Assembly: GCF_003075455.1 (NCBI RefSeq)
Contig: NZ_QDAE01000002.1
Location: 1 to 64,000 of the forward strand
Direction of reading: 5' to 3'
DNA from: Arthrobacter sp. Bz4
Lineage (GTDB): Bacteria > Actinomycetota > Actinomycetes > Actinomycetales > Micrococcaceae
DNA length: 64,000 nucleotides
The translations under genes and the position numbers were made by a program. Positions 1 through 64,000 of this stretch are shown piece after piece. Below the pieces are notes generated by a model. It did not search any database. It was not told the origin of the DNA and saw only the letters and a program-made list of their open reading frames with translations. Every line of letters begins with the position of its first letter. Position 1 is the stretch's first letter.

Positions 1-124
1 GCTTTTCCCTCACCGATCTCCGGGTAGACCCCCTTTGTCTGGATTGCTCACCGCGACGAGACTCTTGACGCCGCCACTCGCGCGGCGGAAGAGGAGGGAG
101 GCTACTTTGCACCGGAAACCACGG
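1..124. other. Non-coding left edge
   Basis: I see no credible gene in this stretch, which lies downstream of the HhH-GPD gene on the minus strand. A short inverted repeat (CGCCGC with GCGGCG around position 70-88, 7-base loop) could be a weak terminator for that gene, but it has no U-tract. Confidence 0.4.
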
Positions 125-706
125 CTAGGCCTTCGCCTCCTTCGCCGCTGCCTTCGCCGCACGCTTGGTTTCACGCACCTTCGTGAGGGATTCGGGGTCC
201 ACGATGTCGGCGACTGAGCGGTAACTGCCCTCCTCGCCGTACGCGCCCGCGCTCTCACGCCAGCCGTCGCCGTCGTACCCGTATTGCTTGCCCAACAGTG
301 CAAGGAAGATTCGGGCCTTCTGTTCCCCAAAACCGGGCAGTGCCTTGAGCCGCTTATAGACCTCGGCACCGTCGGGGTTGTCCCTCCTCCAGATTTGGGA
401 CGCGTCGCCATCCCAGTCGTCGAGCAAAGTGGCGCACAGCGTCTGGATTCGCGCGGCCATGTTCCCCGGGTAGCGGTGCACGGCGGGCGGCGTGCGGCAG
501 AGTTCAACGAATTCGTCGGGATCCTTGTGGGCGATCGTCTCCGCGTTGAACGCGCCCAGCCGGTCCTTGATCTTGGCCGGGCCAGCGAAAGCCGTTTCCA
601 TCGCCACCTGCTGGTCCAGCAGCATCCCGATCAGCAGGGCTAGAGGCTCCTCGGAGAGCAACCTGTCGGCGGCGGGATCGTCGGTGATGTTCAGGTGCGC
701 AGTCAT
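125..706 (-). CDS. HhH-GPD family base-excision-repair-like protein
   Basis: A 193-residue protein of the helix-hairpin-helix GPD DNA glycosylase superfamily, in the small uncharacterised actinobacterial branch. The motif LKALPGFGEQKARIFLALLG near residues 128-147 is the helix-hairpin-helix with its glycine-rich turn, which in this superfamily contacts the DNA backbone. The N-terminal half (SEEPLALLIGMLLDQQVAME) resembles the core helices of endonuclease III-like folds. The C-terminus is a lysine/alanine-rich tail (about the last 17 residues) that probably binds nucleic acid. I do not see the four-cysteine iron-sulfur cluster of classical Nth/MutY. A cytoplasmic role in base excision repair is inferred; the substrate is unknown. 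It starts at the ATG at 706, just after a strong hairpin that separates it from the upstream dehydrogenase, so it is probably transcribed alone. Confidence 0.85.
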   Translation of the reverse strand: MTAHLNITDDPAADRLLSEEPLALLIGMLLDQQVAMETAFAGPAKIKDRLGAFNAETIAHKDPDEFVELCRTPPAVHRYPGNMAARIQTLCATLLDDWDGDASQIWRRDNPDGAEVYKRLKALPGFGEQKARIFLALLGKQYGYDGDGWRESAGAYGEEGSYRSVADIVDPESLTKVRETKRAAKAAAKEAKA

Positions 707-725
707 AGCCCCGAGTTTAACGCGA

Positions 726-760
726 GAACCCCCGGCAGGAGTAGCTCCTGCCGGGGGTTC
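726..760 (-). terminator. Perfect 16-bp hairpin terminator
   Basis: The sequence contains a perfect inverted repeat: arm GAACCCCCGGCAGGAG, loop TAG, and the exact reverse complement. It lies 15 bases downstream of the alcohol dehydrogenase stop on the minus strand, and 20 bases before the start of the next minus-strand gene. There is no clear U-run, which is common for actinobacterial terminators. Confidence 0.85.
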
Positions 761-774
761 ACTAACGCGAAACG

Positions 775-1821
775 CTAGTTCAGCGTTGAGGTGTCGATGA
801 CGAAGCGGTAGCGGACGTCCGAGGCGAGGACGCGCTCGTAGGCTTCGTTGATCTTGTCTGCGGAGATGACCTCCACCTCGGCGCCCAGGTGGTGCTCGGC
901 GCAGAAGTCCAGCATTTCCTGGGTTTCCCGGATGCCACCGATCAGGGAGCCGGCGAACGAACGGCGGCCACCGATCAGGGCGAATGCGTTGACGGGCAGC
1001 GGCTCGGCCGGCGCTCCAACGTTGACGAGCGCGCCGTCGAGAGCCAGCAGACCCAGGTAGTCACTGATGGGGAGGGTGGCACTCACCGTGTTGATGATCA
1101 GGTCGAAGGAGCCGGCGAGGTCGGAGAAGGTGTTCTCGTCACTGGTGGCGTAGTAGTGCTTGGCCCCCAGACGCAGCCCGTCTTCCTGCTTCTTCAGTGA
1201 CTGCGAAAGCACCGTTACCTCGGCGCCCATCGCTGCGGCCAGCTTCACGGCCATGTGGCCGAGTCCGCCCAGGCCTACGATTGCAACCTTCTTGCCTGGT
1301 CCGGCGCCCCAGCGTTTCAGAGGCGAGAACGTGGTGATGCCAGCGCACAGGAGCGGTGCGGCGACGTCGAGGTCGATACCTTCGGGAATCCGGATAACGA
1401 AGTCCTCGGTGACGACAATGTGGGTGGAGTAGCCACCCTGGGTGATGGAGCCGTCGCGGTCCTTGGCGCCGTAGGTGCCGGTGTTGCCCTTGAGGCAGTA
1501 CTGCTCCTCGCCGGCTTCACAGTTCTTGCACTCGCCGCAGGAGTTGACCATGCAGCCGACGCCCACGCGGTCGCCGACGGAGTGCTTGGTGACGTTGGAG
1601 CCGACCTCGGTGACGATCCCGGCGATCTCGTGTCCTGGCGCCAACGGGTAGGTCTGGGGTCCCCAGTCACCGCGGACGGTGTGGATGTCGGAGTGGCAGA
1701 TTCCTGCGAACTTGATGTCGATCAGCACATCGTCGGGGCCGACGTCGCGGCGCTCGATGGTGGTGGCGATGAGGTCCTCGGACTCGGATGGCGCGGCGTA
1801 AGCGTTGACGGTCGTAGGCAT
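775..1821 (-). CDS. Zinc-dependent alcohol dehydrogenase (YahK/CAD type)
   Basis: A 348-residue medium-chain dehydrogenase/reductase that should interconvert alcohols or aldehydes with NAD(P)H in the cytoplasm. Visible motifs run in the family order: catalytic zinc ligand CHSD near residue 40, [12 protein letters not shown] (zinc His/Glu region), the structural zinc cluster [15 protein letters not shown], and the Rossmann nucleotide loop [13 protein letters not shown]. The overall pattern is closest to cinnamyl-alcohol/YahK-like aldehyde reductases, which normally prefer NADPH. I chose the ATG at 1821 ([11 protein letters not shown]) rather than the upstream GTG at 1869, because homologous proteins begin there and a CAGGAG-like site precedes it. 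The gene stands alone, ended by the strong hairpin at 726-760. Substrate is not predictable from sequence. Confidence 0.9.
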
Positions 1822-1917
1822 AGATAAGCTCCTGCAGAATTGGTTGCGGAAAAATTTGGTCCCCCTCACCCAACGCCAGTGGACGGCGACGTATTCCTCA
1901 GCGGTGGCGTGAAACGA

Positions 1918-2490
1918 TCAGGGCAACCGTGAAGGACGCCGGATCGTGGCCTCCCCAGCGCGGTCCGGTTCCAGTAAAACCGGGCTCACCAGTACCGCCG
2001 GACCGCGGTGCAGCGCCCCGTCCGCCAGCACCTGACAGCGCACTCCGCCTCGGCCGCGCATCGCCGCGTGGGCTCCCGGCGCCAGCATACGATCCATCCA
2101 CACGCATGGATGCGCGGGCCGTCCGGCTTTCAACCGCACGACGTCGCCGGCGGACTCCAGCTCAAACTCCAGACCCAGCAGCGGATGCAGTTGGGCACCC
2201 CGCAGAATCACGTTCCGCCGGGCCAGCAACGGATCAAAAGGTTCAGCGGCCAGGCCACTGGCAATATCCTCGAGCGCTTCCACCGCCATCACCGTCACCG
2301 CGGCGTCCATGTGTGCGGCCTTGCCGAAGAACCGGTCCCCGACGATTCCCTTCCCGGCTACCAGGGCTACCCGGTCGGCGTCGGTCGTGGGCACGTCGGC
2401 GGCACCGTCGCGGGCGCGGCCAAAGTAGGCGTGGGCCGGTGAGACGAGCAGGTGCAGCACCTCGACGTCGTACCGGTAACGTTCAGTCAT
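1918..2490 (-). CDS. MOSC domain-containing protein
   Basis: A 190-residue protein matching the MOSC (molybdenum cofactor sulfurase C-terminal) domain fold. The diagnostic stretch GIVGDRFFGK, followed by a conserved region around AVTVMAVEALEDIA, and a C-terminal half with a conserved cysteine (RPAHPCVWMDRML), match MOSC proteins, where a cysteine is thought to carry sulfur or bind molybdopterin. It may act in sulfur transfer to metal cofactors or as a detoxifying oxidoreductase; the exact role is unknown. The ATG at 2490 lies 16 bases from a large Fur-type operator (2506-2538) shared with the divergent fur gene. Control by that regulator is therefore possible, though a promoter on this strand is not obvious. 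Confidence 0.8.
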   Translation of the reverse strand: MTERYRYDVEVLHLLVSPAHAYFGRARDGAADVPTTDADRVALVAGKGIVGDRFFGKAAHMDAAVTVMAVEALEDIASGLAAEPFDPLLARRNVILRGAQLHPLLGLEFELESAGDVVRLKAGRPAHPCVWMDRMLAPGAHAAMRGRGGVRCQVLADGALHRGPAVLVSPVLLEPDRAGEATIRRPSRLP

Positions 2491-2505
2491 TGTCCAAGGC
2501 TACCG

Positions 2506-2538
2506 CGGAGTTGTTTTGACCTAATCAAAACAACTCCG
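2506..2538. promoter_or_regulatory. Fur-type operator (14-bp perfect inverted repeat)
   Basis: Two perfect 14-base arms, CGGAGTTGTTTTGA and TCAAAACAACTCCG, flank the 5-base spacer CCTAA. The element sits between the divergent MOSC and fur genes and overlaps the -35 region of the fur promoter. Binding here would repress fur itself, as reported for mycobacterial furA operators. Binding by this Fur protein is inferred. Confidence 0.8.
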
Positions 2539-2544
2539 TACAGT
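2516..2544 (+). promoter_or_regulatory. Promoter of the fur gene, apparently leaderless
   Basis: A TTGACC -35 box (2516-2521) and a TACAGT -10 box (2539-2544) are separated by the ideal 17 bases. Transcription would start at or next to the A of the ATG at 2551, six bases after the -10. The only purine-rich stretch (GAGG) ends one base from the ATG, too close for a ribosome-binding site. A leaderless mRNA is therefore the natural reading. Confidence 0.7.
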
Positions 2545-2550
2545 AGAGGT

Positions 2551-3012
2551 ATGCCACAAGGTACCGCCTCGCAGACCCAACCCGATGCTCTTCGGGCCAT
2601 TATCAGCGAGTCGGGACTGAAGGTGACTGCGCCTCGAGTGGCGGTGTTGGAGATTCTCCAGAGCGCACCCCATTCAAGTGCTGATCAGGTTTTTAATGAA
2701 GCACGAAAGAGCCTGAGCAAAATATCGGCCCAAACTATCTACGGGATTCTGGCGTCGTTCACCGGTGCCGGATTGGTCAGACGATTCGACCCGCCCAATT
2801 CTCCCGCCCTGTTCGAGTGCAGGGTGGGCGACAACCATCACCATCTGTCATGCGTTGGCTGCGGGTTGGTGCAGGATGTTGACTGCGTGATCGGCGAGGC
2901 ACCATGCCTCACCCCCTCCGATGATTCAGGTTTCACCATTTACTCGGCCGAGGTCACTTTCAACGGCCTGTGTCGCACTTGCCAGACCAACGGCTCACCC
3001 GAAACCGGCTAA
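2551..3012 (+). CDS. Fur family transcriptional repressor (FurA/PerR-like)
   Basis: A 153-residue ferric-uptake-regulator family protein. The N-terminal winged helix runs to about residue 85 (KVTAPRVAVLEIL, SAQTIYGILASFTGAGLVRR). The dimerisation/metal domain carries NHHHLSCVGCGLVQDVDC and a C-terminal CRTC, giving the two CXXC pairs that usually hold structural zinc. The histidine cluster is in the position of the regulatory metal site. Mycobacterial FurA, which this resembles, senses iron or peroxide and normally sits before katG; here no catalase follows. The start at 2551 fits the family N-terminus and the promoter geometry; the frame runs further upstream, but only through the operator. 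It likely represses itself and perhaps the MOSC gene. Confidence 0.9.
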   Translation: MPQGTASQTQPDALRAIISESGLKVTAPRVAVLEILQSAPHSSADQVFNEARKSLSKISAQTIYGILASFTGAGLVRRFDPPNSPALFECRVGDNHHHLSCVGCGLVQDVDCVIGEAPCLTPSDDSGFTIYSAEVTFNGLCRTCQTNGSPETG

Positions 3013-3132
3013 GCCACTTCTCATTCTCACGGCCCGCTGACGCGGCATTCCGTGATCAGTTCTGCCCAAAATCACCACTTCAACGCTGAACCGTTCGGCA
3101 ATTTCGCCGCGCCCAAAAATAGGAGCTTCACC

Positions 3133-3381
3133 ATGTCATTGATGAACCGCACCACCACCACACGCCCGGCCGCCGCCCATCGGGCAGCAGTCACCCCCGC
3201 CCGCCCGATGCCCCTGCTCGGTGGGCGCTACGTGACGACGCCGACCTCCGGCACCCCAGCCGAGGGAACCTACGTCACTACCCGTAGCGGCGGGACGGTC
3301 CAGGTCCGCGGCACCTACGTAACCTCATCAAACCGGTCCATTCAGGAACATTCAGAGGGCCGCTACACCGACCGCGGCTAA
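3133..3381 (+). CDS. Small protein with G-[RT]-Y-V-T-[TS] tandem repeats
   Basis: I do not recognise a function. The protein has 82 residues, with a start at 3133 supported by AGGAG (3121-3125) seven bases upstream. The N-terminus is Thr/Arg/Ala-rich and basic. The C-terminal half has four repeat units spaced about 15 residues apart: GRYVTTPTSG, GTYVTTRSGG, GTYVTSSNRS and a shortened GRYTDRG end. There is no signal peptide, membrane segment or cysteine. It lies 120 bases after fur on the same strand and ends at a strong hairpin, so co-transcription and Fur control are plausible. The beta-prone, Tyr/Thr-rich repeat suggests a small structural or surface-binding protein; that is a guess. Confidence 0.65.
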   Translation: MSLMNRTTTTRPAAAHRAAVTPARPMPLLGGRYVTTPTSGTPAEGTYVTTRSGGTVQVRGTYVTSSNRSIQEHSEGRYTDRG

Positions 3382-3426
3382 GAGCCAGGCTCGGGAGGCT
3401 CACCCCCTACCACCTAACCCTTCAAC

Positions 3427-3469
3427 AATCCTCGGATGATACTGCTCTATCAGGCATCATCCGAGGATT
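3427..3469 (+). terminator. Hairpin terminator after the repeat protein
   Basis: The perfect 14-base arms AATCCTCGGATGAT (3427-3440) and ATCATCCGAGGATT (3456-3469) enclose a 15-base loop. The hairpin starts 46 bases after the stop codon and closes the fur-repeat-protein unit. Confidence 0.8.
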
Positions 3470-3491
3470 ACTGGTTTCAGCGGACCCCCGA

Positions 3492-3524
3492 GTGGCCGTC
3501 GTCCGCGCCGTCGACGACGGCCAC
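3492..3524. repeat. 12-bp inverted repeat, possible second terminator
   Basis: Arms GTGGCCGTCGTC (3492-3503) and GACGACGGCCAC (3513-3524) are perfect reverse complements with a 9-base loop. It lies 22 bases beyond the previous hairpin and could be a backup terminator or a structured RNA element. Confidence 0.5.
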
Positions 3525-3899
3525 CTCGCCATCGTCACTGCCCGGCGCCACTACTTGCCCAAAGGTCCCCTCCGCCGGAAGCATGCTAGCCTGACTGCGT
3601 TGCAGGACGCCTGCCCGCGAGTAACCGTTCCCCCATTATTGGGATTGATCAGCGGCGAAGATTGCAGAGCACCTGCCCCCGTATGGGTACAAAACACCCA
3701 CGAATCGGTTGGCCGCGCGCCGCCGAAAGACATAGCTATGCGCTCTGTTTGATTGCCTCAGGTAATTTTCTACGGGATTGACGCGCTTGCGCCCTCATTC
3801 GGGGCTCGGTCTCCGCGCCTGGAACGCTTGCGGAGGGGACGGCCCACAGGAGGCCAGCGTGATGACGATGTCGAGTTGCAAGCGTTGCTCGTCGTGACG
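3525..3899. other. Intergenic region upstream of the symporter
   Basis: I find no convincing gene here. An 86-codon open frame at 3492-3752 begins inside a hairpin, has no ribosome-binding site and looks like chance coding. A 10-bp palindrome CATAGCTATG lies at about 3729-3738. The region probably holds the promoter and 5' leader of the symporter, but I cannot place -35 and -10 boxes with confidence. Confidence 0.4.
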
Positions 3900-3910
3900 A
3901 AGGGATCACA

Positions 3911-5607
3911 GTGCCTAACGATGCTGAGTTGTATCAACTAAGTGGATGGATGGTGATTCTGCTTCTTGTACTCCTCTACGGTGGCACCCTGCTGGTGTCC
4001 GCCTACATTGGTAAAAAGAAGGAGAACGCCGACGGCTACATGACCGCCGGCAACAAGGTGGGTTTCGGTATCTCCGCTGCGAGCATGACTGCCACCTGGA
4101 TCTGGGCGGCTTCAATGTACGCATCCGCCACCTCGGGCTACACCTACGGCATCTCCGGGCCAATCCACTACGGGCTGTGGGGTGCCTGATGATCCTGTTC
4201 ATCTACCCTTTCGGGAAACGCATCCGCGCAGTAGCGCCGAAAGCCCACACTCTGGCCGAGGTGATGCACGCCCGCCACGGCCGGTCCAGCCAGTTGATGC
4301 TCGCCGGCTCCAACATCGTTGGCAGCGTGATCAGCCTGACCTCCAACTTTATTGCCGGAGGCGCCCTCGTAGCATTGCTCTCCCCCTTCAGCTTCGGGCA
4401 GGGTGTACTCGCCGTCGCCGTCGGCGTCCTCATGTACACGCTGTGGTCCGGCTTCCGCGCCTCGGTACTGACCGACTTTGCGCAGGTGGTCGCCATGCTG
4501 GGCGCCGTCGCGATCATCATCCCGGTGGTGTTCTTCGCTGCCGGAGGTCCCGGCATGTTCACCCAGGGGGCCGGTAACCTGACCCCCGAGCAGTCCAACT
4601 TCTTCTCGAGTGACGCGTTCCTGAACCAGGGTGCTCCCTATATCGCTGCTGTGCTGGCCTACGCCATCGGCAACCAGACCATCGCGCAGCGGCTGTTCGC
4701 TGTCCGCGAGGACCTGATCAAGAAGACCTTCGTCACCGCGACAGTTGGTTACGGTGCCACCGTGATCGGCATCGGCATGATCGGGGTGATGGCCCTGTAC
4801 CTGGGTATCAGCCCCACCGGCGGCGACGTCAACAACCTGATCCCGCAGATGGCATCCACCTACCTGGGCCCCGTACTGCTGAGCCTGTTCTTTGTGATGA
4901 TCCTCGGCGCGCTGTCCTCCACCGCCGATTCGGACTTGTCCGCACTGTCCTCGATCATGATGGCCGACGTTTACGGCAAGAACATTGCGACGAAACCCAA
5001 CCCCAAAACCATGCTGCTGGTCGGCCGGATCACCATGATCGTGGCGACTGCCGCGGCCTTGATCTTCGCCAGTCAACAAATGGACATCCTCGACCTGCTG
5101 GTCTTCGTGGGAGCCCTGTGGGGGGCCCTCGTGTTCCCGGTCATCGCCAGCTTCTACTGGAACAAGGTGACCAACAGGGCGTTTACGACGTCGGTGGTCG
5201 TGGCCTTGGCCGTCTTCATCCCCGTCAGGTTCTCCTGGTTCTCGATGGACGGCGTCACCGGGATCCTGTTCGACATCCTGTCGGCTGCCGGAATTGGCAT
5301 TGTCCTGGGCCTGATGGTGTTTGGCTTCTTCGGCCTGAAACCAGCAAAAATCGCTGGCGCCGTCGCCGCGCTTGCCTCGGCCCCCTTCGTCATCGGGTTC
5401 CTGCACGATTACACGGTCCTCACCGGTTCGCTGGTGGCCTACGCCGTGAGCACCATCGTCTGCTATCTGATGTCCGTCAGGAGCAAACAGGACTTCGACT
5501 TCGCCCTGATCAAACAGCGCATCGGCGACTATGACCCCGTGGCCGACGACGCCAGCAACACCCCTGACGACGACCTGGACGGCGCCACGCTGTCCGCCCG
5601 AAAGTAG
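3911..5607 (+). pseudogene. Sodium:solute symporter (SSS family), frameshifted
   Basis: A member of the SSS family that would import a solute with sodium across the membrane through about 13 helices. The GTG at 3911 is preceded by AAGGGA. The first frame gives 92 residues ending SGPIHYGLWGA, then hits TGA at 4187-4189. The protein continues without loss in the next frame (LMILFIYPFGKRIR onward) to 5607. Inserting one C into GGTGCCTGATG would restore GCC-CTG-ATG and the family sequence, so one base is missing. All later helices, including the LGALSSTADSDLSALSS stretch, are intact. Either the gene is recently inactivated or the base call is wrong. The downstream small subunit supports a functional pair in the ancestor. 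The substrate is unknown. Confidence 0.85.
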
Positions 5608-5616
5608 GAGATCACC

Positions 5617-5748
5617 ATGGAAACAATCCTTCTCACCGTGTATGTGCTGATCTGGCCGGTCATCGTTGCAGGGGTCCTCTGGACCGTCTGCCGTGGCTTC
5701 TTCAAGGACTGGTCTGAATCCCGGAAGGCCGGTCGAAACATCATCTAG
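5617..5748 (+). CDS. Small subunit of SSS-type transporter
   Basis: A 43-residue protein with one predicted membrane helix (about residues 4-27, LLTVYVLIWPVIVAGVLWTV) and a basic cytoplasmic tail (FKDWSESRKAGRN). It matches the 'putative transporter small subunit' proteins that follow sodium:solute symporter genes in actinobacteria. The GTAGGAG sequence ahead of the ATG at 5617 is a good ribosome-binding site that overlaps the symporter stop, so the two are co-transcribed. It should assemble with or stabilise the symporter. Its intact frame, next to a frameshifted partner, is a hint that the symporter frameshift is recent or an error. Confidence 0.75.
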   Translation: METILLTVYVLIWPVIVAGVLWTVCRGFFKDWSESRKAGRNII

Positions 5749-5819
5749 TCGCTCGGTCGGGGCGATCCCTCTGGACGAGCAGCGGGAATGCGTCGGGACC
5801 GCAACGGGTTGATCCGGGT

Positions 5820-6866
5820 ATGAAGCGAATAGGTTTTCTATCCTTTGGTAACTGGTCCTCCGCGCAGGGATCGCGAACCCGCACCGGAGGTGAGGCGCTG
5901 CTGCAGGCCATCGACCTGGCGGTGGCCGCGGAGGAGATCGGCATTGATGGGGCATCGTTCAGGGTGCACCATTTTGCCCGGCAGCACGCTTCGCCGTTTC
6001 CGCTGCTCGCCGCCGTCGCCGCCCGCACCAGCCGTATCGAGATCGGCACCGGCGTCATTGACATGCGGTACGAGAACCCGCTCTACATGGCGGAGGAAGC
6101 GGCCGCGGCGGACCTGATCAGCCGCGGCCGGCTGCAGTTGGGCATCAGCCGGGGATCGCCCGAGCCAGCTGTTAATGGCGCCGCGACCTTCGGCTACGTT
6201 CCGGTCGACGGCGAGGAGTACGCCGACCTGGCACGCCGCCATACCGAGGTGTTCCGCTACGGAATCAGCGGTGCCGGCATTGCCGAGGCCGATCCTCGGA
6301 TGGGCAGCGGTCTGCTGCCCATCCAGCCGCAGTCTCCTGGTCTGAGTCAACGGATCTGGTGGGGCGCCGGCACCCGGAAGACCGCTGTCTGGGCGGCCGA
6401 ACAGGGCATGAACCTGATGAGCTCCACCCTGTTGACCGAGGACACTGGCGTGCCGTTCGACGAACTGCAGGCCGAGCAGATCCAGATGTTCCGTGACACC
6501 TGGGCCGAACAGGGCCACACCTTTGAGCCCAGGGTGTCGGTCAGCCGCAGCGTCATTCCGCTGGTCAGCGACGAGGATCGCCAATACTTTGCGCTGAGCG
6601 CCCTGCGGGAAACCCGCGATCAGGTCGGAGTGCTCGACGGCGCCCTGTCCCGGTTCGGGAAGAGTTACATCGGGGAGCCGGACGTCATCGCTGAACAGCT
6701 CGCCAACGACGCCGCCGTCCAGTCGGCAGACACGCTGATGCTCACCGTCCCCAACCAGTTGGGCGTGGACTACAACGCGAAGCTGTTGGAGAACGTTGCA
6801 GCGCATGTGGCCCCAGCTATCGGGTGGCGGCGCTCCTCACCTCTTGAAGCTGCCGCCCGCCGCTAG
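5820..6866 (+). CDS. LLM-class flavin-dependent oxidoreductase
   Basis: A 348-residue bacterial luciferase-like monooxygenase with a TIM-barrel fold that would use reduced FMN or F420 on an unknown substrate. Family features include the N-terminal GFLSFGNWS strand, EEIGIDGASFRVHHFARQ (the position of the usual WxxEHH-like element), SRIEIGTGVIDMRYENPLYMAEEAA, and RLQLGISRGSPEPAVNGAATFG, a typical flavin-phosphate-binding segment. The C-terminal DTLMLTVPNQLGVDYNAKLLENVAAHVAP is also typical of this group. It starts 71 bases after the transporter unit and ends one base before the convergent SDR gene, so the two genes are packed tail to tail. Confidence 0.88.
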   Translation: MKRIGFLSFGNWSSAQGSRTRTGGEALLQAIDLAVAAEEIGIDGASFRVHHFARQHASPFPLLAAVAARTSRIEIGTGVIDMRYENPLYMAEEAAAADLISRGRLQLGISRGSPEPAVNGAATFGYVPVDGEEYADLARRHTEVFRYGISGAGIAEADPRMGSGLLPIQPQSPGLSQRIWWGAGTRKTAVWAAEQGMNLMSSTLLTEDTGVPFDELQAEQIQMFRDTWAEQGHTFEPRVSVSRSVIPLVSDEDRQYFALSALRETRDQVGVLDGALSRFGKSYIGEPDVIAEQLANDAAVQSADTLMLTVPNQLGVDYNAKLLENVAAHVAPAIGWRRSSPLEAAARR

Positions 6867-6867
6867 C

Positions 6868-7968
6868 TCAGGGGATGAGCTTGTCCGCACGGTAGCGCTC
6901 GAAGAGGTCGGTGAACGCGTCGAGCGTGCGGCGGTAGCCGGTAAAACCGGCGATGCGGCTCTTGCTCATATCGGCGACTACCTCTAGGTTCCTGCCGAGG
7001 TCGCCGTCGGTGTGCCACCAGGAGGCCACCCGGTCCAGGCGCGGTTCCGCCAGCCCGTGAGCCGTGACGAGTTCCTGCCACTGCGCGTCGGCTCCGGCCA
7101 TCTGGACCTCGAGTGGCCGTGGCTGGTCTCGGAACCCTTCGGCTTCGACCCCAAAGTGTGCAGCGAGTTGCTGCCACATCCAACGCCACCTGAACACGTC
7201 GCCGTTGACCACGTTGAAGGCTTCGTTGGCCCCGTTAGGCGACGTGGCTGCCCAGACCATGTGGTCGGCGAGGAGTCCGGCGTCGGTCATGTCAGTCAGG
7301 GAATTCCACTGGGTTTCAGAGCCCGGGAAAATGAAGGGGCGGCCGGACTCCTTACACAGCGCCGCATAGGCTGCGAGGGTCAATCCCATGTTCATCGCGT
7401 TGCCAACAGCGTGCCCGATAACCGTGTGCGCGCGGTGCACCGACCAGGTGAAGCCCTGCGCCGCAGCGGCGGCCCACAGCTCGTCCTCCTGCGCGTAGTA
7501 GAAGTTGTTGACCGGCAACCGTGGCTCTTCTTCGTGGAACGGCGTGTCCGGCATCTCGCCCTCGCCGTAGGCTTCGAACGGCCCGAGATAGTGCTTCAGC
7601 CCGGTCATCAACGCCACGTGCGCCACCGGCTTTCCGGCCAGAGCCTCCAGGAGGTTGCGCAGCATCGCGGCGTTCACCCGGATGTTCGCTTCCTCGGTGT
7701 CCTGGCGGGCCCAGGCGGTAAAGAACACCTGGGTGGGTGCAACATCAGCGAGCGCGTCCTTCAGCGACTGGGGCGAGGATAGGTCGGCCGGAACGTACCG
7801 CACGTTGGCTTTCGGGGTTCCTTCGCTCCGAGACATGGCGAGCACCTGCCATCCCTCGCCAGCGAGTTTCTCTACCAGGGCTGACCCAGCAATGCCGGAG
7901 GCGCCGACCACCAATGCGATACCGCCTGTTTGCGTGTCGGACAGGGGCGCCTGTTCGTTGTGACTCAT
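6868..7968 (-). CDS. SDR family oxidoreductase (PRISE-like)
   Basis: A 366-residue extended short-chain dehydrogenase. The Rossmann motif GASGIAGSAL lies near residue 24, and the NADP-type basic segment MSRSEG follows. The pattern FTAWARQDTEEANIRVNAAMLRNLLEAL, the catalytic-region NNFYYAQEDELW (Tyr and Lys position altered relative to YxxxK), and the later SVHRAHTVIGHAVGN are characteristic of the progesterone-5-beta-reductase/iridoid-synthase-like (PRISE) group, which reduces activated C=C bonds. In bacteria these are usually annotated only as SDRs. The gene is divergent from the DosR-like regulator at 8148. A natural substrate cannot be read from sequence. Confidence 0.85.
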   Translation of the reverse strand: MSHNEQAPLSDTQTGGIALVVGASGIAGSALVEKLAGEGWQVLAMSRSEGTPKANVRYVPADLSSPQSLKDALADVAPTQVFFTAWARQDTEEANIRVNAAMLRNLLEALAGKPVAHVALMTGLKHYLGPFEAYGEGEMPDTPFHEEEPRLPVNNFYYAQEDELWAAAAAQGFTWSVHRAHTVIGHAVGNAMNMGLTLAAYAALCKESGRPFIFPGSETQWNSLTDMTDAGLLADHMVWAATSPNGANEAFNVVNGDVFRWRWMWQQLAAHFGVEAEGFRDQPRPLEVQMAGADAQWQELVTAHGLAEPRLDRVASWWHTDGDLGRNLEVVADMSKSRIAGFTGYRRTLDAFTDLFERYRADKLIP

Positions 7969-8076
7969 CGGGTCTCCTTGTGGTGCAATTTGTGTGACAG
8001 CACCCGCTCGAGTGAACTGTCCTATCTACGGCAAGCCAGTGGTCCACCGAATAATTCCGCACCCATTCCCGGTGGT

Positions 8077-8093
8077 CGGGTCTTATGGCACTG
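8077..8093 (+). promoter_or_regulatory. DosR-like box 1 (response regulator promoter)
   Basis: The core GGGTCTTATGGCAC (8078-8091) matches the 14-bp motif repeated at five promoters in this region. It lies about 57 bases upstream of the regulator start and about 110 from the divergent SDR start. This fits autoregulation of the response regulator. The match to mycobacterial DosR boxes (GGGACTTNNGTCCC-like) is from knowledge of that motif. Confidence 0.6.
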
Positions 8094-8147
8094 CTGTTCG
8101 AGAGTGTCGCCACCGATGATTGAACAACTGACCGATGATGAAAGACG

Positions 8148-8807
8148 ATGATGACGCTAGAAACGCCCGAGCCAACCCGACCGGTCACGGTCTTCCTTCT
8201 GGATGACCATGAACTGGTCCGACGTGGGCTTCGGGATCTCCTGGAGGGCGAAGGGTTTGCTGTCATAGGCGAAACCGGGTCTGCTGCTGAGGCAGTTCGC
8301 CACATTCCAGCCCTGGCACCCGATGTGACCATTCTGGATGCCCGCCTCGCCGACGGAAACGGGATCGAGGTGTGCCGTGATGTCCGGTCAGTGGACCCGT
8401 CGCTGCAGTGCGTGATCCTCACCAGTTACGACGACGACGACGCCGTACGGGGCGCCATCCTGGCTGGCGCTGCCGGCTACATTCTCAAGGAAATTGTCGG
8501 ATCGGACCTTCTGGAGAAGGTGCGTCGTGCAGCCAACGGGGAGTCGCTGTTCGATGAGGACGTCAAGGCACGGGTTATTGCCGGTTTCACCGCCGTGCAG
8601 CCCGAGGACCCGCGCCTCGCGGGCCTGACCGTCCAGGAGAAGAAGGTGCTGGCGCTGATCGGGGCCGGGATGACCAACCGGGAAATTGGCGCCGAACTGT
8701 TCCTGGCCGAGAAGACCATCAAGAACTACGTGTCCTCCGTGCTGGCAAAACTCGGGTTCCAGCGCCGGACACAGGCGGCCGTCTACATTTCGCGCCCGCG
8801 CACCTAG
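8148..8807 (+). CDS. DosR/DevR-like NarL-family response regulator
   Basis: A 219-residue two-component regulator. The receiver domain carries the acidic pair DD (residues 19-20), the phosphoacceptor aspartate in VTILDARLAD (Asp64) and the conserved lysine in YILKEIVG. The C-terminal LuxR helix-turn-helix reads LTVQEKKVLALIGAGMTNRE and FLAEKTIKNYVSSVLAKLG, followed by FQRRTQAAVY. This is very close to the DosR DNA-binding domain as I recall it (FLAEKTVKNYVSRLLAKLG, RRTQAAV). It should activate genes from the 14-bp boxes found at five nearby promoters. Its kinase partner is most likely the DosS-like gene at 8959-10626, encoded on the opposite strand rather than in an operon. The first of two in-frame ATGs is used. 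Confidence 0.9.
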   Translation: MMTLETPEPTRPVTVFLLDDHELVRRGLRDLLEGEGFAVIGETGSAAEAVRHIPALAPDVTILDARLADGNGIEVCRDVRSVDPSLQCVILTSYDDDDAVRGAILAGAAGYILKEIVGSDLLEKVRRAANGESLFDEDVKARVIAGFTAVQPEDPRLAGLTVQEKKVLALIGAGMTNREIGAELFLAEKTIKNYVSSVLAKLGFQRRTQAAVYISRPRT

Positions 8808-8874
8808 CCCGCCCGGCCCTCCAGTCCCGGTCAGCCCGACTGTTCCGCGCGCCGCGGTCCTCTAACCCGTTCCG

Positions 8875-8947
8875 GTGGGCAACCTGGACATCGGTGCCCA
8901 CAATCTCCACCCAAAACGCCCAGGTTGACGCGGTCTGTCCAGGTTGC
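8875..8947. terminator. Overlapping hairpins between convergent regulator and kinase
   Basis: The 12-base arms GCAACCTGGACA (8879-8890) and TGTCCAGGTTGC (8936-8947) pair perfectly over a 45-base loop. A second, competing hairpin uses GTGGGCA (8875-8881) and TGCCCAC (8895-8901). The two share bases, so they are mutually exclusive. The position between two convergent stop codons favours a bidirectional terminator. Confidence 0.5.
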
Positions 8948-8958
8948 TCACCGGATCG

Positions 8959-10626
8959 TCAGCTCAGGGGCAGTATCACGTCGATGGTGGTGCCGTGGCC
9001 CAGGGAGGATTCGATCCTGACCTCTCCGCCGAGTTCCTCAGCCCGCTGCTGCATGTTCCGCAGCCCACTGCGACGCCCGGTCTGCTCGAATCCCTGGCCG
9101 TTGTCAGCGATCCGCAGGTTGACTGAATCCGTGCTCGCAGACAGCGTCACCATGATGGTGGTGGCCTGAGAATGTTGCAGCGCGTTGGAGAGTGCTTCCC
9201 GAAGGATTGCTTCCACATGGGCCGCCGTCGCCACCCGGACCACGGTGTCGAGTGGTCCGGAGAAGTGGATGACCGGTTCGACGTCGGAACCGTCGAGGGA
9301 CCGGCGGACAAGCGCGAGGATCCGTGAGCTCAGACTGTCCTCGCTGTTCGTCACCGATTGCAGCGAGTAGATCGTGGCCCTCAGTTCACCGATGGTCGCG
9401 TCGAGCTCAGTAGTGACGGAAGCGATCCGGGCGAGGGGCTCATCCCCGACCACATGCTTTCGAAGACTCTGGATACTGAGTCCGGCGGCGAACATCCGCT
9501 GAATGACCAGGTCGTGGAGGTCCCGGGCAATCCGGTCCCGGTCTCCGAAGACGGCGTCCTGTTCGCGCTGGATCTGCATCTGGGTCAGTTCCAGGGCCGT
9601 GGAAATCTGGGAGGCGAACGCGGCAACCATTCGCTGATCCACGGGCGAAAACGGCGGATCATCCTTGGTGCGGGCAATGACCAGGAACCGGGCGTGGCTG
9701 CCCCGGTCGGTGATCCGGGTGTACATGGCGGCGTCGAACACATCGGGCTCTGAATTGGGCAGCACGTCCTGGAGGTCGCGCCCGTTGAGAACTGCTGTAT
9801 CCCTGAACGGAAGCGTTACCTTGCGGAGGGCCGTCCCGTCACCCACAAGCCGCCCGCGAAAACTGTCGCCGTGCAGGCCGAGAGCCACCTCGCAATACAA
9901 GGCCTCGTCGGGCGCCATCCGGGTAAGGATGAGGATTAGGGATGCGCCGGAGGCAGCCTTCGCGTGTTCGGCAACGATCTCCACATCGCTGAGGTTCAGC
10001 TCCGAGGAGGAGTTCAGGAGCGCCTGAACCGCATCCTGTCCGCATTCCAACCATCGGGAACGTCTCGTCTCAGCTTCGAAGAGGCGCATGTTTTCGATGG
10101 CCACCCCGGCCGCCGCCGCGAGGGCAACCGTCAGATCCTCATCGGACTGGGAGAAGTCCCCACCGCCGTTCTTTTCGGTCAGATACAGGTTGCCGAAGAC
10201 CGTGTCGCGCACCCTGATCGGCACACCGAGGAAGGACGTCATCTGGGGATGACCCGCTGGGAACCCGAAGGATGCGGGGTGTTGGCGGAGGTCTTCGAGG
10301 CGAAGTGGTTTCGGCTCGCTGATAAGCAGCCCGAGCACCCCGTGTCCTACGGGCAGTGCACCGATCTGGCTGATCTGGTCCCCGTCGAGGCCCACGGTGA
10401 TGAAATGACTCAGTACTCCGTCCGGACCGATAACACCAAGGGCCGCGTACTTCGCGTCCACCAGCCGGCAGGCCGCCTCCACCACCCGTTCCAGCACGGT
10501 CTGCAGACCCTGGTTTTCCGCGATGGCAGCGAATCCTGCCAGCAGATGGTCAATTTCCCCCGCGGACTTCAGCGGAGGGGGCACGTCATCGGGATCTGTG
10601 ACTGGGGTGGTTCGGATGGGACTCAT
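8959..10626 (-). CDS. DosS/DevS-like GAF-GAF sensor histidine kinase
   Basis: A 555-residue cytosolic kinase with two GAF domains (about 40-185 and 205-350), a HisKA_3 dimerisation domain and an HATPase_c domain. The first GAF contains GFPAGHPQM with His126, which aligns with His149, the proximal haem ligand of mycobacterial DosS; FLGVPIRVRDTVFGNLYLTEK around it is also close. The phosphoacceptor is His371 in RDRIARDLHDLVIQRMF. The ATPase boxes NALQHSQA, IADNGQGFE and SGLRNMQQRAEELGG are intact. Haem binding and sensing of oxygen, NO or CO, or of redox state, are inferred from this match. It ends 152 bases from the convergent regulator gene and probably shares the 10713-10729 box region with the divergent PNPOx gene. 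Confidence 0.9.
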   Translation of the reverse strand: MSPIRTTPVTDPDDVPPPLKSAGEIDHLLAGFAAIAENQGLQTVLERVVEAACRLVDAKYAALGVIGPDGVLSHFITVGLDGDQISQIGALPVGHGVLGLLISEPKPLRLEDLRQHPASFGFPAGHPQMTSFLGVPIRVRDTVFGNLYLTEKNGGGDFSQSDEDLTVALAAAAGVAIENMRLFEAETRRSRWLECGQDAVQALLNSSSELNLSDVEIVAEHAKAASGASLILILTRMAPDEALYCEVALGLHGDSFRGRLVGDGTALRKVTLPFRDTAVLNGRDLQDVLPNSEPDVFDAAMYTRITDRGSHARFLVIARTKDDPPFSPVDQRMVAAFASQISTALELTQMQIQREQDAVFGDRDRIARDLHDLVIQRMFAAGLSIQSLRKHVVGDEPLARIASVTTELDATIGELRATIYSLQSVTNSEDSLSSRILALVRRSLDGSDVEPVIHFSGPLDTVVRVATAAHVEAILREALSNALQHSQATTIMVTLSASTDSVNLRIADNGQGFEQTGRRSGLRNMQQRAEELGGEVRIESSLGHGTTIDVILPLS

Positions 10627-10712
10627 TGTGCGACTCCAGTGAGTTGAACCCTGGCCTTCGATTCGTTGTCGTGGTGAAAATGAAGGAGCATACGGAGGCT
10701 GACCCGGCGGAT

Positions 10713-10729
10713 TAGGTCTTCCGGCCCTA
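10713..10729 (+). promoter_or_regulatory. DosR-like box 2 (PNPOx / kinase promoter)
   Basis: The core AGGTCTTCCGGCCC (10714-10727) matches the repeated motif except at the first position. It lies 36 bases upstream of the PNPOx start at 10763 and about 90 bases upstream of the divergent kinase start. It is positioned to activate the PNPOx gene and possibly both. Confidence 0.6.
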
Positions 10730-10762
10730 GTGGTGCGGGGCGTCCGACCTTACTGTCGGGCT

Positions 10763-11212
10763 ATGGACTCCGAGAATACACCCACATCCGTTTTACCGGC
10801 CCACACCTGTTGGGAGCTATTGCGCGGCACCGCCTACGGTCGGATGGCCCTGTGCGTCGACGGACAGCCCGAAATTTTCCCCATCAATGCGCAGGTAGAC
10901 CACGGAACGCTGGTGTTCCGTACCTCTGAGGGATCAAAACAGCGGGCAGCCGAAGGCGCTCCGGTGGCGTTCGAGGCCGATGGTGTCCTGCAGGACGGGT
11001 CACGAGCCTGGAGCGTGGTCATCAAAGGGAATGCATCAACCATTCAACGCACCGCCGAACTGATGTCCACGATCCACCTTCCTCTACACCCGTGGGAGCC
11101 CGGGCGGAAGGACCGCTTTATGCGGATAGTGCCCACGAGTGTCACCGGTCGGAGCTTCGACGTTACGCCTGCCCCCCAGCTGCAGGAGATGCCGGTAGCG
11201 AGCGAAGAGTAA
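10763..11212 (+). CDS. PNPOx-fold flavin-binding family protein
   Basis: A 149-residue split-barrel protein of the pyridoxamine 5'-phosphate oxidase-like superfamily. The core reads ELLRGTAYGRMALCVDGQPE, then IFPINAQVDHGTLVFRTSEGSK, then a VVIKGNAST strand and LPLHPWEPGRKDRFMRI. Members bind FMN or F420 and act as oxidoreductases or haem-degrading proteins; the same small type occurs repeatedly among DosR-controlled genes. I chose the ATG at 10763 (MDSENTPTS) over the upstream frame extension because the DosR-like box lies just before it. The last 50 bases overlap the 3' end of the convergent universal stress gene. A paralogue is encoded at 22487-22936. Confidence 0.82.
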   Translation: MDSENTPTSVLPAHTCWELLRGTAYGRMALCVDGQPEIFPINAQVDHGTLVFRTSEGSKQRAAEGAPVAFEADGVLQDGSRAWSVVIKGNASTIQRTAELMSTIHLPLHPWEPGRKDRFMRIVPTSVTGRSFDVTPAPQLQEMPVASEE

Positions 11213-12050
11213 CTACCAGGGTGGGGCACGGTGGAGCTAGCAGCAGCGTGTGAGTCACTGAGCCCAGCATAATTCCCGGTCGGGCACCCCGACCGTGCCG
11301 CCCAATCACCAGCAGGAACGCGTCAGCGGCGTGGAACAGGAGGGACTCCACGGGTGGCCGCTCGTCATCGAGAACCCTTGTTACGGTGAGCGACGGATAG
11401 GTTACCTTCAGTTGCGCGAGCACCGAAGCGGTTCCGCTGACCTCCGGAGCTGTGGTATCTGTCGCTGAGGTGACGACTTTGAGCCCGTGACCCGACCGGC
11501 TGGCTTCGGCCGCTGCCACGCGCAACGCGTCGTGCGATTCCGCCGAGCCATCGACACCCACCACCACGTCGCCGTCGTTGTCGGAGCCGGCGCTGGGGTC
11601 ACGCGGGATCACTGCTACCGGAGAGGTGCTGCCGAGGGCTACCTGCTGCCCGACGGATCCGAGGTATTCGCCCGTCTTTCCGTCCAGCCGGTCAGCACCA
11701 ACAACGAGGAGCGATGCATCCTCGGAGAGGCTGACCAGGGCGTCCACGATGTCGCCGCAATGCACGTTGGCGGTGACGTGTGCGTCGGGATAGTCGGCGC
11801 ACACCTTCCGGGACTCCTCATCGAGCGCCTGGCGAGCCGCAGCGATCAGGCTGCCGTACGGTGTCCCACCCGCTGCCACGGGGAGCATGAGTGACGGGTC
11901 GGGAAGGGCATGCAGCATCGTAATGTGCTGCCCGGTTTGGTGGCCGCGCCGCACGGCCCAGCGCAGAAGCGCCGGGCCGGTCAGCCCGTCCCGGAAGGCG
12001 ACGACGATGGGCCGGTCCTCGGCGAAGTCAGCGCCTGCTGTGTCGCTCAC
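11163..12050 (-). CDS. Tandem-domain universal stress protein
   Basis: A 295-residue protein with two UspA domains. The first (about 14-150) ends with VVGADRLDGKTGEYLGSVGQQVALGSTSPVAVIP. The second (about 160-290) ends with VIGRHGRGARPGIMLGSVTHTLLLAPPCPTLVV and keeps the G-2x-G-9x-G-S ATP-binding pattern, which is weaker in the first domain. These proteins support survival under hypoxia or redox stress. The start is the GTG at 12050, overlapping the alcohol dehydrogenase stop as GTGA, so it is the third gene of a usp-adh-usp operon. Its 3' end overlaps the convergent PNPOx gene by 50 bases. Confidence 0.88.
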   Translation of the reverse strand: MSDTAGADFAEDRPIVVAFRDGLTGPALLRWAVRRGHQTGQHITMLHALPDPSLMLPVAAGGTPYGSLIAAARQALDEESRKVCADYPDAHVTANVHCGDIVDALVSLSEDASLLVVGADRLDGKTGEYLGSVGQQVALGSTSPVAVIPRDPSAGSDNDGDVVVGVDGSAESHDALRVAAAEASRSGHGLKVVTSATDTTAPEVSGTASVLAQLKVTYPSLTVTRVLDDERPPVESLLFHAADAFLLVIGRHGRGARPGIMLGSVTHTLLLAPPCPTLVVTLRSLPASPAAGGQA

Positions 12051-13096
12051 GAGGTGGTGCTTTCGGGGACGATGACCGCGCGGCCGCGAAGCGTTCCGGC
12101 CCGGAGCCGCTCATAGGCCGTAGGTCCATCGGACAAAGAAAACTGCTCGTACTCGACGTGGATTTTCCCCACTCGAGCCAGTTCCACCACTTCCATCAGC
12201 TCTGCTCTGGATCCCCAGTAGGGGGCACGTGCCTGGGCGTCCCACGGCGTGGAGAAGAAACCGACGTCGACGGTGCCCACTCCAACCCCCACAACGGCAA
12301 TGTCCCCACCGATTCCGACCACCCGGGACGCGAACCCCGTGGTGACGGGAGTACCCACAAAGTCGAAGACCGCGGTGGCACCCTTGCCGCCGGTAAGAGT
12401 CCGGATCTGCGCCTCGGCCTCCTCCCCGGGGGCCAGCACATGGTCGGCGCCGACGTCGAGCGCGAGAGCACGTTTCTGCTCTGAGGTGTCAATGGCGATG
12501 ATGGTCGCCGCGCTCAGCGCCTGAAGGATCTGGACACCGACGTGGCCGAGCCCGCCTACGCCGATGACCACCGCCGTCGAGCCTGGGACCAGTTTCGGCA
12601 GGCTCTGCTTGATGGCGTGGTACGGGGTCAACCCGGCATCGGTGAGTGACACGCTGGCCACCGGGTCGAGGTCGCCGAGGGGCACCAGATGCCGGGGGTC
12701 GTCGACCAGGATGAACTCGGCCATGGCGCCCGGCGCGCCGAGGCCCGGGGGTGCGATCCCCTGCTCTGCCGCTACCTCGCAGTAGTTCTCGTTGCCTTGG
12801 GCGCAGGTATAGCAGCGCCCGCAACCCCACGGACCGTAGACGAGCATGGAGTCACCCACCTGGAGCCCGGTTACCCCGGCACCCCAGGATTCGACGGTGC
12901 CTGCGCCCTCGTGGCCAAGCGTGAGCGGCAGACCATAGATGTACTGGTCCGCGGGAAGATCCATGATGAATTGGTCGGAATGGCAGACACCGGCCGCGGT
13001 TACGCGCAGCAGGACTTGTCCGGGTCCGGGGACTGGGGTGGGAATGTCAACGAGTTCAGGGGCCGATCCGACTGTGCGATAATGCAGCGCCCTCAC
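12047..13096 (-). CDS. Zinc-dependent alcohol dehydrogenase (operon member)
   Basis: A 349-residue medium-chain NAD-dependent dehydrogenase. Visible elements are the catalytic zinc site AAGVCHSDQFIM, GHEGAGTVESWG, the structural zinc cysteines in GCGRCYTCAQGNENYC, and the Rossmann loop GVGGLGHVGVQIL followed by the NAD-type acidic residue in IAIDTSEQK. It should reoxidise NADH by reducing aldehydes, or oxidise alcohols, useful when respiration is limited. I chose the GTG at 13096 (VRALHYRTVG) because it overlaps the preceding usp stop as GTGA, indicating translational coupling; the longer frame from 13150 runs inside the usp gene. It is flanked on both sides by usp genes. Confidence 0.9.
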   Translation of the reverse strand: MRALHYRTVGSAPELVDIPTPVPGPGQVLLRVTAAGVCHSDQFIMDLPADQYIYGLPLTLGHEGAGTVESWGAGVTGLQVGDSMLVYGPWGCGRCYTCAQGNENYCEVAAEQGIAPPGLGAPGAMAEFILVDDPRHLVPLGDLDPVASVSLTDAGLTPYHAIKQSLPKLVPGSTAVVIGVGGLGHVGVQILQALSAATIIAIDTSEQKRALALDVGADHVLAPGEEAEAQIRTLTGGKGATAVFDFVGTPVTTGFASRVVGIGGDIAVVGVGVGTVDVGFFSTPWDAQARAPYWGSRAELMEVVELARVGKIHVEYEQFSLSDGPTAYERLRAGTLRGRAVIVPESTTS

Positions 13097-13551
13097 GCGT
13101 GATCCTCGGGCATTTCCCCTGTTGAACCCTCGACCACGAGGACAGGGCATTTTGCGTGGGCCACGCAGGCGCCACTGACCGATCCCATGAGCAGGCCTCT
13201 GAAAGTACCGTGCCCACGGCGTCCCAGGACGAGCATCACCGCTCCCTCAGCCGCCTTGACCAGCCCTTTGGACGGGTGGGAAAAGAGTACGACCTTCTCC
13301 AACCCCTCAGGCGGGTCATCCCCGAACGCTGATTGCACAGCAGTATCGAGGTGTTTGTGGGTGATTTCCTCGAAGTTGTCGCTACCGATCGGCACATAGC
13401 CTGCGTACTCTGGCGGGTAATCCCAGGTGCTGACCGCCTGGATCACCGCGTTGAATGGTGGTGCAAGTTTCCGGGCGAAACGCAGTGCGGCAATCGATTG
13501 CTCGGAGCCGTCAACTCCGACGACGATGCGGGGTGAGGTAGATGCTTCCAT
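13093..13551 (-). CDS. Universal stress protein, single domain
   Basis: A 152-residue UspA-family protein. It opens with IVVGVDGSEQSIAALRFA, the first strand and helix of the fold, and ends with VLGRRGHGTFRGLLMGSVSGACVAHAKCPVLVV, which has the complete ATP-binding pattern (G-2x-G-9x-G-S). It is the first gene of the usp-adh-usp operon, with a strong GGGAGG ribosome-binding site before the ATG. A DosR-like box lies 76 bases upstream of its start, inside the end of the ATPase gene. Its 75-base leader is clearly related to the leader of the ATPase gene (see 13552-13626). Confidence 0.9.
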   Translation of the reverse strand: MEASTSPRIVVGVDGSEQSIAALRFARKLAPPFNAVIQAVSTWDYPPEYAGYVPIGSDNFEEITHKHLDTAVQSAFGDDPPEGLEKVVLFSHPSKGLVKAAEGAVMLVLGRRGHGTFRGLLMGSVSGACVAHAKCPVLVVEGSTGEMPEDHA

Positions 13552-13626
13552 GATGTGCCTCCCGTGTCAGCGCGGCAAGGTTGCAGCTGCTTCCTTCAGT
13601 CTCACCCGCACTTGCTCGTGAGCGTT
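13552..13626 (-). promoter_or_regulatory. Leader of usp operon, similar to the ATPase leader
   Basis: The untranslated leader on the transcript contains GCAGCTGCAACCTTGCCG followed by CGCTGACACGGGAGG. The leader of the ATPase gene has GCTGCTGCAATCCTGCCG and GTGCTGACGAGAGAGG in the same positions, with 15 of 18 bases identical in the first block. The distance from the start codon to the DosR-like box is the same in both. This points to duplication of a promoter plus leader. Confidence 0.65.
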
Positions 13627-16117
13627 AGGGTCTTAGGGCCCGTTCTGGGGTGTCATCGGGCGCGGCGAGGAGCCGCCGGTGGTGCCGGAACAGGATTTCA
13701 ATAGCTATTCCACCCAGCAGTGCGACGACGCCCGACGCCACGAGATGGTTCCACCCCGGCACGGTGAAGTCGAAGAAGTCGCTGAGCAGGGGCACCGTCA
13801 GCACCAGCCCCAGCCCCACGAACATCGCCCCGATGATCAGCACCCGCCAGCGGTTCAGCGGACGTGACAGGACAACCAACACCCATAGTGCGATCAACGC
13901 CAAAACCAGAGCGGCGGCGGTCCGCACCTCAGCGGTGGTGCCGGTGTCTGTCCACCGCGAATAAGTGTTGATGGCGACGACGGCGAGCGCAATGATGAGC
14001 CCCGCCGGTATGGCAAAGGACAGGGAACGCTTCAAGAATCCGCTGCGGTAGCGGCGGGTGTTGGGCATCAACGCCAGGAAGAACGCAGGAATACCAATGG
14101 TGATTCCATCAGTGGCCGACAGCTGCCGGGGCAGGAAGGGGAAGTCCCAGAGCAGCGCTCCGAAGGTTATCGAGAGAATGACCGCGTAGGCCGTTTTGGC
14201 CAAAAACAGCATCGATACGCGTTCAATGTTGGCGATCACCCGGCGCCCCTCGGCGACGACGCCCGGGAGCCGGTCGAACCGACCATCCAGCAGCACCAGC
14301 CGTGAGACGGCCTTTGTGGCGGCGGCGGCCGAGTCCATGGCAATACCAATGTCGGCTTCCTTCAGGGCGAGCGCGTCGTTGACGCCGTCGCCGGTCATCG
14401 CCACAACGTGCCCGCGACGTTGCAGGGCAATGACCATGCCCTTCTTCTGGGCCGGCGTCACCCGGCCAAAGACCGTGTGGTGCTGCATCACTTCGGCCAA
14501 CTCTTCGGGATCTTCGGGAAGCTCCCGGGCGTCGAAGCCTGCGTCCGTGGCCACGCCCACCTCCCGTGCGACCGCTGCGACGGTTCGGGGGTCGTCACCG
14601 GAGATGATCCTCAGCGAGACGCCCTGCTCCGTGAAGTAGGCGAGCGTCTGGGCGGCGTCTGACCGGACCTGCTCACGAAAGGTCAACAGGGCCACCGGGG
14701 CGGGGTCGGCTGGAAGCACCGCTTCATCATCATTCTGGACCGCTGGTGGAGTGGGTGCATAAGCCAGAACGAGGGTGCGCAGACCGGAACCAGCAAGACG
14801 CGAGGCGGCGTCCAGCGCTTCCCGTGCCGCCGGGGTGCTCGACGTGCTCGACTCCAGCACGATCTCCGGGGCGCCCAGGAGCCACGTTCCGGCTGCTGGT
14901 GTGCCGTCGGGAAAACTGACCGCACTCCATTTCCGTGCAGAGGAGAACGGCACCGATGCGACCGGGCTGAGCGAACCGTCGTCGTCGAAGGCGTCGGCCA
15001 GACACCGGGCGGTGGCGTTGGCGTTCGGGTCTGCCCCGAACCAGCCAAGAGCCTGTTTCCATCCCTCTTGGGGGGCGGTCCCAATTTTGTGAACCTCGTC
15101 GAAGACGATCTTCCCCGCGGTCAACGTTCCTGTCTTGTCGAGGCATAGGACGTCCACCCGGGCCAGTCCCTCGACAGCCGCCAGTTCCTGAATGAGCACG
15201 TTCTGCTGGGCCAGGCGCACGGCTCCCACGGCAAAGGCGACGCTTGTCATGAGCACCAGCCCCAAGGGGATCATGGCGATGACGCTGGCGACGGCACCCA
15301 CCGCGCCTGTTCTCCAGGCGCCGGTGGTGATCGCCTGTTCCCATCCGCCCTGGCTTTGCATCTGACCGTTGACCACAATGGCCATCACGGGCAGCAGCGC
15401 GAAGGTGATCCAACGCAGGACCTGGTTCAGGCCCTGCCTGATTTCTGAGTGAACCAGGGAGAAGCGTTTGGCTTCGGCGGTCAGACGGCTGGAGAAGGAG
15501 TCAGCGCCGACTCGGTTGACTATCGCCCAAGCCTGCCCGCTCACAACGCTGGAGCCCGACAACACCTCATCATCGATCACCTTGTCGACAGGTTCTGATT
15601 CTCCGGTCAGCAAAGATTCGTCGATCTCAAGACCCTCGGCCTCCAGGATCACCGCATCGGCGGGGACCTGATCCCCGGCGCGGAGTACCAGAATGTCGTC
15701 CTTGACGACGTCTTTGACGTCGACGTCCTGGACCGTGCTGTCCCTGAGGACCCTTGCCCGTGGGGCGTTCAGAACCGCGAGACGGTCAAGGGATTTCTTG
15801 GCTTTGAACTCCTGCACGACGCCGATCAGCGCGTTGCCGACTGCAGCGAACCCGAACAGCGCATCCCGCCACTGTCCGAGGAAGAGGAGCAGTAAAAAGC
15901 TGCCCGCAACAATGGCGTTGAAGAGCGTCAGGACGTTGGCCCTGAAGATGTCCCAAAGGCTACGGCTCGATTGGTCCGGGACGTTGTTGGTCTGACCGGA
16001 TTCGACACGGACAGCGACGTCGGCGGCGGAGAGCCCTGTTCGTTCGGCGACCTGCGCCAAGTGTTTGGGGCCCGATTGGCCCTTGTGGCGTTGATCCACT
16101 GCTTCAGCTGCTTCCAT
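13625..16117 (-). CDS. P-type cation-transporting ATPase (CtpE-like)
   Basis: An 830-residue P-type ATPase. In order it shows the actuator-domain motif LLTGESEPV (about 170), the M4 region VASVIAMIPLGLVLM, the phosphorylation motif CLDKTGTLT (about 325), the hinge/Mg motif MTGDGVNDALALKEADIGIAM, and four C-terminal helices. The N-terminal AERTGLSAADVAVRVESGQTN resembles the cation-ATPase N-terminal domain. The IPLGL in place of the classic IPEGL, together with overall resemblance, points to the CtpE group, reported to handle calcium in mycobacteria; ion specificity is not certain. The ATG at 16117 has AGAGG upstream. Box 4 lies between it and the divergent arsR-sulP pair. It is followed on the same strand by the usp operon. 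Confidence 0.88.
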   Translation of the reverse strand: MEAAEAVDQRHKGQSGPKHLAQVAERTGLSAADVAVRVESGQTNNVPDQSSRSLWDIFRANVLTLFNAIVAGSFLLLLFLGQWRDALFGFAAVGNALIGVVQEFKAKKSLDRLAVLNAPRARVLRDSTVQDVDVKDVVKDDILVLRAGDQVPADAVILEAEGLEIDESLLTGESEPVDKVIDDEVLSGSSVVSGQAWAIVNRVGADSFSSRLTAEAKRFSLVHSEIRQGLNQVLRWITFALLPVMAIVVNGQMQSQGGWEQAITTGAWRTGAVGAVASVIAMIPLGLVLMTSVAFAVGAVRLAQQNVLIQELAAVEGLARVDVLCLDKTGTLTAGKIVFDEVHKIGTAPQEGWKQALGWFGADPNANATARCLADAFDDDGSLSPVASVPFSSARKWSAVSFPDGTPAAGTWLLGAPEIVLESSTSSTPAAREALDAASRLAGSGLRTLVLAYAPTPPAVQNDDEAVLPADPAPVALLTFREQVRSDAAQTLAYFTEQGVSLRIISGDDPRTVAAVAREVGVATDAGFDARELPEDPEELAEVMQHHTVFGRVTPAQKKGMVIALQRRGHVVAMTGDGVNDALALKEADIGIAMDSAAAATKAVSRLVLLDGRFDRLPGVVAEGRRVIANIERVSMLFLAKTAYAVILSITFGALLWDFPFLPRQLSATDGITIGIPAFFLALMPNTRRYRSGFLKRSLSFAIPAGLIIALAVVAINTYSRWTDTGTTAEVRTAAALVLALIALWVLVVLSRPLNRWRVLIIGAMFVGLGLVLTVPLLSDFFDFTVPGWNHLVASGVVALLGGIAIEILFRHHRRLLAAPDDTPERALRP
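13627..13643 (-). promoter_or_regulatory. DosR-like box 3 (usp-adh-usp operon)
   Basis: The core, on the plus strand, is GGGTCTTAGGGCCC (13628-13641). It overlaps the last codons of the upstream ATPase gene. It lies 77 bases before the usp start codon, the same distance as box 4 from the ATPase start. Confidence 0.65.
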
Positions 16118-16192
16118 GGGGTACCTCTCTCGTCAGCACGGCAGGATTGCAGCAGCTTTCTCCAGTGTGCACTCTGACTGCCTCGCTGAGTA
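16118..16192 (-). promoter_or_regulatory. Leader of ATPase gene, similar to the usp leader
   Basis: On the transcript this leader carries GCTGCTGCAATCCTGCCG and GTGCTGACGAGAGAGG. It aligns through its length with the usp leader at 13552-13626, including the sequences nearest the DosR-like box. No riboswitch class is recognised. Confidence 0.65.
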
Positions 16193-16208
16193 AGGGTCTT
16201 TGTACCCC
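16193..16208. promoter_or_regulatory. DosR-like box 4 (ATPase / arsR-sulP)
   Basis: The core GGGTCTTTGTACCC (16194-16207) is an imperfect palindrome matching the shared motif. It lies 77 bases before the ATPase start and 51 bases before the divergent arsR start, so it may serve both directions. Confidence 0.65.
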
Positions 16209-16257
16209 TCTTGAATGATAGAATCATCAAATAGTCAATTAGTTGGAGTGAAGGTCA

Positions 16258-16647
16258 ATGAAGGATTCACCACCGGAGTACGCCGACTTCCGCGCACCCC
16301 TCTACGAAGTAAAGGCGAACCTCTTCAAGGGACTCGCCCATCCCGTCCGGATCCGCGTCCTGGAACTTCTCTCAGCCGCACCCGAGGTCTCGGTCTCGGA
16401 TCTGTTGACGGCGACAGGCTTGGAGGCCTCTCATCTCTCCCAGCACCTATCGGTGCTGCGACGCTACCGACTGGTGAAGTCGGAGCGGCGCGGACTCCAG
16501 CAGTTCTACACCCTTGCCGATCCGCTGGCGGCGGAACTGCTCGCGGTAGCCCGGGGACTCCTCCAGAACGTGCTCAACGCCACGAAGGAAGACCTTGAGT
16601 ACTCGACGGCCACCGGATCCACCACTGTCGACGGAGACAACAGATGA
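16258..16647 (+). CDS. ArsR-family winged-helix regulator
   Basis: A 129-residue regulator with a typical ArsR/SmtB winged helix: LFKGLAHPVRIRVLELLSAAPEVSVSDLL, then the recognition helix region LEASHLSQHLSVLRRYRLV, and a wing at SERRGLQQFYTLADP. There is not a single cysteine, so the classic metal sites (ELCVC) are absent; it may sense another ligand or redox partner, or act as a constitutive repressor. It is divergent from the ATPase gene and overlaps the following sulP gene by four bases (ATGA). The pair is therefore one unit, and this protein probably controls it. Confidence 0.88.
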   Translation: MKDSPPEYADFRAPLYEVKANLFKGLAHPVRIRVLELLSAAPEVSVSDLLTATGLEASHLSQHLSVLRRYRLVKSERRGLQQFYTLADPLAAELLAVARGLLQNVLNATKEDLEYSTATGSTTVDGDNR

Positions 16648-18296
16648 GGATCCTCCCGACAGTCCGGGCACTGCTCCCTTCGGTCCGGGACTACGCCCAG
16701 CTGCCCCGGACCTGGCGGGGTGACCTCATCGCTGGCCTGACGGTCGGAATTGTGGCACTGCCGTTGGCGCTCGCGTTCGGGGTCAGCTCCGGCGCGGGCG
16801 CCGCCAGTGGCCTCATCACCGCAGTGGTAGCGGGTCTGGTGGCGGCAATCTTCGGAGGCTCCCACGTTCAGGTGTCCGGTCCTACCGGTGCGATGGTCGT
16901 GGTGTTGGGTCCAGTCATCGCCTCGCATGGGATCGAGGCGCTGGCCTTGGTGAGCGTCCTCGCCGGCGTGATGGTGGTCGCGGCGGGTGTGTTGAAGCTG
17001 GGACGGGTGGTCTCGTTCTTGCCGTGGCCCGTCATTGAGGGCTTCACCCTCGGCATCGCCATCATTATCTTCCTGCAGCAGGTGCCAGCCGCCATCGGTG
17101 AGGATGCGGGGCCAAGCAGCAATGCGGCCGTTTCTGCACTTCAGGCCGCAGGGACCGCCTCAACGGCCGAGTTTCTGGCAGCCGGGGCGCTCGTTGCGGT
17201 GGTGGCTCTCATCATGATCGGCGCACCGCGGCTCCACCATCGCCTTCCGGGCTCCCTTATCGCCATCATCGCAGCGAGTGTGATGGCTGAACTGCTGGCG
17301 ATGCCGGTCGCGCGGATCGGGGCCCTCCCCGATTCCCTGCCGGCACCCACGGTGCCGGGCTGGGACTGGGAATTGGTGATTGTACTGACCGGACCGGCAG
17401 CAACCATCGCCATTCTCGCGGCGATCGAGTCCTTGCTTTCCGCCCGGGTTGCCACCTCGATCTCCGACACCGGCTCCTATGACGCGGACCGGGAGCTTTT
17501 CGGCCAGGGCCTGGCATCGGTGGCGTCCGGGTTTTTCGGCGGCATGCCCGCCACCGGTGCGATTGCCCGCACAGCCGTGAATATCCGCTCGGGAGGGCGC
17601 ACCCGGTTTGCGGCAATCACGCACGCCTTCGTTTTGCTCTTTGTGGTCTATCTGGCGACCGGCCCCGTGGCGCGCATCCCCCTGGCTGCCCTGGCTGGAG
17701 TGCTGATGGTGACGGCCGTCCGGATGGTCTCACTTTCCACCCTGCGCAGCGTGGTGGGCTCAACCCGCGGAGACACTGTGGTCCTGATCGTGACAGCAGT
17801 CGTCACGGTTTCCTTCGATCTGATCCAGGCGGTGGGAATCGGCGTGCTGGTGGCCGCGTTCTTCGCCCTACGTGCCCTGGTCAAGTCCGGCGGGGTGCAC
17901 CGGGAGGAAATCTCCGGTCCAGTCCAGGACGGCGACTCAAGGATCGCCGTCTACCGGATCGAGGGAGCTCTTTTCTTTGCTGCCGCCGAGCGGGTCCTGG
18001 AACGGGTCAGCGACATCGAAAATGTTGAGGTGGTGATCATTCGAATGTCTCAGCTGCAGTCGCTGGATGCGACCGGCGCAAGGGTGATCGCGGATCTCGT
18101 CAATACCCTGGAGCGCCGCGGCATTACAGTTCTGGTCAAGGGAGTCCAGGATCGTCATCTGCGACTCATTACCCGGGTTGGCGTCCTTGAATCTCTTCGT
18201 CACCACAACCACCTCTTTACCGCCCTGGAACCCGCCGTGGAACATGCCCGCAGCCACGTCGCCCGAAACCGGGAGGCGCCGGACACCACCCCCTGA
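16644..18296 (+). CDS. SulP family anion permease with STAS domain
   Basis: A 550-residue SulP/SLC26-type transporter. About 11-12 helices span residues 25-420, with the family motif GDLIAGLTVGIVALPLALAF near the N-terminus and GGSHVQVSGPTGAMVVVLG and GGMPATGAIARTAVNIRSGG downstream. A cytoplasmic STAS domain occupies about 430-530 (SRIAVYRIEGALFFAAAERV, MSQLQSLDATGARVIADLV). Substrates in the family are sulfate, bicarbonate or dicarboxylates, and I cannot choose. SulP proteins occur in mycobacterial DosR-linked regions too. It is co-transcribed with arsR through a four-base overlap. A 16-bp tandem repeat overlaps its stop codon and a hairpin follows. Confidence 0.88.
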   Translation: MRILPTVRALLPSVRDYAQLPRTWRGDLIAGLTVGIVALPLALAFGVSSGAGAASGLITAVVAGLVAAIFGGSHVQVSGPTGAMVVVLGPVIASHGIEALALVSVLAGVMVVAAGVLKLGRVVSFLPWPVIEGFTLGIAIIIFLQQVPAAIGEDAGPSSNAAVSALQAAGTASTAEFLAAGALVAVVALIMIGAPRLHHRLPGSLIAIIAASVMAELLAMPVARIGALPDSLPAPTVPGWDWELVIVLTGPAATIAILAAIESLLSARVATSISDTGSYDADRELFGQGLASVASGFFGGMPATGAIARTAVNIRSGGRTRFAAITHAFVLLFVVYLATGPVARIPLAALAGVLMVTAVRMVSLSTLRSVVGSTRGDTVVLIVTAVVTVSFDLIQAVGIGVLVAAFFALRALVKSGGVHREEISGPVQDGDSRIAVYRIEGALFFAAAERVLERVSDIENVEVVIIRMSQLQSLDATGARVIADLVNTLERRGITVLVKGVQDRHLRLITRVGVLESLRHHNHLFTALEPAVEHARSHVARNREAPDTTP

Positions 18297-18324
18297 GGCA
18301 GCGTCCCTCTGAGGCAGCGTCCCG
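18293..18324 (+). repeat. Tandem 16-bp repeat at the sulP stop
   Basis: The unit CTGAGGCAGCGTCCC plus one base occurs twice head to tail (18293-18308 and 18309-18324). The first unit contains the stop codon of the permease gene. Confidence 0.7.
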
Positions 18325-18334
18325 CAGTATTGAA

Positions 18335-18363
18335 GGCCGGGACCAAAGCCTCTGGCCCCGGCC
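18335..18363 (+). terminator. Hairpin after sulP
   Basis: Arms GGCCGGGACC and GGCCCCGGCC pair over ten bases with one mismatch and a nine-base loop. It is the likely terminator of the arsR-sulP unit. It partly resembles a degenerate DosR-like box (GGGACC-AAAGCC), which I treat as weak. Confidence 0.5.
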
Positions 18364-18406
18364 GGCTTCCTGATGCATGGTGGGAGGACAACAAGAGGGG
18401 GCAACC

Positions 18407-18859
18407 ATGGAAGACAAGTACATCGTCGTCGGGGTCGACGGCTCACCATCGTCAGTTCTCGCACTGCAGTGGGCGGAGCGGCTTGTACCAACCGTCGCCA
18501 CCTCGATCCGGGCTATTGCCGCCTGGCAGGTCCCCTTCACCTACTACGAATTCCCGGTCTCCGGGTGGGATCCAAAGAGCGTTGCCAAAACCATCCTGTC
18601 CAATGCGTTGGAGAAAGCGTTCGACGGCGAACCGCCCGCCCATGTCACGGCACTGACCCGGCAGGGCCCACCAGCCGGAGTGCTGATTGACGAGAGTCGT
18701 GCCGCGCAGATGCTGATCGTCGGGAGTCGGGGACACGGCGGTTTCGTCGGACTGCTTCTGGGATCCGTGAGTTCGGCCGTTGCCGAGCATGCATCCTGTC
18801 CGGTACTGATCGCCCATGGCCCGGAAACATCACCCCCTAATGAAAGTAGTAATGAATGA
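18407..18859 (+). CDS. Universal stress protein, single domain
   Basis: A 150-residue UspA protein opening with YIVVGVDGSPSSVLALQWAERLV and ending with VGSRGHGGFVGLLLGSVSSAVAEHASCPVLIA, the complete ATP-binding pattern. The ATG at 18407 has AGAGGGGG before it; the longer frame from 18377 is unsupported. It overlaps the next usp gene by four bases (ATGA), so the two are translated together. No strong DosR-like box lies upstream, only a degenerate one in the hairpin. Binding of ATP and a stress-survival role are family knowledge. Confidence 0.9.
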   Translation: MEDKYIVVGVDGSPSSVLALQWAERLVPTVATSIRAIAAWQVPFTYYEFPVSGWDPKSVAKTILSNALEKAFDGEPPAHVTALTRQGPPAGVLIDESRAAQMLIVGSRGHGGFVGLLLGSVSSAVAEHASCPVLIAHGPETSPPNESSNE

Positions 18860-19707
18860 AGAACAGCATCGTTGTTGGCTACGACGGTTCAGCTCAGTCC
18901 CGCACAGCACTCGAGTGGGCGGTGGCGCAGGCGATGCTGGAACACCGCACCCTCCATCTGGTGCACTGCTGGATCTGGCCCCTGTTCACTGACGATCTGG
19001 GGCCGGTCGAGGGCGTCGCCGACAGCGGATTGCGGCATGCGGCGGAGGCGATCGTCGCAGAGGGGGAAGCCGAAGCGCGACGGCTCGCTCCCGAGCTGGA
19101 CCTGAAGGCGAGCCTCATCTCGGGGGTTTCATCGGCAATCCTGGACCGGATGTCACGCAACGCCCACCTGGTGGTGGTCGGAAGCCGCGGACTGGGTGGG
19201 TTCATGGGCCTGCTGGTCGGTTCGGTCAGCCTCAAACTCGCTAATACGGCGTCCTGTCCTGTGGTGGTGGTGCGTCAGCAAACCGATGCAACCGGATCAG
19301 TGCTGATCGGCCTTGATGGCTCCCCGAAAAGCGATACTGCACTGGACGACGCCATCGCCCTCGCCGCCCTATGGAAAGCTCCGCTCAAGCTCATACACGT
19401 GCGCGACGACATCCGCCTGTTCGGACGGAATCACTCCTACCCCGGCTCGGATGTGAGAGCTATGCAGATCCTCGCCGCCGCCGCGCTTCGAGCCCGCGCC
19501 GCCGCCCCGGGCGTGGAGATCGAATCCGTGCTGGTGACTGGCCATTCGGTGGCCGGCACAATCCTGGAAGCCGCCGAGTCCGCGCGCATTGTGGTGGTAG
19601 GCGAGACGGGGCAGGGCAATTTTATGGGTGCTGTCGGTTCGACGGCCCAAGCCATTCTTCATCATGCCAAGGGGAACATTCTGATCTCCCGGCGCCCCCG
19701 GACCTAG
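18856..19707 (+). CDS. Tandem-domain universal stress protein
   Basis: A 283-residue protein with two UspA domains. The first domain ends with VGSRGLGGFMGLLVGSVSLKLANTASCPVVVV. The second, beginning SVLIGLDGSPKSDTALDDA (about 150), ends with VGETGQGNFMGAVGSTAQAILHHAKGNILIS. Both keep the G-2x-G-9x-G-[ST] nucleotide-binding motif. Start and stop codons overlap with the preceding usp gene. It is the last gene of the unit and is closed by the hairpin at 19722-19743, which also serves the convergent phosphoketolase gene. Confidence 0.9.
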   Translation: MKNSIVVGYDGSAQSRTALEWAVAQAMLEHRTLHLVHCWIWPLFTDDLGPVEGVADSGLRHAAEAIVAEGEAEARRLAPELDLKASLISGVSSAILDRMSRNAHLVVVGSRGLGGFMGLLVGSVSLKLANTASCPVVVVRQQTDATGSVLIGLDGSPKSDTALDDAIALAALWKAPLKLIHVRDDIRLFGRNHSYPGSDVRAMQILAAAALRARAAAPGVEIESVLVTGHSVAGTILEAAESARIVVVGETGQGNFMGAVGSTAQAILHHAKGNILISRRPRT

Positions 19708-19721
19708 GGCGACGGGAGATG

Positions 19722-19743
19722 GCCCACCCTAGCCAGGGTGGGC
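19722..19743. terminator. Bidirectional hairpin between usp and phosphoketolase
   Basis: The nine-base arms GCCCACCCT (19722-19730) and AGGGTGGGC (19735-19743) enclose AGCC. The hairpin lies between two convergent stop codons. Confidence 0.7.
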
Positions 19744-19757
19744 ATGGTCCACCCTGA

Positions 19758-22124
19758 CTAGGAACCAGCCGTCCACTGCCAGTTCCTGACCTCCGGCAGA
19801 TCCTCACCAGCCGTCCTGATGTACTGATGGTGCTGGATCAATTTGTCCTTCAGCTCTTCCCTGACATGGGAGGAAACGTCCCGGAGCCGGGGCACCCGGT
19901 CGATGACGTCGATGGCCAGATTGAACCGGTCAATCTGGTTCATCACGCACATATCGAATGGCGTGGTCGTGGTGCCCTCTTCTTTGTAGCCGCGCACGTG
20001 GAAGTTGTTGTGGTTCGTGTGGCGGTAGGTCAGTCGATGGATCAGCCAGGGGTAGCCGTGGTAGGCGAAGATGACAGGTTTATCCTGGGTGAATACGGCA
20101 TCGAACTCCACGCTGGAGAGCCCATGCGGATGGCTGCTCTGGTCCTGGAGCCGCATCAGGTCCACCACATTGACCACCCTGATCCGCAGGTCAGGGAAGT
20201 GGTGTTGCAGGATCTCGACGGCGGCAAGGGTCTCCATCGTCGGCACATCCCCGGCGCAACCCATGACGACGTCGGGTTCCTGCCCTGCGTCGGAGCTCGC
20301 CCACTCCCAGATACCGACGCCCTTGATGCAGTGCTGGATTGCTGACTCCATGTCCAGATACTGCAGTTGAGGCTGCTTGCCTGCCACGATGATGTTCACG
20401 TACTGGCGGCTGCGCAGGCAGTGGTCGGCGACGGACAGCAGGGTGTTGGCGTCCGGTGGAAGGTACACGCGGATCACGTCGGCTTTCTTGTTGACCGCAT
20501 GGTCAATGAAGCCGGGGTCCTGGTGCGAGAAACCGTTGTGGTCCTGACGCCAGACGTGGGACGTCAGCAGGTAATTCAACGAGGCGACGGGCCGGCGCCA
20601 CGGGATGTCGTTGGTGGTGCTCAGCCATTTGGCGTGCTGGTTGAACATCGAATCGACCACGTGGATGAATGCTTCATAGCAGGAGAAGAAGCCGTGCCTG
20701 CCGGAGAGGAGATACCCTTCCAGCCAGCCCTGGCACGTGTGTTCGGACAGGATTTCCATCACCCTGCCGTCCGGCGCGAGATGGTCATCCCCGGGGACGA
20801 CGTCGGCGTTCCAGGTCCTGTCCGTGGCTTCGAGCACGTTGTCCAACCGGTTGGAGTTGTTTTCGTCCGGGGCGAAGACCCTGAAGGACTCCATGTTGCC
20901 GGTCATGACGTCCCGGAGGAAAGTTCCGAGCACCCTCGTCGATTCGACGGCCCCGGTTCCCGGCGATCCGATGGAAACCGCGTAATCACGGAAGTCTGGC
21001 ATCTGCAGGTCCCGGAGCAGAATCCCCCCGTTGGCGTGGGGATTGGCGCTCATCCGTCGCGCGCCTTCTGGGTGAAGGCCGCGGATGGCGGGAACCGGCA
21101 CGCCGTCGTCGTCGAACAGTTCCTCCGGCCGGTAGCTGCGCAGCCACTTCTCCAGGATCTCGCGGTGCGCCGGGTTTTCGCGGGCGCCGCTGAAGGGCAC
21201 CTGGTGTGCACGCCAGGTGCCTTCCACCTTGACGCCGTCGACGTCGGCGGGTCCGGTCCAGCCCTTCGGCGAGCGCAGCACGATCATGGGCCACAGCGGG
21301 CGCTCGGTTTCACCCTCGGTGCGTGCCCGGCTCTGAATGTCCCGGATCTCATCAAGGCAGGTATCCAGCACGCGGGCAAAGTCCTGGTGCATTTGTTCCG
21401 GGTCGGAGCCTTCCACGTAGTACGGGGTGTGGCCGTAGCCGCGCAGCAATCCGTCCAGTTCTGCATGGCTGATTCTGGCCAGAATCGTGGGGTTGGCAAT
21501 CTTGTAGCCGTTCAGGTGCAGGATCGGCAGCACCGCCCCATCCCGTCGGGGATCGACGAACTTGTTGGAGTGCCAGCTGGCCGCGAGCGGGCCGGTCTCC
21601 GCTTCGCCGTCGCCGATGATCGCCGCGACCGTGAGGTCCGGGTTGTCGAATGCGGCTCCGTAGGCGTGGGACAGGGCGTAACCCAGCTCGCCGCCCTCGT
21701 GGATTGAGCCAGGGGTTTCCGGAGCCACGTGGCTGGGGATCCCACCGGGGAAGGAGAACTGGTGGAAGAGGCGCCGCATCCCGGCCCCGTCCCAGGAAAT
21801 ATCCGGGTACGTTTCGCTGTACGTCCCCTCAAGCCAGGCCGATCCGACAGCCGCAGGACCGCCGTGGCCTGGCCCCATGATGTAGATCATGTCCAGATCC
21901 CGGGCCATGATGGCCCGGTTCAGGTGCGCGTAAATGAAGTTCAACCCCGGGGTGGTCCCCCAGTGGCCGAGCAACCGGGGCTTGATGTGTTCGGGCTGCA
22001 GTGGCTCCCTCAGGAGCGGGTTGTCCATCAGGTAGATCTGCCCCACCGAAAGATAGTTGGCTGCACGCCACCAGGCGTGGATGTTCGATAATTGGGCAGG
22101 ATTCAGGACCGGCTGCTGGCTCAT
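19758..22124 (-). CDS. xfp: Xylulose-5-phosphate/fructose-6-phosphate phosphoketolase
   Basis: A 788-residue thiamine-diphosphate enzyme that cleaves xylulose 5-phosphate (and fructose 6-phosphate in many members) with phosphate to acetyl phosphate plus a triose or tetrose phosphate. Signature regions are N-terminal [20 protein letters not shown], then [18 protein letters not shown], the [10 protein letters not shown] loop, and [20 protein letters not shown] followed by the ThDP-binding [11 protein letters not shown]. The length matches the family. In the DosR-like context it would give acetyl phosphate and ATP without glycolytic NADH, useful at low oxygen. It is transcribed away from the PLDc_N gene, with DosR-like box 5 about 37 bases upstream of its start. 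No acetate kinase gene is adjacent. Confidence 0.95.
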
Positions 22125-22160
22125 GAATTTAAGCCTGCGCCCCCGAATGGCACCTGATCC

Positions 22161-22176
22161 AGTGCCGAAAGACCCT
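22161..22176. promoter_or_regulatory. DosR-like box 5 (xfp / PLDc_N-PNPOx)
   Basis: On the minus strand the core reads GGGTCTTTCGGCAC (plus-strand 22162-22175). It is 37 bases from the xfp start and 36 from the divergent gene start at 22212, nearly central. A short palindrome GTAGTCCCTGAGACTAC follows at about 22186-22202. Confidence 0.65.
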
Positions 22177-22211
22177 TATCCGTTGGTAGTCCCTGAGACT
22201 ACGGTGGGCAG

Positions 22212-22448
22212 ATGGATACCAAGCACAAAGGTAAGAAGTCCCGGAAGTGGAGCGACCTCACCGCCCGGCAGCAGACGGTCACCCTGGTGATGGGTTCCAT
22301 CCAGCTTTCACTCGCGGCCACCGCGTGGACTGACCTGGCCAAACGGCCAGCAGCTCAGGTGAACGGGCCCAAGCTGATGTGGACTGCGATCATCGCGATC
22401 AACTTCATCGGCCCGGTCCTCTACTTCCTCAAAGGGATCCGCCGCTAA
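22212..22448 (+). CDS. PLDc_N-like small membrane protein
   Basis: A 78-residue protein with a basic N-terminus (MDTKHKGKKSRKW) and two likely membrane helices (about 25-42 and 55-73). The C-terminal signature IIAINFIGPVLYFLKGIRR resembles the phospholipase D N-terminal membrane domain seen in short actinobacterial proteins. These are thought to be membrane anchors or signalling parts; none is well understood. It follows box 5 and is 38 bases upstream of the next PNPOx gene on the same strand, so both may be induced together. Confidence 0.7.
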   Translation: MDTKHKGKKSRKWSDLTARQQTVTLVMGSIQLSLAATAWTDLAKRPAAQVNGPKLMWTAIIAINFIGPVLYFLKGIRR

Positions 22449-22486
22449 TTCCTGAACCCGATCAGCCCTCGCGAAAGAAGGCCCTC

Positions 22487-22936
22487 ATGAGCATGCCCAC
22501 CGTTAACGACGAGTTCTGGGACACCCCCGGCCTCTTGCGTGCGTCCGAGCAGCTGAACGCCGACGAATGCTGGGCGTTGATGGCGGGGCAGACAACCGGG
22601 CGGATCGGGTTCCTGCATGACGGGTTGGTCACCATTTTTCCGTTGAACTGCATCATTCATGACCGCGCCGTGTACTTTCGTACCGCCGAGGAGGGGGTCA
22701 TTGCCACCAGTCAGCTGGAGCGGGCGGCATTCCAGCTGGACCACATTGATACCGTCACGCGCCGCGGCTGGACCATTCTGGTCAACGGCACTCTGGAACG
22801 CATCAACGATCCGGAGCTGCTGAAGACCCTTTGGGGCAGCCGGGCCGACGAGCCCTGGGCGCCCGGCCAACGGAACGTGTTCTTCGGCATCACCGCGCAA
22901 AAGGTTAGTGGGCGGCGGGTCCACCCGGCCCACTAG
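22487..22936 (+). CDS. PNPOx-fold flavin-binding family protein
   Basis: A 149-residue split-barrel protein, paralogous to the one at 10763. The core LMAGQTTGRIGFLHDGLVTI, IFPLNCIIHDRAVYFRTAEEG, TILVNGTLERIND and DEPWAPGQRNVFFGITAQKVSGRR matches the superfamily and aligns with the first copy block by block. The ATG at 22487 is preceded by AAGAAGG. It is probably co-transcribed with the small membrane protein upstream and ends next to the convergent dehydrogenase gene. FMN or F420 binding is expected but not proven. Confidence 0.8.
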   Translation: MSMPTVNDEFWDTPGLLRASEQLNADECWALMAGQTTGRIGFLHDGLVTIFPLNCIIHDRAVYFRTAEEGVIATSQLERAAFQLDHIDTVTRRGWTILVNGTLERINDPELLKTLWGSRADEPWAPGQRNVFFGITAQKVSGRRVHPAH

Positions 22937-25786
22937 CTAGTCAGCGGTCCTCGCGGGGTCCAGCAACTGCGCCAGGTGGATGCCGCGGCGCTCGCTGAGG
23001 TCCTCCAGCTGGGTCCGGCAGGAATAGCCGTCAGCCAGCACGACGGCGTCGTCCGCTGAGGCCCGCACGGCAGGCAGGAGTTGCTGCTCCGCCACGGCCA
23101 CCGAAATCTCGTAATGCCCCCGCTCCACACCGAAGTTGCCTGCCAGCCCGCAGCACCCGCCGAGTTTCTGAACCGTGGCACCGGCACCTTCAAGGAGTGC
23201 TGCGTCGGGGCTCCAGCCCATCACCGCATGGTGATGGCAGTGCGGCTGCGCAACAACAGTGGTTCCTTCCAATGACGGTGGGGTGTAGTCGGGGGTCTTC
23301 GCGAGGAATTCTGCGAGGGTGTGGGTGGCGGCGGCCACCCGGCCGGCCGCCGCCTGCCCGAGCAGCTCGACGGCGTCGGACCTAAGTACGCCAGTGCAGG
23401 ACGGTTCAAGACCCACGATCGGAATCCCCTGGTCCACCGACGCTCCAAGCACGGTGACACTTGACCGCAGGATCTTCCGGGCCGAGTCGAGCTGGCCGGT
23501 CGAAATCCAGGTGAGGCCGCAGCACACCGGTGCGTCGGGGATCCTGACCTGGTAGCCGGCGGCTTCCAGGACGCGTACCGCGGCCTGTCCCACTTCCGGG
23601 GAGAAGTTGTTGGTGAACGAATCCGCCCAGAGGAGCACCGGTGGCCGGTCACCAGACGGAGCGGCGGGACGCGCGTTGAACCAGGAGTGAAAGGTCTGCG
23701 GTGCGAACGCTGGGATGGACCGCCGCTGGTCGACGCCCGCCAGCCGGAGCCCCAGCTGGCGGGCACCGGGCAACCGGACCAGAGCGTTTACCAGGCGCGG
23801 GGCGAGTGATGCCAGTTTCGCCCACCGGGGCAGCCAACCCAACGAGTAGTGCGAGGCCGGCCGGATCCGACCCTGGTAGCTCTGATGCAGCACCTCGGCC
23901 TTGTAGGCGGCCATGTCGATACCGGTGGGACAGTCCGAGGCGCAGCCCTTGCAGGAGAGGCAGAGGTCCAGGGCATCGTGCACCTCTGGCGCACGCCAGT
24001 TCGGTGCCCCGCCCTTGGCGCCACCCGTGACTGACCCGTTGATCATTTCCTGCAGCACCCGTGCCCGGCCGCGGGTGGAATCCTTTTCCTCACGCGTCGC
24101 GAGATATGACGGGCACATCACCGAGCTGTTGTCCGCGTGCGAGGCCCGGCACAGCCCCACCCCGGTGCAGCGGTGCACCGCCTGGCTGAAATCGCCGTCG
24201 TCGTGCAGGTAACCAAAACCGAGCCTCGAGCGTAACGGCCCCGCTTCCGCCACCCGCACGTTCGCGTCGAGTGGCTCAGGGTTGACGAGGATCCCGGGGT
24301 TGAGGATGTTGTCCGGGTCGAGAATGCCCTTGACCTTCCCGAAGAGCGCGATGGCGGCGGGCGAATACATGTAGGACAGGAGTTCGCTGCGGGCACGGCC
24401 GTCGCCGTGTTCCCCGGAGAGCGAGCCGCCGTAGCGGGCCACCAGCTTCGCCGCGTCGGTGAGGAACTCCCGGAACACCGTGGTGCCATGGCGTGCCAGC
24501 GGGAAGTCGAGACGGATGTGGACGCAGCCGTCGCCGAAATGCCCGAACGGGAACCCGGTGAGGTGGTGGGTCAGCAGCAGTTCGTCGAATTCGCGGAGGT
24601 AATCACCCAGCCGTTCAGGCGGGACGGCTGCGTCTTCCCACCCGGCGTGGGCGGGGGCGCCCGCCGGTGAGCGGCCGGCGAGTCCGCCGCCGTCCTCGCG
24701 GATCCGCCACAGCGCCAGCGCCTCCCGCGGGTCGGTGATGATGCGGGCATGTTTAGCCTGCGCAATGGCGCTGAGGCGACCCGCGCGGTCGGCGACGTCG
24801 ACGGCGTCGTCCCCGGAGATTTCGACGAACAGCCAGGCCGCGCCGCCGGGCAGTTCGGGCACCGCCTGCGGGCCCTTTCGGGTGCGAACCACGTCGACGA
24901 TCCGCGAGTCCAGGCCCTCGCAGGCGGTGGGCTTGAAGGGTAGGACGCTGGTGACGGCGTCGCCGGCGTCGCCAATGGTCTCGAACCCGAGCACCACCAT
25001 GGTCTTGTGCGGTGCGTCAGCGACCAGCCGCACTCCCGCTTCAAGCACGACGGCGAGCGTCCCTTCGCTGCCGACCAGCGCCCGGCGGAGATCGAACCCA
25101 CGTTCCGGGAGCAGGTGTTCGAGGGAGTACCCGGAGACCTGCCGGCCGAAGCGGCCGAGTTCAGTTCTGATGGTGCCCAGTTCTGCGGCCACCAGCGAGC
25201 GCAGCGCGTCGGTCTCCGACGACGACGGCGTGCCCTGCGCGCCGAGATAAAGCCTGGCGCCGGACCCGGTAACCACGTCGAGGTGGGTCACGTTGTCGGC
25301 GGTGCGTCCGTAGGCGAGCGCGCGGGACCCGCAGGCGTTGTTGCCGATCATCCCGCCGACGGTGCAGCGGGTGTGGGTGGACGGGTCGGGGCCGAAGCGC
25401 AACCCGTTCGCTAGGGCCACCTTCTGTAGTGTGGCGTGGACGGCGCCGGGTTCGACGACGGCGGTGCGGGTTTCGGCGTCGAACTCCAGGACTCTATTGA
25501 GGTGGCGGCTGAAGTCGATGACCACTCCGGTGCCAATGGAGTTGCCAGCCAGGGATGTGCCGGCGCCGCGGGAGGTGAAGGGGATGCCGCGCTCCCGGCA
25601 GACCTCGAGCGTCGCGAGGACCTCGTCGAGGTGCCGGGGAAAGACCACCGCCGTCGGCTGCACCCGGTACAGGGACGCGTCGGACGAGTAGGTCGCCCGG
25701 GACGTTGCGTCGATCCGCACGTCGGAGACTCCCCTGGACTGAAGTTCAACGACCAGGGAGGTGGGTGCTGTGAGCGTCATTGCCAT
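22937..25786 (-). CDS. FAD- and Fe-S-containing dehydrogenase (D-lactate/glycolate type)
   Basis: A 949-residue fusion. The N-terminal half is a PCMH-type FAD domain (about 45-260, PFTSRGAGTSLAGNSIGTGVVID, GPDPSTHTRCTVGGMIGNNACG) followed by the FAD-oxidase C-terminal domain with FPFGHFGDGCVHIRLD. The C-terminal half has 4Fe-4S clusters (CLSCKGCASDCPTGIDM and CTGVGLCRASHADNSSVMCPSY) and two CCG domains (CCGLTWIS, CCGLAGNFG). This fused architecture occurs in quinone-linked D-lactate or glycolate dehydrogenases. The ATG at 25786 is used; upstream methionines lie within a 20-bp palindrome that probably is an operator. The stop is adjacent to the convergent PNPOx gene. Confidence 0.85.
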   Translation of the reverse strand: MAMTLTAPTSLVVELQSRGVSDVRIDATSRATYSSDASLYRVQPTAVVFPRHLDEVLATLEVCRERGIPFTSRGAGTSLAGNSIGTGVVIDFSRHLNRVLEFDAETRTAVVEPGAVHATLQKVALANGLRFGPDPSTHTRCTVGGMIGNNACGSRALAYGRTADNVTHLDVVTGSGARLYLGAQGTPSSSETDALRSLVAAELGTIRTELGRFGRQVSGYSLEHLLPERGFDLRRALVGSEGTLAVVLEAGVRLVADAPHKTMVVLGFETIGDAGDAVTSVLPFKPTACEGLDSRIVDVVRTRKGPQAVPELPGGAAWLFVEISGDDAVDVADRAGRLSAIAQAKHARIITDPREALALWRIREDGGGLAGRSPAGAPAHAGWEDAAVPPERLGDYLREFDELLLTHHLTGFPFGHFGDGCVHIRLDFPLARHGTTVFREFLTDAAKLVARYGGSLSGEHGDGRARSELLSYMYSPAAIALFGKVKGILDPDNILNPGILVNPEPLDANVRVAEAGPLRSRLGFGYLHDDGDFSQAVHRCTGVGLCRASHADNSSVMCPSYLATREEKDSTRGRARVLQEMINGSVTGGAKGGAPNWRAPEVHDALDLCLSCKGCASDCPTGIDMAAYKAEVLHQSYQGRIRPASHYSLGWLPRWAKLASLAPRLVNALVRLPGARQLGLRLAGVDQRRSIPAFAPQTFHSWFNARPAAPSGDRPPVLLWADSFTNNFSPEVGQAAVRVLEAAGYQVRIPDAPVCCGLTWISTGQLDSARKILRSSVTVLGASVDQGIPIVGLEPSCTGVLRSDAVELLGQAAAGRVAAATHTLAEFLAKTPDYTPPSLEGTTVVAQPHCHHHAVMGWSPDAALLEGAGATVQKLGGCCGLAGNFGVERGHYEISVAVAEQQLLPAVRASADDAVVLADGYSCRTQLEDLSERRGIHLAQLLDPARTAD

Positions 25787-25804
25787 GAGTAACATGTTAC
25801 TCAT
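25785..25804. promoter_or_regulatory. 20-bp perfect palindrome at the dehydrogenase start
   Basis: ATGAGTAACATGTTACTCAT is identical on both strands. It covers the start codon region of the dehydrogenase, an ideal place to block transcription or translation. It is probably the operator of a dimeric regulator, possibly of GntR type, but no such gene is adjacent. Confidence 0.6.
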
Positions 25805-25960
25805 CATTCAGGGTCCCATGATTCATGGCGTAGAAGTTCTCACAAAGCCATTCCAGTCCGGATAGGTGAACGTCACGGAGCGTTTACGTGGCACGCCATG
25901 AGTGGAAACGCGGGCTCCGTATCGTCAGGGGAAGTAGGAACACCAACCCTGGAGGTCTCC

Positions 25961-27367
25961 GTGAGCATTGACGAAGCAGCACCGGCGGACCTGAGTGCTC
26001 GACCCGCCACGACCGCGCCAACACTCCTGCACCGGCCCGGCCGGTGGATCGACAACTGGGACGCCGAGGACACCACGCAGTGGAACACTGTGGGCAAGTC
26101 CATTGCCAAGCGCAACCTGCAGTGGTCCATCATGTGCGAATTCCTCGGGTTCGTGGTGTGGCAACTGTGGTCGATCGTTGTCGTGTACCTACCGGCAGCC
26201 GGTTTCACCCTCTCGACCTCGCAGATCTTCTGGTTGATCTCCATGCCGTCTCTCGTCGGGGCGACCCTCCGGATCCCCTATACCTTTATGGTGCCGCGAT
26301 TTGGCGGCAGGAACTGGACGGTTATCTCCGCCCTGCTTCTCCTGATTCCCACCATCGGGTTGGCTGTCTGCGTCTCGAACCCGGACACGCCCTTCGGCGT
26401 GCTGCTCGCTGTCGCAGCACTGGCAGGGTTTGGTGGTGGCAACTTCGCCAGCTCGATGGCGAACATCACCTATTTCTACCCTGCCCGTGAAAAGGGCTGG
26501 GCGCTCGGCCTGAACGCCGCCGGAGGAAACCTGGGTGCCGCCGTCGCACAGCTGGTGGTACCGATCGCCGTCGCGCTGGGCGCTGCCGCTACCCTGAACC
26601 TTCCGCTGGCCGGCTGGCTCTGGGTGCCGCTAATTCTCATCGCGGCCTTCTGCGCCTGGAAGTACATGGACAACCTATCCAACGCGAAAAGCGACATTGC
26701 GGGTTCCCTCGCGGCCCTTCGCGAACCGCACTTCTGGATCATGTCCCTGCTCTACATCGGCACCTTCGGATCCTTCATCGGGTTCGCTGGGGTGTTCCCG
26801 AAACTGATCGTCGACTCGTTCCCCGCCTTTTCCACCCTCGCGATGGGACCGGTGACCCTGTCTCTGGCGTTCCTCGGACCGCTGGTTGGATCCCTCGCCC
26901 GGCCCTTCGGCGGCCGCCTCGCCGATCGTTTCGGCGGAGCATTGATCACCGTCGCAGCCTTCGCCGTCATGGCCGCGGTCGCCCTCACGGTTGTCTGGAC
27001 TCTTCCGCTCGCCAACTTCTGGCTCTTCCTCGGCCTCTTCCTCGTCCTCTTCGCCGCTGCTGGAACCGGCAATGGCGCCACCTACCGGATGATCCCCATA
27101 ATTTTCGCGGTGAGGGGAGCCGTGGCAGGACAGACAGACCTGCGCGAATCAGTCAGCACCGCGCGCAAATCCGCGGCAGCACTCGGCCTCATCTCGGCGA
27201 TCGGCGCCTACGGAGGCTTCCTCATCCCGCAGGTCCTCAACGCATCGAAGGGTGCCTCCGGCAGTTACGACTTCGCCTTTTACGGTTTCGTCGGCGGGTA
27301 TGTGCTGATGCTCGTCGTCACCTGGTTCTTCTACCTTCGCCGCTCCTCGACCCTCGGCAAGGTTTGA
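25961..27367 (+). CDS. narK: Nitrate/nitrite transporter (NarK family MFS)
   Basis: A 468-residue major facilitator transporter with 12 helices. NarK signatures include GFGGGNFASSMANITYFYPAREKGWALGLNAAGGNLG (helix 5 nitrate motif GGGNFASSMANIxxFFP) and the second half AAAGTGNGATYRMIPIIF (the matching motif around helix 11). The arginine in the helix-2 region RIPYTF is also conserved. It should import nitrate and may exchange it for nitrite. I chose the GTG at 25961 because GGAGG lies five bases before it, whereas the upstream ATG at 25898 has none. It runs into the nitrate reductase gene with a TGA-ATG gap of only a few bases, making an operon of three. A weak GlnR-like site lies at about 25872-25887. 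Confidence 0.92.
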   Translation: MSIDEAAPADLSARPATTAPTLLHRPGRWIDNWDAEDTTQWNTVGKSIAKRNLQWSIMCEFLGFVVWQLWSIVVVYLPAAGFTLSTSQIFWLISMPSLVGATLRIPYTFMVPRFGGRNWTVISALLLLIPTIGLAVCVSNPDTPFGVLLAVAALAGFGGGNFASSMANITYFYPAREKGWALGLNAAGGNLGAAVAQLVVPIAVALGAAATLNLPLAGWLWVPLILIAAFCAWKYMDNLSNAKSDIAGSLAALREPHFWIMSLLYIGTFGSFIGFAGVFPKLIVDSFPAFSTLAMGPVTLSLAFLGPLVGSLARPFGGRLADRFGGALITVAAFAVMAAVALTVVWTLPLANFWLFLGLFLVLFAAAGTGNGATYRMIPIIFAVRGAVAGQTDLRESVSTARKSAAALGLISAIGAYGGFLIPQVLNASKGASGSYDFAFYGFVGGYVLMLVVTWFFYLRRSSTLGKV

Positions 27368-27372
27368 CCACC

Positions 27373-29532
27373 ATGGAGCAAACCGGCCCCGGACAGCAAA
27401 CGCACTGCCCCTACTGCGCACTGCAATGCGCGATGACTGTCAGCGCGTCCACCGCCGGCGGTGGGGCTACGGTCGCCGGCCGCGATTTTCCCACCAACAG
27501 GGGCGGCCTGTGCCGGAAGGGCTGGTCGGCAGCCGACCTGCTCCGCCACCCGGATCGCCTGACCGCGCCGCTGCTCCGCGGCAGCGACGGCGTCCTGCGG
27601 GAGGCCCCCTGGGATGACGTCCTGCAGCTCATCAGCAACCGCGTCCGCACCATCCAGGCTGCTCATGGACGGGACGCCGTCGCGGTGTTCGGCGGCGGAG
27701 GCCTCACCAACGAGAAGGCCTACACGCTCGGCAAGTTCGCCCGCCTCGCCCTGCGCACCTCCCGCATCGACTACAACGGTCGGTTCTGCATGTCGTCCGC
27801 TGCGGCAGCCGGGAACCGGGCGTTCGGCGTCGACCGCGGCCTCCCCTTCCCTCTCGAGGACCTCGACGCTGCCTCGGTGATCCTCCTCCTCGGTTCGAAT
27901 GCAGCTGACACGATGCCGCCCTTTGTGCAGCACCTCCGCGGCGCCCGGGGTGCGGGCGGGCTCGTTGTCGTCGACCCCCGACGGTCCGCGACGGCCCGCC
28001 TCGCTGACCAGGGCAAGGGCATCCACCTGCAGCCCACCCCCGGCACTGACCTCGCCCTCCTCCTCGGACTCGCCCACGTGGTGGTCGCCGAGGGCCTGGA
28101 GGACCGCGCGTTCCTTGAGGAACGGACCATTGGGTACGACGACGTCGCCCGCGGGCTCGCGCGCTGGTGGCCCGAGCGCGTTCAGAGCCTCACGGGCGTT
28201 CCTGCTGCGTCCATCCGGGCGACTGCACGGCTGCTGGCGCGCGGCGCACGCAGCGGAGCCGACGGCGGTCCGGGCGCCTACATTCTCACCGGCAGGGGCA
28301 TCGAACAACACGCTGATGGCACGGACACCACGACGGCGGCCATCAACCTCGCCCTACTCCTCGGGCTGCCCGGCACCTCCCACAGCGGCTACGGGACGCT
28401 GACCGGGCAGGGCAACGGCCAGGGCGGTCGCGAGCACGGCCAGAAAGCCGACCAGTTGCCCGGCTACCGGAAGATCACCGACCCGGCCGGCCGCGCCCAC
28501 ATCGCCAACGTGTGGGGAGTGCCCGAGGATGCGATCCCCGGGCCGGGACTTCCCGCCGTCGAACTCCTCGCTGCACTGGGCCGCCCGGACGGCGTCAGGT
28601 GCCTCTTCGTGCACGGGGCAAACATTGCCGTCTCGGCGCCGAACGCGACGACGGTCATCGACGGTCTGCGCTCACTGGACCTGCTCGTCGTTTCCGACTT
28701 TTTCCTGTCCGAGACCGCCGCGCTGGCCGACGTCGTCCTTCCGGTCCTGCAGTGGGCCGAGGAAGAGGGCACTATCACCAATCTTGAGGGCCGCGTCCTC
28801 CGCCGCAGGGCGGCCGTGGCACCTCCGGAAAGTGCCCGCAGTGAGCTCTGGATCATGCAGGAACTCGCGCGGCTCCTGGAGGCCCCTTCGCTGTTCAGTG
28901 AGGACCCCGAGACGATGTTCAACGAGCTCGCCCGTGCCAGCGCCGGTGGCTTGGCCGACTACTCAGGGCTTGACTACGATCTGCTCGACGGCGGGACAGC
29001 TGCCTACTGGCCCTACCCGATGGGGGGCACCGGCACGCCCCGGCTCTTCCTCGATGCATTCGCGCATCCGGGCGGCCGCGCCGCCCTGGTCCGGGTCGCT
29101 CCGCAGGCCGCAACGATCGGCTCCAATGTTCCCGCGCCGCTGCTCCTCGCGACCGGCCGTCTCCTTGAGCACTACCAGTCCGGCACCCAGACGCGGCGGG
29201 TGTCCGAGTTGCTGTCGGCGCAGCCCGAGCCGCGGCTGCAACTTCATCCCGTCACGGCTGATGGCCTCGGTATTGCCCAGGATGATCGTGTGGTCGTCAC
29301 GAGTGAGAACGGCGAAGCCCACGCTCTGGCCGATCTGACGGCCGACATCCGGCAGGACACAGTGTTCCTCGCGTTCCACTACGCGGAGGCAGGCAGCGCG
29401 AACCGACTCACGGGCAGCGCGACCGACCCCATCTCCGGCATGCCGGAGTTCAAGACAACCCCGGTACGAGTAGCGGCTCTGTCCGCCCACCCGTCCCGGT
29501 CATTGGCAGACAAGCTGGAGGTCAACGCATGA
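27373..29532 (+). CDS. nasC: Assimilatory nitrate reductase, catalytic subunit
   Basis: A 719-residue molybdopterin bis-MGD oxidoreductase that should reduce nitrate to nitrite in the cytoplasm. The N-terminal 4Fe-4S site is HCPYCALQCA with cysteines at 12, 15, 19 and 47 (GGLCRKGW). Molybdopterin-binding regions include GGGLTNEKAYTLGKF, YNGRFCMSSAAAAGN, and GQGNGQGGREHGQKADQLPGYR, and the MGD-binding C-terminal domain begins near LLLATGRLLEHYQSGTQTRR. The length is near that of NasC-type enzymes without an extra BFD domain; that domain is on the next protein. The ATG at 27373 is my choice; a TTG at 27364 is also possible. It overlaps the next gene by four bases (ATGA). Confidence 0.9.
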   Translation: MEQTGPGQQTHCPYCALQCAMTVSASTAGGGATVAGRDFPTNRGGLCRKGWSAADLLRHPDRLTAPLLRGSDGVLREAPWDDVLQLISNRVRTIQAAHGRDAVAVFGGGGLTNEKAYTLGKFARLALRTSRIDYNGRFCMSSAAAAGNRAFGVDRGLPFPLEDLDAASVILLLGSNAADTMPPFVQHLRGARGAGGLVVVDPRRSATARLADQGKGIHLQPTPGTDLALLLGLAHVVVAEGLEDRAFLEERTIGYDDVARGLARWWPERVQSLTGVPAASIRATARLLARGARSGADGGPGAYILTGRGIEQHADGTDTTTAAINLALLLGLPGTSHSGYGTLTGQGNGQGGREHGQKADQLPGYRKITDPAGRAHIANVWGVPEDAIPGPGLPAVELLAALGRPDGVRCLFVHGANIAVSAPNATTVIDGLRSLDLLVVSDFFLSETAALADVVLPVLQWAEEEGTITNLEGRVLRRRAAVAPPESARSELWIMQELARLLEAPSLFSEDPETMFNELARASAGGLADYSGLDYDLLDGGTAAYWPYPMGGTGTPRLFLDAFAHPGGRAALVRVAPQAATIGSNVPAPLLLATGRLLEHYQSGTQTRRVSELLSAQPEPRLQLHPVTADGLGIAQDDRVVVTSENGEAHALADLTADIRQDTVFLAFHYAEAGSANRLTGSATDPISGMPEFKTTPVRVAALSAHPSRSLADKLEVNA

Positions 29533-31052
29533 GTAACCCTGAGTCCGGCGCTCCGGAGCGGATTGTCATCGTGGGTTTCGGCCCGGTCGCGGCCCGGCTC
29601 GTTGAACATCTTGAGCCTCTCGTCGCCGCTGGAAAGGTCGCCGTAACGGTCATCGGCCAGGAGAAGGAGGCCGCCTACAACCGGGTGCTCGTCGCCGATG
29701 TGGCCGTCGGCCGTAGCCGTGAGGCCGCCATCGGGTTGGCCGACCCGGCGGCGTTGATGGCCCTGGGCGTCGATGTTCGTCTCGACACCCGGGTAGCTCA
29801 GGTGGACCGCCCCGCCCGGCAGGTACTGCTCGACGACGGAGAGGTGATCACCTATCACCGGCTGGTTTTCGCGACCGGTTCGCGGCCCATCCTGCCGTGC
29901 CTCGAGGGCATGGACGACGGCGGATCACAGGCGTTACCCGCAGGGGTCGGTTTCCTGCGCGACCTCGACGATGCCCGCGCCGTGGCAACCGCTCTGGCCT
30001 CCCGGGAACGCATCGTGGTGCTGGGCGGCGGTATCCTCGGCATCGAGGCGGCGATTGCCGCCGCCGAGGAGGGCGGCCGGGTCACCCTCGTGCATCATGG
30101 CCGCTCCCCGATGGAACGGCTTCTGGGTGAAGGGGCTTTGGTTCTCGCGGCGGCGCTGCGTAACGCAGGCATCGCCGTCGTCGCCGGCACCTCGACCGGG
30201 GTACACCTCGCGGACGGCCGATTCGCTGGCCTGGACCTCGCGGACGGGACGAGGATCGACGGTGGCAGACTGGTCCTCGCGTGTGGTGTGCGGCCGCGGA
30301 CCGAACTCGCCGAGGAGTGTGGCCTCGACGTCGCCGATGGCGTGCTGGTCGATCACACGTTGCGCGCGGTCAATGCGGAGGGTATCTGGGCGATCGGGGA
30401 TTGCGCCGAGGTGCGCTGCCGGGACAGTTCCTGCCCCGCCTGCACGGAGGACACCGCCCCACAGGGGTTGATCGGTCCCGGCTGGCAGCAGGCGGACTAC
30501 CTCGGCATGGCGTGGGCTGCTGAATTCGCTGGTGTTCCAGCCTCCGTTGTCGGGCTTCCCGAGCGACGCGACGCCGTCCTGGTGTTGAAGGCCCGCGGCG
30601 TGGACGCCGTGACGGCGGGCGAGACGGACGCGGATCCCTGGGCCGTTCAGCCGGGGCTGGCCGTGGCCGTCTGGGCAGACCCGGGGCACGGACGCTACGT
30701 GAAAATAGTTACCCGCGACGGTGTCCTGACGGGTCTGGTCTGCGTGGGGATGCCACGAACCGGCGCGGAACTGGTCCTGCTTTTTGAACGCGGTAGTGAG
30801 CTCCCGGCCGACCGCTCCAGCCTGCTGCGGCTCGACAGCGCCGAGGGAGTTGTGGCGGCGATTCCTTCCGGACCCGACGCGACACTCTGCCGTTGTGCGG
30901 GCGTCACCCGGGGCGCGGTGGCGGATTCAGTGGTGAACGGCTGCACGTCTGTCCCCGATGTCTCGGCCAGCACCAGGGCGGGAACGGGATGCGGCGGATG
31001 CCACGAAGACATCAAGGCCGTGATCGAGCAGCACTTCGCCGTGGCGGTCTAG
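29529..31052 (+). CDS. FAD-dependent electron donor with BFD [2Fe-2S] domain
   Basis: A 507-residue NAD(P)H-dependent flavoprotein. Two Rossmann motifs appear, IVIVGFGPVAARLVEHL for FAD (about 12-28) and IVVLGGGILGIEAAIAA for NAD(P) (about 160). A C-terminal bacterioferritin-associated-ferredoxin-like domain carries CRCAGVTRGAVADSVVNGC and GTGCGGCHEDIKAVIEQ, binding a [2Fe-2S] cluster. It is similar to the N-terminal part of NirB and should pass electrons to the nitrate reductase encoded just upstream, with which it overlaps. Its stop codon and that of the convergent regulator share the bases CTAG. Confidence 0.85.
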   Translation: MSNPESGAPERIVIVGFGPVAARLVEHLEPLVAAGKVAVTVIGQEKEAAYNRVLVADVAVGRSREAAIGLADPAALMALGVDVRLDTRVAQVDRPARQVLLDDGEVITYHRLVFATGSRPILPCLEGMDDGGSQALPAGVGFLRDLDDARAVATALASRERIVVLGGGILGIEAAIAAAEEGGRVTLVHHGRSPMERLLGEGALVLAAALRNAGIAVVAGTSTGVHLADGRFAGLDLADGTRIDGGRLVLACGVRPRTELAEECGLDVADGVLVDHTLRAVNAEGIWAIGDCAEVRCRDSSCPACTEDTAPQGLIGPGWQQADYLGMAWAAEFAGVPASVVGLPERRDAVLVLKARGVDAVTAGETDADPWAVQPGLAVAVWADPGHGRYVKIVTRDGVLTGLVCVGMPRTGAELVLLFERGSELPADRSSLLRLDSAEGVVAAIPSGPDATLCRCAGVTRGAVADSVVNGCTSVPDVSASTRAGTGCGGCHEDIKAVIEQHFAVAV

Positions 31053-32170
31053 ATGTGTAACCGGTACCCGCGTTTGACCACTGTTTCGATCAGGGCAGGA
31101 TCGGGCAGGGATTTCCGCAGGCGGTTCACATTCATGTCCAGTGCGTGGCTGGCGCCGGTTCGGGCCAGGAGTTCCACCAGGGCGTCACGGCCGAGGACAG
31201 CACCTCGCGCGGAAACGAGGGCCTTGAAGAGGACGAGTTGCGCCGGGGCGAGGTCCACCTCCACCTCATCCACCCGGACGGCCCGGCCCCGCACCTCGAC
31301 GCACCCGGACGAGGTGCTCAGCTGTTCCACGTAATTTTCCGAAAGGTGGTCGCAGACCAGGCGGATCAGTGCACCCATCCGGAAGCGTTCCGGCACGAGC
31401 GGCTCAATTCCCGCCTCGATCAGCGGCTGCGCGGTGACCGGTCCCACGGCGGCAGTCAGGACGGTGGTGCGAAATCGCTGCACCAGTTCCGCCTGAAGGC
31501 CCTGCTCCGCGGCCGTGCTGAACAAGGCGTCAACGGCCGGCGCGCTGGTGAAGGTTACACAATCCAGCTGGCCGGTGCAGATGGCCTCAATCAGGCGGGG
31601 CAACCGTTCGGAGCCCTCGGGTTTAACCCAGCGATAGGGCGTGACCGTCAGCAGGGTAGCGCCGGCGGCCTGCAGCCGGTCCAGCTGATGGGCGTCGGCA
31701 TACGCGTGCAGTTGAACGCCAATGGTCAGTCCCGAGAGATCCTGCTCCAGCAACTGGTCGACGAGGGTCGCCGTGGTCTCATCGGAACTGATGCCCTCGT
31801 CATCCAGCCCCGCTGCGCGCACCGCTCCCCTGGCTTTGGGCCCGCGGACGTAGATACGGCCATCCCCCAGCACCTCAAGGAGGTCGTCGCCCAGCCCGGC
31901 GGCGTCCGCGGCCTCGAACCAGCGGCGCATCCCGTAGGCGGTTGTGATGATGAACAGGTCAGGGCGCGCGGCCACCATGGCTGCGGTGTCCGTCAGTAAC
32001 GCCAAATCCTCAGCGATCGGAGCGATCTTCAGCGCCGGGGCATGGAACACCGTAGCGCCGCGTCGTTCGAGGGCATCGATGAGGTCACCCGAGCGGCGGT
32101 CGGAGGTCACCCCGATGCGGAAGCCCGCGAGTTGTTTGCTGGCTCCATCCATGCGGATCGCCCCGGTCAC
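31049..32170 (-). CDS. HemD-like winged-helix regulator (NnaR-like)
   Basis: A 373-residue protein with a uroporphyrinogen-III synthase (HemD) domain (about 15-260, GFRIGVTSDRRSGDLIDALERRG, TFTSAPAVDALF) and a C-terminal OmpR-type winged helix (about 275-373, VDLAPAQLVLFKALVSARGAVLGRDALV, LDMNVNRLRKSLPDPALIETVVKRGYRL). This fusion was described in mycobacteria and streptomycetes as NnaR, which works with GlnR to activate nitrate/nitrite assimilation genes. It is not the housekeeping HemD. It overlaps the frameshifted siroheme methyltransferase gene by four bases, giving an operon nirB-cobA-nnaR. Function here is inferred from the family and the neighbours. Confidence 0.88.
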   Translation of the reverse strand: MTGAIRMDGASKQLAGFRIGVTSDRRSGDLIDALERRGATVFHAPALKIAPIAEDLALLTDTAAMVAARPDLFIITTAYGMRRWFEAADAAGLGDDLLEVLGDGRIYVRGPKARGAVRAAGLDDEGISSDETTATLVDQLLEQDLSGLTIGVQLHAYADAHQLDRLQAAGATLLTVTPYRWVKPEGSERLPRLIEAICTGQLDCVTFTSAPAVDALFSTAAEQGLQAELVQRFRTTVLTAAVGPVTAQPLIEAGIEPLVPERFRMGALIRLVCDHLSENYVEQLSTSSGCVEVRGRAVRVDEVEVDLAPAQLVLFKALVSARGAVLGRDALVELLARTGASHALDMNVNRLRKSLPDPALIETVVKRGYRLHI

Positions 32171-33220
32171 GATGCCAGGGATTCGGTCAGGTGCGCCAGG
32201 TGCGCGGCGCCGCCCTGCAGTTCGAGTCCGACACGCACCACCTCACCGATCACAAGGACTGCGGGTGACTGGCACCGGCTGACGCCAGCGGCCGTGACGA
32301 TCGTTGAGAGGGTACCCGCCGTCGTCCGCTGGGATGGGCTATACCCGCGTTCGACGACGGCTACCGGCATGTCCTGCCGCATTCCGGCCCGGTCGAGTCC
32401 GGCCACCAGCTGCGGAAGCGTCGAGACCCCCATGAGGACCACAATCGTGCCGCCCAGCCCCGCGAGATGCTCATGTTCCTCATCAGTCAAGGGAGCGTGC
32501 CCGGACACCACAGTGAACAGGTGGCTGACCCCGCGATGTGTGACCGGGATGCCCGCGGCGGCGGGCACCGAAATCGCCGAGCTCACGCCGGGGACCACCC
32601 GGCAGAGGATCTGCGCCTCAAGGCAGGCCGCCAGCTCTTCGCTGCCGCGCCCAAACACGAAAGGGTCGCCGCCCTTTAACCGGACCACGTGCCGTCCCGC
32701 ACGGGCACGACTGACGAGGAGGTCGTTGATCTCGGTCTGCGGCACCCGGTGATGGCCTGGCAGTTTCCCGACGTCGAGCAGTTCCGCGGCCGGAGCAAAC
32801 TCGGCGAGGGCCTCGGCGGGAGCCAGCCGGTCGTACAGCACCACGTCGGCCTCCCGGAGCTGCCGCGGCGTCGAGCGTCAGCAGCCCCAACGCGCCGGGT
32901 CCACCACCGATCAAAGTCACATGGCCGGTATCCGACGGTGCTGCCTCCCGGGTGAGGAGCGCGCCAGCGCTGCGGCACCGCACCCGGAGTGCATCGCCGC
33001 ACGGGTTCGGGCCAGCGGTGGGCGCCGCGGCTGCGGGCGCCCCCTCCACGACAACGACGAGTGCAACACCCTCGAGCACGGGTGCTGTGCAGTCGCCAGG
33101 ATTGGGATACCGCTCGACGACGGCACCCGCGGACCGGTACCGCGCGAGGGCCCGGCGGGCGGCCCGCTCACTTCCGATGACCACCACGCGGCGTCCAGAC
33201 AGATCAATATCGAGATGCAC
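32167..33220 (-). pseudogene. Siroheme-type uroporphyrinogen-III C-methyltransferase, frameshifted
   Basis: The gene should encode a siroheme synthase-like protein of about 350 residues: a short N-terminal Rossmann-like piece (SGRRVVVIGSERAARRALARY) and a SUMT domain (GHVTLIGGGPGALGLLTLDAA, then VVLYDRLAPAEALAEFAP, KLPGHHRVPQTEIND, RLKGGDPFVFGRGSEE). The frame breaks between LTLDAA and READVVLYDRL, near 32870-32880, where GCCGCGG replaces an expected GCCGCNCGG; two bases are missing. Both halves are well conserved. The GTG at 33220 has GGAGGG upstream and lies four bases from nirB. It would make precorrin-2/sirohydrochlorin for NirB. An active copy elsewhere or a sequencing error is possible. 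Confidence 0.8.
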
Positions 33221-33223
33221 GGC

Positions 33224-35887
33224 TCAGCCCTCCACGGTTTCTGCTGCGGCGCGGACGGGGATCTCCGCCCCGAGGCTGACGCGTCCTGCGCCGGCCTCAA
33301 TCTCTGCCGGGGTGGCCGGGCGCCGCTGGCCGCGCTCCTCGACGAGGACGATCGACTGGTCTGCGGCGTCCGGCGCGTTGACGAAGGACCTGAAACGCCG
33401 GAGCCGGTCAGGGTTGTTAAGCGTCGCCGCCCACTCGTCTTCGTAGTGCTCCACATGGCGGGCCATCGCGGTTTCGAGGTCGGCGGCGATGCCGAGGGAA
33501 TCGTTGATGACGACGTCGCGCACGTGCTCGAGACCGCCGTCGAGATCGTCCATCCAGCGGGCAGTCCGCTGCATGCGGTCCGCGGTGCGAATATAGTACA
33601 TGAGGTAACGGTCGATGTACTGGATCAACGTTGCGTCGTCAAGGTCCTGGGCGAGCAATTGGGCGTGGGCGGGCTGGAAGCCGCCGTTGCCGCCGACGTA
33701 GAGGTTCCACCCCTGGTCGGTCGCAATGACACCCACGTCCTTGCCGCGGGCTTCGGCGCACTCGCGGGCGCACCCGGAGACCCCCATCTTGAACTTGTGC
33801 GGCGCGCGTAGCCCGCGGTACCGGAGTTCGAGGTTGATCGCCATGGCCACCGAGTCCTGCACCCCGAACCGGCACCAGGTGGACCCGACGCAGGACTTCA
33901 CGTTCCGCAGGGCCTTGCCGTAGGCCTGCCCGGACTCGAACCCCGCCTCCACGAGAATCTTCCAGATCTCCGGTAGCTGCTCCAGCCGGGCCCCAAACAG
34001 GTCGATCCGCAGGGCGCCGGTGAGCTTGACGTACAGACCGAACTGCTCGGCGACCTGCGCGATGACGGCGAGCTTCTGCGGCGTGATTTCTCCGCCGGGA
34101 ATCCGCGGCACCACCGAGTAGGTGCCGTTACGCTGCATGTTGGCGAGTGCACGGTCGTTGGTATCCTGCAGGGTGCCGCGGCCGCCGTCGAGCACGTACT
34201 CCCCGCGCTGTGTGGCGAGGATGGAACCGATGGCCGGTTTGCAGATGTCGCAGCCGTGCCCGGTTTTCGCCTCGTCGGTCGCCCCAAAGCGGAGGATGAT
34301 GTCCTGGAAAGACGCCAGATCAAGAGCCTGGATGGCTTCGAACAGCTCGGGCCGCGACATCGCGAAATGTTCGCAGATGCCCTTCGAAACGGTACGGCCC
34401 GCCTTGGTGAGCTCGGCGTCGAGCAGCTTTTTGAGCATTGGCACGCAGGATCCGCACTGGGTTCCTGCACGGGAACACGCTTTGAGTGAGGGCATGTCCA
34501 GCGCTGGGTCGGTCGCCTCACCGTTGGCGTCCAGACCGTGCACCGCTGAGCGGCACGTCCCTGCGGTGATGTTGTTGCAGGAGCAGAGGACGACGTCGTC
34601 GGGCAGCTCCGACGGTGGGGCGTCGCCCGTGCCGGCCGAGGAAAGATAGGCGCCCGGCTCGGCGGGGAGTTCGCGGCCAAGCAGCGGCCGAAGCGCCGAG
34701 TAGGGTGCCGCGTCCCCTACAAAGATGCCGCCGAGCAGGGTCCGGGCATCGTCGGTGACCACGAGCTTCTGGTAGAGACCCCGGGCGGGGTCGGCGTAAA
34801 CAATTTCGAGGCTGCCTTCCGACTCCGCGAGCGCGTCCCCGAAACTCGCGACCTCGACGCCGGAGAGCTTCAGCTTGGTGGCGGTGTCGAAACCGGGGAA
34901 GGTGGACAGCCCGCCCAGGATGCCGTCCGCGCAGACCTCGGCCATCGCGTTCGCTGGCGCGACCAGCCCCATGCTGACCCCCTCGTAGCTCGCCACCTCA
35001 CCGATCGCCCAGACTCCAGGCCGGGCCGTCTTGCAGGCGTCGCTGATGACGATTCCGCCGCGGGGTGCCACGTCGAGGCCGGCCTCCCGAGCAAGCTCAT
35101 CACGGGGCCGGATGCCGACCGAGAAAACCACGAGATCGGCGGGGAGGGCGGTGCCGTCGCTCAGGGTCACGCCGGTGACGCGGCCGTCGTCGGTGGTGAT
35201 GCCGGTCGGCGCGCCACCGCAGTTGATCCCCAACCCCTTTCCCGCGATGAGGCGACCGAGCGCCTGGCCCCCGCCCTGATCGAGTTGCGCGTTCATCAGC
35301 CACCCCGCCCTGTTGACGACGGTCGACTCAGCGCCGAGTTGCTGAAGGCCTCCCGCAGCTTCAAGGCCGAGAAGGCCGCCGCCAATGACGACGGCGCGCG
35401 GCGCCCTCCCGAGATCGGCGGCGAGCCGTGCCGTCTCCGAGCGGAGCCAGTGCATGTCATCGACCGTGCGGTACACCGCTGCGTGCTCGCCGCCCGGCAG
35501 AGGCAGCCGGACGGCTTCCGATCCGGTGGCGAGGACAACGTCGTCGTAGGGGTAGCGCGTGCCGGAGGCACTCATCACGCTTTGGGCGTCAAGGTCCAGG
35601 TGGATGGCGCGCTCGCCGGTGACGAGGTCGATGGCGGGTTCACGCCACATGATGGACTCGCCGAGGCTGAGGTCGACGTCGTCGATCAGTCGCCGGCTCA
35701 GCGCCACCCGGTCATACGGAGCATGGGCCTCCTCCGTCAGGACAGTGAGGTGCAGGCCGTCAGTGCCACGTCGCCAGAGCGCTTCGACGAAGCGGTGCGC
35801 CGCTGGCCCACCGCCGATGACGACAACGCGCCGCTCCTGCGGTGTGGTGGCATCCTCAGCGGGCCGGGATGATCGGGTCTCGCTCAT
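33224..35887 (-). CDS. nirB: Assimilatory nitrite reductase, large subunit
   Basis: An 887-residue NAD(P)H nitrite reductase that converts nitrite to ammonium. An FAD/NAD domain begins RVVVIGGGPAAHRFVEALW; a second nucleotide motif is APRAVVIGGGLLGLEAAGGL. Two BFD-like [2Fe-2S] elements follow: CSCNNITAGTCRSAVHG with CSRAGTQCGSCVPMLKKLL. The C-terminal siroheme/4Fe-4S domain shows SCVGSTWC and SGCARECAEARGKDVGVIATD, the CXXXXXC-CXXXC pattern. I chose the ATG at 35887 because GGGAGG precedes it; the frame extends 15 codons further upstream. It is followed closely by the siroheme gene and NnaR-like gene. The small subunit gene nirD is divergent rather than downstream. Confidence 0.93.
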   Translation of the reverse strand: MSETRSSRPAEDATTPQERRVVVIGGGPAAHRFVEALWRRGTDGLHLTVLTEEAHAPYDRVALSRRLIDDVDLSLGESIMWREPAIDLVTGERAIHLDLDAQSVMSASGTRYPYDDVVLATGSEAVRLPLPGGEHAAVYRTVDDMHWLRSETARLAADLGRAPRAVVIGGGLLGLEAAGGLQQLGAESTVVNRAGWLMNAQLDQGGGQALGRLIAGKGLGINCGGAPTGITTDDGRVTGVTLSDGTALPADLVVFSVGIRPRDELAREAGLDVAPRGGIVISDACKTARPGVWAIGEVASYEGVSMGLVAPANAMAEVCADGILGGLSTFPGFDTATKLKLSGVEVASFGDALAESEGSLEIVYADPARGLYQKLVVTDDARTLLGGIFVGDAAPYSALRPLLGRELPAEPGAYLSSAGTGDAPPSELPDDVVLCSCNNITAGTCRSAVHGLDANGEATDPALDMPSLKACSRAGTQCGSCVPMLKKLLDAELTKAGRTVSKGICEHFAMSRPELFEAIQALDLASFQDIILRFGATDEAKTGHGCDICKPAIGSILATQRGEYVLDGGRGTLQDTNDRALANMQRNGTYSVVPRIPGGEITPQKLAVIAQVAEQFGLYVKLTGALRIDLFGARLEQLPEIWKILVEAGFESGQAYGKALRNVKSCVGSTWCRFGVQDSVAMAINLELRYRGLRAPHKFKMGVSGCARECAEARGKDVGVIATDQGWNLYVGGNGGFQPAHAQLLAQDLDDATLIQYIDRYLMYYIRTADRMQRTARWMDDLDGGLEHVRDVVINDSLGIAADLETAMARHVEHYEDEWAATLNNPDRLRRFRSFVNAPDAADQSIVLVEERGQRRPATPAEIEAGAGRVSLGAEIPVRAAAETVEG

Positions 35888-35968
35888 GTGGTGCCTCCCG
35901 TCAGGACCAGGCGGTCCCGTCTTTCGCTCCACAGTATGAGGGGGGAGTGTCGCTTATGTGTCGTGAAT

Positions 35969-35984
35969 GTATCGCAACGTTAAC
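35969..35984 (-). promoter_or_regulatory. Possible GlnR-like site facing nirB
   Basis: On the minus strand the sequence reads GTTAA-CGTTGC-GATAC, matching 8 of 10 fixed positions of the GTnAC-n6-GnAAC half-site pattern. It lies about 82 bases upstream of nirB. It is moderate evidence only. Confidence 0.4.
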
Positions 35985-36023
35985 AATCGACTCACGGAGC
36001 GGCCGCTGACCTGTGAGGTGGTC

Positions 36024-36039
36024 GTTACGCGGGCGCAAC
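36024..36039 (+). promoter_or_regulatory. GlnR-like site facing nirD
   Basis: The sequence GTTAC-GCGGGC-GCAAC fits the GlnR half-site pattern GTnAC-n6-GnAAC at all fixed positions. It lies 76 bases upstream of nirD, between the divergent nitrite reductase genes. GlnR and NnaR jointly control such genes in related actinobacteria. Confidence 0.55.
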
Positions 36040-36114
36040 GAACCCGGGACGTGGGCGACATGTCCGCAGCCTAGCGTTGTCCCCAGTGCACCATCCGCGA
36101 TCGAGGAGAACGTC

Positions 36115-36501
36115 ATGACCGAGCTCATCCTGCACCGTCCCGCCATCTCGGAGGCCGCCGTCGAGCTGGCCTGGGAACAGGTCTGCCGTCTCGACGACCT
36201 TGAGGAATGCTGGGGGGAGGCGGCGCTGGTCGGAACGGTCCAGGTTGCCCTGTTCCGGCTGCCTGGTGACCGGCTCCACGCCGTCGGAAATATCGATCCA
36301 CGAACTGGCGCAGCCGTGATGGCCCGCGGCATCATAGGGTCTCGCGGTGCCGCACCGACGGTCGCCTCGCCTCTTCACAAGGAGGTGTACGACCTGGCCA
36401 CCGGTGCCTCGATCTCCGGCGGCCAGGGGCTCAGGACGTATCCGGTGCGGTGCGTCGATGGGGTGGTGGAACTCTTCATCGAGGTCGGGTTTCGCGCCTG
36501 A
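36115..36501 (+). CDS. nirD: Assimilatory nitrite reductase, small subunit
   Basis: A 128-residue Rieske-fold protein of the NirD type. It shows LAWEQVCRLDDLEECWGEAALVGTVQVALFRL, LHAVGNIDPRTGAAVMARGIIG, and ASPLHKEVYDLATGASISG. As in other NirD proteins, the C-H ligand pairs of true Rieske proteins are missing, so no cluster is expected. It supports NirB in reducing nitrite. The ATG at 36115 is preceded by GAGGAGAA. It is transcribed away from nirB across a 227-base intergenic region and leads into the sirohydrochlorin chelatase gene. Confidence 0.9.
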   Translation: MTELILHRPAISEAAVELAWEQVCRLDDLEECWGEAALVGTVQVALFRLPGDRLHAVGNIDPRTGAAVMARGIIGSRGAAPTVASPLHKEVYDLATGASISGGQGLRTYPVRCVDGVVELFIEVGFRA

Positions 36502-36531
36502 GCGGGCGGTAAGAGTTCAATCAGTGCTTCA

Positions 36532-37344
36532 ATGGCTGGCATGACTTCGCATCTGACGGACGTGGGCGCACCGGTCCTCATCGCCTGCGCGCACGGCACG
36601 GACAACGCCCAGGGGCGCCGCGAGATCAACGCGGTCCGGGCCGAGATCTCTGCACTGCGTCCTGAGCTTGACGTTCTTGAGGCCTACGTCGACGTGCAGG
36701 ATCCCGATCTGGTGGACGTAGTCGCCGCGCTTCCACCGAACCGTCCCGCCGTGATCGTGCCGTTGCTGCTGTCGGTCGGCTATCACGTGAAGGTGGACAT
36801 TGCCCGGGCGGCGGCGAGCCGACCGGGGACCGTATCGGCGCTTCCGCTCGGCCCGGATCCACGCCTGGCGCGGGTGCTGCAGCAGCGATTGGTGGAAGCC
36901 GGTGTGGCCGAGGGCGACGACGTCGTCCTGTCCGCAGCAGGCTCCTCCGATGCCTGCGCTGCCGAGGACGTCGCCGAAGTTCAGGCGAGCCTCGCGGAAC
37001 TCAGGACCGGCCCGGTGCGCCCCGGGTTCGGCGCGAAAGCCTCGCCCTCCGTGCCTGACGCCGTCGCGGCCTGCCGCGAAGGCACCCCCTCTTCGCCGGT
37101 TGCGCTGGCGTCCTACCTCCTCGCGCCCGGGTTCTTCCATGACCAGCTCGCGAAGGCCGGGGCCGACGTCGTCAGCGCTCCCCTGCTCCCGAGCCCCGCG
37201 ATCGCTGAGATCGCGCTATCGCGGTACGACGACGCCGTCGCCCGCCTGCTGAGTGGGTCGCGGCCGGACGCCGGCCCGTGCCTCCGCCCGTGTCGGGCGC
37301 GCGTGGCGACGTGTGTCAGGAGCGGGCTGGCACAGCCGGTCTGA
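36532..37344 (+). CDS. Sirohydrochlorin cobalto/ferrochelatase (CbiX type)
   Basis: A 270-residue two-domain chelatase. The first domain begins VLIACAHGTDNAQGRREIN, with the metal-binding histidine in ACAHGT, and continues to SVGYHVKVDIARAA. The second domain contains ASYLLAPGFFHDQLAKAGADVVSAPLLP, with a second conserved histidine. It should insert iron into sirohydrochlorin to complete siroheme for NirB, with which it is clustered. The start could be 36532 or the ATG at 36541; neither has a strong ribosome-binding site. The C-terminus is Arg/Cys-rich (PCLRPCRARVATCVRSG) and may bind metal. It lies 30 bases after nirD on the same strand. Confidence 0.85.
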   Translation: MAGMTSHLTDVGAPVLIACAHGTDNAQGRREINAVRAEISALRPELDVLEAYVDVQDPDLVDVVAALPPNRPAVIVPLLLSVGYHVKVDIARAAASRPGTVSALPLGPDPRLARVLQQRLVEAGVAEGDDVVLSAAGSSDACAAEDVAEVQASLAELRTGPVRPGFGAKASPSVPDAVAACREGTPSSPVALASYLLAPGFFHDQLAKAGADVVSAPLLPSPAIAEIALSRYDDAVARLLSGSRPDAGPCLRPCRARVATCVRSGLAQPV

Positions 37345-37399
37345 CGCTGCCTAATCCGTGAACTGACCACCCCCTGCAACTCGCACTACTCTTGGAGTC

Positions 37400-38137
37400 A
37401 TGTCACCCGCCGTCGACGACGCCCACGTCCCCGCCGCCCGGCCGCCGTCCCTGACCGAGCGGACCATTGAGGCCGTGCGGGAGGGGATCCGGAACGGCAG
37501 CTTCGTCCCCGGTGAGCTGTATTCCGTCTACCGGTTGGCGGATGAGTTGGGCGTCTCCCGCAGCCCGGTCCGCGATGCGCTGCTCCGGTTGGCGGAAACC
37601 GGGATGGTGGCCTTCGAACGCAACCGTGGTTTCCGCGTGGTGCTGCCGGGAGCGCGGGAGCTGACCGAGATCATCGCCGTCCGGCTTGCCCTGGAGGTCC
37701 CCGCAGCGGAGCGGGCGGCGGTCCGGGCCACCGACGCCGACCGCTCCGCGTTGCATGACGAACACTCGGCAATGCAGGCGGCTGTCCTCGCGGGCGACGA
37801 ATCCGCGTTCATGCTGCATGATCAGCGGCTGCATGGGTTGCTGCTGGATCTCGCCGGCAATGCCCACGCCGCCCGGATTATCGAGAACCTGCGCGACGCC
37901 ACCCGGCTGGTTGGCGCTTCCACGATCAAGAAATCCCGTTCCCTGGAGGATGTCTACCGGGAGCACCGGCCCATTCTGGACGCCATCGACGACGGCGACC
38001 CCGTGGCCGCAGGTTCCGCGATGCGCCGCCACCTTGAATCCACCGGAAGGCTCCTGCTGCGGGAGGCACCCGATGGCAGCGGCACCTCTCTCTGGGCGGA
38101 CCTGATCGAACCAGTGGCCGACGAGCGCGGCGGGTAG
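37400..38137 (+). CDS. GntR family regulator (FCD type)
   Basis: A 245-residue regulator. The GntR winged helix lies at about 17-80 (ERTIEAVREGIRNGSFVPGELYS, LGVSRSPVRDALLRLAETGMV, RGFRVVLP). The FCD ligand domain follows (about 85-235), with several histidines (HDEHSAMQ, HDQRLHGLL) in positions that hold a metal and carboxylate effector in many members. It ends four bases before the MFS gene start, so it probably controls that transporter, in response to an organic acid. The effector is unknown. Confidence 0.88.
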   Translation: MSPAVDDAHVPAARPPSLTERTIEAVREGIRNGSFVPGELYSVYRLADELGVSRSPVRDALLRLAETGMVAFERNRGFRVVLPGARELTEIIAVRLALEVPAAERAAVRATDADRSALHDEHSAMQAAVLAGDESAFMLHDQRLHGLLLDLAGNAHAARIIENLRDATRLVGASTIKKSRSLEDVYREHRPILDAIDDGDPVAAGSAMRRHLESTGRLLLREAPDGSGTSLWADLIEPVADERGG

Positions 38138-38141
38138 CCCG

Positions 38142-39317
38142 GTGACGCAGGAGACAGAAAACCGCCCCCGGGGTGGGCTTGCCGCAATGTGTATCGCTCA
38201 GACCACGAGTTGGGGGCTGTTGTACTATTCATTGCCCGTGGCAGTGGTACCCATCGCTCGGGACACCGGGTGGAGTGCTGCGGCGATCACCGCCGCCTTC
38301 TCCGCCGGTCTGATCGTTTCAGCGGTGGTGGGGATCTGGGTGGGTCGGTTGCTGGACCAGACGGGGCCGCGGCGCCTGATGGTGACCGGCAGTCTGATCG
38401 GCGTCGCGGCGTTGCTGCTGGTAGCGGCAGCCCCTAATCTGCCGGTGTTTGTCGCCGCTTGGCTGGTGGCAGGTCTGGCCCAGGCTGCGGTGTTCTATCA
38501 GCCGGCGTTCGTGGTTTTGACCCGCTGGTATGGACCGGCCCGAGTGAAAGCCTTGACCACCCTGACACTCGTCGCCGGGTTCGCGTCCCCCATCTATGCC
38601 CCCCTTACGGCACTGCTGATCGAGAGCATCGGCTGGCGGTCCGCCTATCTAGCGCTCGCGGGTGTCCTGGCGGTGGTCACCCTCCCGCTCCACTGGTTTT
38701 TCCTGAATGCCCACTGGACGGTTCCGTCACCGGCGCAATCACGGCAGGCGGTCACGAAAAACGTCCGTACGACAACCCGCAGCCGCCGGTTCATCATGCT
38801 GCAGGTGGCGGTTGCCGCGGCGACCCTCGCCCTATTCGCGGTGACCTTCAACCTGATTCCCCTACTGCTGGAGCTGGGTTTTGATTACCGGACCGCGGTA
38901 CTCGCCTTCAGCCTGATCGGCGTGGGCCAGGTGATCGGCCGGTTGTTCTTTGCTGTGCTGCCTGGCCGGTCCAACCCGGTGCGGCGGGCTGTGCTCCTGT
39001 TGGCGGCGGGGGCTACCTGCCTCTGGTTGCTGGGGTTGCTGCCCGGTCCGGCGTTCGTCCTCATCGGGGTTACAGTCCTGACCGGCGCGGTCCGCGGGTG
39101 TATCACCCTGCTGCAAGCGACAGCCGTCGCGGACCGGTGGGGCACGTCGAACTTCGGGGCGGTGCAGGGCGTATTTGTGGCGCCGGTGACAGCCGTCGGT
39201 GCCCTGGCTCCTGCGGCTGGACCTCTCCTTGCAGGGCTCCTCGGAGGGTATCCGGCAATGGCACTGGCCATGGCCGGGGTGGCGACGCTGGGAGTGCTGG
39301 CTGCGGCACGCTCCTGA
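38142..39317 (+). CDS. MFS transporter
   Basis: A 391-residue permease with 12 helices of the monocarboxylate/YcxA-like kind. It shows WGLLYYSLPVAVVPIARDTGWSAAAITAAFSAGLIVSAVVG near the N-terminus, GRLLDQTGPRRLM (loop 2-3 motif of the superfamily) and GVGQVIGRLFFAVL in the second half. The GTG at 38142 follows the regulator stop at 38137 by four bases, making a two-gene operon. It could export or import an organic acid; no substrate is evident. No clear terminator follows. Confidence 0.85.
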   Translation: MTQETENRPRGGLAAMCIAQTTSWGLLYYSLPVAVVPIARDTGWSAAAITAAFSAGLIVSAVVGIWVGRLLDQTGPRRLMVTGSLIGVAALLLVAAAPNLPVFVAAWLVAGLAQAAVFYQPAFVVLTRWYGPARVKALTTLTLVAGFASPIYAPLTALLIESIGWRSAYLALAGVLAVVTLPLHWFFLNAHWTVPSPAQSRQAVTKNVRTTTRSRRFIMLQVAVAAATLALFAVTFNLIPLLLELGFDYRTAVLAFSLIGVGQVIGRLFFAVLPGRSNPVRRAVLLLAAGATCLWLLGLLPGPAFVLIGVTVLTGAVRGCITLLQATAVADRWGTSNFGAVQGVFVAPVTAVGALAPAAGPLLAGLLGGYPAMALAMAGVATLGVLAAARS

Positions 39318-39327
39318 TTGACACCCG

Positions 39328-39468
39328 TCAGACCGGGAGGTCGGGCCAGGTGACTATCAGGTCTGGTTCGCCACTTCGGCGGACAACCGCGACCGGTTCA
39401 GACAGGCTGACCCGGATAAGCGATCCTGCAGTTCGGACTTCTTGCCACCCCATTGGTTCCTGTGTCAT
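39328..39468 (-). CDS. Possible small protein, 46 residues
   Basis: An open frame of 46 codons on the minus strand, with an ATG at 39468, reads MTQEPMGWQEVRTAGSLIRV and ends VTWPDLPV. There is no obvious ribosome-binding site and no hydrophobic segment. I do not recognise it. It lies alone in the space between the MFS and ASCH genes. It may be real or random. Confidence 0.25.
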   Translation of the reverse strand: MTQEPMGWQEVRTAGSLIRVSLSEPVAVVRRSGEPDLIVTWPDLPV

Positions 39469-39566
39469 GGGCCCAGTGTTACAGACAAGCCGCCATCCGG
39501 CCGGATACTTAAGCCACGCGGCGCCTCACACTCGTCGGCCTGCGGCGCGACTTCTGACACCATGGG

Positions 39567-40085
39567 GTGGTGGAATCTCAATCTGTTGACCCCATCGACA
39601 CGCATGCAGGCATTCGGATGTGGCAGGACTATTCCGCCGCTCATCCCGAGGCAGTAGCAGCGTCGCCCGAATACACTGTCGAACACTTCGGTGACACCCG
39701 TCGACTAGCGGATGAGCTGCTAGCCCTCGTCCTCAGCGGACGGAAGCGGGCGACGGCGGAGCTGGTTCGTGATTTCATCTCTCGAGGTGATCAGGTGCCC
39801 CGCATCGGATCCCATTGGATTGCCTGCGCTGGAGATGGAACTCCTCGCATCATCATTCGCAGCCTGGAACTCCGCATCGGTGATTTCGCCAGTGCAGATG
39901 CCGCGTTCGCCATCGACGAAGGCGAGGACGATCTAAGCCTGGAGAGTTGGCGGCGTGAACACCGCCGGTACTGGACCCGGGTAGCAGCAGCCCAGGGTCG
40001 GCGCTGGTCGGAAAGCGAAGAGATCGTGTTCGAGCGTTTCGGTGTCGTGTGGCCGCCAGAATATGCGGACTCGGCCCTAGGCTAG
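39567..40085 (+). CDS. ASCH domain-containing protein
   Basis: A 172-residue protein of the ASCH (RNA-binding-like PUA-related) family in its common actinobacterial form. Family features are EYTVEHFGDTRRLADELLALVLSGRKRATAELVRDF, GSHWIACAGDGTPRIIIRSLEL, and a C-terminal RREHRRYWTRVAAAQGRRWSESEEIVFERFGVVWP. Members may bind RNA or act as small hydrolases of modified nucleosides; the role here is unknown. The GTG at 39567 is the only start consistent with the family. Its end overlaps the convergent acetyltransferase gene by nine bases. Confidence 0.8.
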   Translation: MVESQSVDPIDTHAGIRMWQDYSAAHPEAVAASPEYTVEHFGDTRRLADELLALVLSGRKRATAELVRDFISRGDQVPRIGSHWIACAGDGTPRIIIRSLELRIGDFASADAAFAIDEGEDDLSLESWRREHRRYWTRVAAAQGRRWSESEEIVFERFGVVWPPEYADSALG

Positions 40086-40643
40086 CCAGCTGGCAGCCTC
40101 TGCCAGGTACAACTCACACATTGCGTTGTAATAGTCTTTCGTTGCCCCCTGATGCTTCATCCCGATACGCCTACACACGCTTTGAGATGCTGTGTTCGCA
40201 GCCGAGGTTACTGCGATCACCCGGTCCAGGCCTGCGCTGAAACCATGTGCCAGCACAGCTGACGCTGCTTCGGTTGCGTATCCCTTCCCCCAATAATCCG
40301 GATGGAAATGCCACCCAATTTCCGTGTCACCTGATAGTTGGAGCGGCGCCTCACCCGATGCAGGAATCCCCTTCAACAGGATGGTCCCAACCAATTGGGA
40401 ATCCTTTACTCGCTCCACCGCCCAAAACCCCTGGACAGGATGGTGGAAGCCCCGGCATTTCTCGATCAGCCTGTCAGCCTCGGATCGGCCCTCCATTACC
40501 CGTGGAACCAACCCGATAAAGCGTTGGACCTCCCAACGGGAGTAAAGGTCGTAAACAAATTCAGCGTCGGTTGGCTCCCACATTCGGAGCAGCAAACGGT
40601 CGGTCGCTAAAGGCCGCACGTGGCCCCCTTGTGCCGAAGCCAT
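40077..40643 (-). CDS. GNAT family N-acetyltransferase (RimJ-like)
   Basis: A 188-residue GCN5-related acetyltransferase. It opens with LATDRLLLRMWEPTDAEFVYDLYSRWE, typical of the RimJ/RimL type, and holds the acetyl-CoA-binding region GKGYATEAASAVLAHGF (Q/RxxGxG/A position) followed by NTASQSVCRRIGMKHQG. It should acetylate an amine on a protein N-terminus or a small molecule. Its start overlaps the end of the upstream GNAT gene by 37 bases, so the two form one unit. Confidence 0.85.
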   Translation of the reverse strand: MASAQGGHVRPLATDRLLLRMWEPTDAEFVYDLYSRWEVQRFIGLVPRVMEGRSEADRLIEKCRGFHHPVQGFWAVERVKDSQLVGTILLKGIPASGEAPLQLSGDTEIGWHFHPDYWGKGYATEAASAVLAHGFSAGLDRVIAVTSAANTASQSVCRRIGMKHQGATKDYYNAMCELYLAEAASWLA

Positions 40644-41149
40644 CGGTTGACCTGCACTGAGACTCCTCCCTGAGATCCCCGGTAAGAGGCCGTCTGCCGA
40701 AATCCCGCACGCTCGGCGACTCTTTCACTTGCGGTGTTGCCTGAGACAATTTCCAAAGCCACCGTTGGAAAGCCATTGTCGAAAAGCCAAGTTGCCACGA
40801 GTTGAACAGATTCGGTCGCTGTCCCACAGCCTCGGGCGACGGGCTTCAGGGCATAGAAGACTTCCGGTTCGCCGCCATCGCACCATCCCATCCCAACCGT
40901 CCCCACCGCCGAGCCATCGATTACTATCGCATACCGGGCAGCAAGCTGACTCCTGTGACGTTCCTGGGTTCGGACTATCCGGCTGCGGGCAGCTTGTTCC
41001 TCGAGATTCAGCGGATAGTAGGTCCACTGGGGAACATCTGAAACCCGGCTCAAGTCGTATTCCAACTGCCAGTCTTCTTCTGTCAGGCATCGGAGCAAGA
41101 GATATTCGCTGCGGAGCTCTTGCGGGAATGGGATAGGAAACGCCATCAC
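40607..41149 (-). CDS. GNAT family N-acetyltransferase
   Basis: A 180-residue GNAT protein starting SEYLLLRCLTEEDWQLEYDLSRVSDVPQW. The acetyl-CoA loop is less standard (ARGCGTATESVQLVATWLF), but the following NTASERVAERAGFRQTA is typical. It may be a resistance- or protein-acetylating enzyme. It is the first gene of the two-GNAT unit. The region upstream of it (41150-41222) contains nothing I recognise. Confidence 0.8.
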   Translation of the reverse strand: MMAFPIPFPQELRSEYLLLRCLTEEDWQLEYDLSRVSDVPQWTYYPLNLEEQAARSRIVRTQERHRSQLAARYAIVIDGSAVGTVGMGWCDGGEPEVFYALKPVARGCGTATESVQLVATWLFDNGFPTVALEIVSGNTASERVAERAGFRQTASYRGSQGGVSVQVNRWLRHKGATCGL

Positions 41150-41222
41150 CTGATGATGGCATAGGAATCAGGACAAAAGGCCGCGCTTCACCACCCGAAG
41201 AGGATTCCAGGAGTGACCGCCG

Positions 41223-41879
41223 CTATTGCCGTTCCCACGACCCACACCGCGCCGTTTCGAAATCTTGCCCCTCCGACAGGGTTACAGTCGGTCTCCCGCC
41301 TCCAGGAATATCATTTGCCTGAATGTCATCGCCGTTGGTCCCCGAGGTGTAAATACCCCAGTAGCACTTCGAGCCAACGTTCTCGGTTGTTCGATAGGCA
41401 CCCGGCTCCACGTCAACGCCGACCGTCCACGTACCTTCCGCAATCGTGTTTGCCGCCTTTTCTTCCTCCGCGCCGGACACAGCGTCTTCCCGCGCCTTAA
41501 CCGCGTCAGCTGCAACTTCCACCTCGCCCCGCAGGGTCTCAACTTCGGCCTCGCGCTGCTCAACTGCCGTCAAGGCTTCCTGCAACTCTGCGTCGTTGCC
41601 CTCTACTTCACTAGACAACTTCTCGAACCCGGTCTTCATGTCCGAATACCGCGACTGCAACGAGTCCCGTTCAGCTTCCAACTCTTCGGACTGCAGCGCC
41701 AGAGAAAGGTAATCGTCACTCGATTTTGGGTCGGGCAGGACCGTGCCTAGTGCGATCCCTCCCCCAAAGAGACCTACACCCAATACTCCCGCGGCAATCC
41801 GTGTGGTGCGGCGAGATAGATTCAGAGGACTCTTCGTCCGCTTCGCTTCGCTGATGGACATTGACTGTGATTCTCCCAA
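41223..41879 (-). CDS. Membrane-anchored coiled-coil protein of unknown function
   Basis: I do not recognise a named function. The 218-residue protein has a basic N-terminus, one membrane helix (about 28-50, RIAAGVLGVGLFGGGIALGTVL), a long coiled coil (about 60-140, rich in E, A, Q), and a C-terminal domain around residues 150-218. That domain contains GTWTVGVDVEPGAYRTTENV, CYWGIY and VTLSEGQDFETARCGSW, with two cysteines probably forming a disulfide outside the cell. Similar C-terminal domains are common in secreted actinobacterial proteins. It is followed one base after by the next gene on the same strand, with a similar layout. Confidence 0.7.
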   Translation of the reverse strand: MGESQSMSISEAKRTKSPLNLSRRTTRIAAGVLGVGLFGGGIALGTVLPDPKSSDDYLSLALQSEELEAERDSLQSRYSDMKTGFEKLSSEVEGNDAELQEALTAVEQREAEVETLRGEVEVAADAVKAREDAVSGAEEEKAANTIAEGTWTVGVDVEPGAYRTTENVGSKCYWGIYTSGTNGDDIQANDIPGGGRPTVTLSEGQDFETARCGSWERQ

Positions 41880-41880
41880 G

Positions 41881-42426
41881 TTAGCGTTGGTCAGCTATTT
41901 CAATGACGACATTCATGCCGCTGTCGGGGTGGTACCCCCAGGACGCCGAAAAGTCGCCCCACTCCCCAGATAGATTGCCGTCGAGTGCGCGGGTGCTGTC
42001 CATCCGAGACACGATGCTGTCCGAAACTTCAAGTTCATCCAGGACACAAACGAGCGCAGCATAGGGTGCCCCCGAAGACTCAGCGCCTTCGGTACTTATC
42101 GAGATACTCCGTCCCTCATCTCCGACTTGCACGCCTTCAGTTCCATCGACTCCGCACGCTGACACCGCATCGTCGATCGGGCTTGAAGCAAAGGTCTCGG
42201 CGGGTTCGGCGCTTGGGCTGGAAGGCAGCGACAGAACGCCGTAGGACAGGACCGAGCCGATTGCCATGCCAATCACCAATCCAGTGAGACCGAAGACAAG
42301 CGGTTTCCGGTCCGGTGCCGGCGATCGGTTGGGCCCGGACTTCGACACCCCTGGAGGTGCATCCGGGGGTGGAAGCATGGGTTTCACTGCGGGTTGGACT
42401 GACCCCGGTACTTGGTCGTGCGGCAT
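41881..42426 (-). CDS. Membrane-anchored protein of unknown function
   Basis: A 181-residue protein with a proline-rich N-terminal region, one membrane helix (about 45-65, PLVFGLTGLVIGMAIGSVLSYGV) and an extracellular domain with conserved-looking cysteines (AVSACGVDGTEG, ALVCVLDELEV). It ends WGYHPDSGMNVVIEIADQR. I chose the ATG at 42426 (MPHDQVPG) because CAGGAC lies upstream; the frame is open further. It precedes the coiled-coil protein in the same direction, one base apart, so they form an operon and may work together at the cell surface. Confidence 0.65.
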   Translation of the reverse strand: MPHDQVPGSVQPAVKPMLPPPDAPPGVSKSGPNRSPAPDRKPLVFGLTGLVIGMAIGSVLSYGVLSLPSSPSAEPAETFASSPIDDAVSACGVDGTEGVQVGDEGRSISISTEGAESSGAPYAALVCVLDELEVSDSIVSRMDSTRALDGNLSGEWGDFSASWGYHPDSGMNVVIEIADQR

Positions 42427-42624
42427 TACTGGGTCCTGTCTGTGGCGTCGATGTCGGGTATGACTATCGGCCGATTCGTTTCCTGCGTTAGAGCTTGGCG
42501 ATGGACCAACAGATCGGGCGCCCAATCCGCAGCTGCGTCCTTCCCTGTCCGCCGAATTCGTCGCCGGGTGACCGTATGATCAGTTGGTCATAGGTGGTAA
42601 CGGTCTTAGTAATTTGGGGAATCA

Positions 42625-43803
42625 ATGCAGGAAACCAGCCCGTCGTCGGGATTTTTCGCTCGGAAGCGTCGTCGTTATTCAACAGCAGTCATCCTGGCGG
42701 TGTCTGTCGTTGCAGGAGTGGCGGGGTGCGGTACCGCGAGCGCAGACGCCCAAACCGGCGAGGTGGTCCGGGTCATCGACGGTGACACATTGGTCATCAA
42801 CTTCGAAGGTGAAGACCAGAGGGTCCGGCTCCTCAACGTAGACACCCCTGAGACAAAGCACCCAGATAAGGCGATAGAGTGTCTCGGCCCTGAAGCGACG
42901 GCCTTCCTGGAGAGCATGTTGCCACCTGGCACCACGGTGGGCCTGGACTTCGACGTCGAAAGGACCGACCAATACGACCGTGTGCTAGCTGCCGTCGCCT
43001 TAGAGGACGGCACATTGGTCAATGCGGAGATTGCCCGTCAGGGGCTGGGCATAGCAGTCCTCTTCGAACCGAACAGCAAGTATTTCGACGTCGTTCGGGA
43101 CGCTCAGGCTGAGGCCACCGCCAACGAAACGGGTCTTTATGATCCTTCGGCGGAGTGCACTGTCCCGGCCGAAATTGAGCAGGCTGCGGCGGCCGTCACC
43201 GAGGCCATGGAGCAGCCCGCCGGGGCAACAGCCGCGGCAGCCGCGGCGACGGTCGGGAGCCTGGCTGCGGCCCTGGTCGCAGCCAAGGCCCTGCATAGCG
43301 CTCTGAAAGCGGGTGAACAATCAGTTCGCTGGCTCGCGCATTCGACGGCCGCCGGAGTTTCTCTCCTGTCCGGGCTGTCGGCAACGATCGATTCCGGGGA
43401 ATCGAGGCTTGCCTCAATTGAAGCGGAGGCCGAGACGCTTAAGTCTGAGGAAGCACAGGCCAGGGCAGACGCTGCAGCGAAGAAGGCGGAGGCAGCCCGT
43501 GTGGCGGCGGAGCAGAAAGAACGGGCAGCAGCTGCAGCAGTGGCTGAGCAGGAACGAAAAGAGGCGGCCGAGCGGGCCGAAGCGGATCGTCTGGCAGCCG
43601 AGGCTGCCGCTTTGGAAGCTGAAAGGCTCGCCGAAGCCGAACGGGAGCGCGTCCGAAACCTTCCCGCGCCCTACGTTCCGCCAGCTCCGCAACCCGCCCC
43701 TCCGGTCGTGCAGCCTCCACCGCCGGCGCAGGAGCCCTTCCCGGGTTATACCGGTCCCCGGTGTTACGCCCCCGGTGGGAAGACCTGGAAGCCCTGCCCC
43801 TAA
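42625..43803 (+). CDS. Thermonuclease-family lipoprotein with coiled-coil tail
   Basis: A 392-residue protein with a lipoprotein signal (VAGC, cysteine 35), a staphylococcal-nuclease domain (about 45-170: VVRVIDGDTLVI, VRLLNVDTPE, DQYDRVLAAVALEDGTLVNAEIARQG), a helical Ala/Glu-rich region (about 185-340), and a Pro-rich segment ending YAPGGKTWKPC. The nuclease catalytic residues (Asp in DGDT, Arg in VRLLN, Glu in TPE, Arg in YDRVLA) are present, so it should cleave nucleic acids at the cell surface. GGGG precedes the ATG. Its end overlaps the convergent thioesterase gene by four bases. Confidence 0.82.
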   Translation: MQETSPSSGFFARKRRRYSTAVILAVSVVAGVAGCGTASADAQTGEVVRVIDGDTLVINFEGEDQRVRLLNVDTPETKHPDKAIECLGPEATAFLESMLPPGTTVGLDFDVERTDQYDRVLAAVALEDGTLVNAEIARQGLGIAVLFEPNSKYFDVVRDAQAEATANETGLYDPSAECTVPAEIEQAAAAVTEAMEQPAGATAAAAAATVGSLAAALVAAKALHSALKAGEQSVRWLAHSTAAGVSLLSGLSATIDSGESRLASIEAEAETLKSEEAQARADAAAKKAEAARVAAEQKERAAAAAVAEQERKEAAERAEADRLAAEAAALEAERLAEAERERVRNLPAPYVPPAPQPAPPVVQPPPPAQEPFPGYTGPRCYAPGGKTWKPCP

Positions 43804-44756
43804 CGGGTCAGGTGGTTGGGCAGCCGGTTCCCCGGCGCGCGCCCCCGGATTTCCAGCAGCTCCCGCGCATGCGCCTCAAGTCGGCGGTCCTCTTCGGACC
43901 GGGGTATCCACCCCGGGACGGCGACAGCTGTGCCGTTCGCATCCCTGGCCACCATCACGGTGAGGCAGTAGGTGGTCAGATTCATGTCCTCGTCGGTCGG
44001 TTTTCCGGACCTGACGTGGACGGCGATGTGCATTCCCTTGTTGCCCGTATAGACCAGGCGGGCTTCCACCTCCACCACGTCCCCGATCAGCAGCGGCCGA
44101 TAGAACCGCACCCCACCGGAGAACACCGCCACGGTGTCCTGGCCGCAGTACCGGGCCGAACAGACGTAGGCGGCCTCATCGATCCAATCCATCACCGTGC
44201 CGCCGTGCACTTTGCCACCCCAGTTCACGTCGGTCGGCGCCGCGAGGAACCGCAGGGTAACTTTTTCGGCGGTCCCTTCGTCGGTGTAGACCTGTCCGCG
44301 CATTGCCTCGACAATTTCCTCGCGCACAGCGATCCGGGCCTTCGCCGCGTCCCGGCGGCTGACCTCTTCGGGGGTTGACGGTTCGAACGGTGGTACTGGA
44401 ACAGGCTTGCCATCCGGTCCGACCGCTACGAAAATCACCAGGCATTGGCTGCGCATTGACGCGTCGCCGCCTTTGACGTCACCGGAGGACACCACGGTCT
44501 GGATGTGCAGCGACGACCGCCCGGTGTACACAATGGTTGCCTCGACCTCCACCATGTCGCCCACATTCACCGGATCAGCGAAGTGGATATTGCCGACGTA
44601 CGCGGTGACGCAGTAACTTTTCGCCCACCCGACGGCGGCAGCGTAGGCTGCCTTATCCACCCATTCCAGCACCGTCCCGGCGTCGACGGAACCACTGTGT
44701 CCTAGGTCGGTGGGAGCAGCGAGGAAGCGCAGGGTTACCGAGTTGGTCTGATTCAT
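43800..44756 (-). CDS. Acyl-CoA thioesterase, double hotdog
   Basis: A 318-residue protein with two hotdog domains, each beginning TLRFLAAPTD (about residues 8 and 168) and each carrying a GTVLEWVDKAAYAA or GTVMDWIDEAAYVC helix, with ANPxD/GDVVEVEARLVYTG strands. It matches the acyl-CoA hydrolase group (YciA/BACH-like) that releases free fatty acid and CoA in the cytoplasm. The two halves are about 40% alike by eye, suggesting an internal duplication. I chose the ATG at 44756 (MNQTNSV). Its stop overlaps the SNase gene. Confidence 0.85.
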   Translation of the reverse strand: MNQTNSVTLRFLAAPTDLGHSGSVDAGTVLEWVDKAAYAAAVGWAKSYCVTAYVGNIHFADPVNVGDMVEVEATIVYTGRSSLHIQTVVSSGDVKGGDASMRSQCLVIFVAVGPDGKPVPVPPFEPSTPEEVSRRDAAKARIAVREEIVEAMRGQVYTDEGTAEKVTLRFLAAPTDVNWGGKVHGGTVMDWIDEAAYVCSARYCGQDTVAVFSGGVRFYRPLLIGDVVEVEARLVYTGNKGMHIAVHVRSGKPTDEDMNLTTYCLTVMVARDANGTAVAVPGWIPRSEEDRRLEAHARELLEIRGRAPGNRLPNHLTR

Positions 44757-44934
44757 TGAGTCAGTATTGCGCATCTGGAACTGGCGCTCATCGGTGCAGG
44801 ACCGAACCTAGTCAAATCAGGTGGTCTCAACGGGGCACAGATCCGGGCCGCCGCTCGGGTGGTTGGCGTCAGCACCCTGCTCCGGCCCGTCACTTCGCTG
44901 ATTCAGCCAGCTATCTTGGCGCAAGCCGCGGACA

Positions 44935-45165
44935 TTATGCGCGCTCAGATGTCCGCTTTGGATTGCCCCACACATCGGTGTGGAACAGCGGTCCGAGCAG
45001 GCAAAAGTTGACCACCCCAGCCGCGATCATTACGAAACCGACCAGCACCAGGGCTATCCCGCCGGCACCCTCCACGGCAAAAACACCCACCAGGGCCAGT
45101 ACCACTCCAGCCGTGATGCGCAGGATCCGACCGCTGCTGCTGCGCATAAACTTCACGAATTCCAT
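44935..45165 (-). CDS. DUF2892 (YgaP-like) membrane protein
   Basis: A 76-residue protein with two membrane helices (about 14-32, ILRITAGVVLALVGVFAV, and 37-56, IALVLVGFVMIAAGVVNFCLL) and a conserved C-terminal FCLLGPLFHTDVWG. This is the inner-membrane DUF2892 family, often paired with rhodaneses or found alone. The cysteine in NFCLLG is typical. No rhodanese gene is adjacent. It starts 81 bases from the divergent sigma-factor gene, so both may share a promoter region. Confidence 0.8.
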   Translation of the reverse strand: MEFVKFMRSSSGRILRITAGVVLALVGVFAVEGAGGIALVLVGFVMIAAGVVNFCLLGPLFHTDVWGNPKRTSERA

Positions 45166-45245
45166 CGTCTTTCCTTTCCTCTGTCCTTCGCGGATACTCT
45201 GTTAGACGGTTCACCGAGCGGAACTGGACGTAGGAGCGTGCGGCA

Positions 45246-46013
45246 ATGCTGTCATCCGAAGAATTTCTTACCGCGCTTAGCGCCGAAATGCCGCGACTTC
45301 GACGATTGGCGCAACGGACTGCGCCGAAAGGCATCGACGCCGACGACCTGGTTCAGGACACTCTCGAACGGGCGTGGCGTGCCCAGGGCACGTACCGCGG
45401 CGACGCCTCGTTGGCCACGTGGCTGCACCGCATCCTGATCAACCGTAGTAAAGACCTTGCGGGGCGGAACGCACCCCTGACTGTGCCAGCCAATGAGGAT
45501 CTTCGGGCAATGACGGTCCCAGATCCGCTCGCCGTGATTGAACAGGCAGAGGACGAACAACATCTCCGCGCCGGACTGGCGCAACTCCCCGTACAGGACA
45601 GGATGATGCTCGTTCTGCATGACAGTCTGGATTGGAGCGCAGCTGAGATCGCCGATCTAGGAGGCTTTTCTGAAGCAGCCGCACATAAACGCCTGCAGCG
45701 GGCGCGATTACGCATGGTCCAAATCCTGGCAAAGACCAGCGGGACGATCGAACGACAAACCGCCGACTGCCGGCAGGCCCGGGACTCCCTAGCCCCTTAC
45801 CTTGAGGGGACCCTCGCCGACGAAACTCAGCGGCATATCGAAGCGCACCTCAGACACTGTCCGCACTGCCCACCCCTGGCCCAGGCCCTCGTTGGCTTAC
45901 GCTCAGCCCTGTCCCACCCATCCCCCAAGTCCACGCCAGCGCCTCGACTGATCAAAGCACTCGCTTCTTTCCGTCAGGAAGTCGACGAATACGACCGTAC
46001 GTCCGAAAGGTGA
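45246..46013 (+). CDS. ECF sigma factor with C-terminal anti-sigma-type zinc finger
   Basis: A 255-residue sigma-70 family factor. The sigma2 domain (about 10-75) has DADDLVQDTLERAW; sigma4 (about 115-165) has LAQLPVQDRMMLVLHDSLDWSAAEIADLGGFSEAAAHKRLQRAR. After a linker a zf-HC2-type zinc finger follows (about 175-210): CRQARDSLAPYLEGTLA, then HLRHCPHC, giving the HxxxCxxC motif of zinc anti-sigma domains. This is a fusion of sigma factor and anti-sigma finger in one chain, so it may regulate itself. The zinc site could sense redox or metal stress. It is divergent from the DUF2892 gene. Confidence 0.85.
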   Translation: MLSSEEFLTALSAEMPRLRRLAQRTAPKGIDADDLVQDTLERAWRAQGTYRGDASLATWLHRILINRSKDLAGRNAPLTVPANEDLRAMTVPDPLAVIEQAEDEQHLRAGLAQLPVQDRMMLVLHDSLDWSAAEIADLGGFSEAAAHKRLQRARLRMVQILAKTSGTIERQTADCRQARDSLAPYLEGTLADETQRHIEAHLRHCPHCPPLAQALVGLRSALSHPSPKSTPAPRLIKALASFRQEVDEYDRTSER

Positions 46014-46283
46014 AGCCCTCGGCCGTCGCCGCATGGGACAGGGGTCGCTTCATGGCTCCAGCATGCGCGCTGGCTGTTTCGGCTGCGTTGCGTCGCCGTG
46101 ACCATTTACCGCCAATCGGTGTCGGGACGATATTCTTGACCTATCACCCGCGCACCATCCCCGCCCCCGACGCCGTCGTCCGGGCGGCCGCGCGCATGAG
46201 CCAGCCGCGCCAGACCTATTCGACCAGGTCCGCGGCGGGCCGCACACAACGCTGGAGAACCCAGCGGCAGGAAGGGATTGACA

Positions 46284-47771
46284 GTGCACCGCGACCCATC
46301 GGAATGCCTTGACACATGGATGAGCCGAGAGGCTCTTGCGGAGGGAATGATCCCCGTCATCGGGCGGCTGTACCGCGAAAACAACGTGGTGATCAGCATC
46401 CACGGCCGCAGCCTCATCAATAAGTCGGCCATGAACATCCTCAAAGCCCACCGGTTTGCCCGCCGGATCAGCAAGGAAGAGTTGTTCCTCGAGGAAACCG
46501 CGCCGCTCCTGCGCACCCTGGTGGACCTTGATCTGGGCGCCGCGGCCATCGATATTGCCCGGCTGACCCAGAAGTTCAAGGCCGACGGCGGTGGCGCCTC
46601 CCTGGAGGACTTCCTCCGCGCGGAGCTGGCCGACGTCGTCGACAAGCGCGGGGCCGACGAACGCACCAGCACCGACGTCGTGCTCTATGGTTTCGGGCGC
46701 ATCGGCCGCCTGGTGGCACGGCTCCTGATCGAGAAGGCCGGCGGTGGCCACGGGCTGCGGTTGCGCGCCATTGTGGTCCGTAAGGGCGCCGACAACGACC
46801 TGATGAAGCGGGCCAGCCTGCTCCGCCGCGACTCGGTGCATGGCAGCTTTGAGGGCACCATCCGGATCGACGAAGAAGCCAACACGATTACCGCCAACGG
46901 CGTGCACATCCAGGTGATCTACTCGAACGACCCGTCCACCGTCGACTACACCGCCTACGGCATCAAGGACGCCCTGCTGGTCGACAACACCGGACGCTGG
47001 CGCGACGAGGAAGGGCTGTCCAAGCACCTGCAGAGCAAGGGCATTGCCCGGGTGCTTTTGACGGCGCCGGGCAAGGGTGCGCTGAAGAACATTGTGCATG
47101 GCATCAACCACAACACCATTCTGCCCACGGACCAGATCGTCACCGCCGCGTCCTGCACCACCAACGCCATCACCCCCGTGTTGAAGGCCATCAATGACCG
47201 GTTCGGTGTGGTGCACGGGCATGTGGAGACGGTGCACTCGTTCACTAATGACCAGAACCTGATCGACAACTTCCACCAGGGTGACCGGCGTGGCCGTTCA
47301 GCGGCGCTGAACATGGTCATCACCGAGACCGGTGCGGCGAAGGCCGTCGCGAAGGCGCTCCCCGAGCTCGAGGGCAAACTGACCGGCAGCTCCATCCGCG
47401 TGCCGACCCCCGATGTCTCGATCGCAATCCTCAACCTGACCCTGGCCGACGGGACCAGTAAGGACGAGGTCAACACCTACCTGCGCGAAACGTCGCTGCA
47501 CTCCGATTTGCGCAAACAGGTCGACTACATCGACTCGCCCGACGTCGTCTCCACCGACTTTGTCGGCTCCCGCCGGGCCGGGATTGTCGATGGACTGGCG
47601 ACCATCGCGAACGGCACCAACCTGGTGCTCTATGTCTGGTACGACAACGAGTTCGGCTACAGCTGCCAGGTGGTCCGGGTGATGGAAGAGATGGCCGGCG
47701 TGAACCCGCCGTCGTTCCCGGCCAAGGAACCCGTCGCCGCGACAGTGCGGTCCTCGGCCTCGGCGGGCTGA
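46284..47771 (+). CDS. Long-form glyceraldehyde-3-phosphate dehydrogenase
   Basis: A 495-residue GAPDH with an N-terminal extension of about 125 residues (WMSREALAEGMIPVIGRLYRENNVV onward), a known form in actinobacteria similar to GapB. The NAD fold begins VLYGFGRIGRLVARLL; the catalytic cysteine is in AASCTTNAITPVLKAI and the histidine in TETGAAKAV-type region downstream. It should oxidise glyceraldehyde 3-phosphate, or in the gluconeogenic direction reduce 1,3-bisphosphoglycerate. The GTG at 46284 has GGAAGGG seven bases upstream, better than the TTG at 46278. It ends before a striking nested palindrome. It stands alone without pgk or tpi. Confidence 0.9.
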   Translation: MHRDPSECLDTWMSREALAEGMIPVIGRLYRENNVVISIHGRSLINKSAMNILKAHRFARRISKEELFLEETAPLLRTLVDLDLGAAAIDIARLTQKFKADGGGASLEDFLRAELADVVDKRGADERTSTDVVLYGFGRIGRLVARLLIEKAGGGHGLRLRAIVVRKGADNDLMKRASLLRRDSVHGSFEGTIRIDEEANTITANGVHIQVIYSNDPSTVDYTAYGIKDALLVDNTGRWRDEEGLSKHLQSKGIARVLLTAPGKGALKNIVHGINHNTILPTDQIVTAASCTTNAITPVLKAINDRFGVVHGHVETVHSFTNDQNLIDNFHQGDRRGRSAALNMVITETGAAKAVAKALPELEGKLTGSSIRVPTPDVSIAILNLTLADGTSKDEVNTYLRETSLHSDLRKQVDYIDSPDVVSTDFVGSRRAGIVDGLATIANGTNLVLYVWYDNEFGYSCQVVRVMEEMAGVNPPSFPAKEPVAATVRSSASAG

Positions 47772-47824
47772 AACACGCCGCCCGCACGAAGGCGCCCCTC
47801 GAGGCGACCTGTGGGGGCGACCAT

Positions 47825-47890
47825 AGAACCGCCGGTTGGGCACAGAGTCGCCGCTTGCAAGCGGCGACTCTGGACCTAACCGGCGGTTCT
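47825..47890. repeat. Nested palindrome between gap and NmrA-like genes
   Basis: The outer arms AGAACCGCCGGTT (47825-47837) and AACCGGCGGTTCT (47878-47890) are 13 bases, perfect. Inside, a 30-base perfect palindrome occupies 47843-47872, arms CAGAGTCGCCGCTTG and its complement with no loop. Five-base spacers separate the layers on both sides. It is probably a bidirectional terminator, but the symmetry is stronger than usual and it may be a mobile or repeated element. Confidence 0.75.
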
Positions 47891-47992
47891 GTGTGGAGGG
47901 GCGCCCTGGTGCTGCGTACCCCCGGCGTGTTTGCGTGCAGGTCCGTACGCTGTGCGAGCGCCGTCGGGACATGACCGGGATGTCTGGCCTCA

Positions 47993-48781
47993 TCAGACCG
48001 AGCGCAGGCGCAGCCAGGCCTCGAAGGTCAAGCCGTTGACGGCCGAGTCGCGGGCAAGATTCTCGCCGCTACTGAAGAACTTCCCGAGAGCACCCGGCAG
48101 CGGCAGGGTGATCTGGCGGCCGGTTGCTCCTGTGACGTCGCGGTAGATGCGAGCCAGCTCGGCCATTTCCAGCACTTGTGGGCCGCCGACGTTGATGGTC
48201 CCCTGGGGTATCGGCTGATGGGTTGCCGCGTCGGCCAGCGCACCTGCCACATCCTGAACGGCGATCGGCTGAAACACGGCGTTCTTCAGGACAGGAAGTA
48301 CTCCGGCCTTGCGCCCGCCGTCGAACACTACCGTCAGAAAGTTGTGGAACTGGGTAGCCCGGACCACCACTGATGGAATCGACGAATTCTGGTAGATCTT
48401 CTCCTGGCGCACCTTGGCCCGATAGTAGGAGAACGCCGCCAGGTCACAGTTGACAATCGAGAGCACCACAGCCCGCGCGATTCCTGCCTCTCGGGCTGCG
48501 GTAAGCAGGTTCAGAGCGCCGTCGTCGAGCGCCCGCTGACCTTTTCCGAACTGTCCGTCGAGGACGTCAATCAGGACATCGGCCTCGGCCAGCGCATCCG
48601 TCAGGCCCTCCCCGGTGGTCACATCGGCTGCCATGTGCTCGGCACCGGCGACCCACCGCGGCGAGTGGTGGGCGGGAAGGTGACGGCTGACCGACCGCGT
48701 TTGGTGGCCTCGTCTCACGCATTCGTCCACCAGATGGTGTCCCACCAGACCAGTACCCCCGACCACAACCACTCTCATCAT
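47993..48781 (-). CDS. NmrA-like NAD(P)-binding protein
   Basis: A 262-residue atypical SDR. It begins RVVVVGGTGLVGHHLVDECVRRGHQTR, a GGTGxxG NAD(P) motif, then ADVTTGEGLTDALAEADVLIDVLDG, VLSIVNCDLAAFSYYRAKVRQEKI and VVVRATQFHNFL, which match the NmrA/NAD(P)H-binding group that may sense the redox state of the pool rather than catalyse. There are two adjacent start codons; I use the first ATG at 48781. The gene is convergent with GAPDH across the nested palindrome and divergent from the aldo/keto reductase gene. A longer frame to 49375 runs antisense through that gene and is not real. Confidence 0.85.
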   Translation of the reverse strand: MMRVVVVGGTGLVGHHLVDECVRRGHQTRSVSRHLPAHHSPRWVAGAEHMAADVTTGEGLTDALAEADVLIDVLDGQFGKGQRALDDGALNLLTAAREAGIARAVVLSIVNCDLAAFSYYRAKVRQEKIYQNSSIPSVVVRATQFHNFLTVVFDGGRKAGVLPVLKNAVFQPIAVQDVAGALADAATHQPIPQGTINVGGPQVLEMAELARIYRDVTGATGRQITLPLPGALGKFFSSGENLARDSAVNGLTFEAWLRLRSV

Positions 48782-48880
48782 GGCCCCTAGGCTACGCCTG
48801 CCCGCTCCGACGGACCAGAGCGCAGCGGACCGGAATCCGGGGATTGCCGCGCCAGACGCTCGGCTGGCTAGAGTCAGTGG

Positions 48881-49864
48881 ATGGAACAACGAACTCTTGG
48901 TAAGACCGCACGCTCCGTTTCGACCGTAGGGCTGGGCACCTGGCAGCTCGGCGCCGACTGGGGAGACGTAGACCCCAACGATGCCACGGCCATCCTCCAC
49001 GCCGCCGTGGATTCCGGCATCACCTTCTTCGACACCGCCGACGTGTACGGCGATGGCCGCAGCGAACAGACCATCGGCGCCTTCCTGGCGGATAACCCCG
49101 GCCTGGACATCACCGTCGCCACCAAGATGGGCCGCAGGGTGGAGCAGAGGCCGGAGAACTCCACGCTGGCAAACTTCCGCCAGTGGATCGACCGGTCCCG
49201 CACCAACCTCCGTGTGGACACTCTTGACCTGGTGCAGCTGCACTGTCCGCCGTCGTCGGTCTATTCCGACGCCGAGGTCTACGATGCCCTCGGCACGCTG
49301 GTCAGCGAAGGCGCCATCCGCAACTACGGGGTCAGCGTCGAACGCACTGATGAGGCCCTGGCCGCCCTCAAACACGGCAACATTGCGACCATCCAGATCA
49401 TCCTCAACGCCTTCCGCCTCAAACCACTGGACGAGGTGCTGCCCGCGGCCAAGGAGGCTGGCGTCGGAATCATCGTGAGGGTTCCGCTCGCCTCGGGGCT
49501 GCTCTCCGGCAAGTATTCAAAGGACACGACGTTCGCCGAGAACGACCACCGGAACTACAACATCAGCGGTTCAGCGTTCGACGTCGGAGAGACCTTCTCA
49601 GGCGTTGACTTCAATACCGGCTTGACGGCCGTCAAGGAGTTCGAGGGCTTGGTTCCCGACGGCGTGACCACCGCCCAGGCCGCGATCGCCTGGATTGTGG
49701 CGCAGGACGGCGTCAGCACCGTCATCCCCGGCGCCCGCACCGTGGAGCAGGCGCGCGCCAACGCAGCAGCAGCGGACACCGGGGATCTTGGGGCCCGGTT
49801 GAACGACGGCGTCCGTGATATCTACGACCGCCACTTCCGTGAAGCGATCCACCCCCGCTGGTAA
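48881..49864 (+). CDS. Aldo/keto reductase
   Basis: A 327-residue NADPH-dependent AKR. The catalytic tetrad is visible: Asp51 (FFDTADVYG), Tyr56, Lys82 (VATKMGRR) and His near residue 115 (LVQLHCPPS). The cofactor-binding C-terminal part includes VIPGARTVEQARANAAA. It belongs to the potassium-channel beta/YdhF-like group and probably reduces carbonyl compounds. It starts 99 bases from the divergent NmrA-like gene and is ended by a strong hairpin at 49921-49962. A physiological substrate is not evident. Confidence 0.9.
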   Translation: MEQRTLGKTARSVSTVGLGTWQLGADWGDVDPNDATAILHAAVDSGITFFDTADVYGDGRSEQTIGAFLADNPGLDITVATKMGRRVEQRPENSTLANFRQWIDRSRTNLRVDTLDLVQLHCPPSSVYSDAEVYDALGTLVSEGAIRNYGVSVERTDEALAALKHGNIATIQIILNAFRLKPLDEVLPAAKEAGVGIIVRVPLASGLLSGKYSKDTTFAENDHRNYNISGSAFDVGETFSGVDFNTGLTAVKEFEGLVPDGVTTAQAAIAWIVAQDGVSTVIPGARTVEQARANAAAADTGDLGARLNDGVRDIYDRHFREAIHPRW

Positions 49865-49920
49865 ACGGCACACCGGCCCTTTGGTCGGAGAGCTGGTCGA
49901 CCGACGACGACGGCTCGTTA

Positions 49921-49963
49921 ACGACGGCGCCCCACCCTGCAAGGGGTGGGGGCCGCCGTCGTT
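49921..49963. terminator. Strong bidirectional terminator
   Basis: The outer arms ACGACGGCG and CGCCGTCGT (nine bases) and inner arms CCCCACCC and GGGTGGGG (eight bases) form a long stem with a two-base bulge and loop TGCAAG. It lies between the convergent aldo/keto reductase gene and the MFS small-subunit gene. Confidence 0.85.
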
Positions 49964-49989
49964 GGTGCAGCACTACAAGCTGCGGGTGG

Positions 49990-50094
49990 TTAGCCGCCGA
50001 ACAGTGCTGACACGCGGGTCATGGTCTGGAAGATCCCATATGCCAAGGGAACGGTCACAAGGGCCCATACGAACGTGGTGCTTGCTACCTTCAT
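49990..50094 (-). CDS. MFS transporter small subunit (34 residues)
   Basis: The ATG at 50094 begins a 34-residue protein, MKVASTTFVWALVTVPLAYG and then IFQTMTRVSALFGG, with one membrane helix. It lies two bases past the stop of the MFS gene (TGA-GATG) on the same strand. This matches the recognised small subunits that follow OFA-type major facilitator genes in actinobacteria and proteobacteria. GGAGG lies seven bases upstream, inside the end of the MFS gene. It should associate with the transporter in the membrane. It was too short for routine gene calling. Confidence 0.75.
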   Translation of the reverse strand: MKVASTTFVWALVTVPLAYGIFQTMTRVSALFGG

Positions 50095-50095
50095 C

Positions 50096-51499
50096 TCATG
50101 CCTCCATAGCGGATTCTTTGGTGGACGTCCCGGATTCGGGAGCCGCCTTTGGTTCGTGGAACTTCGAGTCGACCGGCTTGATCATCAGGTTGGCGATGAA
50201 ACCGATAACCAGCAGACCCACCATGGTGAGCAGTGCCGGCTGGTAGGCGGCTGCGGTGAGCTCGCCTGGTGTGCCCTGAGCATCGAGGAAACCGTTGACG
50301 ATCAGTGGTCCGGCGATACCCGCGGCTGACCAGGCGGTCAGCAACCGGCCGTGAATGGCGCCGACCTGGTAGGTGCCGAAGAGGTCACGCAGGTAGGCAG
50401 GAACGGTAGCGAAGCCGCCGCCGTAGAAGGAAATGATGAAGAAGGCCAGGAACACGAAGAGGATCGTGGTGCCCGCGCCGGCGAGCGCCAGCGTGGTGTA
50501 CAGCAATGCGCCAACACCCAAATAGATCATGTAGATCCGCTTGCGACCAATGATGTCTGAGGTGGAGGACCAGACGAAGCGACCGGCCATGTTTCCAATC
50601 GACAACAACCCAACGAACCCACCGGCGACAGCAACGGTGACCGCGGTGGAGCCGTCTGCCTCGCGGAAGAAGTCCTGGATCATTGGGGACGCCTGCTCAA
50701 GGATGCCGATACCTGCCGTGACGTTGCAGAAGAGCACGATCCAGACCAGCCAGAACTGCTTGGTCTTGATGGAGTTCTTGGCCGAGACGTTATCGGAGGT
50801 TACGAGCGCTTTGGTCTTGATTGTTGAGGGGTCGAAGCCTTCTGGCTTCCAGTCAGCTGCGGGGACCTTGATGGTGAACGCACCGAACATCATGTACACG
50901 AGGTAAATGGCTGCGAGGGTGAGGAAGAGCATGCCCACCGAATCGCCGCTGGCTACCCAGCCCTCGACGTCGGAGTTCGGGTCATACATCCGCAACAGCT
51001 GGGTGGAGAGGGGGCTGGCGATCAGGGCGCCGCCACCGAAGCCCATGATGGCCATACCGGTAGCCAGCCCTGGCCTGTCCGGGAACCATTTGATCAGGGT
51101 CGAAACCGGGGAGATGTAACCGATGCCAAGACCGATGCCACCGATGAAGCCGTAGCCCAGGTAGACGAGCCACAGCTGGTTGGTGAAGATTCCGAGTGAG
51201 CCGACAAGGAAACCACCGGTCCAGAAAAGAGCCGAGGTGAACATGGCCATGCGGGGGCCGTTCTTATCTACCCAGGTGCCCATCACTGCGGCCGACAGGC
51301 CCAGCATCACGATGGCGATCGAGAAGATCACGCCGATCTGCGTCAGGCTCGCATCGAAGTGCTCAACCAGGGCGTTCTTGTACACGCTGGTGGCGTATGC
51401 CTGGCCGATACAGAGATGCACCGCCAGGGCTGCGGGGGGGATCAACCAACGGTTAAACCCGGGCGGGGCGATGGTGTGTTCGCGGGCAAGCCAACTCAT
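50096..51499 (-). CDS. OFA family MFS transporter (oxalate/formate antiporter-like)
   Basis: A 467-residue permease with 12 helices. The N-terminus (RWLIPPAALAVHLCIGQAYATSVYKNAL) and the loop GTWVDKNGPRMAMF, with GIGLGIGYISPVSTLIKWFPDRPGLATGMAIMGFGGGALI, are strongly typical of the OFA family, which exchanges oxalate and formate or transports other monocarboxylates such as pyruvate or lactate. The ATG at 51499 follows AAGGAG; a TTG one codon earlier is less likely. The stop is next to the small-subunit gene. The substrate is not decided by sequence. Confidence 0.9.
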   Translation of the reverse strand: MSWLAREHTIAPPGFNRWLIPPAALAVHLCIGQAYATSVYKNALVEHFDASLTQIGVIFSIAIVMLGLSAAVMGTWVDKNGPRMAMFTSALFWTGGFLVGSLGIFTNQLWLVYLGYGFIGGIGLGIGYISPVSTLIKWFPDRPGLATGMAIMGFGGGALIASPLSTQLLRMYDPNSDVEGWVASGDSVGMLFLTLAAIYLVYMMFGAFTIKVPAADWKPEGFDPSTIKTKALVTSDNVSAKNSIKTKQFWLVWIVLFCNVTAGIGILEQASPMIQDFFREADGSTAVTVAVAGGFVGLLSIGNMAGRFVWSSTSDIIGRKRIYMIYLGVGALLYTTLALAGAGTTILFVFLAFFIISFYGGGFATVPAYLRDLFGTYQVGAIHGRLLTAWSAAGIAGPLIVNGFLDAQGTPGELTAAAYQPALLTMVGLLVIGFIANLMIKPVDSKFHEPKAAPESGTSTKESAMEA

Positions 51500-51652
51500 C
51501 AATGTCTCCTTCGTGCTGGAACGGTGGGTACTGTCAGGACCGCGGGCGCTGACGCTGCGTGAAATTGTTCAATATTCAACCTCACTAAGGGTAGACGAAG
51601 ATCACATAATAGTTTGAACGGGCAACCGATGAGTTTTGACGACCTGGTCGAC

Positions 51653-52444
51653 TCAGGAACGGGGCGCGAGCGCTGCGTAGTAGCCCGGGATCTGCTCCGG
51701 CTCGCCCTTCGCCCGCATGGCAACAGCGTTAATGGTCACCGGACCGTCCTCGAGCACAGCCCAGGACTCGTCGTCGAAGGCTGACTGACGTTCGGCGGGG
51801 CCGAAATGACCGGGTTTCGGCAGACCGCCGATGGCGAGCTCCAACGGTTTGGGAATCCTGCCGGGCGAGGCGCCAAGGCGCGAAATGTAGCTGAGCGCGT
51901 CGCCTCGATAGTTGGTTTCCACCAGAAAAACCCGCCCCTGGGGCCCGACCAAGGATTTGAGCGTGGCGGCCAGGGCAGTGCGGGCCGCCGGGTCGAGGAC
52001 GTGGAAGACGCCCCGGACGAAGACGTTCGAGTGGCCAAAGTCGGCTGCCAGGAGCTCGCCGGCCCCCGGAGCGGTGCAGTCGGCGGTGCGATAGTCCACG
52101 TTGCTGAGGTGAGCCGATTCGGTCAGCGCACGGGACGTGGCACTCGAGGCGACGTCCACCCCTACAGCCAGGGGGAAGTGGGCGGCCAGCAACCGGGTGA
52201 ATGCACCGTTGCCGCAGCCGATATCAATGACCGGCAGCGCAGGGTTCAGGGTGCGGCTGAGGCCGGGAAGGTAGCTATTGAACTCCTGGTCCCCGCCAGC
52301 GTCCCACAACACGTCGCCGTCGGACCCTGTGCTTTGAATCCGGTGCCAATAGTTTTCCCAGGCGACATTACGATCCCTGGGCACCCCTGAGGAGAGCCTG
52401 ATGACCGCAGGCAGCAGGAGGTATTTCTTCGGGAATGTCGGCAC
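51653..52444 (-). CDS. Class I SAM-dependent methyltransferase
   Basis: A 263-residue methyltransferase. The SAM motif VIDIGCGNGAFTRLLAAHF lies near residue 72, followed by GVDVASSATSRAL (motif post I), DYRTADCTAPG and a NVFVRGVFHVLDPAARTALAATLKSLVGPQGRVFLVET region. The C-terminal part is atypical. The target is unknown; similar proteins methylate small molecules. It lies in an isolated position between the MFS gene and the GGDEF-EAL gene. Confidence 0.85.
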   Translation of the reverse strand: MPTFPKKYLLLPAVIRLSSGVPRDRNVAWENYWHRIQSTGSDGDVLWDAGGDQEFNSYLPGLSRTLNPALPVIDIGCGNGAFTRLLAAHFPLAVGVDVASSATSRALTESAHLSNVDYRTADCTAPGAGELLAADFGHSNVFVRGVFHVLDPAARTALAATLKSLVGPQGRVFLVETNYRGDALSYISRLGASPGRIPKPLELAIGGLPKPGHFGPAERQSAFDDESWAVLEDGPVTINAVAMRAKGEPEQIPGYYAALAPRS

Positions 52445-52497
52445 GCGTCAACACTAAACCCTCAGCGAGGGCAATCCTTTACCGATTAGCCCTGCCA

Positions 52498-53985
52498 TTA
52501 CTGCCGCCTCTGCCGCCGGCCGAAAAAGTAACCCTGACCGTAATCGCAGCCCATTCGGTTCAGTAGCCTGGCCTGGTCAGCCGTCTCAATTCCCTCCGCG
52601 ACCGAGAGGAGACCAGCCGCTTCGATCAGTTGCAGGACGGCAGCGACAAACTTCAACCTCGGATCATCGACAATGTCTTCGATCAGCGAGCTGTCCATTT
52701 TCACCGCCTGGGCGGGAAGTTTCCTGAGGTAGCTGATGGACGAGTAGCCGGTACCGAAGTCATCGATTTCGACACCGACGCCAAGCTCCCGCAGCCCGAG
52801 CAAATTGGCGGAGCTCGCCTCCGGATCAGTCATCAGGGAAGTCTCAGTAATCTCGACGATAAACCGATCGGTGGGAACAGCATGCCTGGCGAGGGCCCGA
52901 TCGATGAGGTCAGCCAGACCGGGGGCCCTGCTTTCAGCGGCGGACAAGTTGATTCGGACGGCAAAGTCCCGACCATCCAACACATCCCCCCAGTCTCCGA
53001 GCTGAGCAGCGACCGCGTTAATCATCCATTCACCGATATCGACGACCAGTCCACTCTCCTCCGCTATCCCAATGAAATGGTCCGGATAGAGCAGCCCACG
53101 GTCCGGGTGCTGCCAGCGCACCAGAGCCTCGGCGCCAATAATCGTGGAGGTCTGAAGGGAGACCAGCGGCTGGTAATGAACTCTGAGCTGGCCTGCTGGG
53201 ATGGCCTGACGCAGCTCCTCGAGAATGGTGAAACGCTCGTGCGTCGCTTGCAGCATGGCTGGGTGAAACACCTGGACATTGCTGCGGCCAAGGTTCTTCG
53301 CCACATACATTGCAGTATCGGCGTCGCGCATCATGTCTTCGCCCGACTGCCCGGCTTCACCGCACCGGACACCGATACTCGCCAGGATGCGGATGCTGGT
53401 TTCGGAAACGATCATCGCCGGCCGCAACGCGTAAAGGATACGCTCAGCGATTTCACAGGCGATCTCGTCGGCAGTTTGCGGCAACAAGACCGCAAACTCG
53501 TCGCCGCCCAGCCGTGCCACAGTATCGGATTCCCGGACGGTCGATTCAAGACGACGTCCCACTTCGATCAGCACCTGGTCGCCGGCAGAATGGCCGAGGC
53601 TATCGTTCACCGCTTTGAACGCGTCAAGATCCAGCAGAATCAATGCCGCAGGTTGCACCCCTGCGGCCGCGGCCAGCGTTTCGTCGTCAATCCGTCGGCG
53701 CAGCAAGGTTCGGTTCGGGAGACCGGTGAGACTGTCATACATAGCCATTCGTTCCAACTCGACCTGGGCCGCGTGCAAGCGGGCGGTCCGGTCACGGACC
53801 CGCTGCTCCAGGTCTTCATAGAGAACTTCGAGTTCCTCGGCCAGGAGATTCACACCGCTGATCACGGCGTCCATTGAATCCCGGGCGGGAGAAACTTCCA
53901 TCCTGGCTGACAGGTCTCCGGAGGAGAGCCGGACAATTCCCTCCACCAAGGCGTCGAGCCGCTTGTCCACAAACTCTTCCGCCAC
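52498..53985 (-). CDS. GGDEF-EAL cyclic-di-GMP enzyme
   Basis: A 495-residue cytosolic protein with a HAMP-like N-terminus (about 1-55), a coiled linker, a GGDEF domain (about 80-235; RLGGDEF at 158-164) and an EAL domain (about 250-490; EAL at 286-288, plus DDFGTGYSS, VKMDSSLI and VAEGIET). Both motifs are intact, so it could make and break cyclic di-GMP; which activity dominates is unclear. Its ATG at 53985 abuts the stop of the preceding STAS-like gene, so the two work together. No membrane helices are present. Confidence 0.9.
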   Translation of the reverse strand: MAEEFVDKRLDALVEGIVRLSSGDLSARMEVSPARDSMDAVISGVNLLAEELEVLYEDLEQRVRDRTARLHAAQVELERMAMYDSLTGLPNRTLLRRRIDDETLAAAAGVQPAALILLDLDAFKAVNDSLGHSAGDQVLIEVGRRLESTVRESDTVARLGGDEFAVLLPQTADEIACEIAERILYALRPAMIVSETSIRILASIGVRCGEAGQSGEDMMRDADTAMYVAKNLGRSNVQVFHPAMLQATHERFTILEELRQAIPAGQLRVHYQPLVSLQTSTIIGAEALVRWQHPDRGLLYPDHFIGIAEESGLVVDIGEWMINAVAAQLGDWGDVLDGRDFAVRINLSAAESRAPGLADLIDRALARHAVPTDRFIVEITETSLMTDPEASSANLLGLRELGVGVEIDDFGTGYSSISYLRKLPAQAVKMDSSLIEDIVDDPRLKFVAAVLQLIEAAGLLSVAEGIETADQARLLNRMGCDYGQGYFFGRRQRRQ

Positions 53986-54366
53986 TTACCTCTCCTTCAG
54001 CCAGCCAAGCGCGGCCGGTTCGGAGGTGAAGAATTTTGTGGGGCACGGTAGCGAGCTCACGCCCAGAATGAAGTTGGCAATGACCTTATCCACCTGCGAG
54101 GAGCCCAGGAGCGCAATCCGCGAGGCCGAGCACGGCAGACCGAACACCGTTCGCGCTCCCCGGCTGACGGCCTTCGTTGTCGCCATGTCAACGAGCATGG
54201 GGAGGCTTTCCCCAGCGCACAGCTTGTTCACCTGATCCATTGCCAGGCGGGCGTCGGCTTCAGTGATTGAGATGCCTCGCGCCCACCGCAGCCTCAGGAT
54301 GTTGTCCGCACCGCGACTGAGGGTGGCGTCAATCCCCTGCACGCCGTCCGGCGGGAGCTCACCCAC
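53986..54366 (-). CDS. STAS/SpoIIAA-like protein
   Basis: A 126-residue protein reading LRLRWARGISITEADARLAMDQVNKL, LPMLVDMATTKAVSRGARTVFG and VIANFILGVSSLPCPTKFFTSEPAALGWL. This resembles the STAS/SpoIIAA-like actinobacterial families that act as small signalling or binding modules. It starts at the GTG at 54366. It is immediately upstream of the GGDEF-EAL gene with no gap, a pairing that suggests it conveys a signal to the cyclic-di-GMP enzyme. This is inferred from the layout. Confidence 0.7.
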   Translation of the reverse strand: MGELPPDGVQGIDATLSRGADNILRLRWARGISITEADARLAMDQVNKLCAGESLPMLVDMATTKAVSRGARTVFGLPCSASRIALLGSSQVDKVIANFILGVSSLPCPTKFFTSEPAALGWLKER

Positions 54367-54494
54367 AACGGATCCTTCGGTAGCCCAACGCGCGCGACCA
54401 GGCGGAGGGGAGAGGGAAATATAATTCGGCGGGGGCCATGGTTACAGCATAGAACCTTCGGGGCGCCGCCCCGGAATGAGTCGGTCCCCCCGGA

Positions 54495-56621
54495 TCAACC
54501 CGCCATCACCCGCGCCAGGGCGGCAAACCGCTCATTGTCCGGCAGGTCCTCGAGGAGCACTGACTGGCCGTCAGATCCGGCGAGGGGGATCCGCCAGTTG
54601 GGGTACTCGTCCTTGGTCCCCGGTTGGTTCTGGGTGCGCCGCTCCCCCACCGCATCCGTCAGCGCGACGCCGAGCAGCACCGAAGGAGTTCGCACAATGA
54701 ACCGGTGCAGCGCTTCTACAGTTGATTCCACCGTGTCGGCGGCGCCTCCGGCAGTTGGTCCCGTCACTGCACGGACCAGTGCCAGCACCGAGTCCTGGGC
54801 GGCCTGGTCGGCCGAGCGTTCTTCCTCAACCGGTCGGTTCAGCAACCCAAGTGACTCCCGCAGGTCAACGTGTTCGCCCGCCAGGTACCCGGCGGACGGC
54901 GGCAGGTCGTGGGTGGTGACGCTGGTCAGGCATGCCTGGCGGTAGCTTTCGGGACGGCGCGGGCCGTCGTCGTCGTGCTCGAACCAGAGGATCGAGGTGC
55001 CCAGGATGCCGCGCTCGGCCAGGTAGTCCTGCACCCCGGGCTCAAACACGCCGAGATCTTCGCCGATGACGACGGCGCCGGCCCGCTGCGCTTCGAGGGC
55101 CAGGATGCCGATGAGCGCCTCGTGGTCGTAATAGACGTAGGTGCCGTCGCCGGACCCGCCGCCGGCGGGGATCCACCAGAGGCGAAACAGGCCGAGGATG
55201 TGGTCCACGCGGATACCACCGGCGTGTTTGAGGACCGTGCGCAGCATGTCCCGATAGGCGGTGTACCCGGATTCGGCCAGGCGGCCAGGATGCCACGGCG
55301 GCTGGCTCCAGTCCTGGCCCTGCTGGTTGAACATGTCTGGTGGTGCGCCGACGCTAATCCCTTCCGCGAGGACGCTGCGCAGGGACCACGCGTCGGACCC
55401 GTGGGAGTGCACGCCGACGGCCAGGTCATGGATGATACCGATGGTCATCCCGGCGTCGAGCGCGCCCTGCTGCGTTGCGGCAAGCTGCTCATCGCAGAGC
55501 CATTGCAGCCAGAGGTAGAACCCGATCCGGTCCGCCAGGGCTACGCGCCGGGTGTCGAGGTAGGACTGGTCGTCCCATTCGGGTGCTCCCGCGGGCAGGG
55601 TTTCTGCGAGCGCGCACCAGAGGGCGAAGCTTTCCAGGCCCTCACCTTCCTGCGCCCGAAACTCATCGAAGGAACGTTGTCTTTCGTCGCTCAGTGGCAC
55701 CTGGTGGATGCTCTCCAGCGCGCTGAGCTTCGCGGCGTAGCTGCTGTCCCGGTCCAGAATGTCAGCGTCGCTGTTGGCCTGCCGCAGGGTCACAGCATCG
55801 TGTTCGATGGCATCCCGCGCCCCGGCAGTCAACGCCGCGTACTCGGGGACGTTCTCCACCCGAAGATAAAGCGGGTTGAAGAAGCGCCGGGTAGACGGCA
55901 GATACGGTGAGGGTTCGACAGGAGGAGCGGGTTCGGCGGCATGCAAGGGGTTAATCAGCACAAACCCCGCCCCCCTGCTCGCCGAGAAGGCTGCCAGCTG
56001 ACCCAAGTCAGCGATGTCCCCGACCCCCCACGAGTCCTTGGACCGCACCGAGTACAGCTGGGCCATCAGCCCCCAGGTTCGGTTGAGCCGCGCCGTGGTG
56101 TTCAGCCGCTGTGGAGTCACAACCAGTGTGCACTCTGCGACGGCGCCATCGGCCTGGACCGCGTGCAGGGTATGCCACCCGAGCGGCAAATCACCCGGGA
56201 GGGTGAGGTGCAGGCGTTCCAGGGGGACGCCGTCGATCTCTGACTGCTCAACGGCGCTGCCGGACAGCTCCAGTTCCCTCAGCTGTCCGTCTTCGAGCAA
56301 GAGGCGAATGGTCGGCCGGCTTCCCGCTGGGGTAATAATCGGAACGTCCTGGACCACCGTTTCCCGGCCGACGACGACGGGAGGGAGCGTCCGCCGCCAG
56401 GGAGCCGTTTCGGCGTCGTGCAGCGCCCGGACGGCGTCGTCGTTCGTTTCGCAGGCAACACCGAGCGCGCTCAGCACTTTCGTCAGGGTCTGCGGGCTGA
56501 CACTCTTTTCCTGGCCGTCCCAGCCCCGGAACGCTGTGCCCACGCGGTGAGCCTCGGCGAGGCGGATCAGGAGGTCTGGCTCGGGTGGTCTGGACGTGCT
56601 GGATGTTTCGGTTGCAGGCAT
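54495..56621 (-). CDS. malQ: 4-alpha-glucanotransferase
   Basis: A 708-residue GH77 amylomaltase that transfers alpha-1,4-glucan segments between malto-oligosaccharides. After an actinobacterial N-terminal beta-rich domain (about 1-165) comes the catalytic barrel, with RTWGLMAQLYSVRSKDSWGVGDIADL (about 180), GAGFVLINPLHAAEPAPPVEPSPY, the nucleophile in GGIRVDHILGLFRLWW and the acid in VVIGEDLGV. The C-terminal MPNQPGTKDEYPNWRIPL-like segment (TQNQPGTKDEYPNWRIPL) is a family hallmark. It functions in maltose/glycogen metabolism in the cytoplasm and is transcribed alone. Confidence 0.95.
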   Translation of the reverse strand: MPATETSSTSRPPEPDLLIRLAEAHRVGTAFRGWDGQEKSVSPQTLTKVLSALGVACETNDDAVRALHDAETAPWRRTLPPVVVGRETVVQDVPIITPAGSRPTIRLLLEDGQLRELELSGSAVEQSEIDGVPLERLHLTLPGDLPLGWHTLHAVQADGAVAECTLVVTPQRLNTTARLNRTWGLMAQLYSVRSKDSWGVGDIADLGQLAAFSASRGAGFVLINPLHAAEPAPPVEPSPYLPSTRRFFNPLYLRVENVPEYAALTAGARDAIEHDAVTLRQANSDADILDRDSSYAAKLSALESIHQVPLSDERQRSFDEFRAQEGEGLESFALWCALAETLPAGAPEWDDQSYLDTRRVALADRIGFYLWLQWLCDEQLAATQQGALDAGMTIGIIHDLAVGVHSHGSDAWSLRSVLAEGISVGAPPDMFNQQGQDWSQPPWHPGRLAESGYTAYRDMLRTVLKHAGGIRVDHILGLFRLWWIPAGGGSGDGTYVYYDHEALIGILALEAQRAGAVVIGEDLGVFEPGVQDYLAERGILGTSILWFEHDDDGPRRPESYRQACLTSVTTHDLPPSAGYLAGEHVDLRESLGLLNRPVEEERSADQAAQDSVLALVRAVTGPTAGGAADTVESTVEALHRFIVRTPSVLLGVALTDAVGERRTQNQPGTKDEYPNWRIPLAGSDGQSVLLEDLPDNERFAALARVMAG

Positions 56622-56667
56622 ACCCTCAAACCTAGGGGGTTGAGAGGTGGTTCGCTACGCTGAACCG

Positions 56668-56952
56668 ATGAATGAACAGCAGCAAACCCGGCTCACAGCG
56701 ACCGTGACCGGAACCGTGCAGGGTGTCGGGTTCCGCTATTACACCCGCAAACGGGCTCTGGCGCTGGGGCTCTCAGGCATCGCCTCGAACCGGGCAGACG
56801 GGTCAGTGCTGATCGTGGCCGAGGGCGCCGACCGGGCGGTCCATGAACTGGCCTCCTGGCTTGGCTCCGCCGCCGCTCCCGGACGGGTGAACGACGTCGA
56901 CGGGTCCTACGGTGCTCCGACCGGCGAGTTCACTGATTTCTCAACCGAATAA
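56668..56952 (+). CDS. Acylphosphatase
   Basis: A 94-residue acylphosphatase that hydrolyses acyl phosphates such as acetyl phosphate. The active-site motif GTVQGVGFRYYTRKRA includes the catalytic arginine, and GIASNRADGSVLIVAEG includes the asparagine. The rest of the fold (VHELASWLGSAAAPGRVNDVD) fits. The ATG at 56668 is used. Given the nearby phosphoketolase (35 kb away) this could affect acetyl phosphate, but that link is speculative. It is divergent from malQ. Confidence 0.9.
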   Translation: MNEQQQTRLTATVTGTVQGVGFRYYTRKRALALGLSGIASNRADGSVLIVAEGADRAVHELASWLGSAAAPGRVNDVDGSYGAPTGEFTDFSTE

Positions 56953-57006
56953 GTCCCGCTGGGCGGCCGGCTGGCACCTTCCGCGTGCGGGAAACTCGAA
57001 CCAGGC

Positions 57007-57555
57007 CTACCGGACCCAGACGTGCGGGGCGGGGCGCCTGGTGCTGGGCAATGAGTTGTTCAGGCGCCACTCGTGGATCCATTCCGGCAGGACCAGGGCG
57101 GCAGGGGGCTGCCCCAGGGCGGCGAAAATGTCTTCGTTGCTGACCGGGCCGTTCTTGGAGACCAGCCGGGTGGCGATGACCGCCTTGGCGTAGATTTCGC
57201 CACCACTGACCATCCGCTGCTCGAAGTAGATGGCACGCTCGTCGAACCCGACAATGCGGGTCTCGATGGTGTACTGCTGACCCAGGGTCAGGGATTTGCG
57301 GAAGCTGATGGTCTCGCCGTTGGCTACCGGGCTCCAGCCCCTACGCCGCATCATTGACCAGGTGCCGCTGCGGATCATCAGGTCGAACCGGCCCAGGTCC
57401 ATGAGGGAGAAATACATGCCGTTGTTGACATGCATTGCGATGTCAATGTCCGTGGGCAGGACGCGGAGCGGCAATGAAGACTCTCCCCAGATACTCAACT
57501 TTGGGCGGCGTCTGGAGGTGAACAGGGTCAGCAGGGTCCGAAACAGAAGGTGCAT
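57007..57555 (-). CDS. Hotdog-fold acyl-CoA thioesterase
   Basis: A 182-residue thioesterase-like protein. The hotdog core shows RVLPTDIDIAMHVNNGMYFSLMDLGRFDLMIRSG, with the 4HBT_2-type DxDxxxHVNN motif, and IETRIVGFDERAIYFEQRMVSGGEIYAKAVIATR. A basic N-terminus (LFRTLLTLFTSRRRPKL) may touch the membrane. It probably hydrolyses acyl-CoA thioesters; the substrate is not known. Confidence 0.82.
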   Translation of the reverse strand: MHLLFRTLLTLFTSRRRPKLSIWGESSLPLRVLPTDIDIAMHVNNGMYFSLMDLGRFDLMIRSGTWSMMRRRGWSPVANGETISFRKSLTLGQQYTIETRIVGFDERAIYFEQRMVSGGEIYAKAVIATRLVSKNGPVSNEDIFAALGQPPAALVLPEWIHEWRLNNSLPSTRRPAPHVWVR

Positions 57556-57687
57556 GAACCTATATTACCGGCCAGTAACATTCGGGATGCAAGCACGCGA
57601 TGAGTCTTTGCGGCCGGACGAGCCCCGCACCGGTTCCTGGCCGCCGGGCTCACGGCCTTCCGCCGGCATTGTGCCTAGACTCGGGTA

Positions 57688-58428
57688 ATGACAGCTCCGT
57701 ATCCGTACGCCCTTCCCTTCGACCGGTACCGTGCGCTGCTGGCCCGCGACCACTCCCGGATGGTTGAGTTGGCACCCTCGGCCCTGATCTCTGCGGTATC
57801 CGCCTGCCCGGGCTGGACCGGGGAGGACCTGATTCGCCACACGGCGATGGTGTACCTTCACAAGTCCGAGTCCATCCGGACCGGTGCCAGGCCGACCGGG
57901 ACCTGGCCGCCACCAGAGCTGGACCAGATGCAGCCGATCCCCGCGCTGCAACAGTGCTACGCGCGGCTGATGGACCAGTTCGATGCCCACGCACCAACGG
58001 ATCCGGCTTTCACCTGGGTCAAGGACGACCAGACGGTCGGCTTCTGGATCCGCAGGCTCGCCCACGAAACGTCCATCCACCGCTATGACCTCGAATCCGC
58101 GCTGGGCCATCCCCACCCAATCGACCCCGACCTTGCGGTGGACGGCATCGATGAAATCCTCACCGTGATGCTCGTCCGGAGCAAGCCCGACGACGACGCC
58201 AGCGGCGCCACCATCACCCTGCGGAGCGCAGGACTAGCCTGGACCCTGGCTATCGCCCCGGACGTCGTCACCCTTGAACGCCAGGTCAGTGACCGGGCTG
58301 ATGCCCAGATCAGCGGCAGGCCCGCCGAGTTGCTGCTCTGGCTCTGGGGCCGTGGACCACTGCCGGAAGGAAACCCGCAGAGCGGCGCGGCGGACGAACT
58401 CCGACGACGTCTGGCTTCAGCCACCTAG
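57688..58428 (+). CDS. Maleylpyruvate isomerase family mycothiol-dependent enzyme
   Basis: A 246-residue DinB-fold protein. Features of the mycothiol-dependent maleylpyruvate isomerase family are LVSACPGWTGEDLIRHTAMVYLHKSESI (ISAVSACPGWTGEDLIRHTAMVY), the metal histidines around H in RHTAMVY and in WIRRLAHETSIHRYDLESA, and a C-terminal SCP2-like region (ADAQISGRPAELLLWLWGR). Such proteins transfer or isomerise using mycothiol, the thiol of actinobacteria; the substrate is unknown. The gene stands alone and supports the actinobacterial assignment. Confidence 0.85.
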   Translation: MTAPYPYALPFDRYRALLARDHSRMVELAPSALISAVSACPGWTGEDLIRHTAMVYLHKSESIRTGARPTGTWPPPELDQMQPIPALQQCYARLMDQFDAHAPTDPAFTWVKDDQTVGFWIRRLAHETSIHRYDLESALGHPHPIDPDLAVDGIDEILTVMLVRSKPDDDASGATITLRSAGLAWTLAIAPDVVTLERQVSDRADAQISGRPAELLLWLWGRGPLPEGNPQSGAADELRRRLASAT

Positions 58429-58534
58429 GGCAGCGACCCTGGGCCGCCACCTCACCGTAGTGATGCCGGAGGACGACCTGACAACGGCAACACCCCGACG
58501 GCTACCCCGGGTTCCGCCGCGACCGCGAACAACG

Positions 58535-59494
58535 TCAGACCCTGATGTCCTCTGACTGGAAGAGGGCGCTCACCGATTCTCCGGTGTGGATACGGCGGAT
58601 CGCTTCGGCGAAGGCGTTGGCCACCGAAATGACTTTCAGTTTCGGATGAGCCTTGTCTTCCCCGATGGGAACGGTGTCGGTGCAGAGCACCTCAATGACG
58701 TCGTCGCGCTCGGCGATCCGCTCGACGGCTCCGTTGGAGAAGATGCCATGGGTGCAGACCACCCGCGCCTTCCGTGCTCCCATTTTCGCCAGGTGATCCA
58801 GCAACTCCAGAACGGTGCTGCCGTTGGCGATCTCGTCGTCAAGCACCACGATGTCTTTGTCTCTGACGTCGCCGATGATGGAGGTGATTCGGACTTGGTC
58901 ATTCTCAAACCGTTCCTTGGCCCCGGCGGCGACCGGCGTGCCCAGCAGTCGGGAGAACGCGGTCGCGGCCTTCGCGTTGCCCAGATCAGGAGACACCACG
59001 ATGGCGTTACTCAGGTCCAGGTCCTTGAAATGGGCGGCGAGTTCCCGCAGGGCGTGCAGCTGATCCACGGGAACGCCGAAGAACGCCTGCACCTGCGGCG
59101 CGTGCAGGGTCATGGTGAGGACCCGGGATGCGCCAGCGGTGGTGAGAAGATCCGCCACCAGCTTGCCGCCGATGGAGATGCGCGGTGCGTCCTTCTTGTC
59201 GGAACGCGCGTACGAATAGTGTGGCATCACGGCCGTGATGCGTCCCGCGGAGGCCCCGCGGGCGGCGTCGATCATCATGAGCAGCTCCATCAGGTTCTCC
59301 TGCACTGGCTTGACCAGCGGCTGCACAATGAATACGTCCCGTTCACGGCAGTTTTCCAGCAACTGCACTTCCAGGCAGTCGTTCGCGAAGCGCTGCAGCC
59401 GTGACGGGAGCAGCGGCACACCCAGGTGCCCGCAGATCTCCTCGGCGAATCCCCCACTTGCTTGTCCACTGAAAACGGCGATCTCTTTGATCAA
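58535..59494 (-). CDS. Ribose-phosphate pyrophosphokinase-like protein, divergent
   Basis: A 319-residue class I-type PRPP synthetase relative that would make phosphoribosyl pyrophosphate from ribose 5-phosphate and ATP. Family features include FANDCLEVQLLENCRERDVFIVQPL, YSYARSDKKDAPRISIGGKLVADLL (flexible-loop region), LHAPQVQAFFGVPVDQL and VVSPDLGNAKAATAF. The PRPP-binding motif reads VVLDDEIANGSTV, against the usual VxVDDMIDTxGT. The arginine loop also differs from the common RQDRK. Its main gene copy is presumably elsewhere, beside glmU. The TTG at 59494 is used, preceded by GGAAAGG. It may have a specialised role or weaker activity. Confidence 0.85.
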   Translation of the reverse strand: MIKEIAVFSGQASGGFAEEICGHLGVPLLPSRLQRFANDCLEVQLLENCRERDVFIVQPLVKPVQENLMELLMMIDAARGASAGRITAVMPHYSYARSDKKDAPRISIGGKLVADLLTTAGASRVLTMTLHAPQVQAFFGVPVDQLHALRELAAHFKDLDLSNAIVVSPDLGNAKAATAFSRLLGTPVAAGAKERFENDQVRITSIIGDVRDKDIVVLDDEIANGSTVLELLDHLAKMGARKARVVCTHGIFSNGAVERIAERDDVIEVLCTDTVPIGEDKAHPKLKVISVANAFAEAIRRIHTGESVSALFQSEDIRV

Positions 59495-59647
59495 CGGCTT
59501 ACCTTTCCACGGCAGTTGGTGGGGATGATGCTGTGGACACCATTGTCGTACAGATTGACCCGCGGCGGTTGCCGGTGAAGTAACGTTGGTGCCGGATCGG
59601 AGCCCTACCGAACCGACAATGACGTCTATTCACAGGAGAACCCAGCC

Positions 59648-61027
59648 ATGCCGACCTCCGGTCCCCCAGCAAAACAAAAAACATCAGCGGTGTCGGCTGC
59701 GATGCGTCCGATCAACTCGGTGGTTGAACGCTTCCTCCCCAGCGCGCTGGTGTTCGCCGTCGTACTCAGCCTCGTCGTCGCTGTCGCCGCGCTGATTTTC
59801 ACGGATGCGGGGCCGGTTGACGTCCTCAACGGGTGGGGCGACGGCCTGTCAGGGTTGCTCGCCTTTATGACCCAGATGGCTCTCATCCTGTTGCTCGGCC
59901 ACGCGCTGGCCCACACCGGGCCGGTCCGGAAACTGCTGGCCCGTCTCGGCGGGATCCCCCGAAGCCCGATGCAGGCCTATGTTTTCGTGTTCGTGGTTGC
60001 CGCCACGGCGTCGCTGATCACCTGGGGGCTGGGCCTCGTCGTCGGCGGCCTGCTCGCCAAAGAGGTTGCCGCGCAGGCCCGCGAGCGCGGCATGGCACTG
60101 CATTTCCCGATGCTGGTCGCAGCAGGGTTCTCCGGTTTCGTGGTGTGGCATATGGGCTACTCGGGGTCCGGCCCCTTGACCGCGGCGACCGAGGGTTCAT
60201 TCATCGCCGAGCAGCTCGGCACCACCATCCCCATCACCGAAACCACCTTCTCCTGGTGGAACATCACTGCCGCCATCGCCACGATTGTCCTGGTGAGCGC
60301 GGCCCTGGCACTGGTGTCTCCCCGCTCCGGGGACAGGATTTCCGAGCTGCAGGTCGACGCCCGGCACACCGATGACGTCGCGCTGAACGACGACGTCGTC
60401 ACCCCCGCCGACCGCATCGACGCCAGCCGTATCCTCACCACGTTGTTGGGCATGGCGCTGGTTGCCTACCTGGTGGTCCACTATGTGCAGGGCGGCACCG
60501 CCACCCTGGACATCGTCAATTGGACGTTCCTCGCCCTGCTATTCCTCCTGGTCCGCAGCCCCTTCGAGCTGATCGCGCTGACCAAGAACGCTGCGTCAAA
60601 CGTCGGCGAAATTCTTCTCCAGTTCCCTCTCTACGCCGGAATCATGGGCATCATGACGACGACGGGCCTCATCAACGTGGTTTCGGACGCGTTCGTGAGC
60701 ATCGCCAACCCCACCACGTTTGGTTTGTTCGCCCTGCTCTCCGCAGGGTTGGTGAACTTTTTCGTACCATCAGGTGGCGGACAGTTCGCGGTGCAGGCAC
60801 CGATCATGCTCGACGCAGCCGAACGGCTGGGCGTAGACCCCGCAGTAGCGATCATGGCCGTGTCCTACGGCGACCAGTGGACCAATATGATCCAGCCCTT
60901 CTGGGCCCTGCCGCTGCTGGCGATCGCTGGCCTGAAGATGCGCGACATCCTGGGCTACACCATGGTTACCCTGATCGTCTCAGGTGTGGTGTTCGCCGGG
61001 ATCCTGCTGATTGTGGGGGCAAGCTAG
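59648..61027 (+). CDS. Short-chain fatty acid transporter (AtoE family)
   Basis: A 459-residue permease of the AtoE/short-chain fatty acid transporter family. It has about 12 helices with LVFAVVLSLVVAVAALIF, SLITWGLGLVVGGLLAKEVA, GFSGFVVWHMGYSGSGPL and GQFAVQAPIMLDAAERLGVDPAVAIMAVSYGDQWTNMIQPFWALPLLAI, the last a strong family signature. It should take up acetate to butyrate-type acids. The start at 59648 has a GGAG-containing leader. It is divergent from the PRPP synthetase-like gene and its end overlaps the convergent GDSL hydrolase gene by four bases. Confidence 0.9.
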   Translation: MPTSGPPAKQKTSAVSAAMRPINSVVERFLPSALVFAVVLSLVVAVAALIFTDAGPVDVLNGWGDGLSGLLAFMTQMALILLLGHALAHTGPVRKLLARLGGIPRSPMQAYVFVFVVAATASLITWGLGLVVGGLLAKEVAAQARERGMALHFPMLVAAGFSGFVVWHMGYSGSGPLTAATEGSFIAEQLGTTIPITETTFSWWNITAAIATIVLVSAALALVSPRSGDRISELQVDARHTDDVALNDDVVTPADRIDASRILTTLLGMALVAYLVVHYVQGGTATLDIVNWTFLALLFLLVRSPFELIALTKNAASNVGEILLQFPLYAGIMGIMTTTGLINVVSDAFVSIANPTTFGLFALLSAGLVNFFVPSGGGQFAVQAPIMLDAAERLGVDPAVAIMAVSYGDQWTNMIQPFWALPLLAIAGLKMRDILGYTMVTLIVSGVVFAGILLIVGAS

Positions 61028-61863
61028 GGCACGCCGGGACCGCCCAGCACCGCAGGCAGGCCCTGGTCCTTCACGAGGCGGCGAAGCCCGCCTTTCGGTG
61101 GCACCACCACCGGGGTGGGCCAGCGCGGGGGCAGGTTGTCCCCGAGGGTGACCCGGCGGATCTTGCGCCCCGCCAATGGCAGCACCCAGTCGTGGATCCA
61201 TCGGCGCTGGGCGCGTTCCCACTCCCTGAATGTCCTTGGGACCGCTGGCTCCCAGTCCTTCAGTTTCACTGAGTGCTGCACCTCCAGGAGGTCCAGCACT
61301 CGGGTGGCCATGTATTTGTGGCCAGCCTTCGACATGTGCAGCCGATCCGGCCCCCACATGCGCCGGTCCTCATAGGCTTCGAAGCCCCAGTAATCCACCA
61401 GGTCCGCGCCGTACCGGTCCGCGATCTGGCGGACGCCGTCGTTATAGAGCTGGTGGCGCTTGCGCAGCAGCCGGAGCGCGGGGGACACATCGACGTCGTA
61501 CCCCGTGAACAGGAGCACCCTGGCCCCGGTCGCCGCCAACGGTGCCACCAGCTCCTCGTACGCCGTGAGGAGGAGCGGCACCGAGGTTCCGGCGTCGAGA
61601 ATGTCATTGCCTCCGGCGTAGAGGGTGATCAAGGTGGGGCGCAGTGCCAGCGCTGGTTCCAGTTGCTCGGCGGTGATGTGGCGCAGTCGTTTGCTGCGCA
61701 CCGCCAGGTTTGCGTATTCCCATCCCGGCTGGTCCTTCGCCAGCCGTTCGGCCACCCGGTCGGCCCAGCCGCGGACGCCGTTGGGCAGGTGTTTGCTCGG
61801 ATCCCCCACCCCCTCGGTGAAGGAATCGCCGAGCGCCACGTACCGCCGTGTGCGCTCGCTCAT
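61024..61863 (-). CDS. SGNH/GDSL hydrolase
   Basis: A 279-residue esterase/lipase-like enzyme. Block I is YVALGDSFTEGVGD with the nucleophile serine, block III is LYAGGNDIL, and block V is DRLHMSKAGH with the catalytic Asp and His. There is no signal peptide, so it acts in the cytoplasm. The C-terminal region (REWERAQRRWIHDWVLPLAGRKIRRVTLGDNLPP) is typical of actinobacterial members. Its substrate (carbohydrate or lipid ester) is unknown. It is followed upstream on the same strand by a mannosyltransferase, 30 bases apart. Confidence 0.9.
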   Translation of the reverse strand: MSERTRRYVALGDSFTEGVGDPSKHLPNGVRGWADRVAERLAKDQPGWEYANLAVRSKRLRHITAEQLEPALALRPTLITLYAGGNDILDAGTSVPLLLTAYEELVAPLAATGARVLLFTGYDVDVSPALRLLRKRHQLYNDGVRQIADRYGADLVDYWGFEAYEDRRMWGPDRLHMSKAGHKYMATRVLDLLEVQHSVKLKDWEPAVPRTFREWERAQRRWIHDWVLPLAGRKIRRVTLGDNLPPRWPTPVVVPPKGGLRRLVKDQGLPAVLGGPGVP

Positions 61864-61893
61864 ACCGCGGTGGCGGCTACACCGCCCTGTGCC

Positions 61894-63024
61894 TCAGAGA
61901 CGAAGCAGCGCATGTTCCTCCATGACCTCTTCATAGTGCTGGACCAACAGCTCGCAGAGCACCGGCCAGGTGCGGCCCTGCACGCTCGCGAAGGCGGCCT
62001 CCGCGAACGCCTGACGTTTCGCGTCATCCCCGATCAGGTCCATCACCTGGCCGCGCATCTGGTCCAGGTTGCCGGCCGTATAGAGCCAACCGGTACGGGA
62101 GATATCGACGAGGTCCAGGGGTCCGCCCCGGCCGGTGGCAACGACCGGCACGCCGGAGGCCATGGCCTCCTGGATGGTCTGGCAGAAGGTTTCGAGTTCG
62201 CCGGGGTGCACAAAGAGGTCAAGGCTGGCGACGGCTGCTGCCAGTTCCTCCCCACCGAGGAACCCCGTGAAGACCGCGTTCGGGAGGGCCTCCTCCAGGG
62301 CGCCCCGCAGGGGGCCATCGCCGATGATCACCAGTCGGGTGTTTTCGATATCAGCCAGGACCCGCAGATCCTCAACCTGCTTCTCGGCGGCGAGCCGGCC
62401 AACGTACCCGATCAGGCGTTCCCCTCCGGGGGCGAGCACCGACCGCAGTTTGTGGTCCCGCCGACCGGGGTGGAACCGTCGCGTATCGACCCCCCTCCGC
62501 CACAGATGCACCCGCGGAATACCGTGCCCGCGCAGCTGGTCGACAGCTGAGGTGGACGGCGCCAGGGTGCGGGCGGCGCCTGAGTGAATGTTCTCCACCC
62601 GCTGCCACGCCCAATTGGCGAGGAATGGGACACCGTAGCGGGCGGCGTAGCCGGGGACATCAGTCTGGTAGACGGCAACCACGGGAATGCCAAGCTGCTC
62701 GGCAGCACGCACCGCCCGCCACCCCAGCTCAAAGGGCGAAGCGAGGTGGATGATGTCCGGTGCGAAGTCCGCCAGAATATTGCGTACCCGGGTGACACCG
62801 CCCAGCGCCACCCGAACGCTCCCGTACCCGGCCAGGGGCACGGCGGGCAGCCGGTGGATGCGGACCGTCCGTCCACGGTTAGGCTCAGCCCCGCCGGCCC
62901 CGGAGGGGGCGATCACCAGCACCTCGTCGCCTCGCGCCGCGAAATGCTCGAGCATTTTCTGGACGGAATGGGTTACCCCGTTCACGGCGGGCAGGAATGT
63001 TTCAGCAACAATCACGATCCTCAC
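61894..63024 (-). CDS. GT4 glycosyltransferase, alpha-mannosyltransferase (MgtA/PimB-like)
   Basis: A 376-residue GT-B enzyme. The N-terminal acceptor half begins VIVAETFLPAVNGVTHSVQKMLEHF, the motif of GDP-mannose-dependent alpha-mannosyltransferases of actinobacteria (MgtA). The donor-binding half shows LIGYVGRLAAEKQVEDLRVL, VIIGDGPLRGALEEALPN, GFLGGEELAAAVASLDLFVHPGELETFCQTIQEAMASGVPVVA, where the two glutamates of the EX7E motif lie. It should add mannose to a glycolipid such as a phosphatidylinositol mannoside or to lipomannan-like lipids in the membrane. It is likely co-transcribed with the GDSL hydrolase. Confidence 0.9.
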   Translation of the reverse strand: MRIVIVAETFLPAVNGVTHSVQKMLEHFAARGDEVLVIAPSGAGGAEPNRGRTVRIHRLPAVPLAGYGSVRVALGGVTRVRNILADFAPDIIHLASPFELGWRAVRAAEQLGIPVVAVYQTDVPGYAARYGVPFLANWAWQRVENIHSGAARTLAPSTSAVDQLRGHGIPRVHLWRRGVDTRRFHPGRRDHKLRSVLAPGGERLIGYVGRLAAEKQVEDLRVLADIENTRLVIIGDGPLRGALEEALPNAVFTGFLGGEELAAAVASLDLFVHPGELETFCQTIQEAMASGVPVVATGRGGPLDLVDISRTGWLYTAGNLDQMRGQVMDLIGDDAKRQAFAEAAFASVQGRTWPVLCELLVQHYEEVMEEHALLRL

Positions 63025-63138
63025 ACCCCCACGGTGCCACCGCCGGATTGGTCAGAGGTGACGGGCGGGTGTCCCCGATCCGAAGGGTCGGTGAACAGCA
63101 GGCGACGACGACGACGGGTAGCGGCGGCCCGACCGACC

Positions 63139-63813
63139 CTACGGCCAGAGCAGGGCCCGTGACCAGCCGTCGCCGTCACTGGCATAGCGCAACCGCAGGT
63201 GCCGACGTTCGGGGTCGGCCTGCCAAAACTCGACGGTGTCCGGGACCACCGTGTAAACCGTCCAGGTGGCCGACCCGGGAGCGGCAGCTTCACCGTCGAG
63301 GGCGTCGAACCGATCCAGCTGGGCAGCGACGGCGGCGTCGAGTTCCTCCCGATCGCGCAGGCGGCTGCTCTGCTCACCGGCGAGCACCAGCGCTCGCGCC
63401 ACCGGGTGGCGGCGGCGGAAGTCGGCGTCGTTCTCCTCGACGCCCGCGGGGCGAACCTTGCCCCTGATGCGGATCTGACGGCCCATCGTGGGCCAGAACA
63501 GGGCCAGGGCGGCCGCCGGGGAACCCTGCAGTTGGCGGCCTTTGGGACTGTCGCTGCTGCTGGCGAAGGAAAACCCCTGCTCAGTCACGTCTTTCAGGAT
63601 CACCACTCTGGCGTCGGGGAGGCCGTCCCGATCCACCGTTGCAACGGTGACTGAATGCGGTGCCATCACCGCGGCATCGACAGCAGCCGCCAGCCATTCA
63701 TGGAAGAGGTGCACCGGCGAATCCGGCACGGCTGCAGGATCGAAGTGAGGCAGCTCATCGGGGAAGACCGCGACCCCGTGCACCAGGTCGCGCAGTGATT
63801 GGTGATCATTCAT
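63139..63813 (-). CDS. pdxH: Pyridoxamine/pyridoxine 5'-phosphate oxidase
   Basis: A 224-residue FMN enzyme that oxidises pyridoxamine or pyridoxine 5'-phosphate to PLP. Features are MVAPHSVTVATVDRDGLPDARVVILKDV (AVMAPHSVTVATVDRDGLPDARVVILKDV), FASSSDSPKGRQLQGSPAAALALFWPTMGRQIRIRGKVR (FMN-binding), and the C-terminal VEFWQADPERRHLRLRY, the true-PdxH signature. This distinguishes it from the two split-barrel proteins in the DosR-like module. The start is the ATG at 63813. A weak hairpin (AGGGTCGGT at 63084-63092 with ACCGACCCT at 63132-63140) overlaps its stop. Confidence 0.92.
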   Translation of the reverse strand: MNDHQSLRDLVHGVAVFPDELPHFDPAAVPDSPVHLFHEWLAAAVDAAVMAPHSVTVATVDRDGLPDARVVILKDVTEQGFSFASSSDSPKGRQLQGSPAAALALFWPTMGRQIRIRGKVRPAGVEENDADFRRRHPVARALVLAGEQSSRLRDREELDAAVAAQLDRFDALDGEAAAPGSATWTVYTVVPDTVEFWQADPERRHLRLRYASDGDGWSRALLWP

Positions 63814-63853
63814 CCCCTCAGCCTAGGCCCCGCCGTCGCGTTAGAGTCGACCA

Positions 63854-64000
63854 ATGACATCCGACAAGGACCATTTCGTTGGCGGCAGGGATTACACCCG
63901 CTGGACCACCCCGGTGGGACGGGTCACAGTGCGCTGGGTGCGTGCCCTGGCCCGCTGGGTCGGACCGCGCTGGGCCATGCTGCTGATCCTGGCGGTCGGC
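63854..64000 (+). CDS. Truncated gene at the right edge, membrane protein start
   Basis: An ATG at 63854 begins a frame that stays open to the window end (49 codons). The N-terminus is polar (MTSDKDHFVGGRDYTRW), followed by TTPVGRVTVRWVRALARW and the start of a hydrophobic segment (WAMLLILAVG). This looks like the cytoplasmic N-terminus and first helix of an integral membrane protein, but the family cannot be told from this fragment. It is divergent from pdxH. Confidence 0.6.
   Translation, partial: MTSDKDHFVGGRDYTRWTTPVGRVTVRWVRALARWVGPRWAMLLILAVG

Follow-up and report, generated by a model that had tools for sequence, protein, structure and literature searches.

Six near-palindromic boxes in the window (the whole stretch of 64,000 nucleotides that was analysed), five of them described in an earlier sequence-only reading and a sixth at 18339, are the predicted operators through which a DosR/DevR/OsdR-type two-component system would control its genes in an Arthrobacter-like actinobacterium, and we hold this whole explanation to be highly probable. 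The kinase encoded at 8959-10626 would use a haem GAF domain to sense O2, NO, CO or the redox state and would, most likely, phosphorylate the regulator encoded at 8148-8807, whose phosphorylated dimer would then bind the 16-bp palindrome AGGGNCNWWNGNCCCT. Targets in the window would be dosR itself and the genes for universal stress proteins (USPs), PPOx proteins, a P-type ATPase, a phosphoketolase and, by way of an operon, an alcohol dehydrogenase; beyond it they would include PPDK, DUF4389 and further USP, PPOx and ATPase genes. The predicted elements are as follows; operons were presumed from strand and spacing.

8078..8091, + strand: dosR box GGGTCTTATGGCAC (PWM 13.7, rank 3; identical at −56 in L082 and L083)
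8115..8120, + strand: predicted −10 of dosR, GATGAT (ANNNT, offset 24)
8148..8807, + strand: dosR, DosR/DevR/OsdR-type response regulator, 219 aa (Response_reg and GerE; best PDB match DevR 3c3w)
8959..10626, − strand: DosS/DosT-type sensor kinase, 555 aa (Pfam; N-terminal GAF like the DevS GAF)
10714..10727, + strand: PPOx1 box AGGTCTTCCGGCCC (PWM 8.1, rank 12; weakest of the six)
10751..10756, + strand: predicted −10 of PPOx1, TACTGT (6 nt 5′ of the ATG)
10763..11212, + strand: PPOx1, PF12900 pyridoxamine oxidase-like (start set at ATG 10763)
11163..13551, − strand: usp152 (13093-13551), Zn-alcohol dehydrogenase (12047-13150) and usp295 (11163-12050), a probable operon (Pfam)
13598..13603, − strand: predicted −10 of usp152, GAGACT (ANNNT, offset 25)
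13625..16117, − strand: ctp, P-type cation-transport ATPase, 830 aa
13628..13641, − strand: usp152-adh-usp295 box, GGGCCCTAAGACCC in gene sense (PWM 16.0, rank 2)
16164..16169, − strand: predicted −10 of ctp, CACACT (box-to-−10 geometry)
16194..16207, − strand: ctp box, GGGTACAAAGACCC in gene sense (PWM 12.1, rank 4)
18339..18352, + strand: sixth box GGGACCAAAGCCTC, before usp160-usp283 (PWM 11.8, rank 5; box-to-−10 geometry; same sequence in L001)
18376..18381, + strand: predicted −10 of usp160, CATGGT
18377..19707, + strand: usp160 and usp283, universal stress proteins
19758..22124, − strand: xfp, phosphoketolase, 788 aa
22132..22137, − strand: predicted −10 of xfp, CAGGCT (7 nt 5′ of ATG 22124; predicted leaderless)
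22162..22175: box reading GGGTCTTTCGGCAC towards xfp (−) and GTGCCGAAAGACCC towards the small ORF and PPOx2 (+) (PWM 16.1, rank 1)
22200..22205, + strand: predicted −10 of the small ORF, TACGGT (6 nt 5′ of ATG 22212; predicted leaderless)
22212..22936, + strand: 78-aa ORF (22212-22448) and PPOx2 (22487-22936)

No structured RNA was found in the window at Rfam gathering scores.

The box and its consensus

A palindromic motif learned from the dosR upstream regions of relatives (n = 27, a training set that left out the genome itself and two relatives at least 90% identical to it) had the consensus AGGGCCGATCGGCCCT, in which symmetry was imposed and the four central letters are flat or near ties. 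Its log-likelihood ratio was 202, against 65-87 for five shuffled sets (80 restarts for the real set, 20 for each shuffled one). The string is identical to the OsdR consensus given in the available portion of PMC5069765, which agrees with the likeness to DosR boxes noted in the sequence-only reading. A 16-bp palindrome, AGGGNCNNNNGNCCCT, lies 5′ of the targets as it does in the DosR/OsdR regulon. The sites are described better by AGGGNCNWWNGNCCCT than by the pattern GGGTCTTNNGGCCC of that reading, and many half-sites here have T or C at position 4.

The five box sequences reported in the reading are all present where it had placed them, and the short distances to genes that it had claimed amount to 56 (dosR), 35 (PPOx1, from ATG 10763), 76 (usp152), 76 (ctp) and 37 (xfp). 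On the matrix these boxes take ranks 1-4 in the window save for that at 10714, which at rank 12 is outranked by six non-promoter-like window sites. Its statement that no other promoter copy exists did not hold: the box at 18339, rank 5, precedes usp160 with the same geometry, and beyond the window more boxes stand at the promoters of USP, PPOx, PPDK, P-ATPase and DUF4389 genes. The five boxes of the reading are very probably real operators, as far as can be predicted from sequence.

Could these boxes be chance GC-rich near-palindromes chosen by eye? The raw counts would allow it. Allowing three mismatches, GGGTCTTNNGGCCC had 85 matches in the window against 115 in shuffles, that is, no enrichment, and at ≤1 mismatch it was rarer in the 3.41-Mb genome than its reversed form (32 against 50). 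Other genome-wide patterns were likewise rarer than their reversed controls (264 against 498, 22 against 31 and 35 against 64), as was the box plus −10 (34 against 78). Moreover, 23 of 29 pattern-picked sites outside the window lie within predicted genes, these 29 being part of all matches and the L111 sites being tallied separately; for the site in L128, a start predicted too far 5′ probably explains why it lies inside a gene. Among 12 further stretches with box plus −10 only 2 had an intergenic site with the geometry. The consensus of the sequence-only reading was discarded as a genome scanner on the 32 against 50 and the 23 of 29. Matrix sites in the window at ≥9.5, ≥11.5 and ≥13.5 numbered 7, 5 and 3, and 30 shuffled windows had means of 9.9, 2.1 and 0.5 and maxima of 16, 7 and 2. 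Single matches such as that at 49783, which has one mismatch to GGGTCTTNNGGCCC but is not one of the 19 sites that the matrix finds in the window at ≥7, are probably chance near-palindromes.

Clustering tells otherwise. Five of the 32 matches fall in the window and four of these in the 14-kb module, where the density of matches beyond the window would lead one to expect about 0.11 (Poisson P 6e-6); the site at 16194 has two mismatches. Independent learning of the motif, clustering in the module, conserved positions and the peak in −10 spacing argue against chance, strongly so for the six window sites, and make it a very remote explanation. The case for operators is built on clustering, position, conservation and promoter geometry, and not on raw counts.

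Promoter geometry

In all six window boxes an ANNNT −10 element lies 24-25 nt past the 14-bp core. The geometry was present in 6 of 6 boxes and in 0 of 13 other window sites, a comparison that is descriptive because the 24-25 nt rule was first noticed on sites of this genome. Of 64 offsets compared in 86 flanks from loci of the family, 24 was the one at which ANNNT was most frequent (36%, the mean being 3.9%), in a set that overlaps the regions used to train the matrix, the −10 lying outside the training. Offset 24 led again in 305 flanks from 75 other loci (22% against 2.5%), almost all of which carry an actinobacterial label, the peak being present in relatives and in distant actinobacteria alike; in both sets the flanks come from related genomes and are mutually non-independent.

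This fixed distance implies that the box overlaps the −35, so that the regulator would act as a class II activator; from sequence, the proximal box is arranged as in the DosR/OsdR regulon. The geometry also selects targets. At 16194 it occurs only on the minus strand and therefore points to ctp and not to arsR, and it likewise ruled out sdr as a target of 8078 and dosS as a target of 10714. The box at 13628 sits at the 3′ end of the ctp ORF. The −10 at 18376..18381 places the start of usp160 at ATG 18407, and PPOx1 is predicted to be leaderless because its −10 lies only 6 nt 5′ of the ATG. Several target messages would thus start at or beside the start codon: two PPOx genes, the phosphoketolase, PPDK, one ATPase and the small ORF are predicted to be leaderless, with the box centre about 42-45 bp 5′ of the start codon. 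The box at 22162 has ANNNT at offset 25 on each side and is possibly bidirectional.

A joint reading would combine a strict grammar across the Actinobacteria (14-bp core, 24 or sometimes 25 nt, ANNNT), a regulon that is leaderless in large part, a kinase gene outside the regulon and a single box serving both directions; we lean slightly towards it. The spacing rule itself predicts, with nothing but sequence, which genes are targets, in which direction they are read and where their start codons lie.

Conservation and further predicted targets

In 20 loci of relatives, with the training regions around dosR excluded and tallied separately, box plus geometry was found 5′ of 11/21 PPOx genes, 13/34 USP genes and 3/5 xfp genes (one of the three a 100-aa piece), gene starts being taken from a simple ORF/GC3 picker and some boxes being counted twice, for two divergent genes. 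Genes without a homologue in the module, which may include true targets, had it in 4/202 cases (pooled Fisher 3e-16). The signal was weaker for ctp (2/10), and adh was not above background (1/13). Positions were also kept: the box lies 35-36 bp 5′ of PPOx1-type genes in 7 of 20 relative loci, at −75/−76 of usp152-type genes in L001-L003 and 36 bp 5′ of xfp in L183 and L184. L002 and L003 have no dosR box at ≤1 mismatch, and box plus geometry is missing, at PWM ≥11, from 6 of 20 dosR genes of relatives. Boxes are paired in many dosR and USP regions of relatives, in the L111 PPDK region and in L128, L129, L130 and L134; in the window module they are single.

Over the whole genome the predicted targets are spread over at least three contigs, and P-type ATPase promoters with a box number three. 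Three of the five PPOx genes of the genome lie directly behind a box with the geometry (PPOx1 counted among them, its box being below the matrix cut-off used in the whole-genome gene check) and two are reached through a presumed operon. USP genes are the main targets of the DosR/OsdR regulon. Among the 15 USP genes here, grouped by hand from 24 domain matches, six lie directly behind such a box and two in a presumed operon; seven have no box with the geometry, two of these seven having a lone box. The background for this check was 0 of 3000 windows of 350 bp at PWM ≥9, drawn solely from 26-64 kb of the window. Promoter offsets for DUF4389 and on contigs C3 and C14 were read by eye. The two boxes of HSP20 (on C30), a candidate target, lack the exact spacing. 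C11:4325 and C3:194285 are candidate sites.

Regulator and sensor kinase

The product of dosR has DevR (3c3w) as its best solved relative (E 2.9e-62, 213 bits), the next protein being at 6.9e-35 and VraR at 124 bits. Its recognition helix EKTIKNYVS aligns to EKTVKNYVS of DevR, which bears out the earlier claim that a DosR-like regulator is encoded beside the first box; the DNA-contacting Lys and Asn residues of the helix we take to be K179, K182 and N183. The phospho-acceptor Asp is kept, with ILDARLADG aligned to VLDVRLPDG at Asp54 of DevR, a residue named in the available text of PMC3029386. No NCBIfam model passed its cut-off (best MadR, 154.5 bits against 300), and no DosR model was among the best 25 of 79 matches.

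NarL-family proteins bind related palindromes, and some genomes of the genus carry two or three close matches to the regulator, so that another NarL/LuxR-type regulator might bind the boxes, with the neighbouring dosR merely one of its targets. In genome G000, however, there is one match to the regulator at E ≤1e-60; the box stands 5′ of dosR itself in relatives, the source of the learned motif; and it equals the consensus of OsdR, which bound such sites by EMSA, a USP probe included, according to the accessible part of PMC5069765. Another regulator is improbable, and the DosR-type protein is the preferred one.

The kinase gene is convergent with dosR and does not form one operon with it. It has no box with the geometry of its own, and neither has any of the 19 dosS genes of relatives (0/19). 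Among solved GAF domains its closest matches were 2vzw (E 4.7e-48), which we take to be DosT, and 2w3d of DevS (E 1.5e-43). His126 (in GHPQM) and Tyr148 stand at positions aligned with the GAF domains of the DevS group; the proximal haem His of DosS is presumably His149, and we assume the roles of the aligned His and Tyr as known. By analogy with mycobacteria and Streptomyces, hypoxia would be the signal, and falling oxygen would shift a respiring cell to an energy-saving, non-growing state. The cue may instead be nitric oxide, electron-chain redox or starvation, the DNA binding still being DosR-like: the signal of OsdR was left unconfirmed and DevS is described as a redox sensor in the portion of PMC5069765 at hand. 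The N-terminal GAF, closest to the solved domains of the DevS/DosT group and with the aligned His and Tyr kept, speaks against this, and oxygen is the more probable cue, the others being possible to a lesser degree.

Comparison with known systems

The closest solved relatives of both the regulator and the sensor domains are those of M. tuberculosis DosR/DevR-DosS/DosT, and USP and ATPase genes are targets of the DosR regulon there. A proximal site overlapping the −35 is described there (PMC3029386, available text) and predicted here. M. tuberculosis has an Rv3134c-devRS operon, whereas here dosS is convergent with dosR and no boxed dosS with the geometry was found. The mycobacterial motif has A at half-site position 4, in contrast to the frequent T or C here. 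The M. smegmatis motif, GGGACTTNNGNCCCT in its strict and RRGNCYWNNGNMM in its weak form in the accessible text of PMC6448022, differs from GGGTCTTNNGGCCC in having A where the latter has T, at position 4, and an N where it has a fixed G; the −10 of that species is ANNNT, as here.

With OsdR/OsdK of Streptomyces coelicolor the likeness extends to the targets. In the part of PMC5069765 available, the same 16-bp consensus is predicted 5′ of osdR, as it is of the regulator gene here, and of USP-ADH-USP, PPOx and PPDK genes; the order usp152-adh-usp295 is that of SCO0200-SCO0199-SCO0198, and PPDK beside a USP (SCO0208/0207) and PPOx (SCO0214) are target classes of both systems. The OsdR regulon includes nitrate reductase targets. 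Table 1 of that paper lists neither the phosphoketolase nor DUF4389 nor P-type ATPases, all of which carry boxes here, the ATPases at three promoters. The sequence-only reading had claimed that the boxes define a regulon outside mycobacteria; such a regulon is not new, since OsdR already has one, with this very box in print since 2016 (PMC5069765). Judged by title and abstract start, none of the best matches in the open-licence literature concerned a regulon with DosR boxes in Arthrobacter or Micrococcaceae. That one regulon holds both phosphoketolase and PPDK hints at how these respirers may rework their carbon and phosphate metabolism when oxygen runs out. A well-studied dormancy switch would extend to soil relatives of Arthrobacter, whose system is a well-supported new addition to the known regulation of the DosR/OsdR type.

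Promoter spacing and assignment of the boxes

When the boxes of the Arthrobacter sp. Bz4 genome (3.41 Mb in 80 contigs, the window being the beginning of contig 2) were aligned, an A and, four positions on, a T were found 24 or 25 nt past the 14-bp core. Offset 24 was the top of the 64 offsets tested in other genomes: ANNNT occupied it in 36% of 86 flanks of family loci (mean 3.9%) and in 22% of 305 flanks of 75 further loci, almost all with an actinobacterial label (mean 2.5%), rising to 31% of 128 flanks at a stricter threshold. In loci L006-L080 ANNNT peaked again at offsets 46-47, which would follow if many promoters have tandem boxes about 22 bp apart. The -10 of M. smegmatis is reported as ANNNT (PMC6448022), and in M. 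tuberculosis the proximal DevR site is reported to overlap the -35 (PMC3029386).

The five boxes of the sequence-only reading are all present in the window at the positions it gave, but its claim that there was no other promoter copy does not hold, as a box with this geometry lies at 18339 and others are found on contigs C3 and C14. Among window sites scoring at least 7 with a matrix (PWM) from relatives' dosR upstream regions, 6 of 19 have the geometry, namely those five and 18339; the count is descriptive only, because the spacing rule was noticed partly on these sites.

Window boxes and targets assigned by geometry
8078: dosR, the regulator gene (8148-8807, + strand)
10714: PPOx1
13628: usp152-adh-usp295
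16194: ctp, a P-type ATPase gene
18339: usp160-usp283 (ATG 18407 being the likelier start)
22162: ANNNT on both sides; xfp (phosphoketolase) on one, a 78-aa ORF and then PPOx2 on the other

The divergent dehydrogenase, dosS (sensor kinase, 8959-10626, - strand) and arsR were rejected on geometry as targets of 8078, 10714 and 16194, respectively. In PPOx1, xfp and the 78-aa ORF the start codon falls 6-7 nt past the -10 hexamer, and therefore leaderless messages are predicted, as they are for an ATPase on C14 and for the C3 genes PPOx and PPDK. The 78-aa ORF (22212-22448), putatively leaderless from the possibly bidirectional 22162 box, had no NCBIfam match.

The usp152 box (in 13625-13641) lies at the ctp ORF's 3' end; in loci L001 and L183 it keeps its distance but stands beside arsR instead. 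The usp152 and ctp leaders (13548-13641 and 16114-16207) are of equal length from box to start codon and identical outside the box at 46 of 76 positions (2000 shuffles: mean 20, maximum 34), whereas the next 60 bp past the box are unlike (14/60 identical). They are perhaps a duplicated promoter-leader cassette.

An independently learned motif

A 16-position palindromic motif was learned from the sequence preceding dosR (300 bp at most) in 27 relatives (L084-L110); Bz4 itself and the two relatives with at least 90% identity were excluded. The log-likelihood ratio of the motif was 202, against 65-87 for five shuffled sets, and its consensus, AGGGCCGATCGGCCCT, is the string reported as derived by MEME for OsdR, the Streptomyces counterpart (PMC5069765). 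The four central letters are flat or near ties, so the weight of the motif rests on the outer letters. In the window this PWM ranked 22162, 13628, 8078, 16194 and 18339 first to fifth; 10714 scored 8.1 and came only 12th, with six non-promoter-like sites above it. Sites at thresholds of 9.5, 11.5 and 13.5 numbered 7, 5 and 3, against 9.9, 2.1 and 0.5 in shuffles, which is modest by counts alone.

The pattern of the sequence-only reading was rarer at three mismatches in the window than in its shuffles (85 against 115), and at one mismatch or fewer it had 32 matches in the genome against 50 for the reversed pattern. The remaining genome-wide searches likewise fell below their reversed controls; genome-wide counts thus give the motif no support. 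Four of the 32 matches lie in the 14-kb module, where the density of matches in the rest of the genome, outside the window, would predict about 0.11.

Judged by DosR (92-93%), the closest named relatives are Arthrobacter sp. 260, H5 and H20. In loci L001-L003, from named relatives, the dosR box at -56 is kept in L001 only, none being found at one mismatch or fewer in L002 and L003; the PPOx1 box stands at -36 in L002 and L003, and the usp152 box at -75/-76 in all three. At -36 in L004 the PPOx1 box has a different sequence, still a near-palindrome, and L082 and L083 have an identical dosR box, again at -56. Boxes, often paired, also occur in many of the more remote family loci, where they stand between dosR and a USP gene that diverges from it.

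Predicted targets in the genome and in relatives

Pattern searches and the reading of sequence stretches located further boxes:

Boxes outside the window
C3:102358: USP, with geometry
C3:103328: PPOx, with geometry
C3:106365 and 106400: PPDK, with geometry
C14:50126 and 50184: P-ATPase and USP, with geometry
C14:2458 and 2537: USP and P-ATPase, with geometry
C14:44037: PPOx, with geometry
C14:40754: DUF4389, geometry at offset 25
C11:4325: candidate, less certain
C3:194285: candidate near a multicopper oxidase, less certain

HSP20 (alpha-crystallin) is a classic DosR target in mycobacteria; its gene on contig C30 has two upstream boxes (L134:2522 and 2569) lacking the exact -10 spacing. Against genome-wide targets, 23 of 29 pattern-chosen sites fell inside predicted genes, and only 2 of 12 stretches from the box-plus--10 search had a geometry site between predicted genes. 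L181 (C14:34000-53999) and L182 form a third island of the regulon, with genes for DUF4389, a HAD-GH65 fusion, PPOx, P-type ATPases, USPs, a second GH65 protein and a histidine kinase fused to DUF4153.

An unbiased survey covered every USP and PPOx gene identified in the genome. Six of the 15 USP genes stand behind a box with PWM of at least 11 and geometry, 2 more lie within presumed operons and 7 are without, two of these having a lone box without geometry. Of five PPOx genes, two score at least 13 with geometry, PPOx1 has geometry at 8.1 and two stand behind boxed genes. In 20 loci from relatives (PWM at least 11 plus geometry, training regions excluded), sites preceded PPOx in 11/21, USP in 13/34, xfp in 3/5, ctp in 2/10, adh in 1/13, dosS in 0/19 and unmatched genes in 4/202 cases; PPOx, USP and xfp pooled differed from unmatched genes with a Fisher P of 3e-16. 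Inside training regions, dosR had box and geometry in 14/20.

Regulator, kinase and proposed working

The proposal of a DosR-like regulator with a near-identical DNA-binding helix is borne out: its best solved relative is DevR (3c3w, 2.9e-62), followed by VraR (6.9e-35), and the recognition helix and the phospho-Asp are retained relative to DevR. The first GAF domain of the kinase is closest to 2vzw (DosT; 4.7e-48) and then to the DevS GAF domains (2w3d, 1.5e-43), with His126 and Tyr148 at the aligned positions. NCBIfam gave no equivalog above cut-off for either protein. Some Micrococcaceae genomes (G031, G278, G084, G121, G175) hold three to five regulator matches at E of 1e-60 or below, and several DosR-type regulators could divide the regulon among themselves there.

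The palindrome, its positions, the -10 spacing, the conservation and the homology can be read directly from the sequences. In the proposed working, haem sensing by the kinase would lead to phosphorylation of the regulator, which would bind the boxes, act as a class II activator and induce the targets at low oxygen, some messages being translated without leaders. The USPs would serve in stress and the ATPases would handle ions, with PPOx proteins also in the set, and phosphoketolase and PPDK may direct an energy-saving carbon flow.

Comparison with known systems

The sequence-only reading took its boxes to define a DosR-type regulon outside mycobacteria; one with this box is already reported in Streptomyces, where the OsdR box was predicted at osdR, USP-ADH-USP, PPDK/USP and PPOx, with EMSA support for the sites tested (PMC5069765). 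The strict M. smegmatis motif, GGGACTTNNGNCCCT, differs from that of the reading by A to T at position 4 and by a looser second half-site (PMC6448022). With box and several targets already predicted in Streptomyces and the motif near that of M. smegmatis, the Arthrobacter regulon is therefore an added example of a known system; a limited search of titles and abstract starts found no description of it. In M. tuberculosis the kinase is in an operon with the regulator, whereas here dosS is convergent with dosR. What is added to the known systems is a spacing rule across actinobacteria, a group of messages predicted to be leaderless, phosphoketolase among the targets and a kinase outside the regulon.
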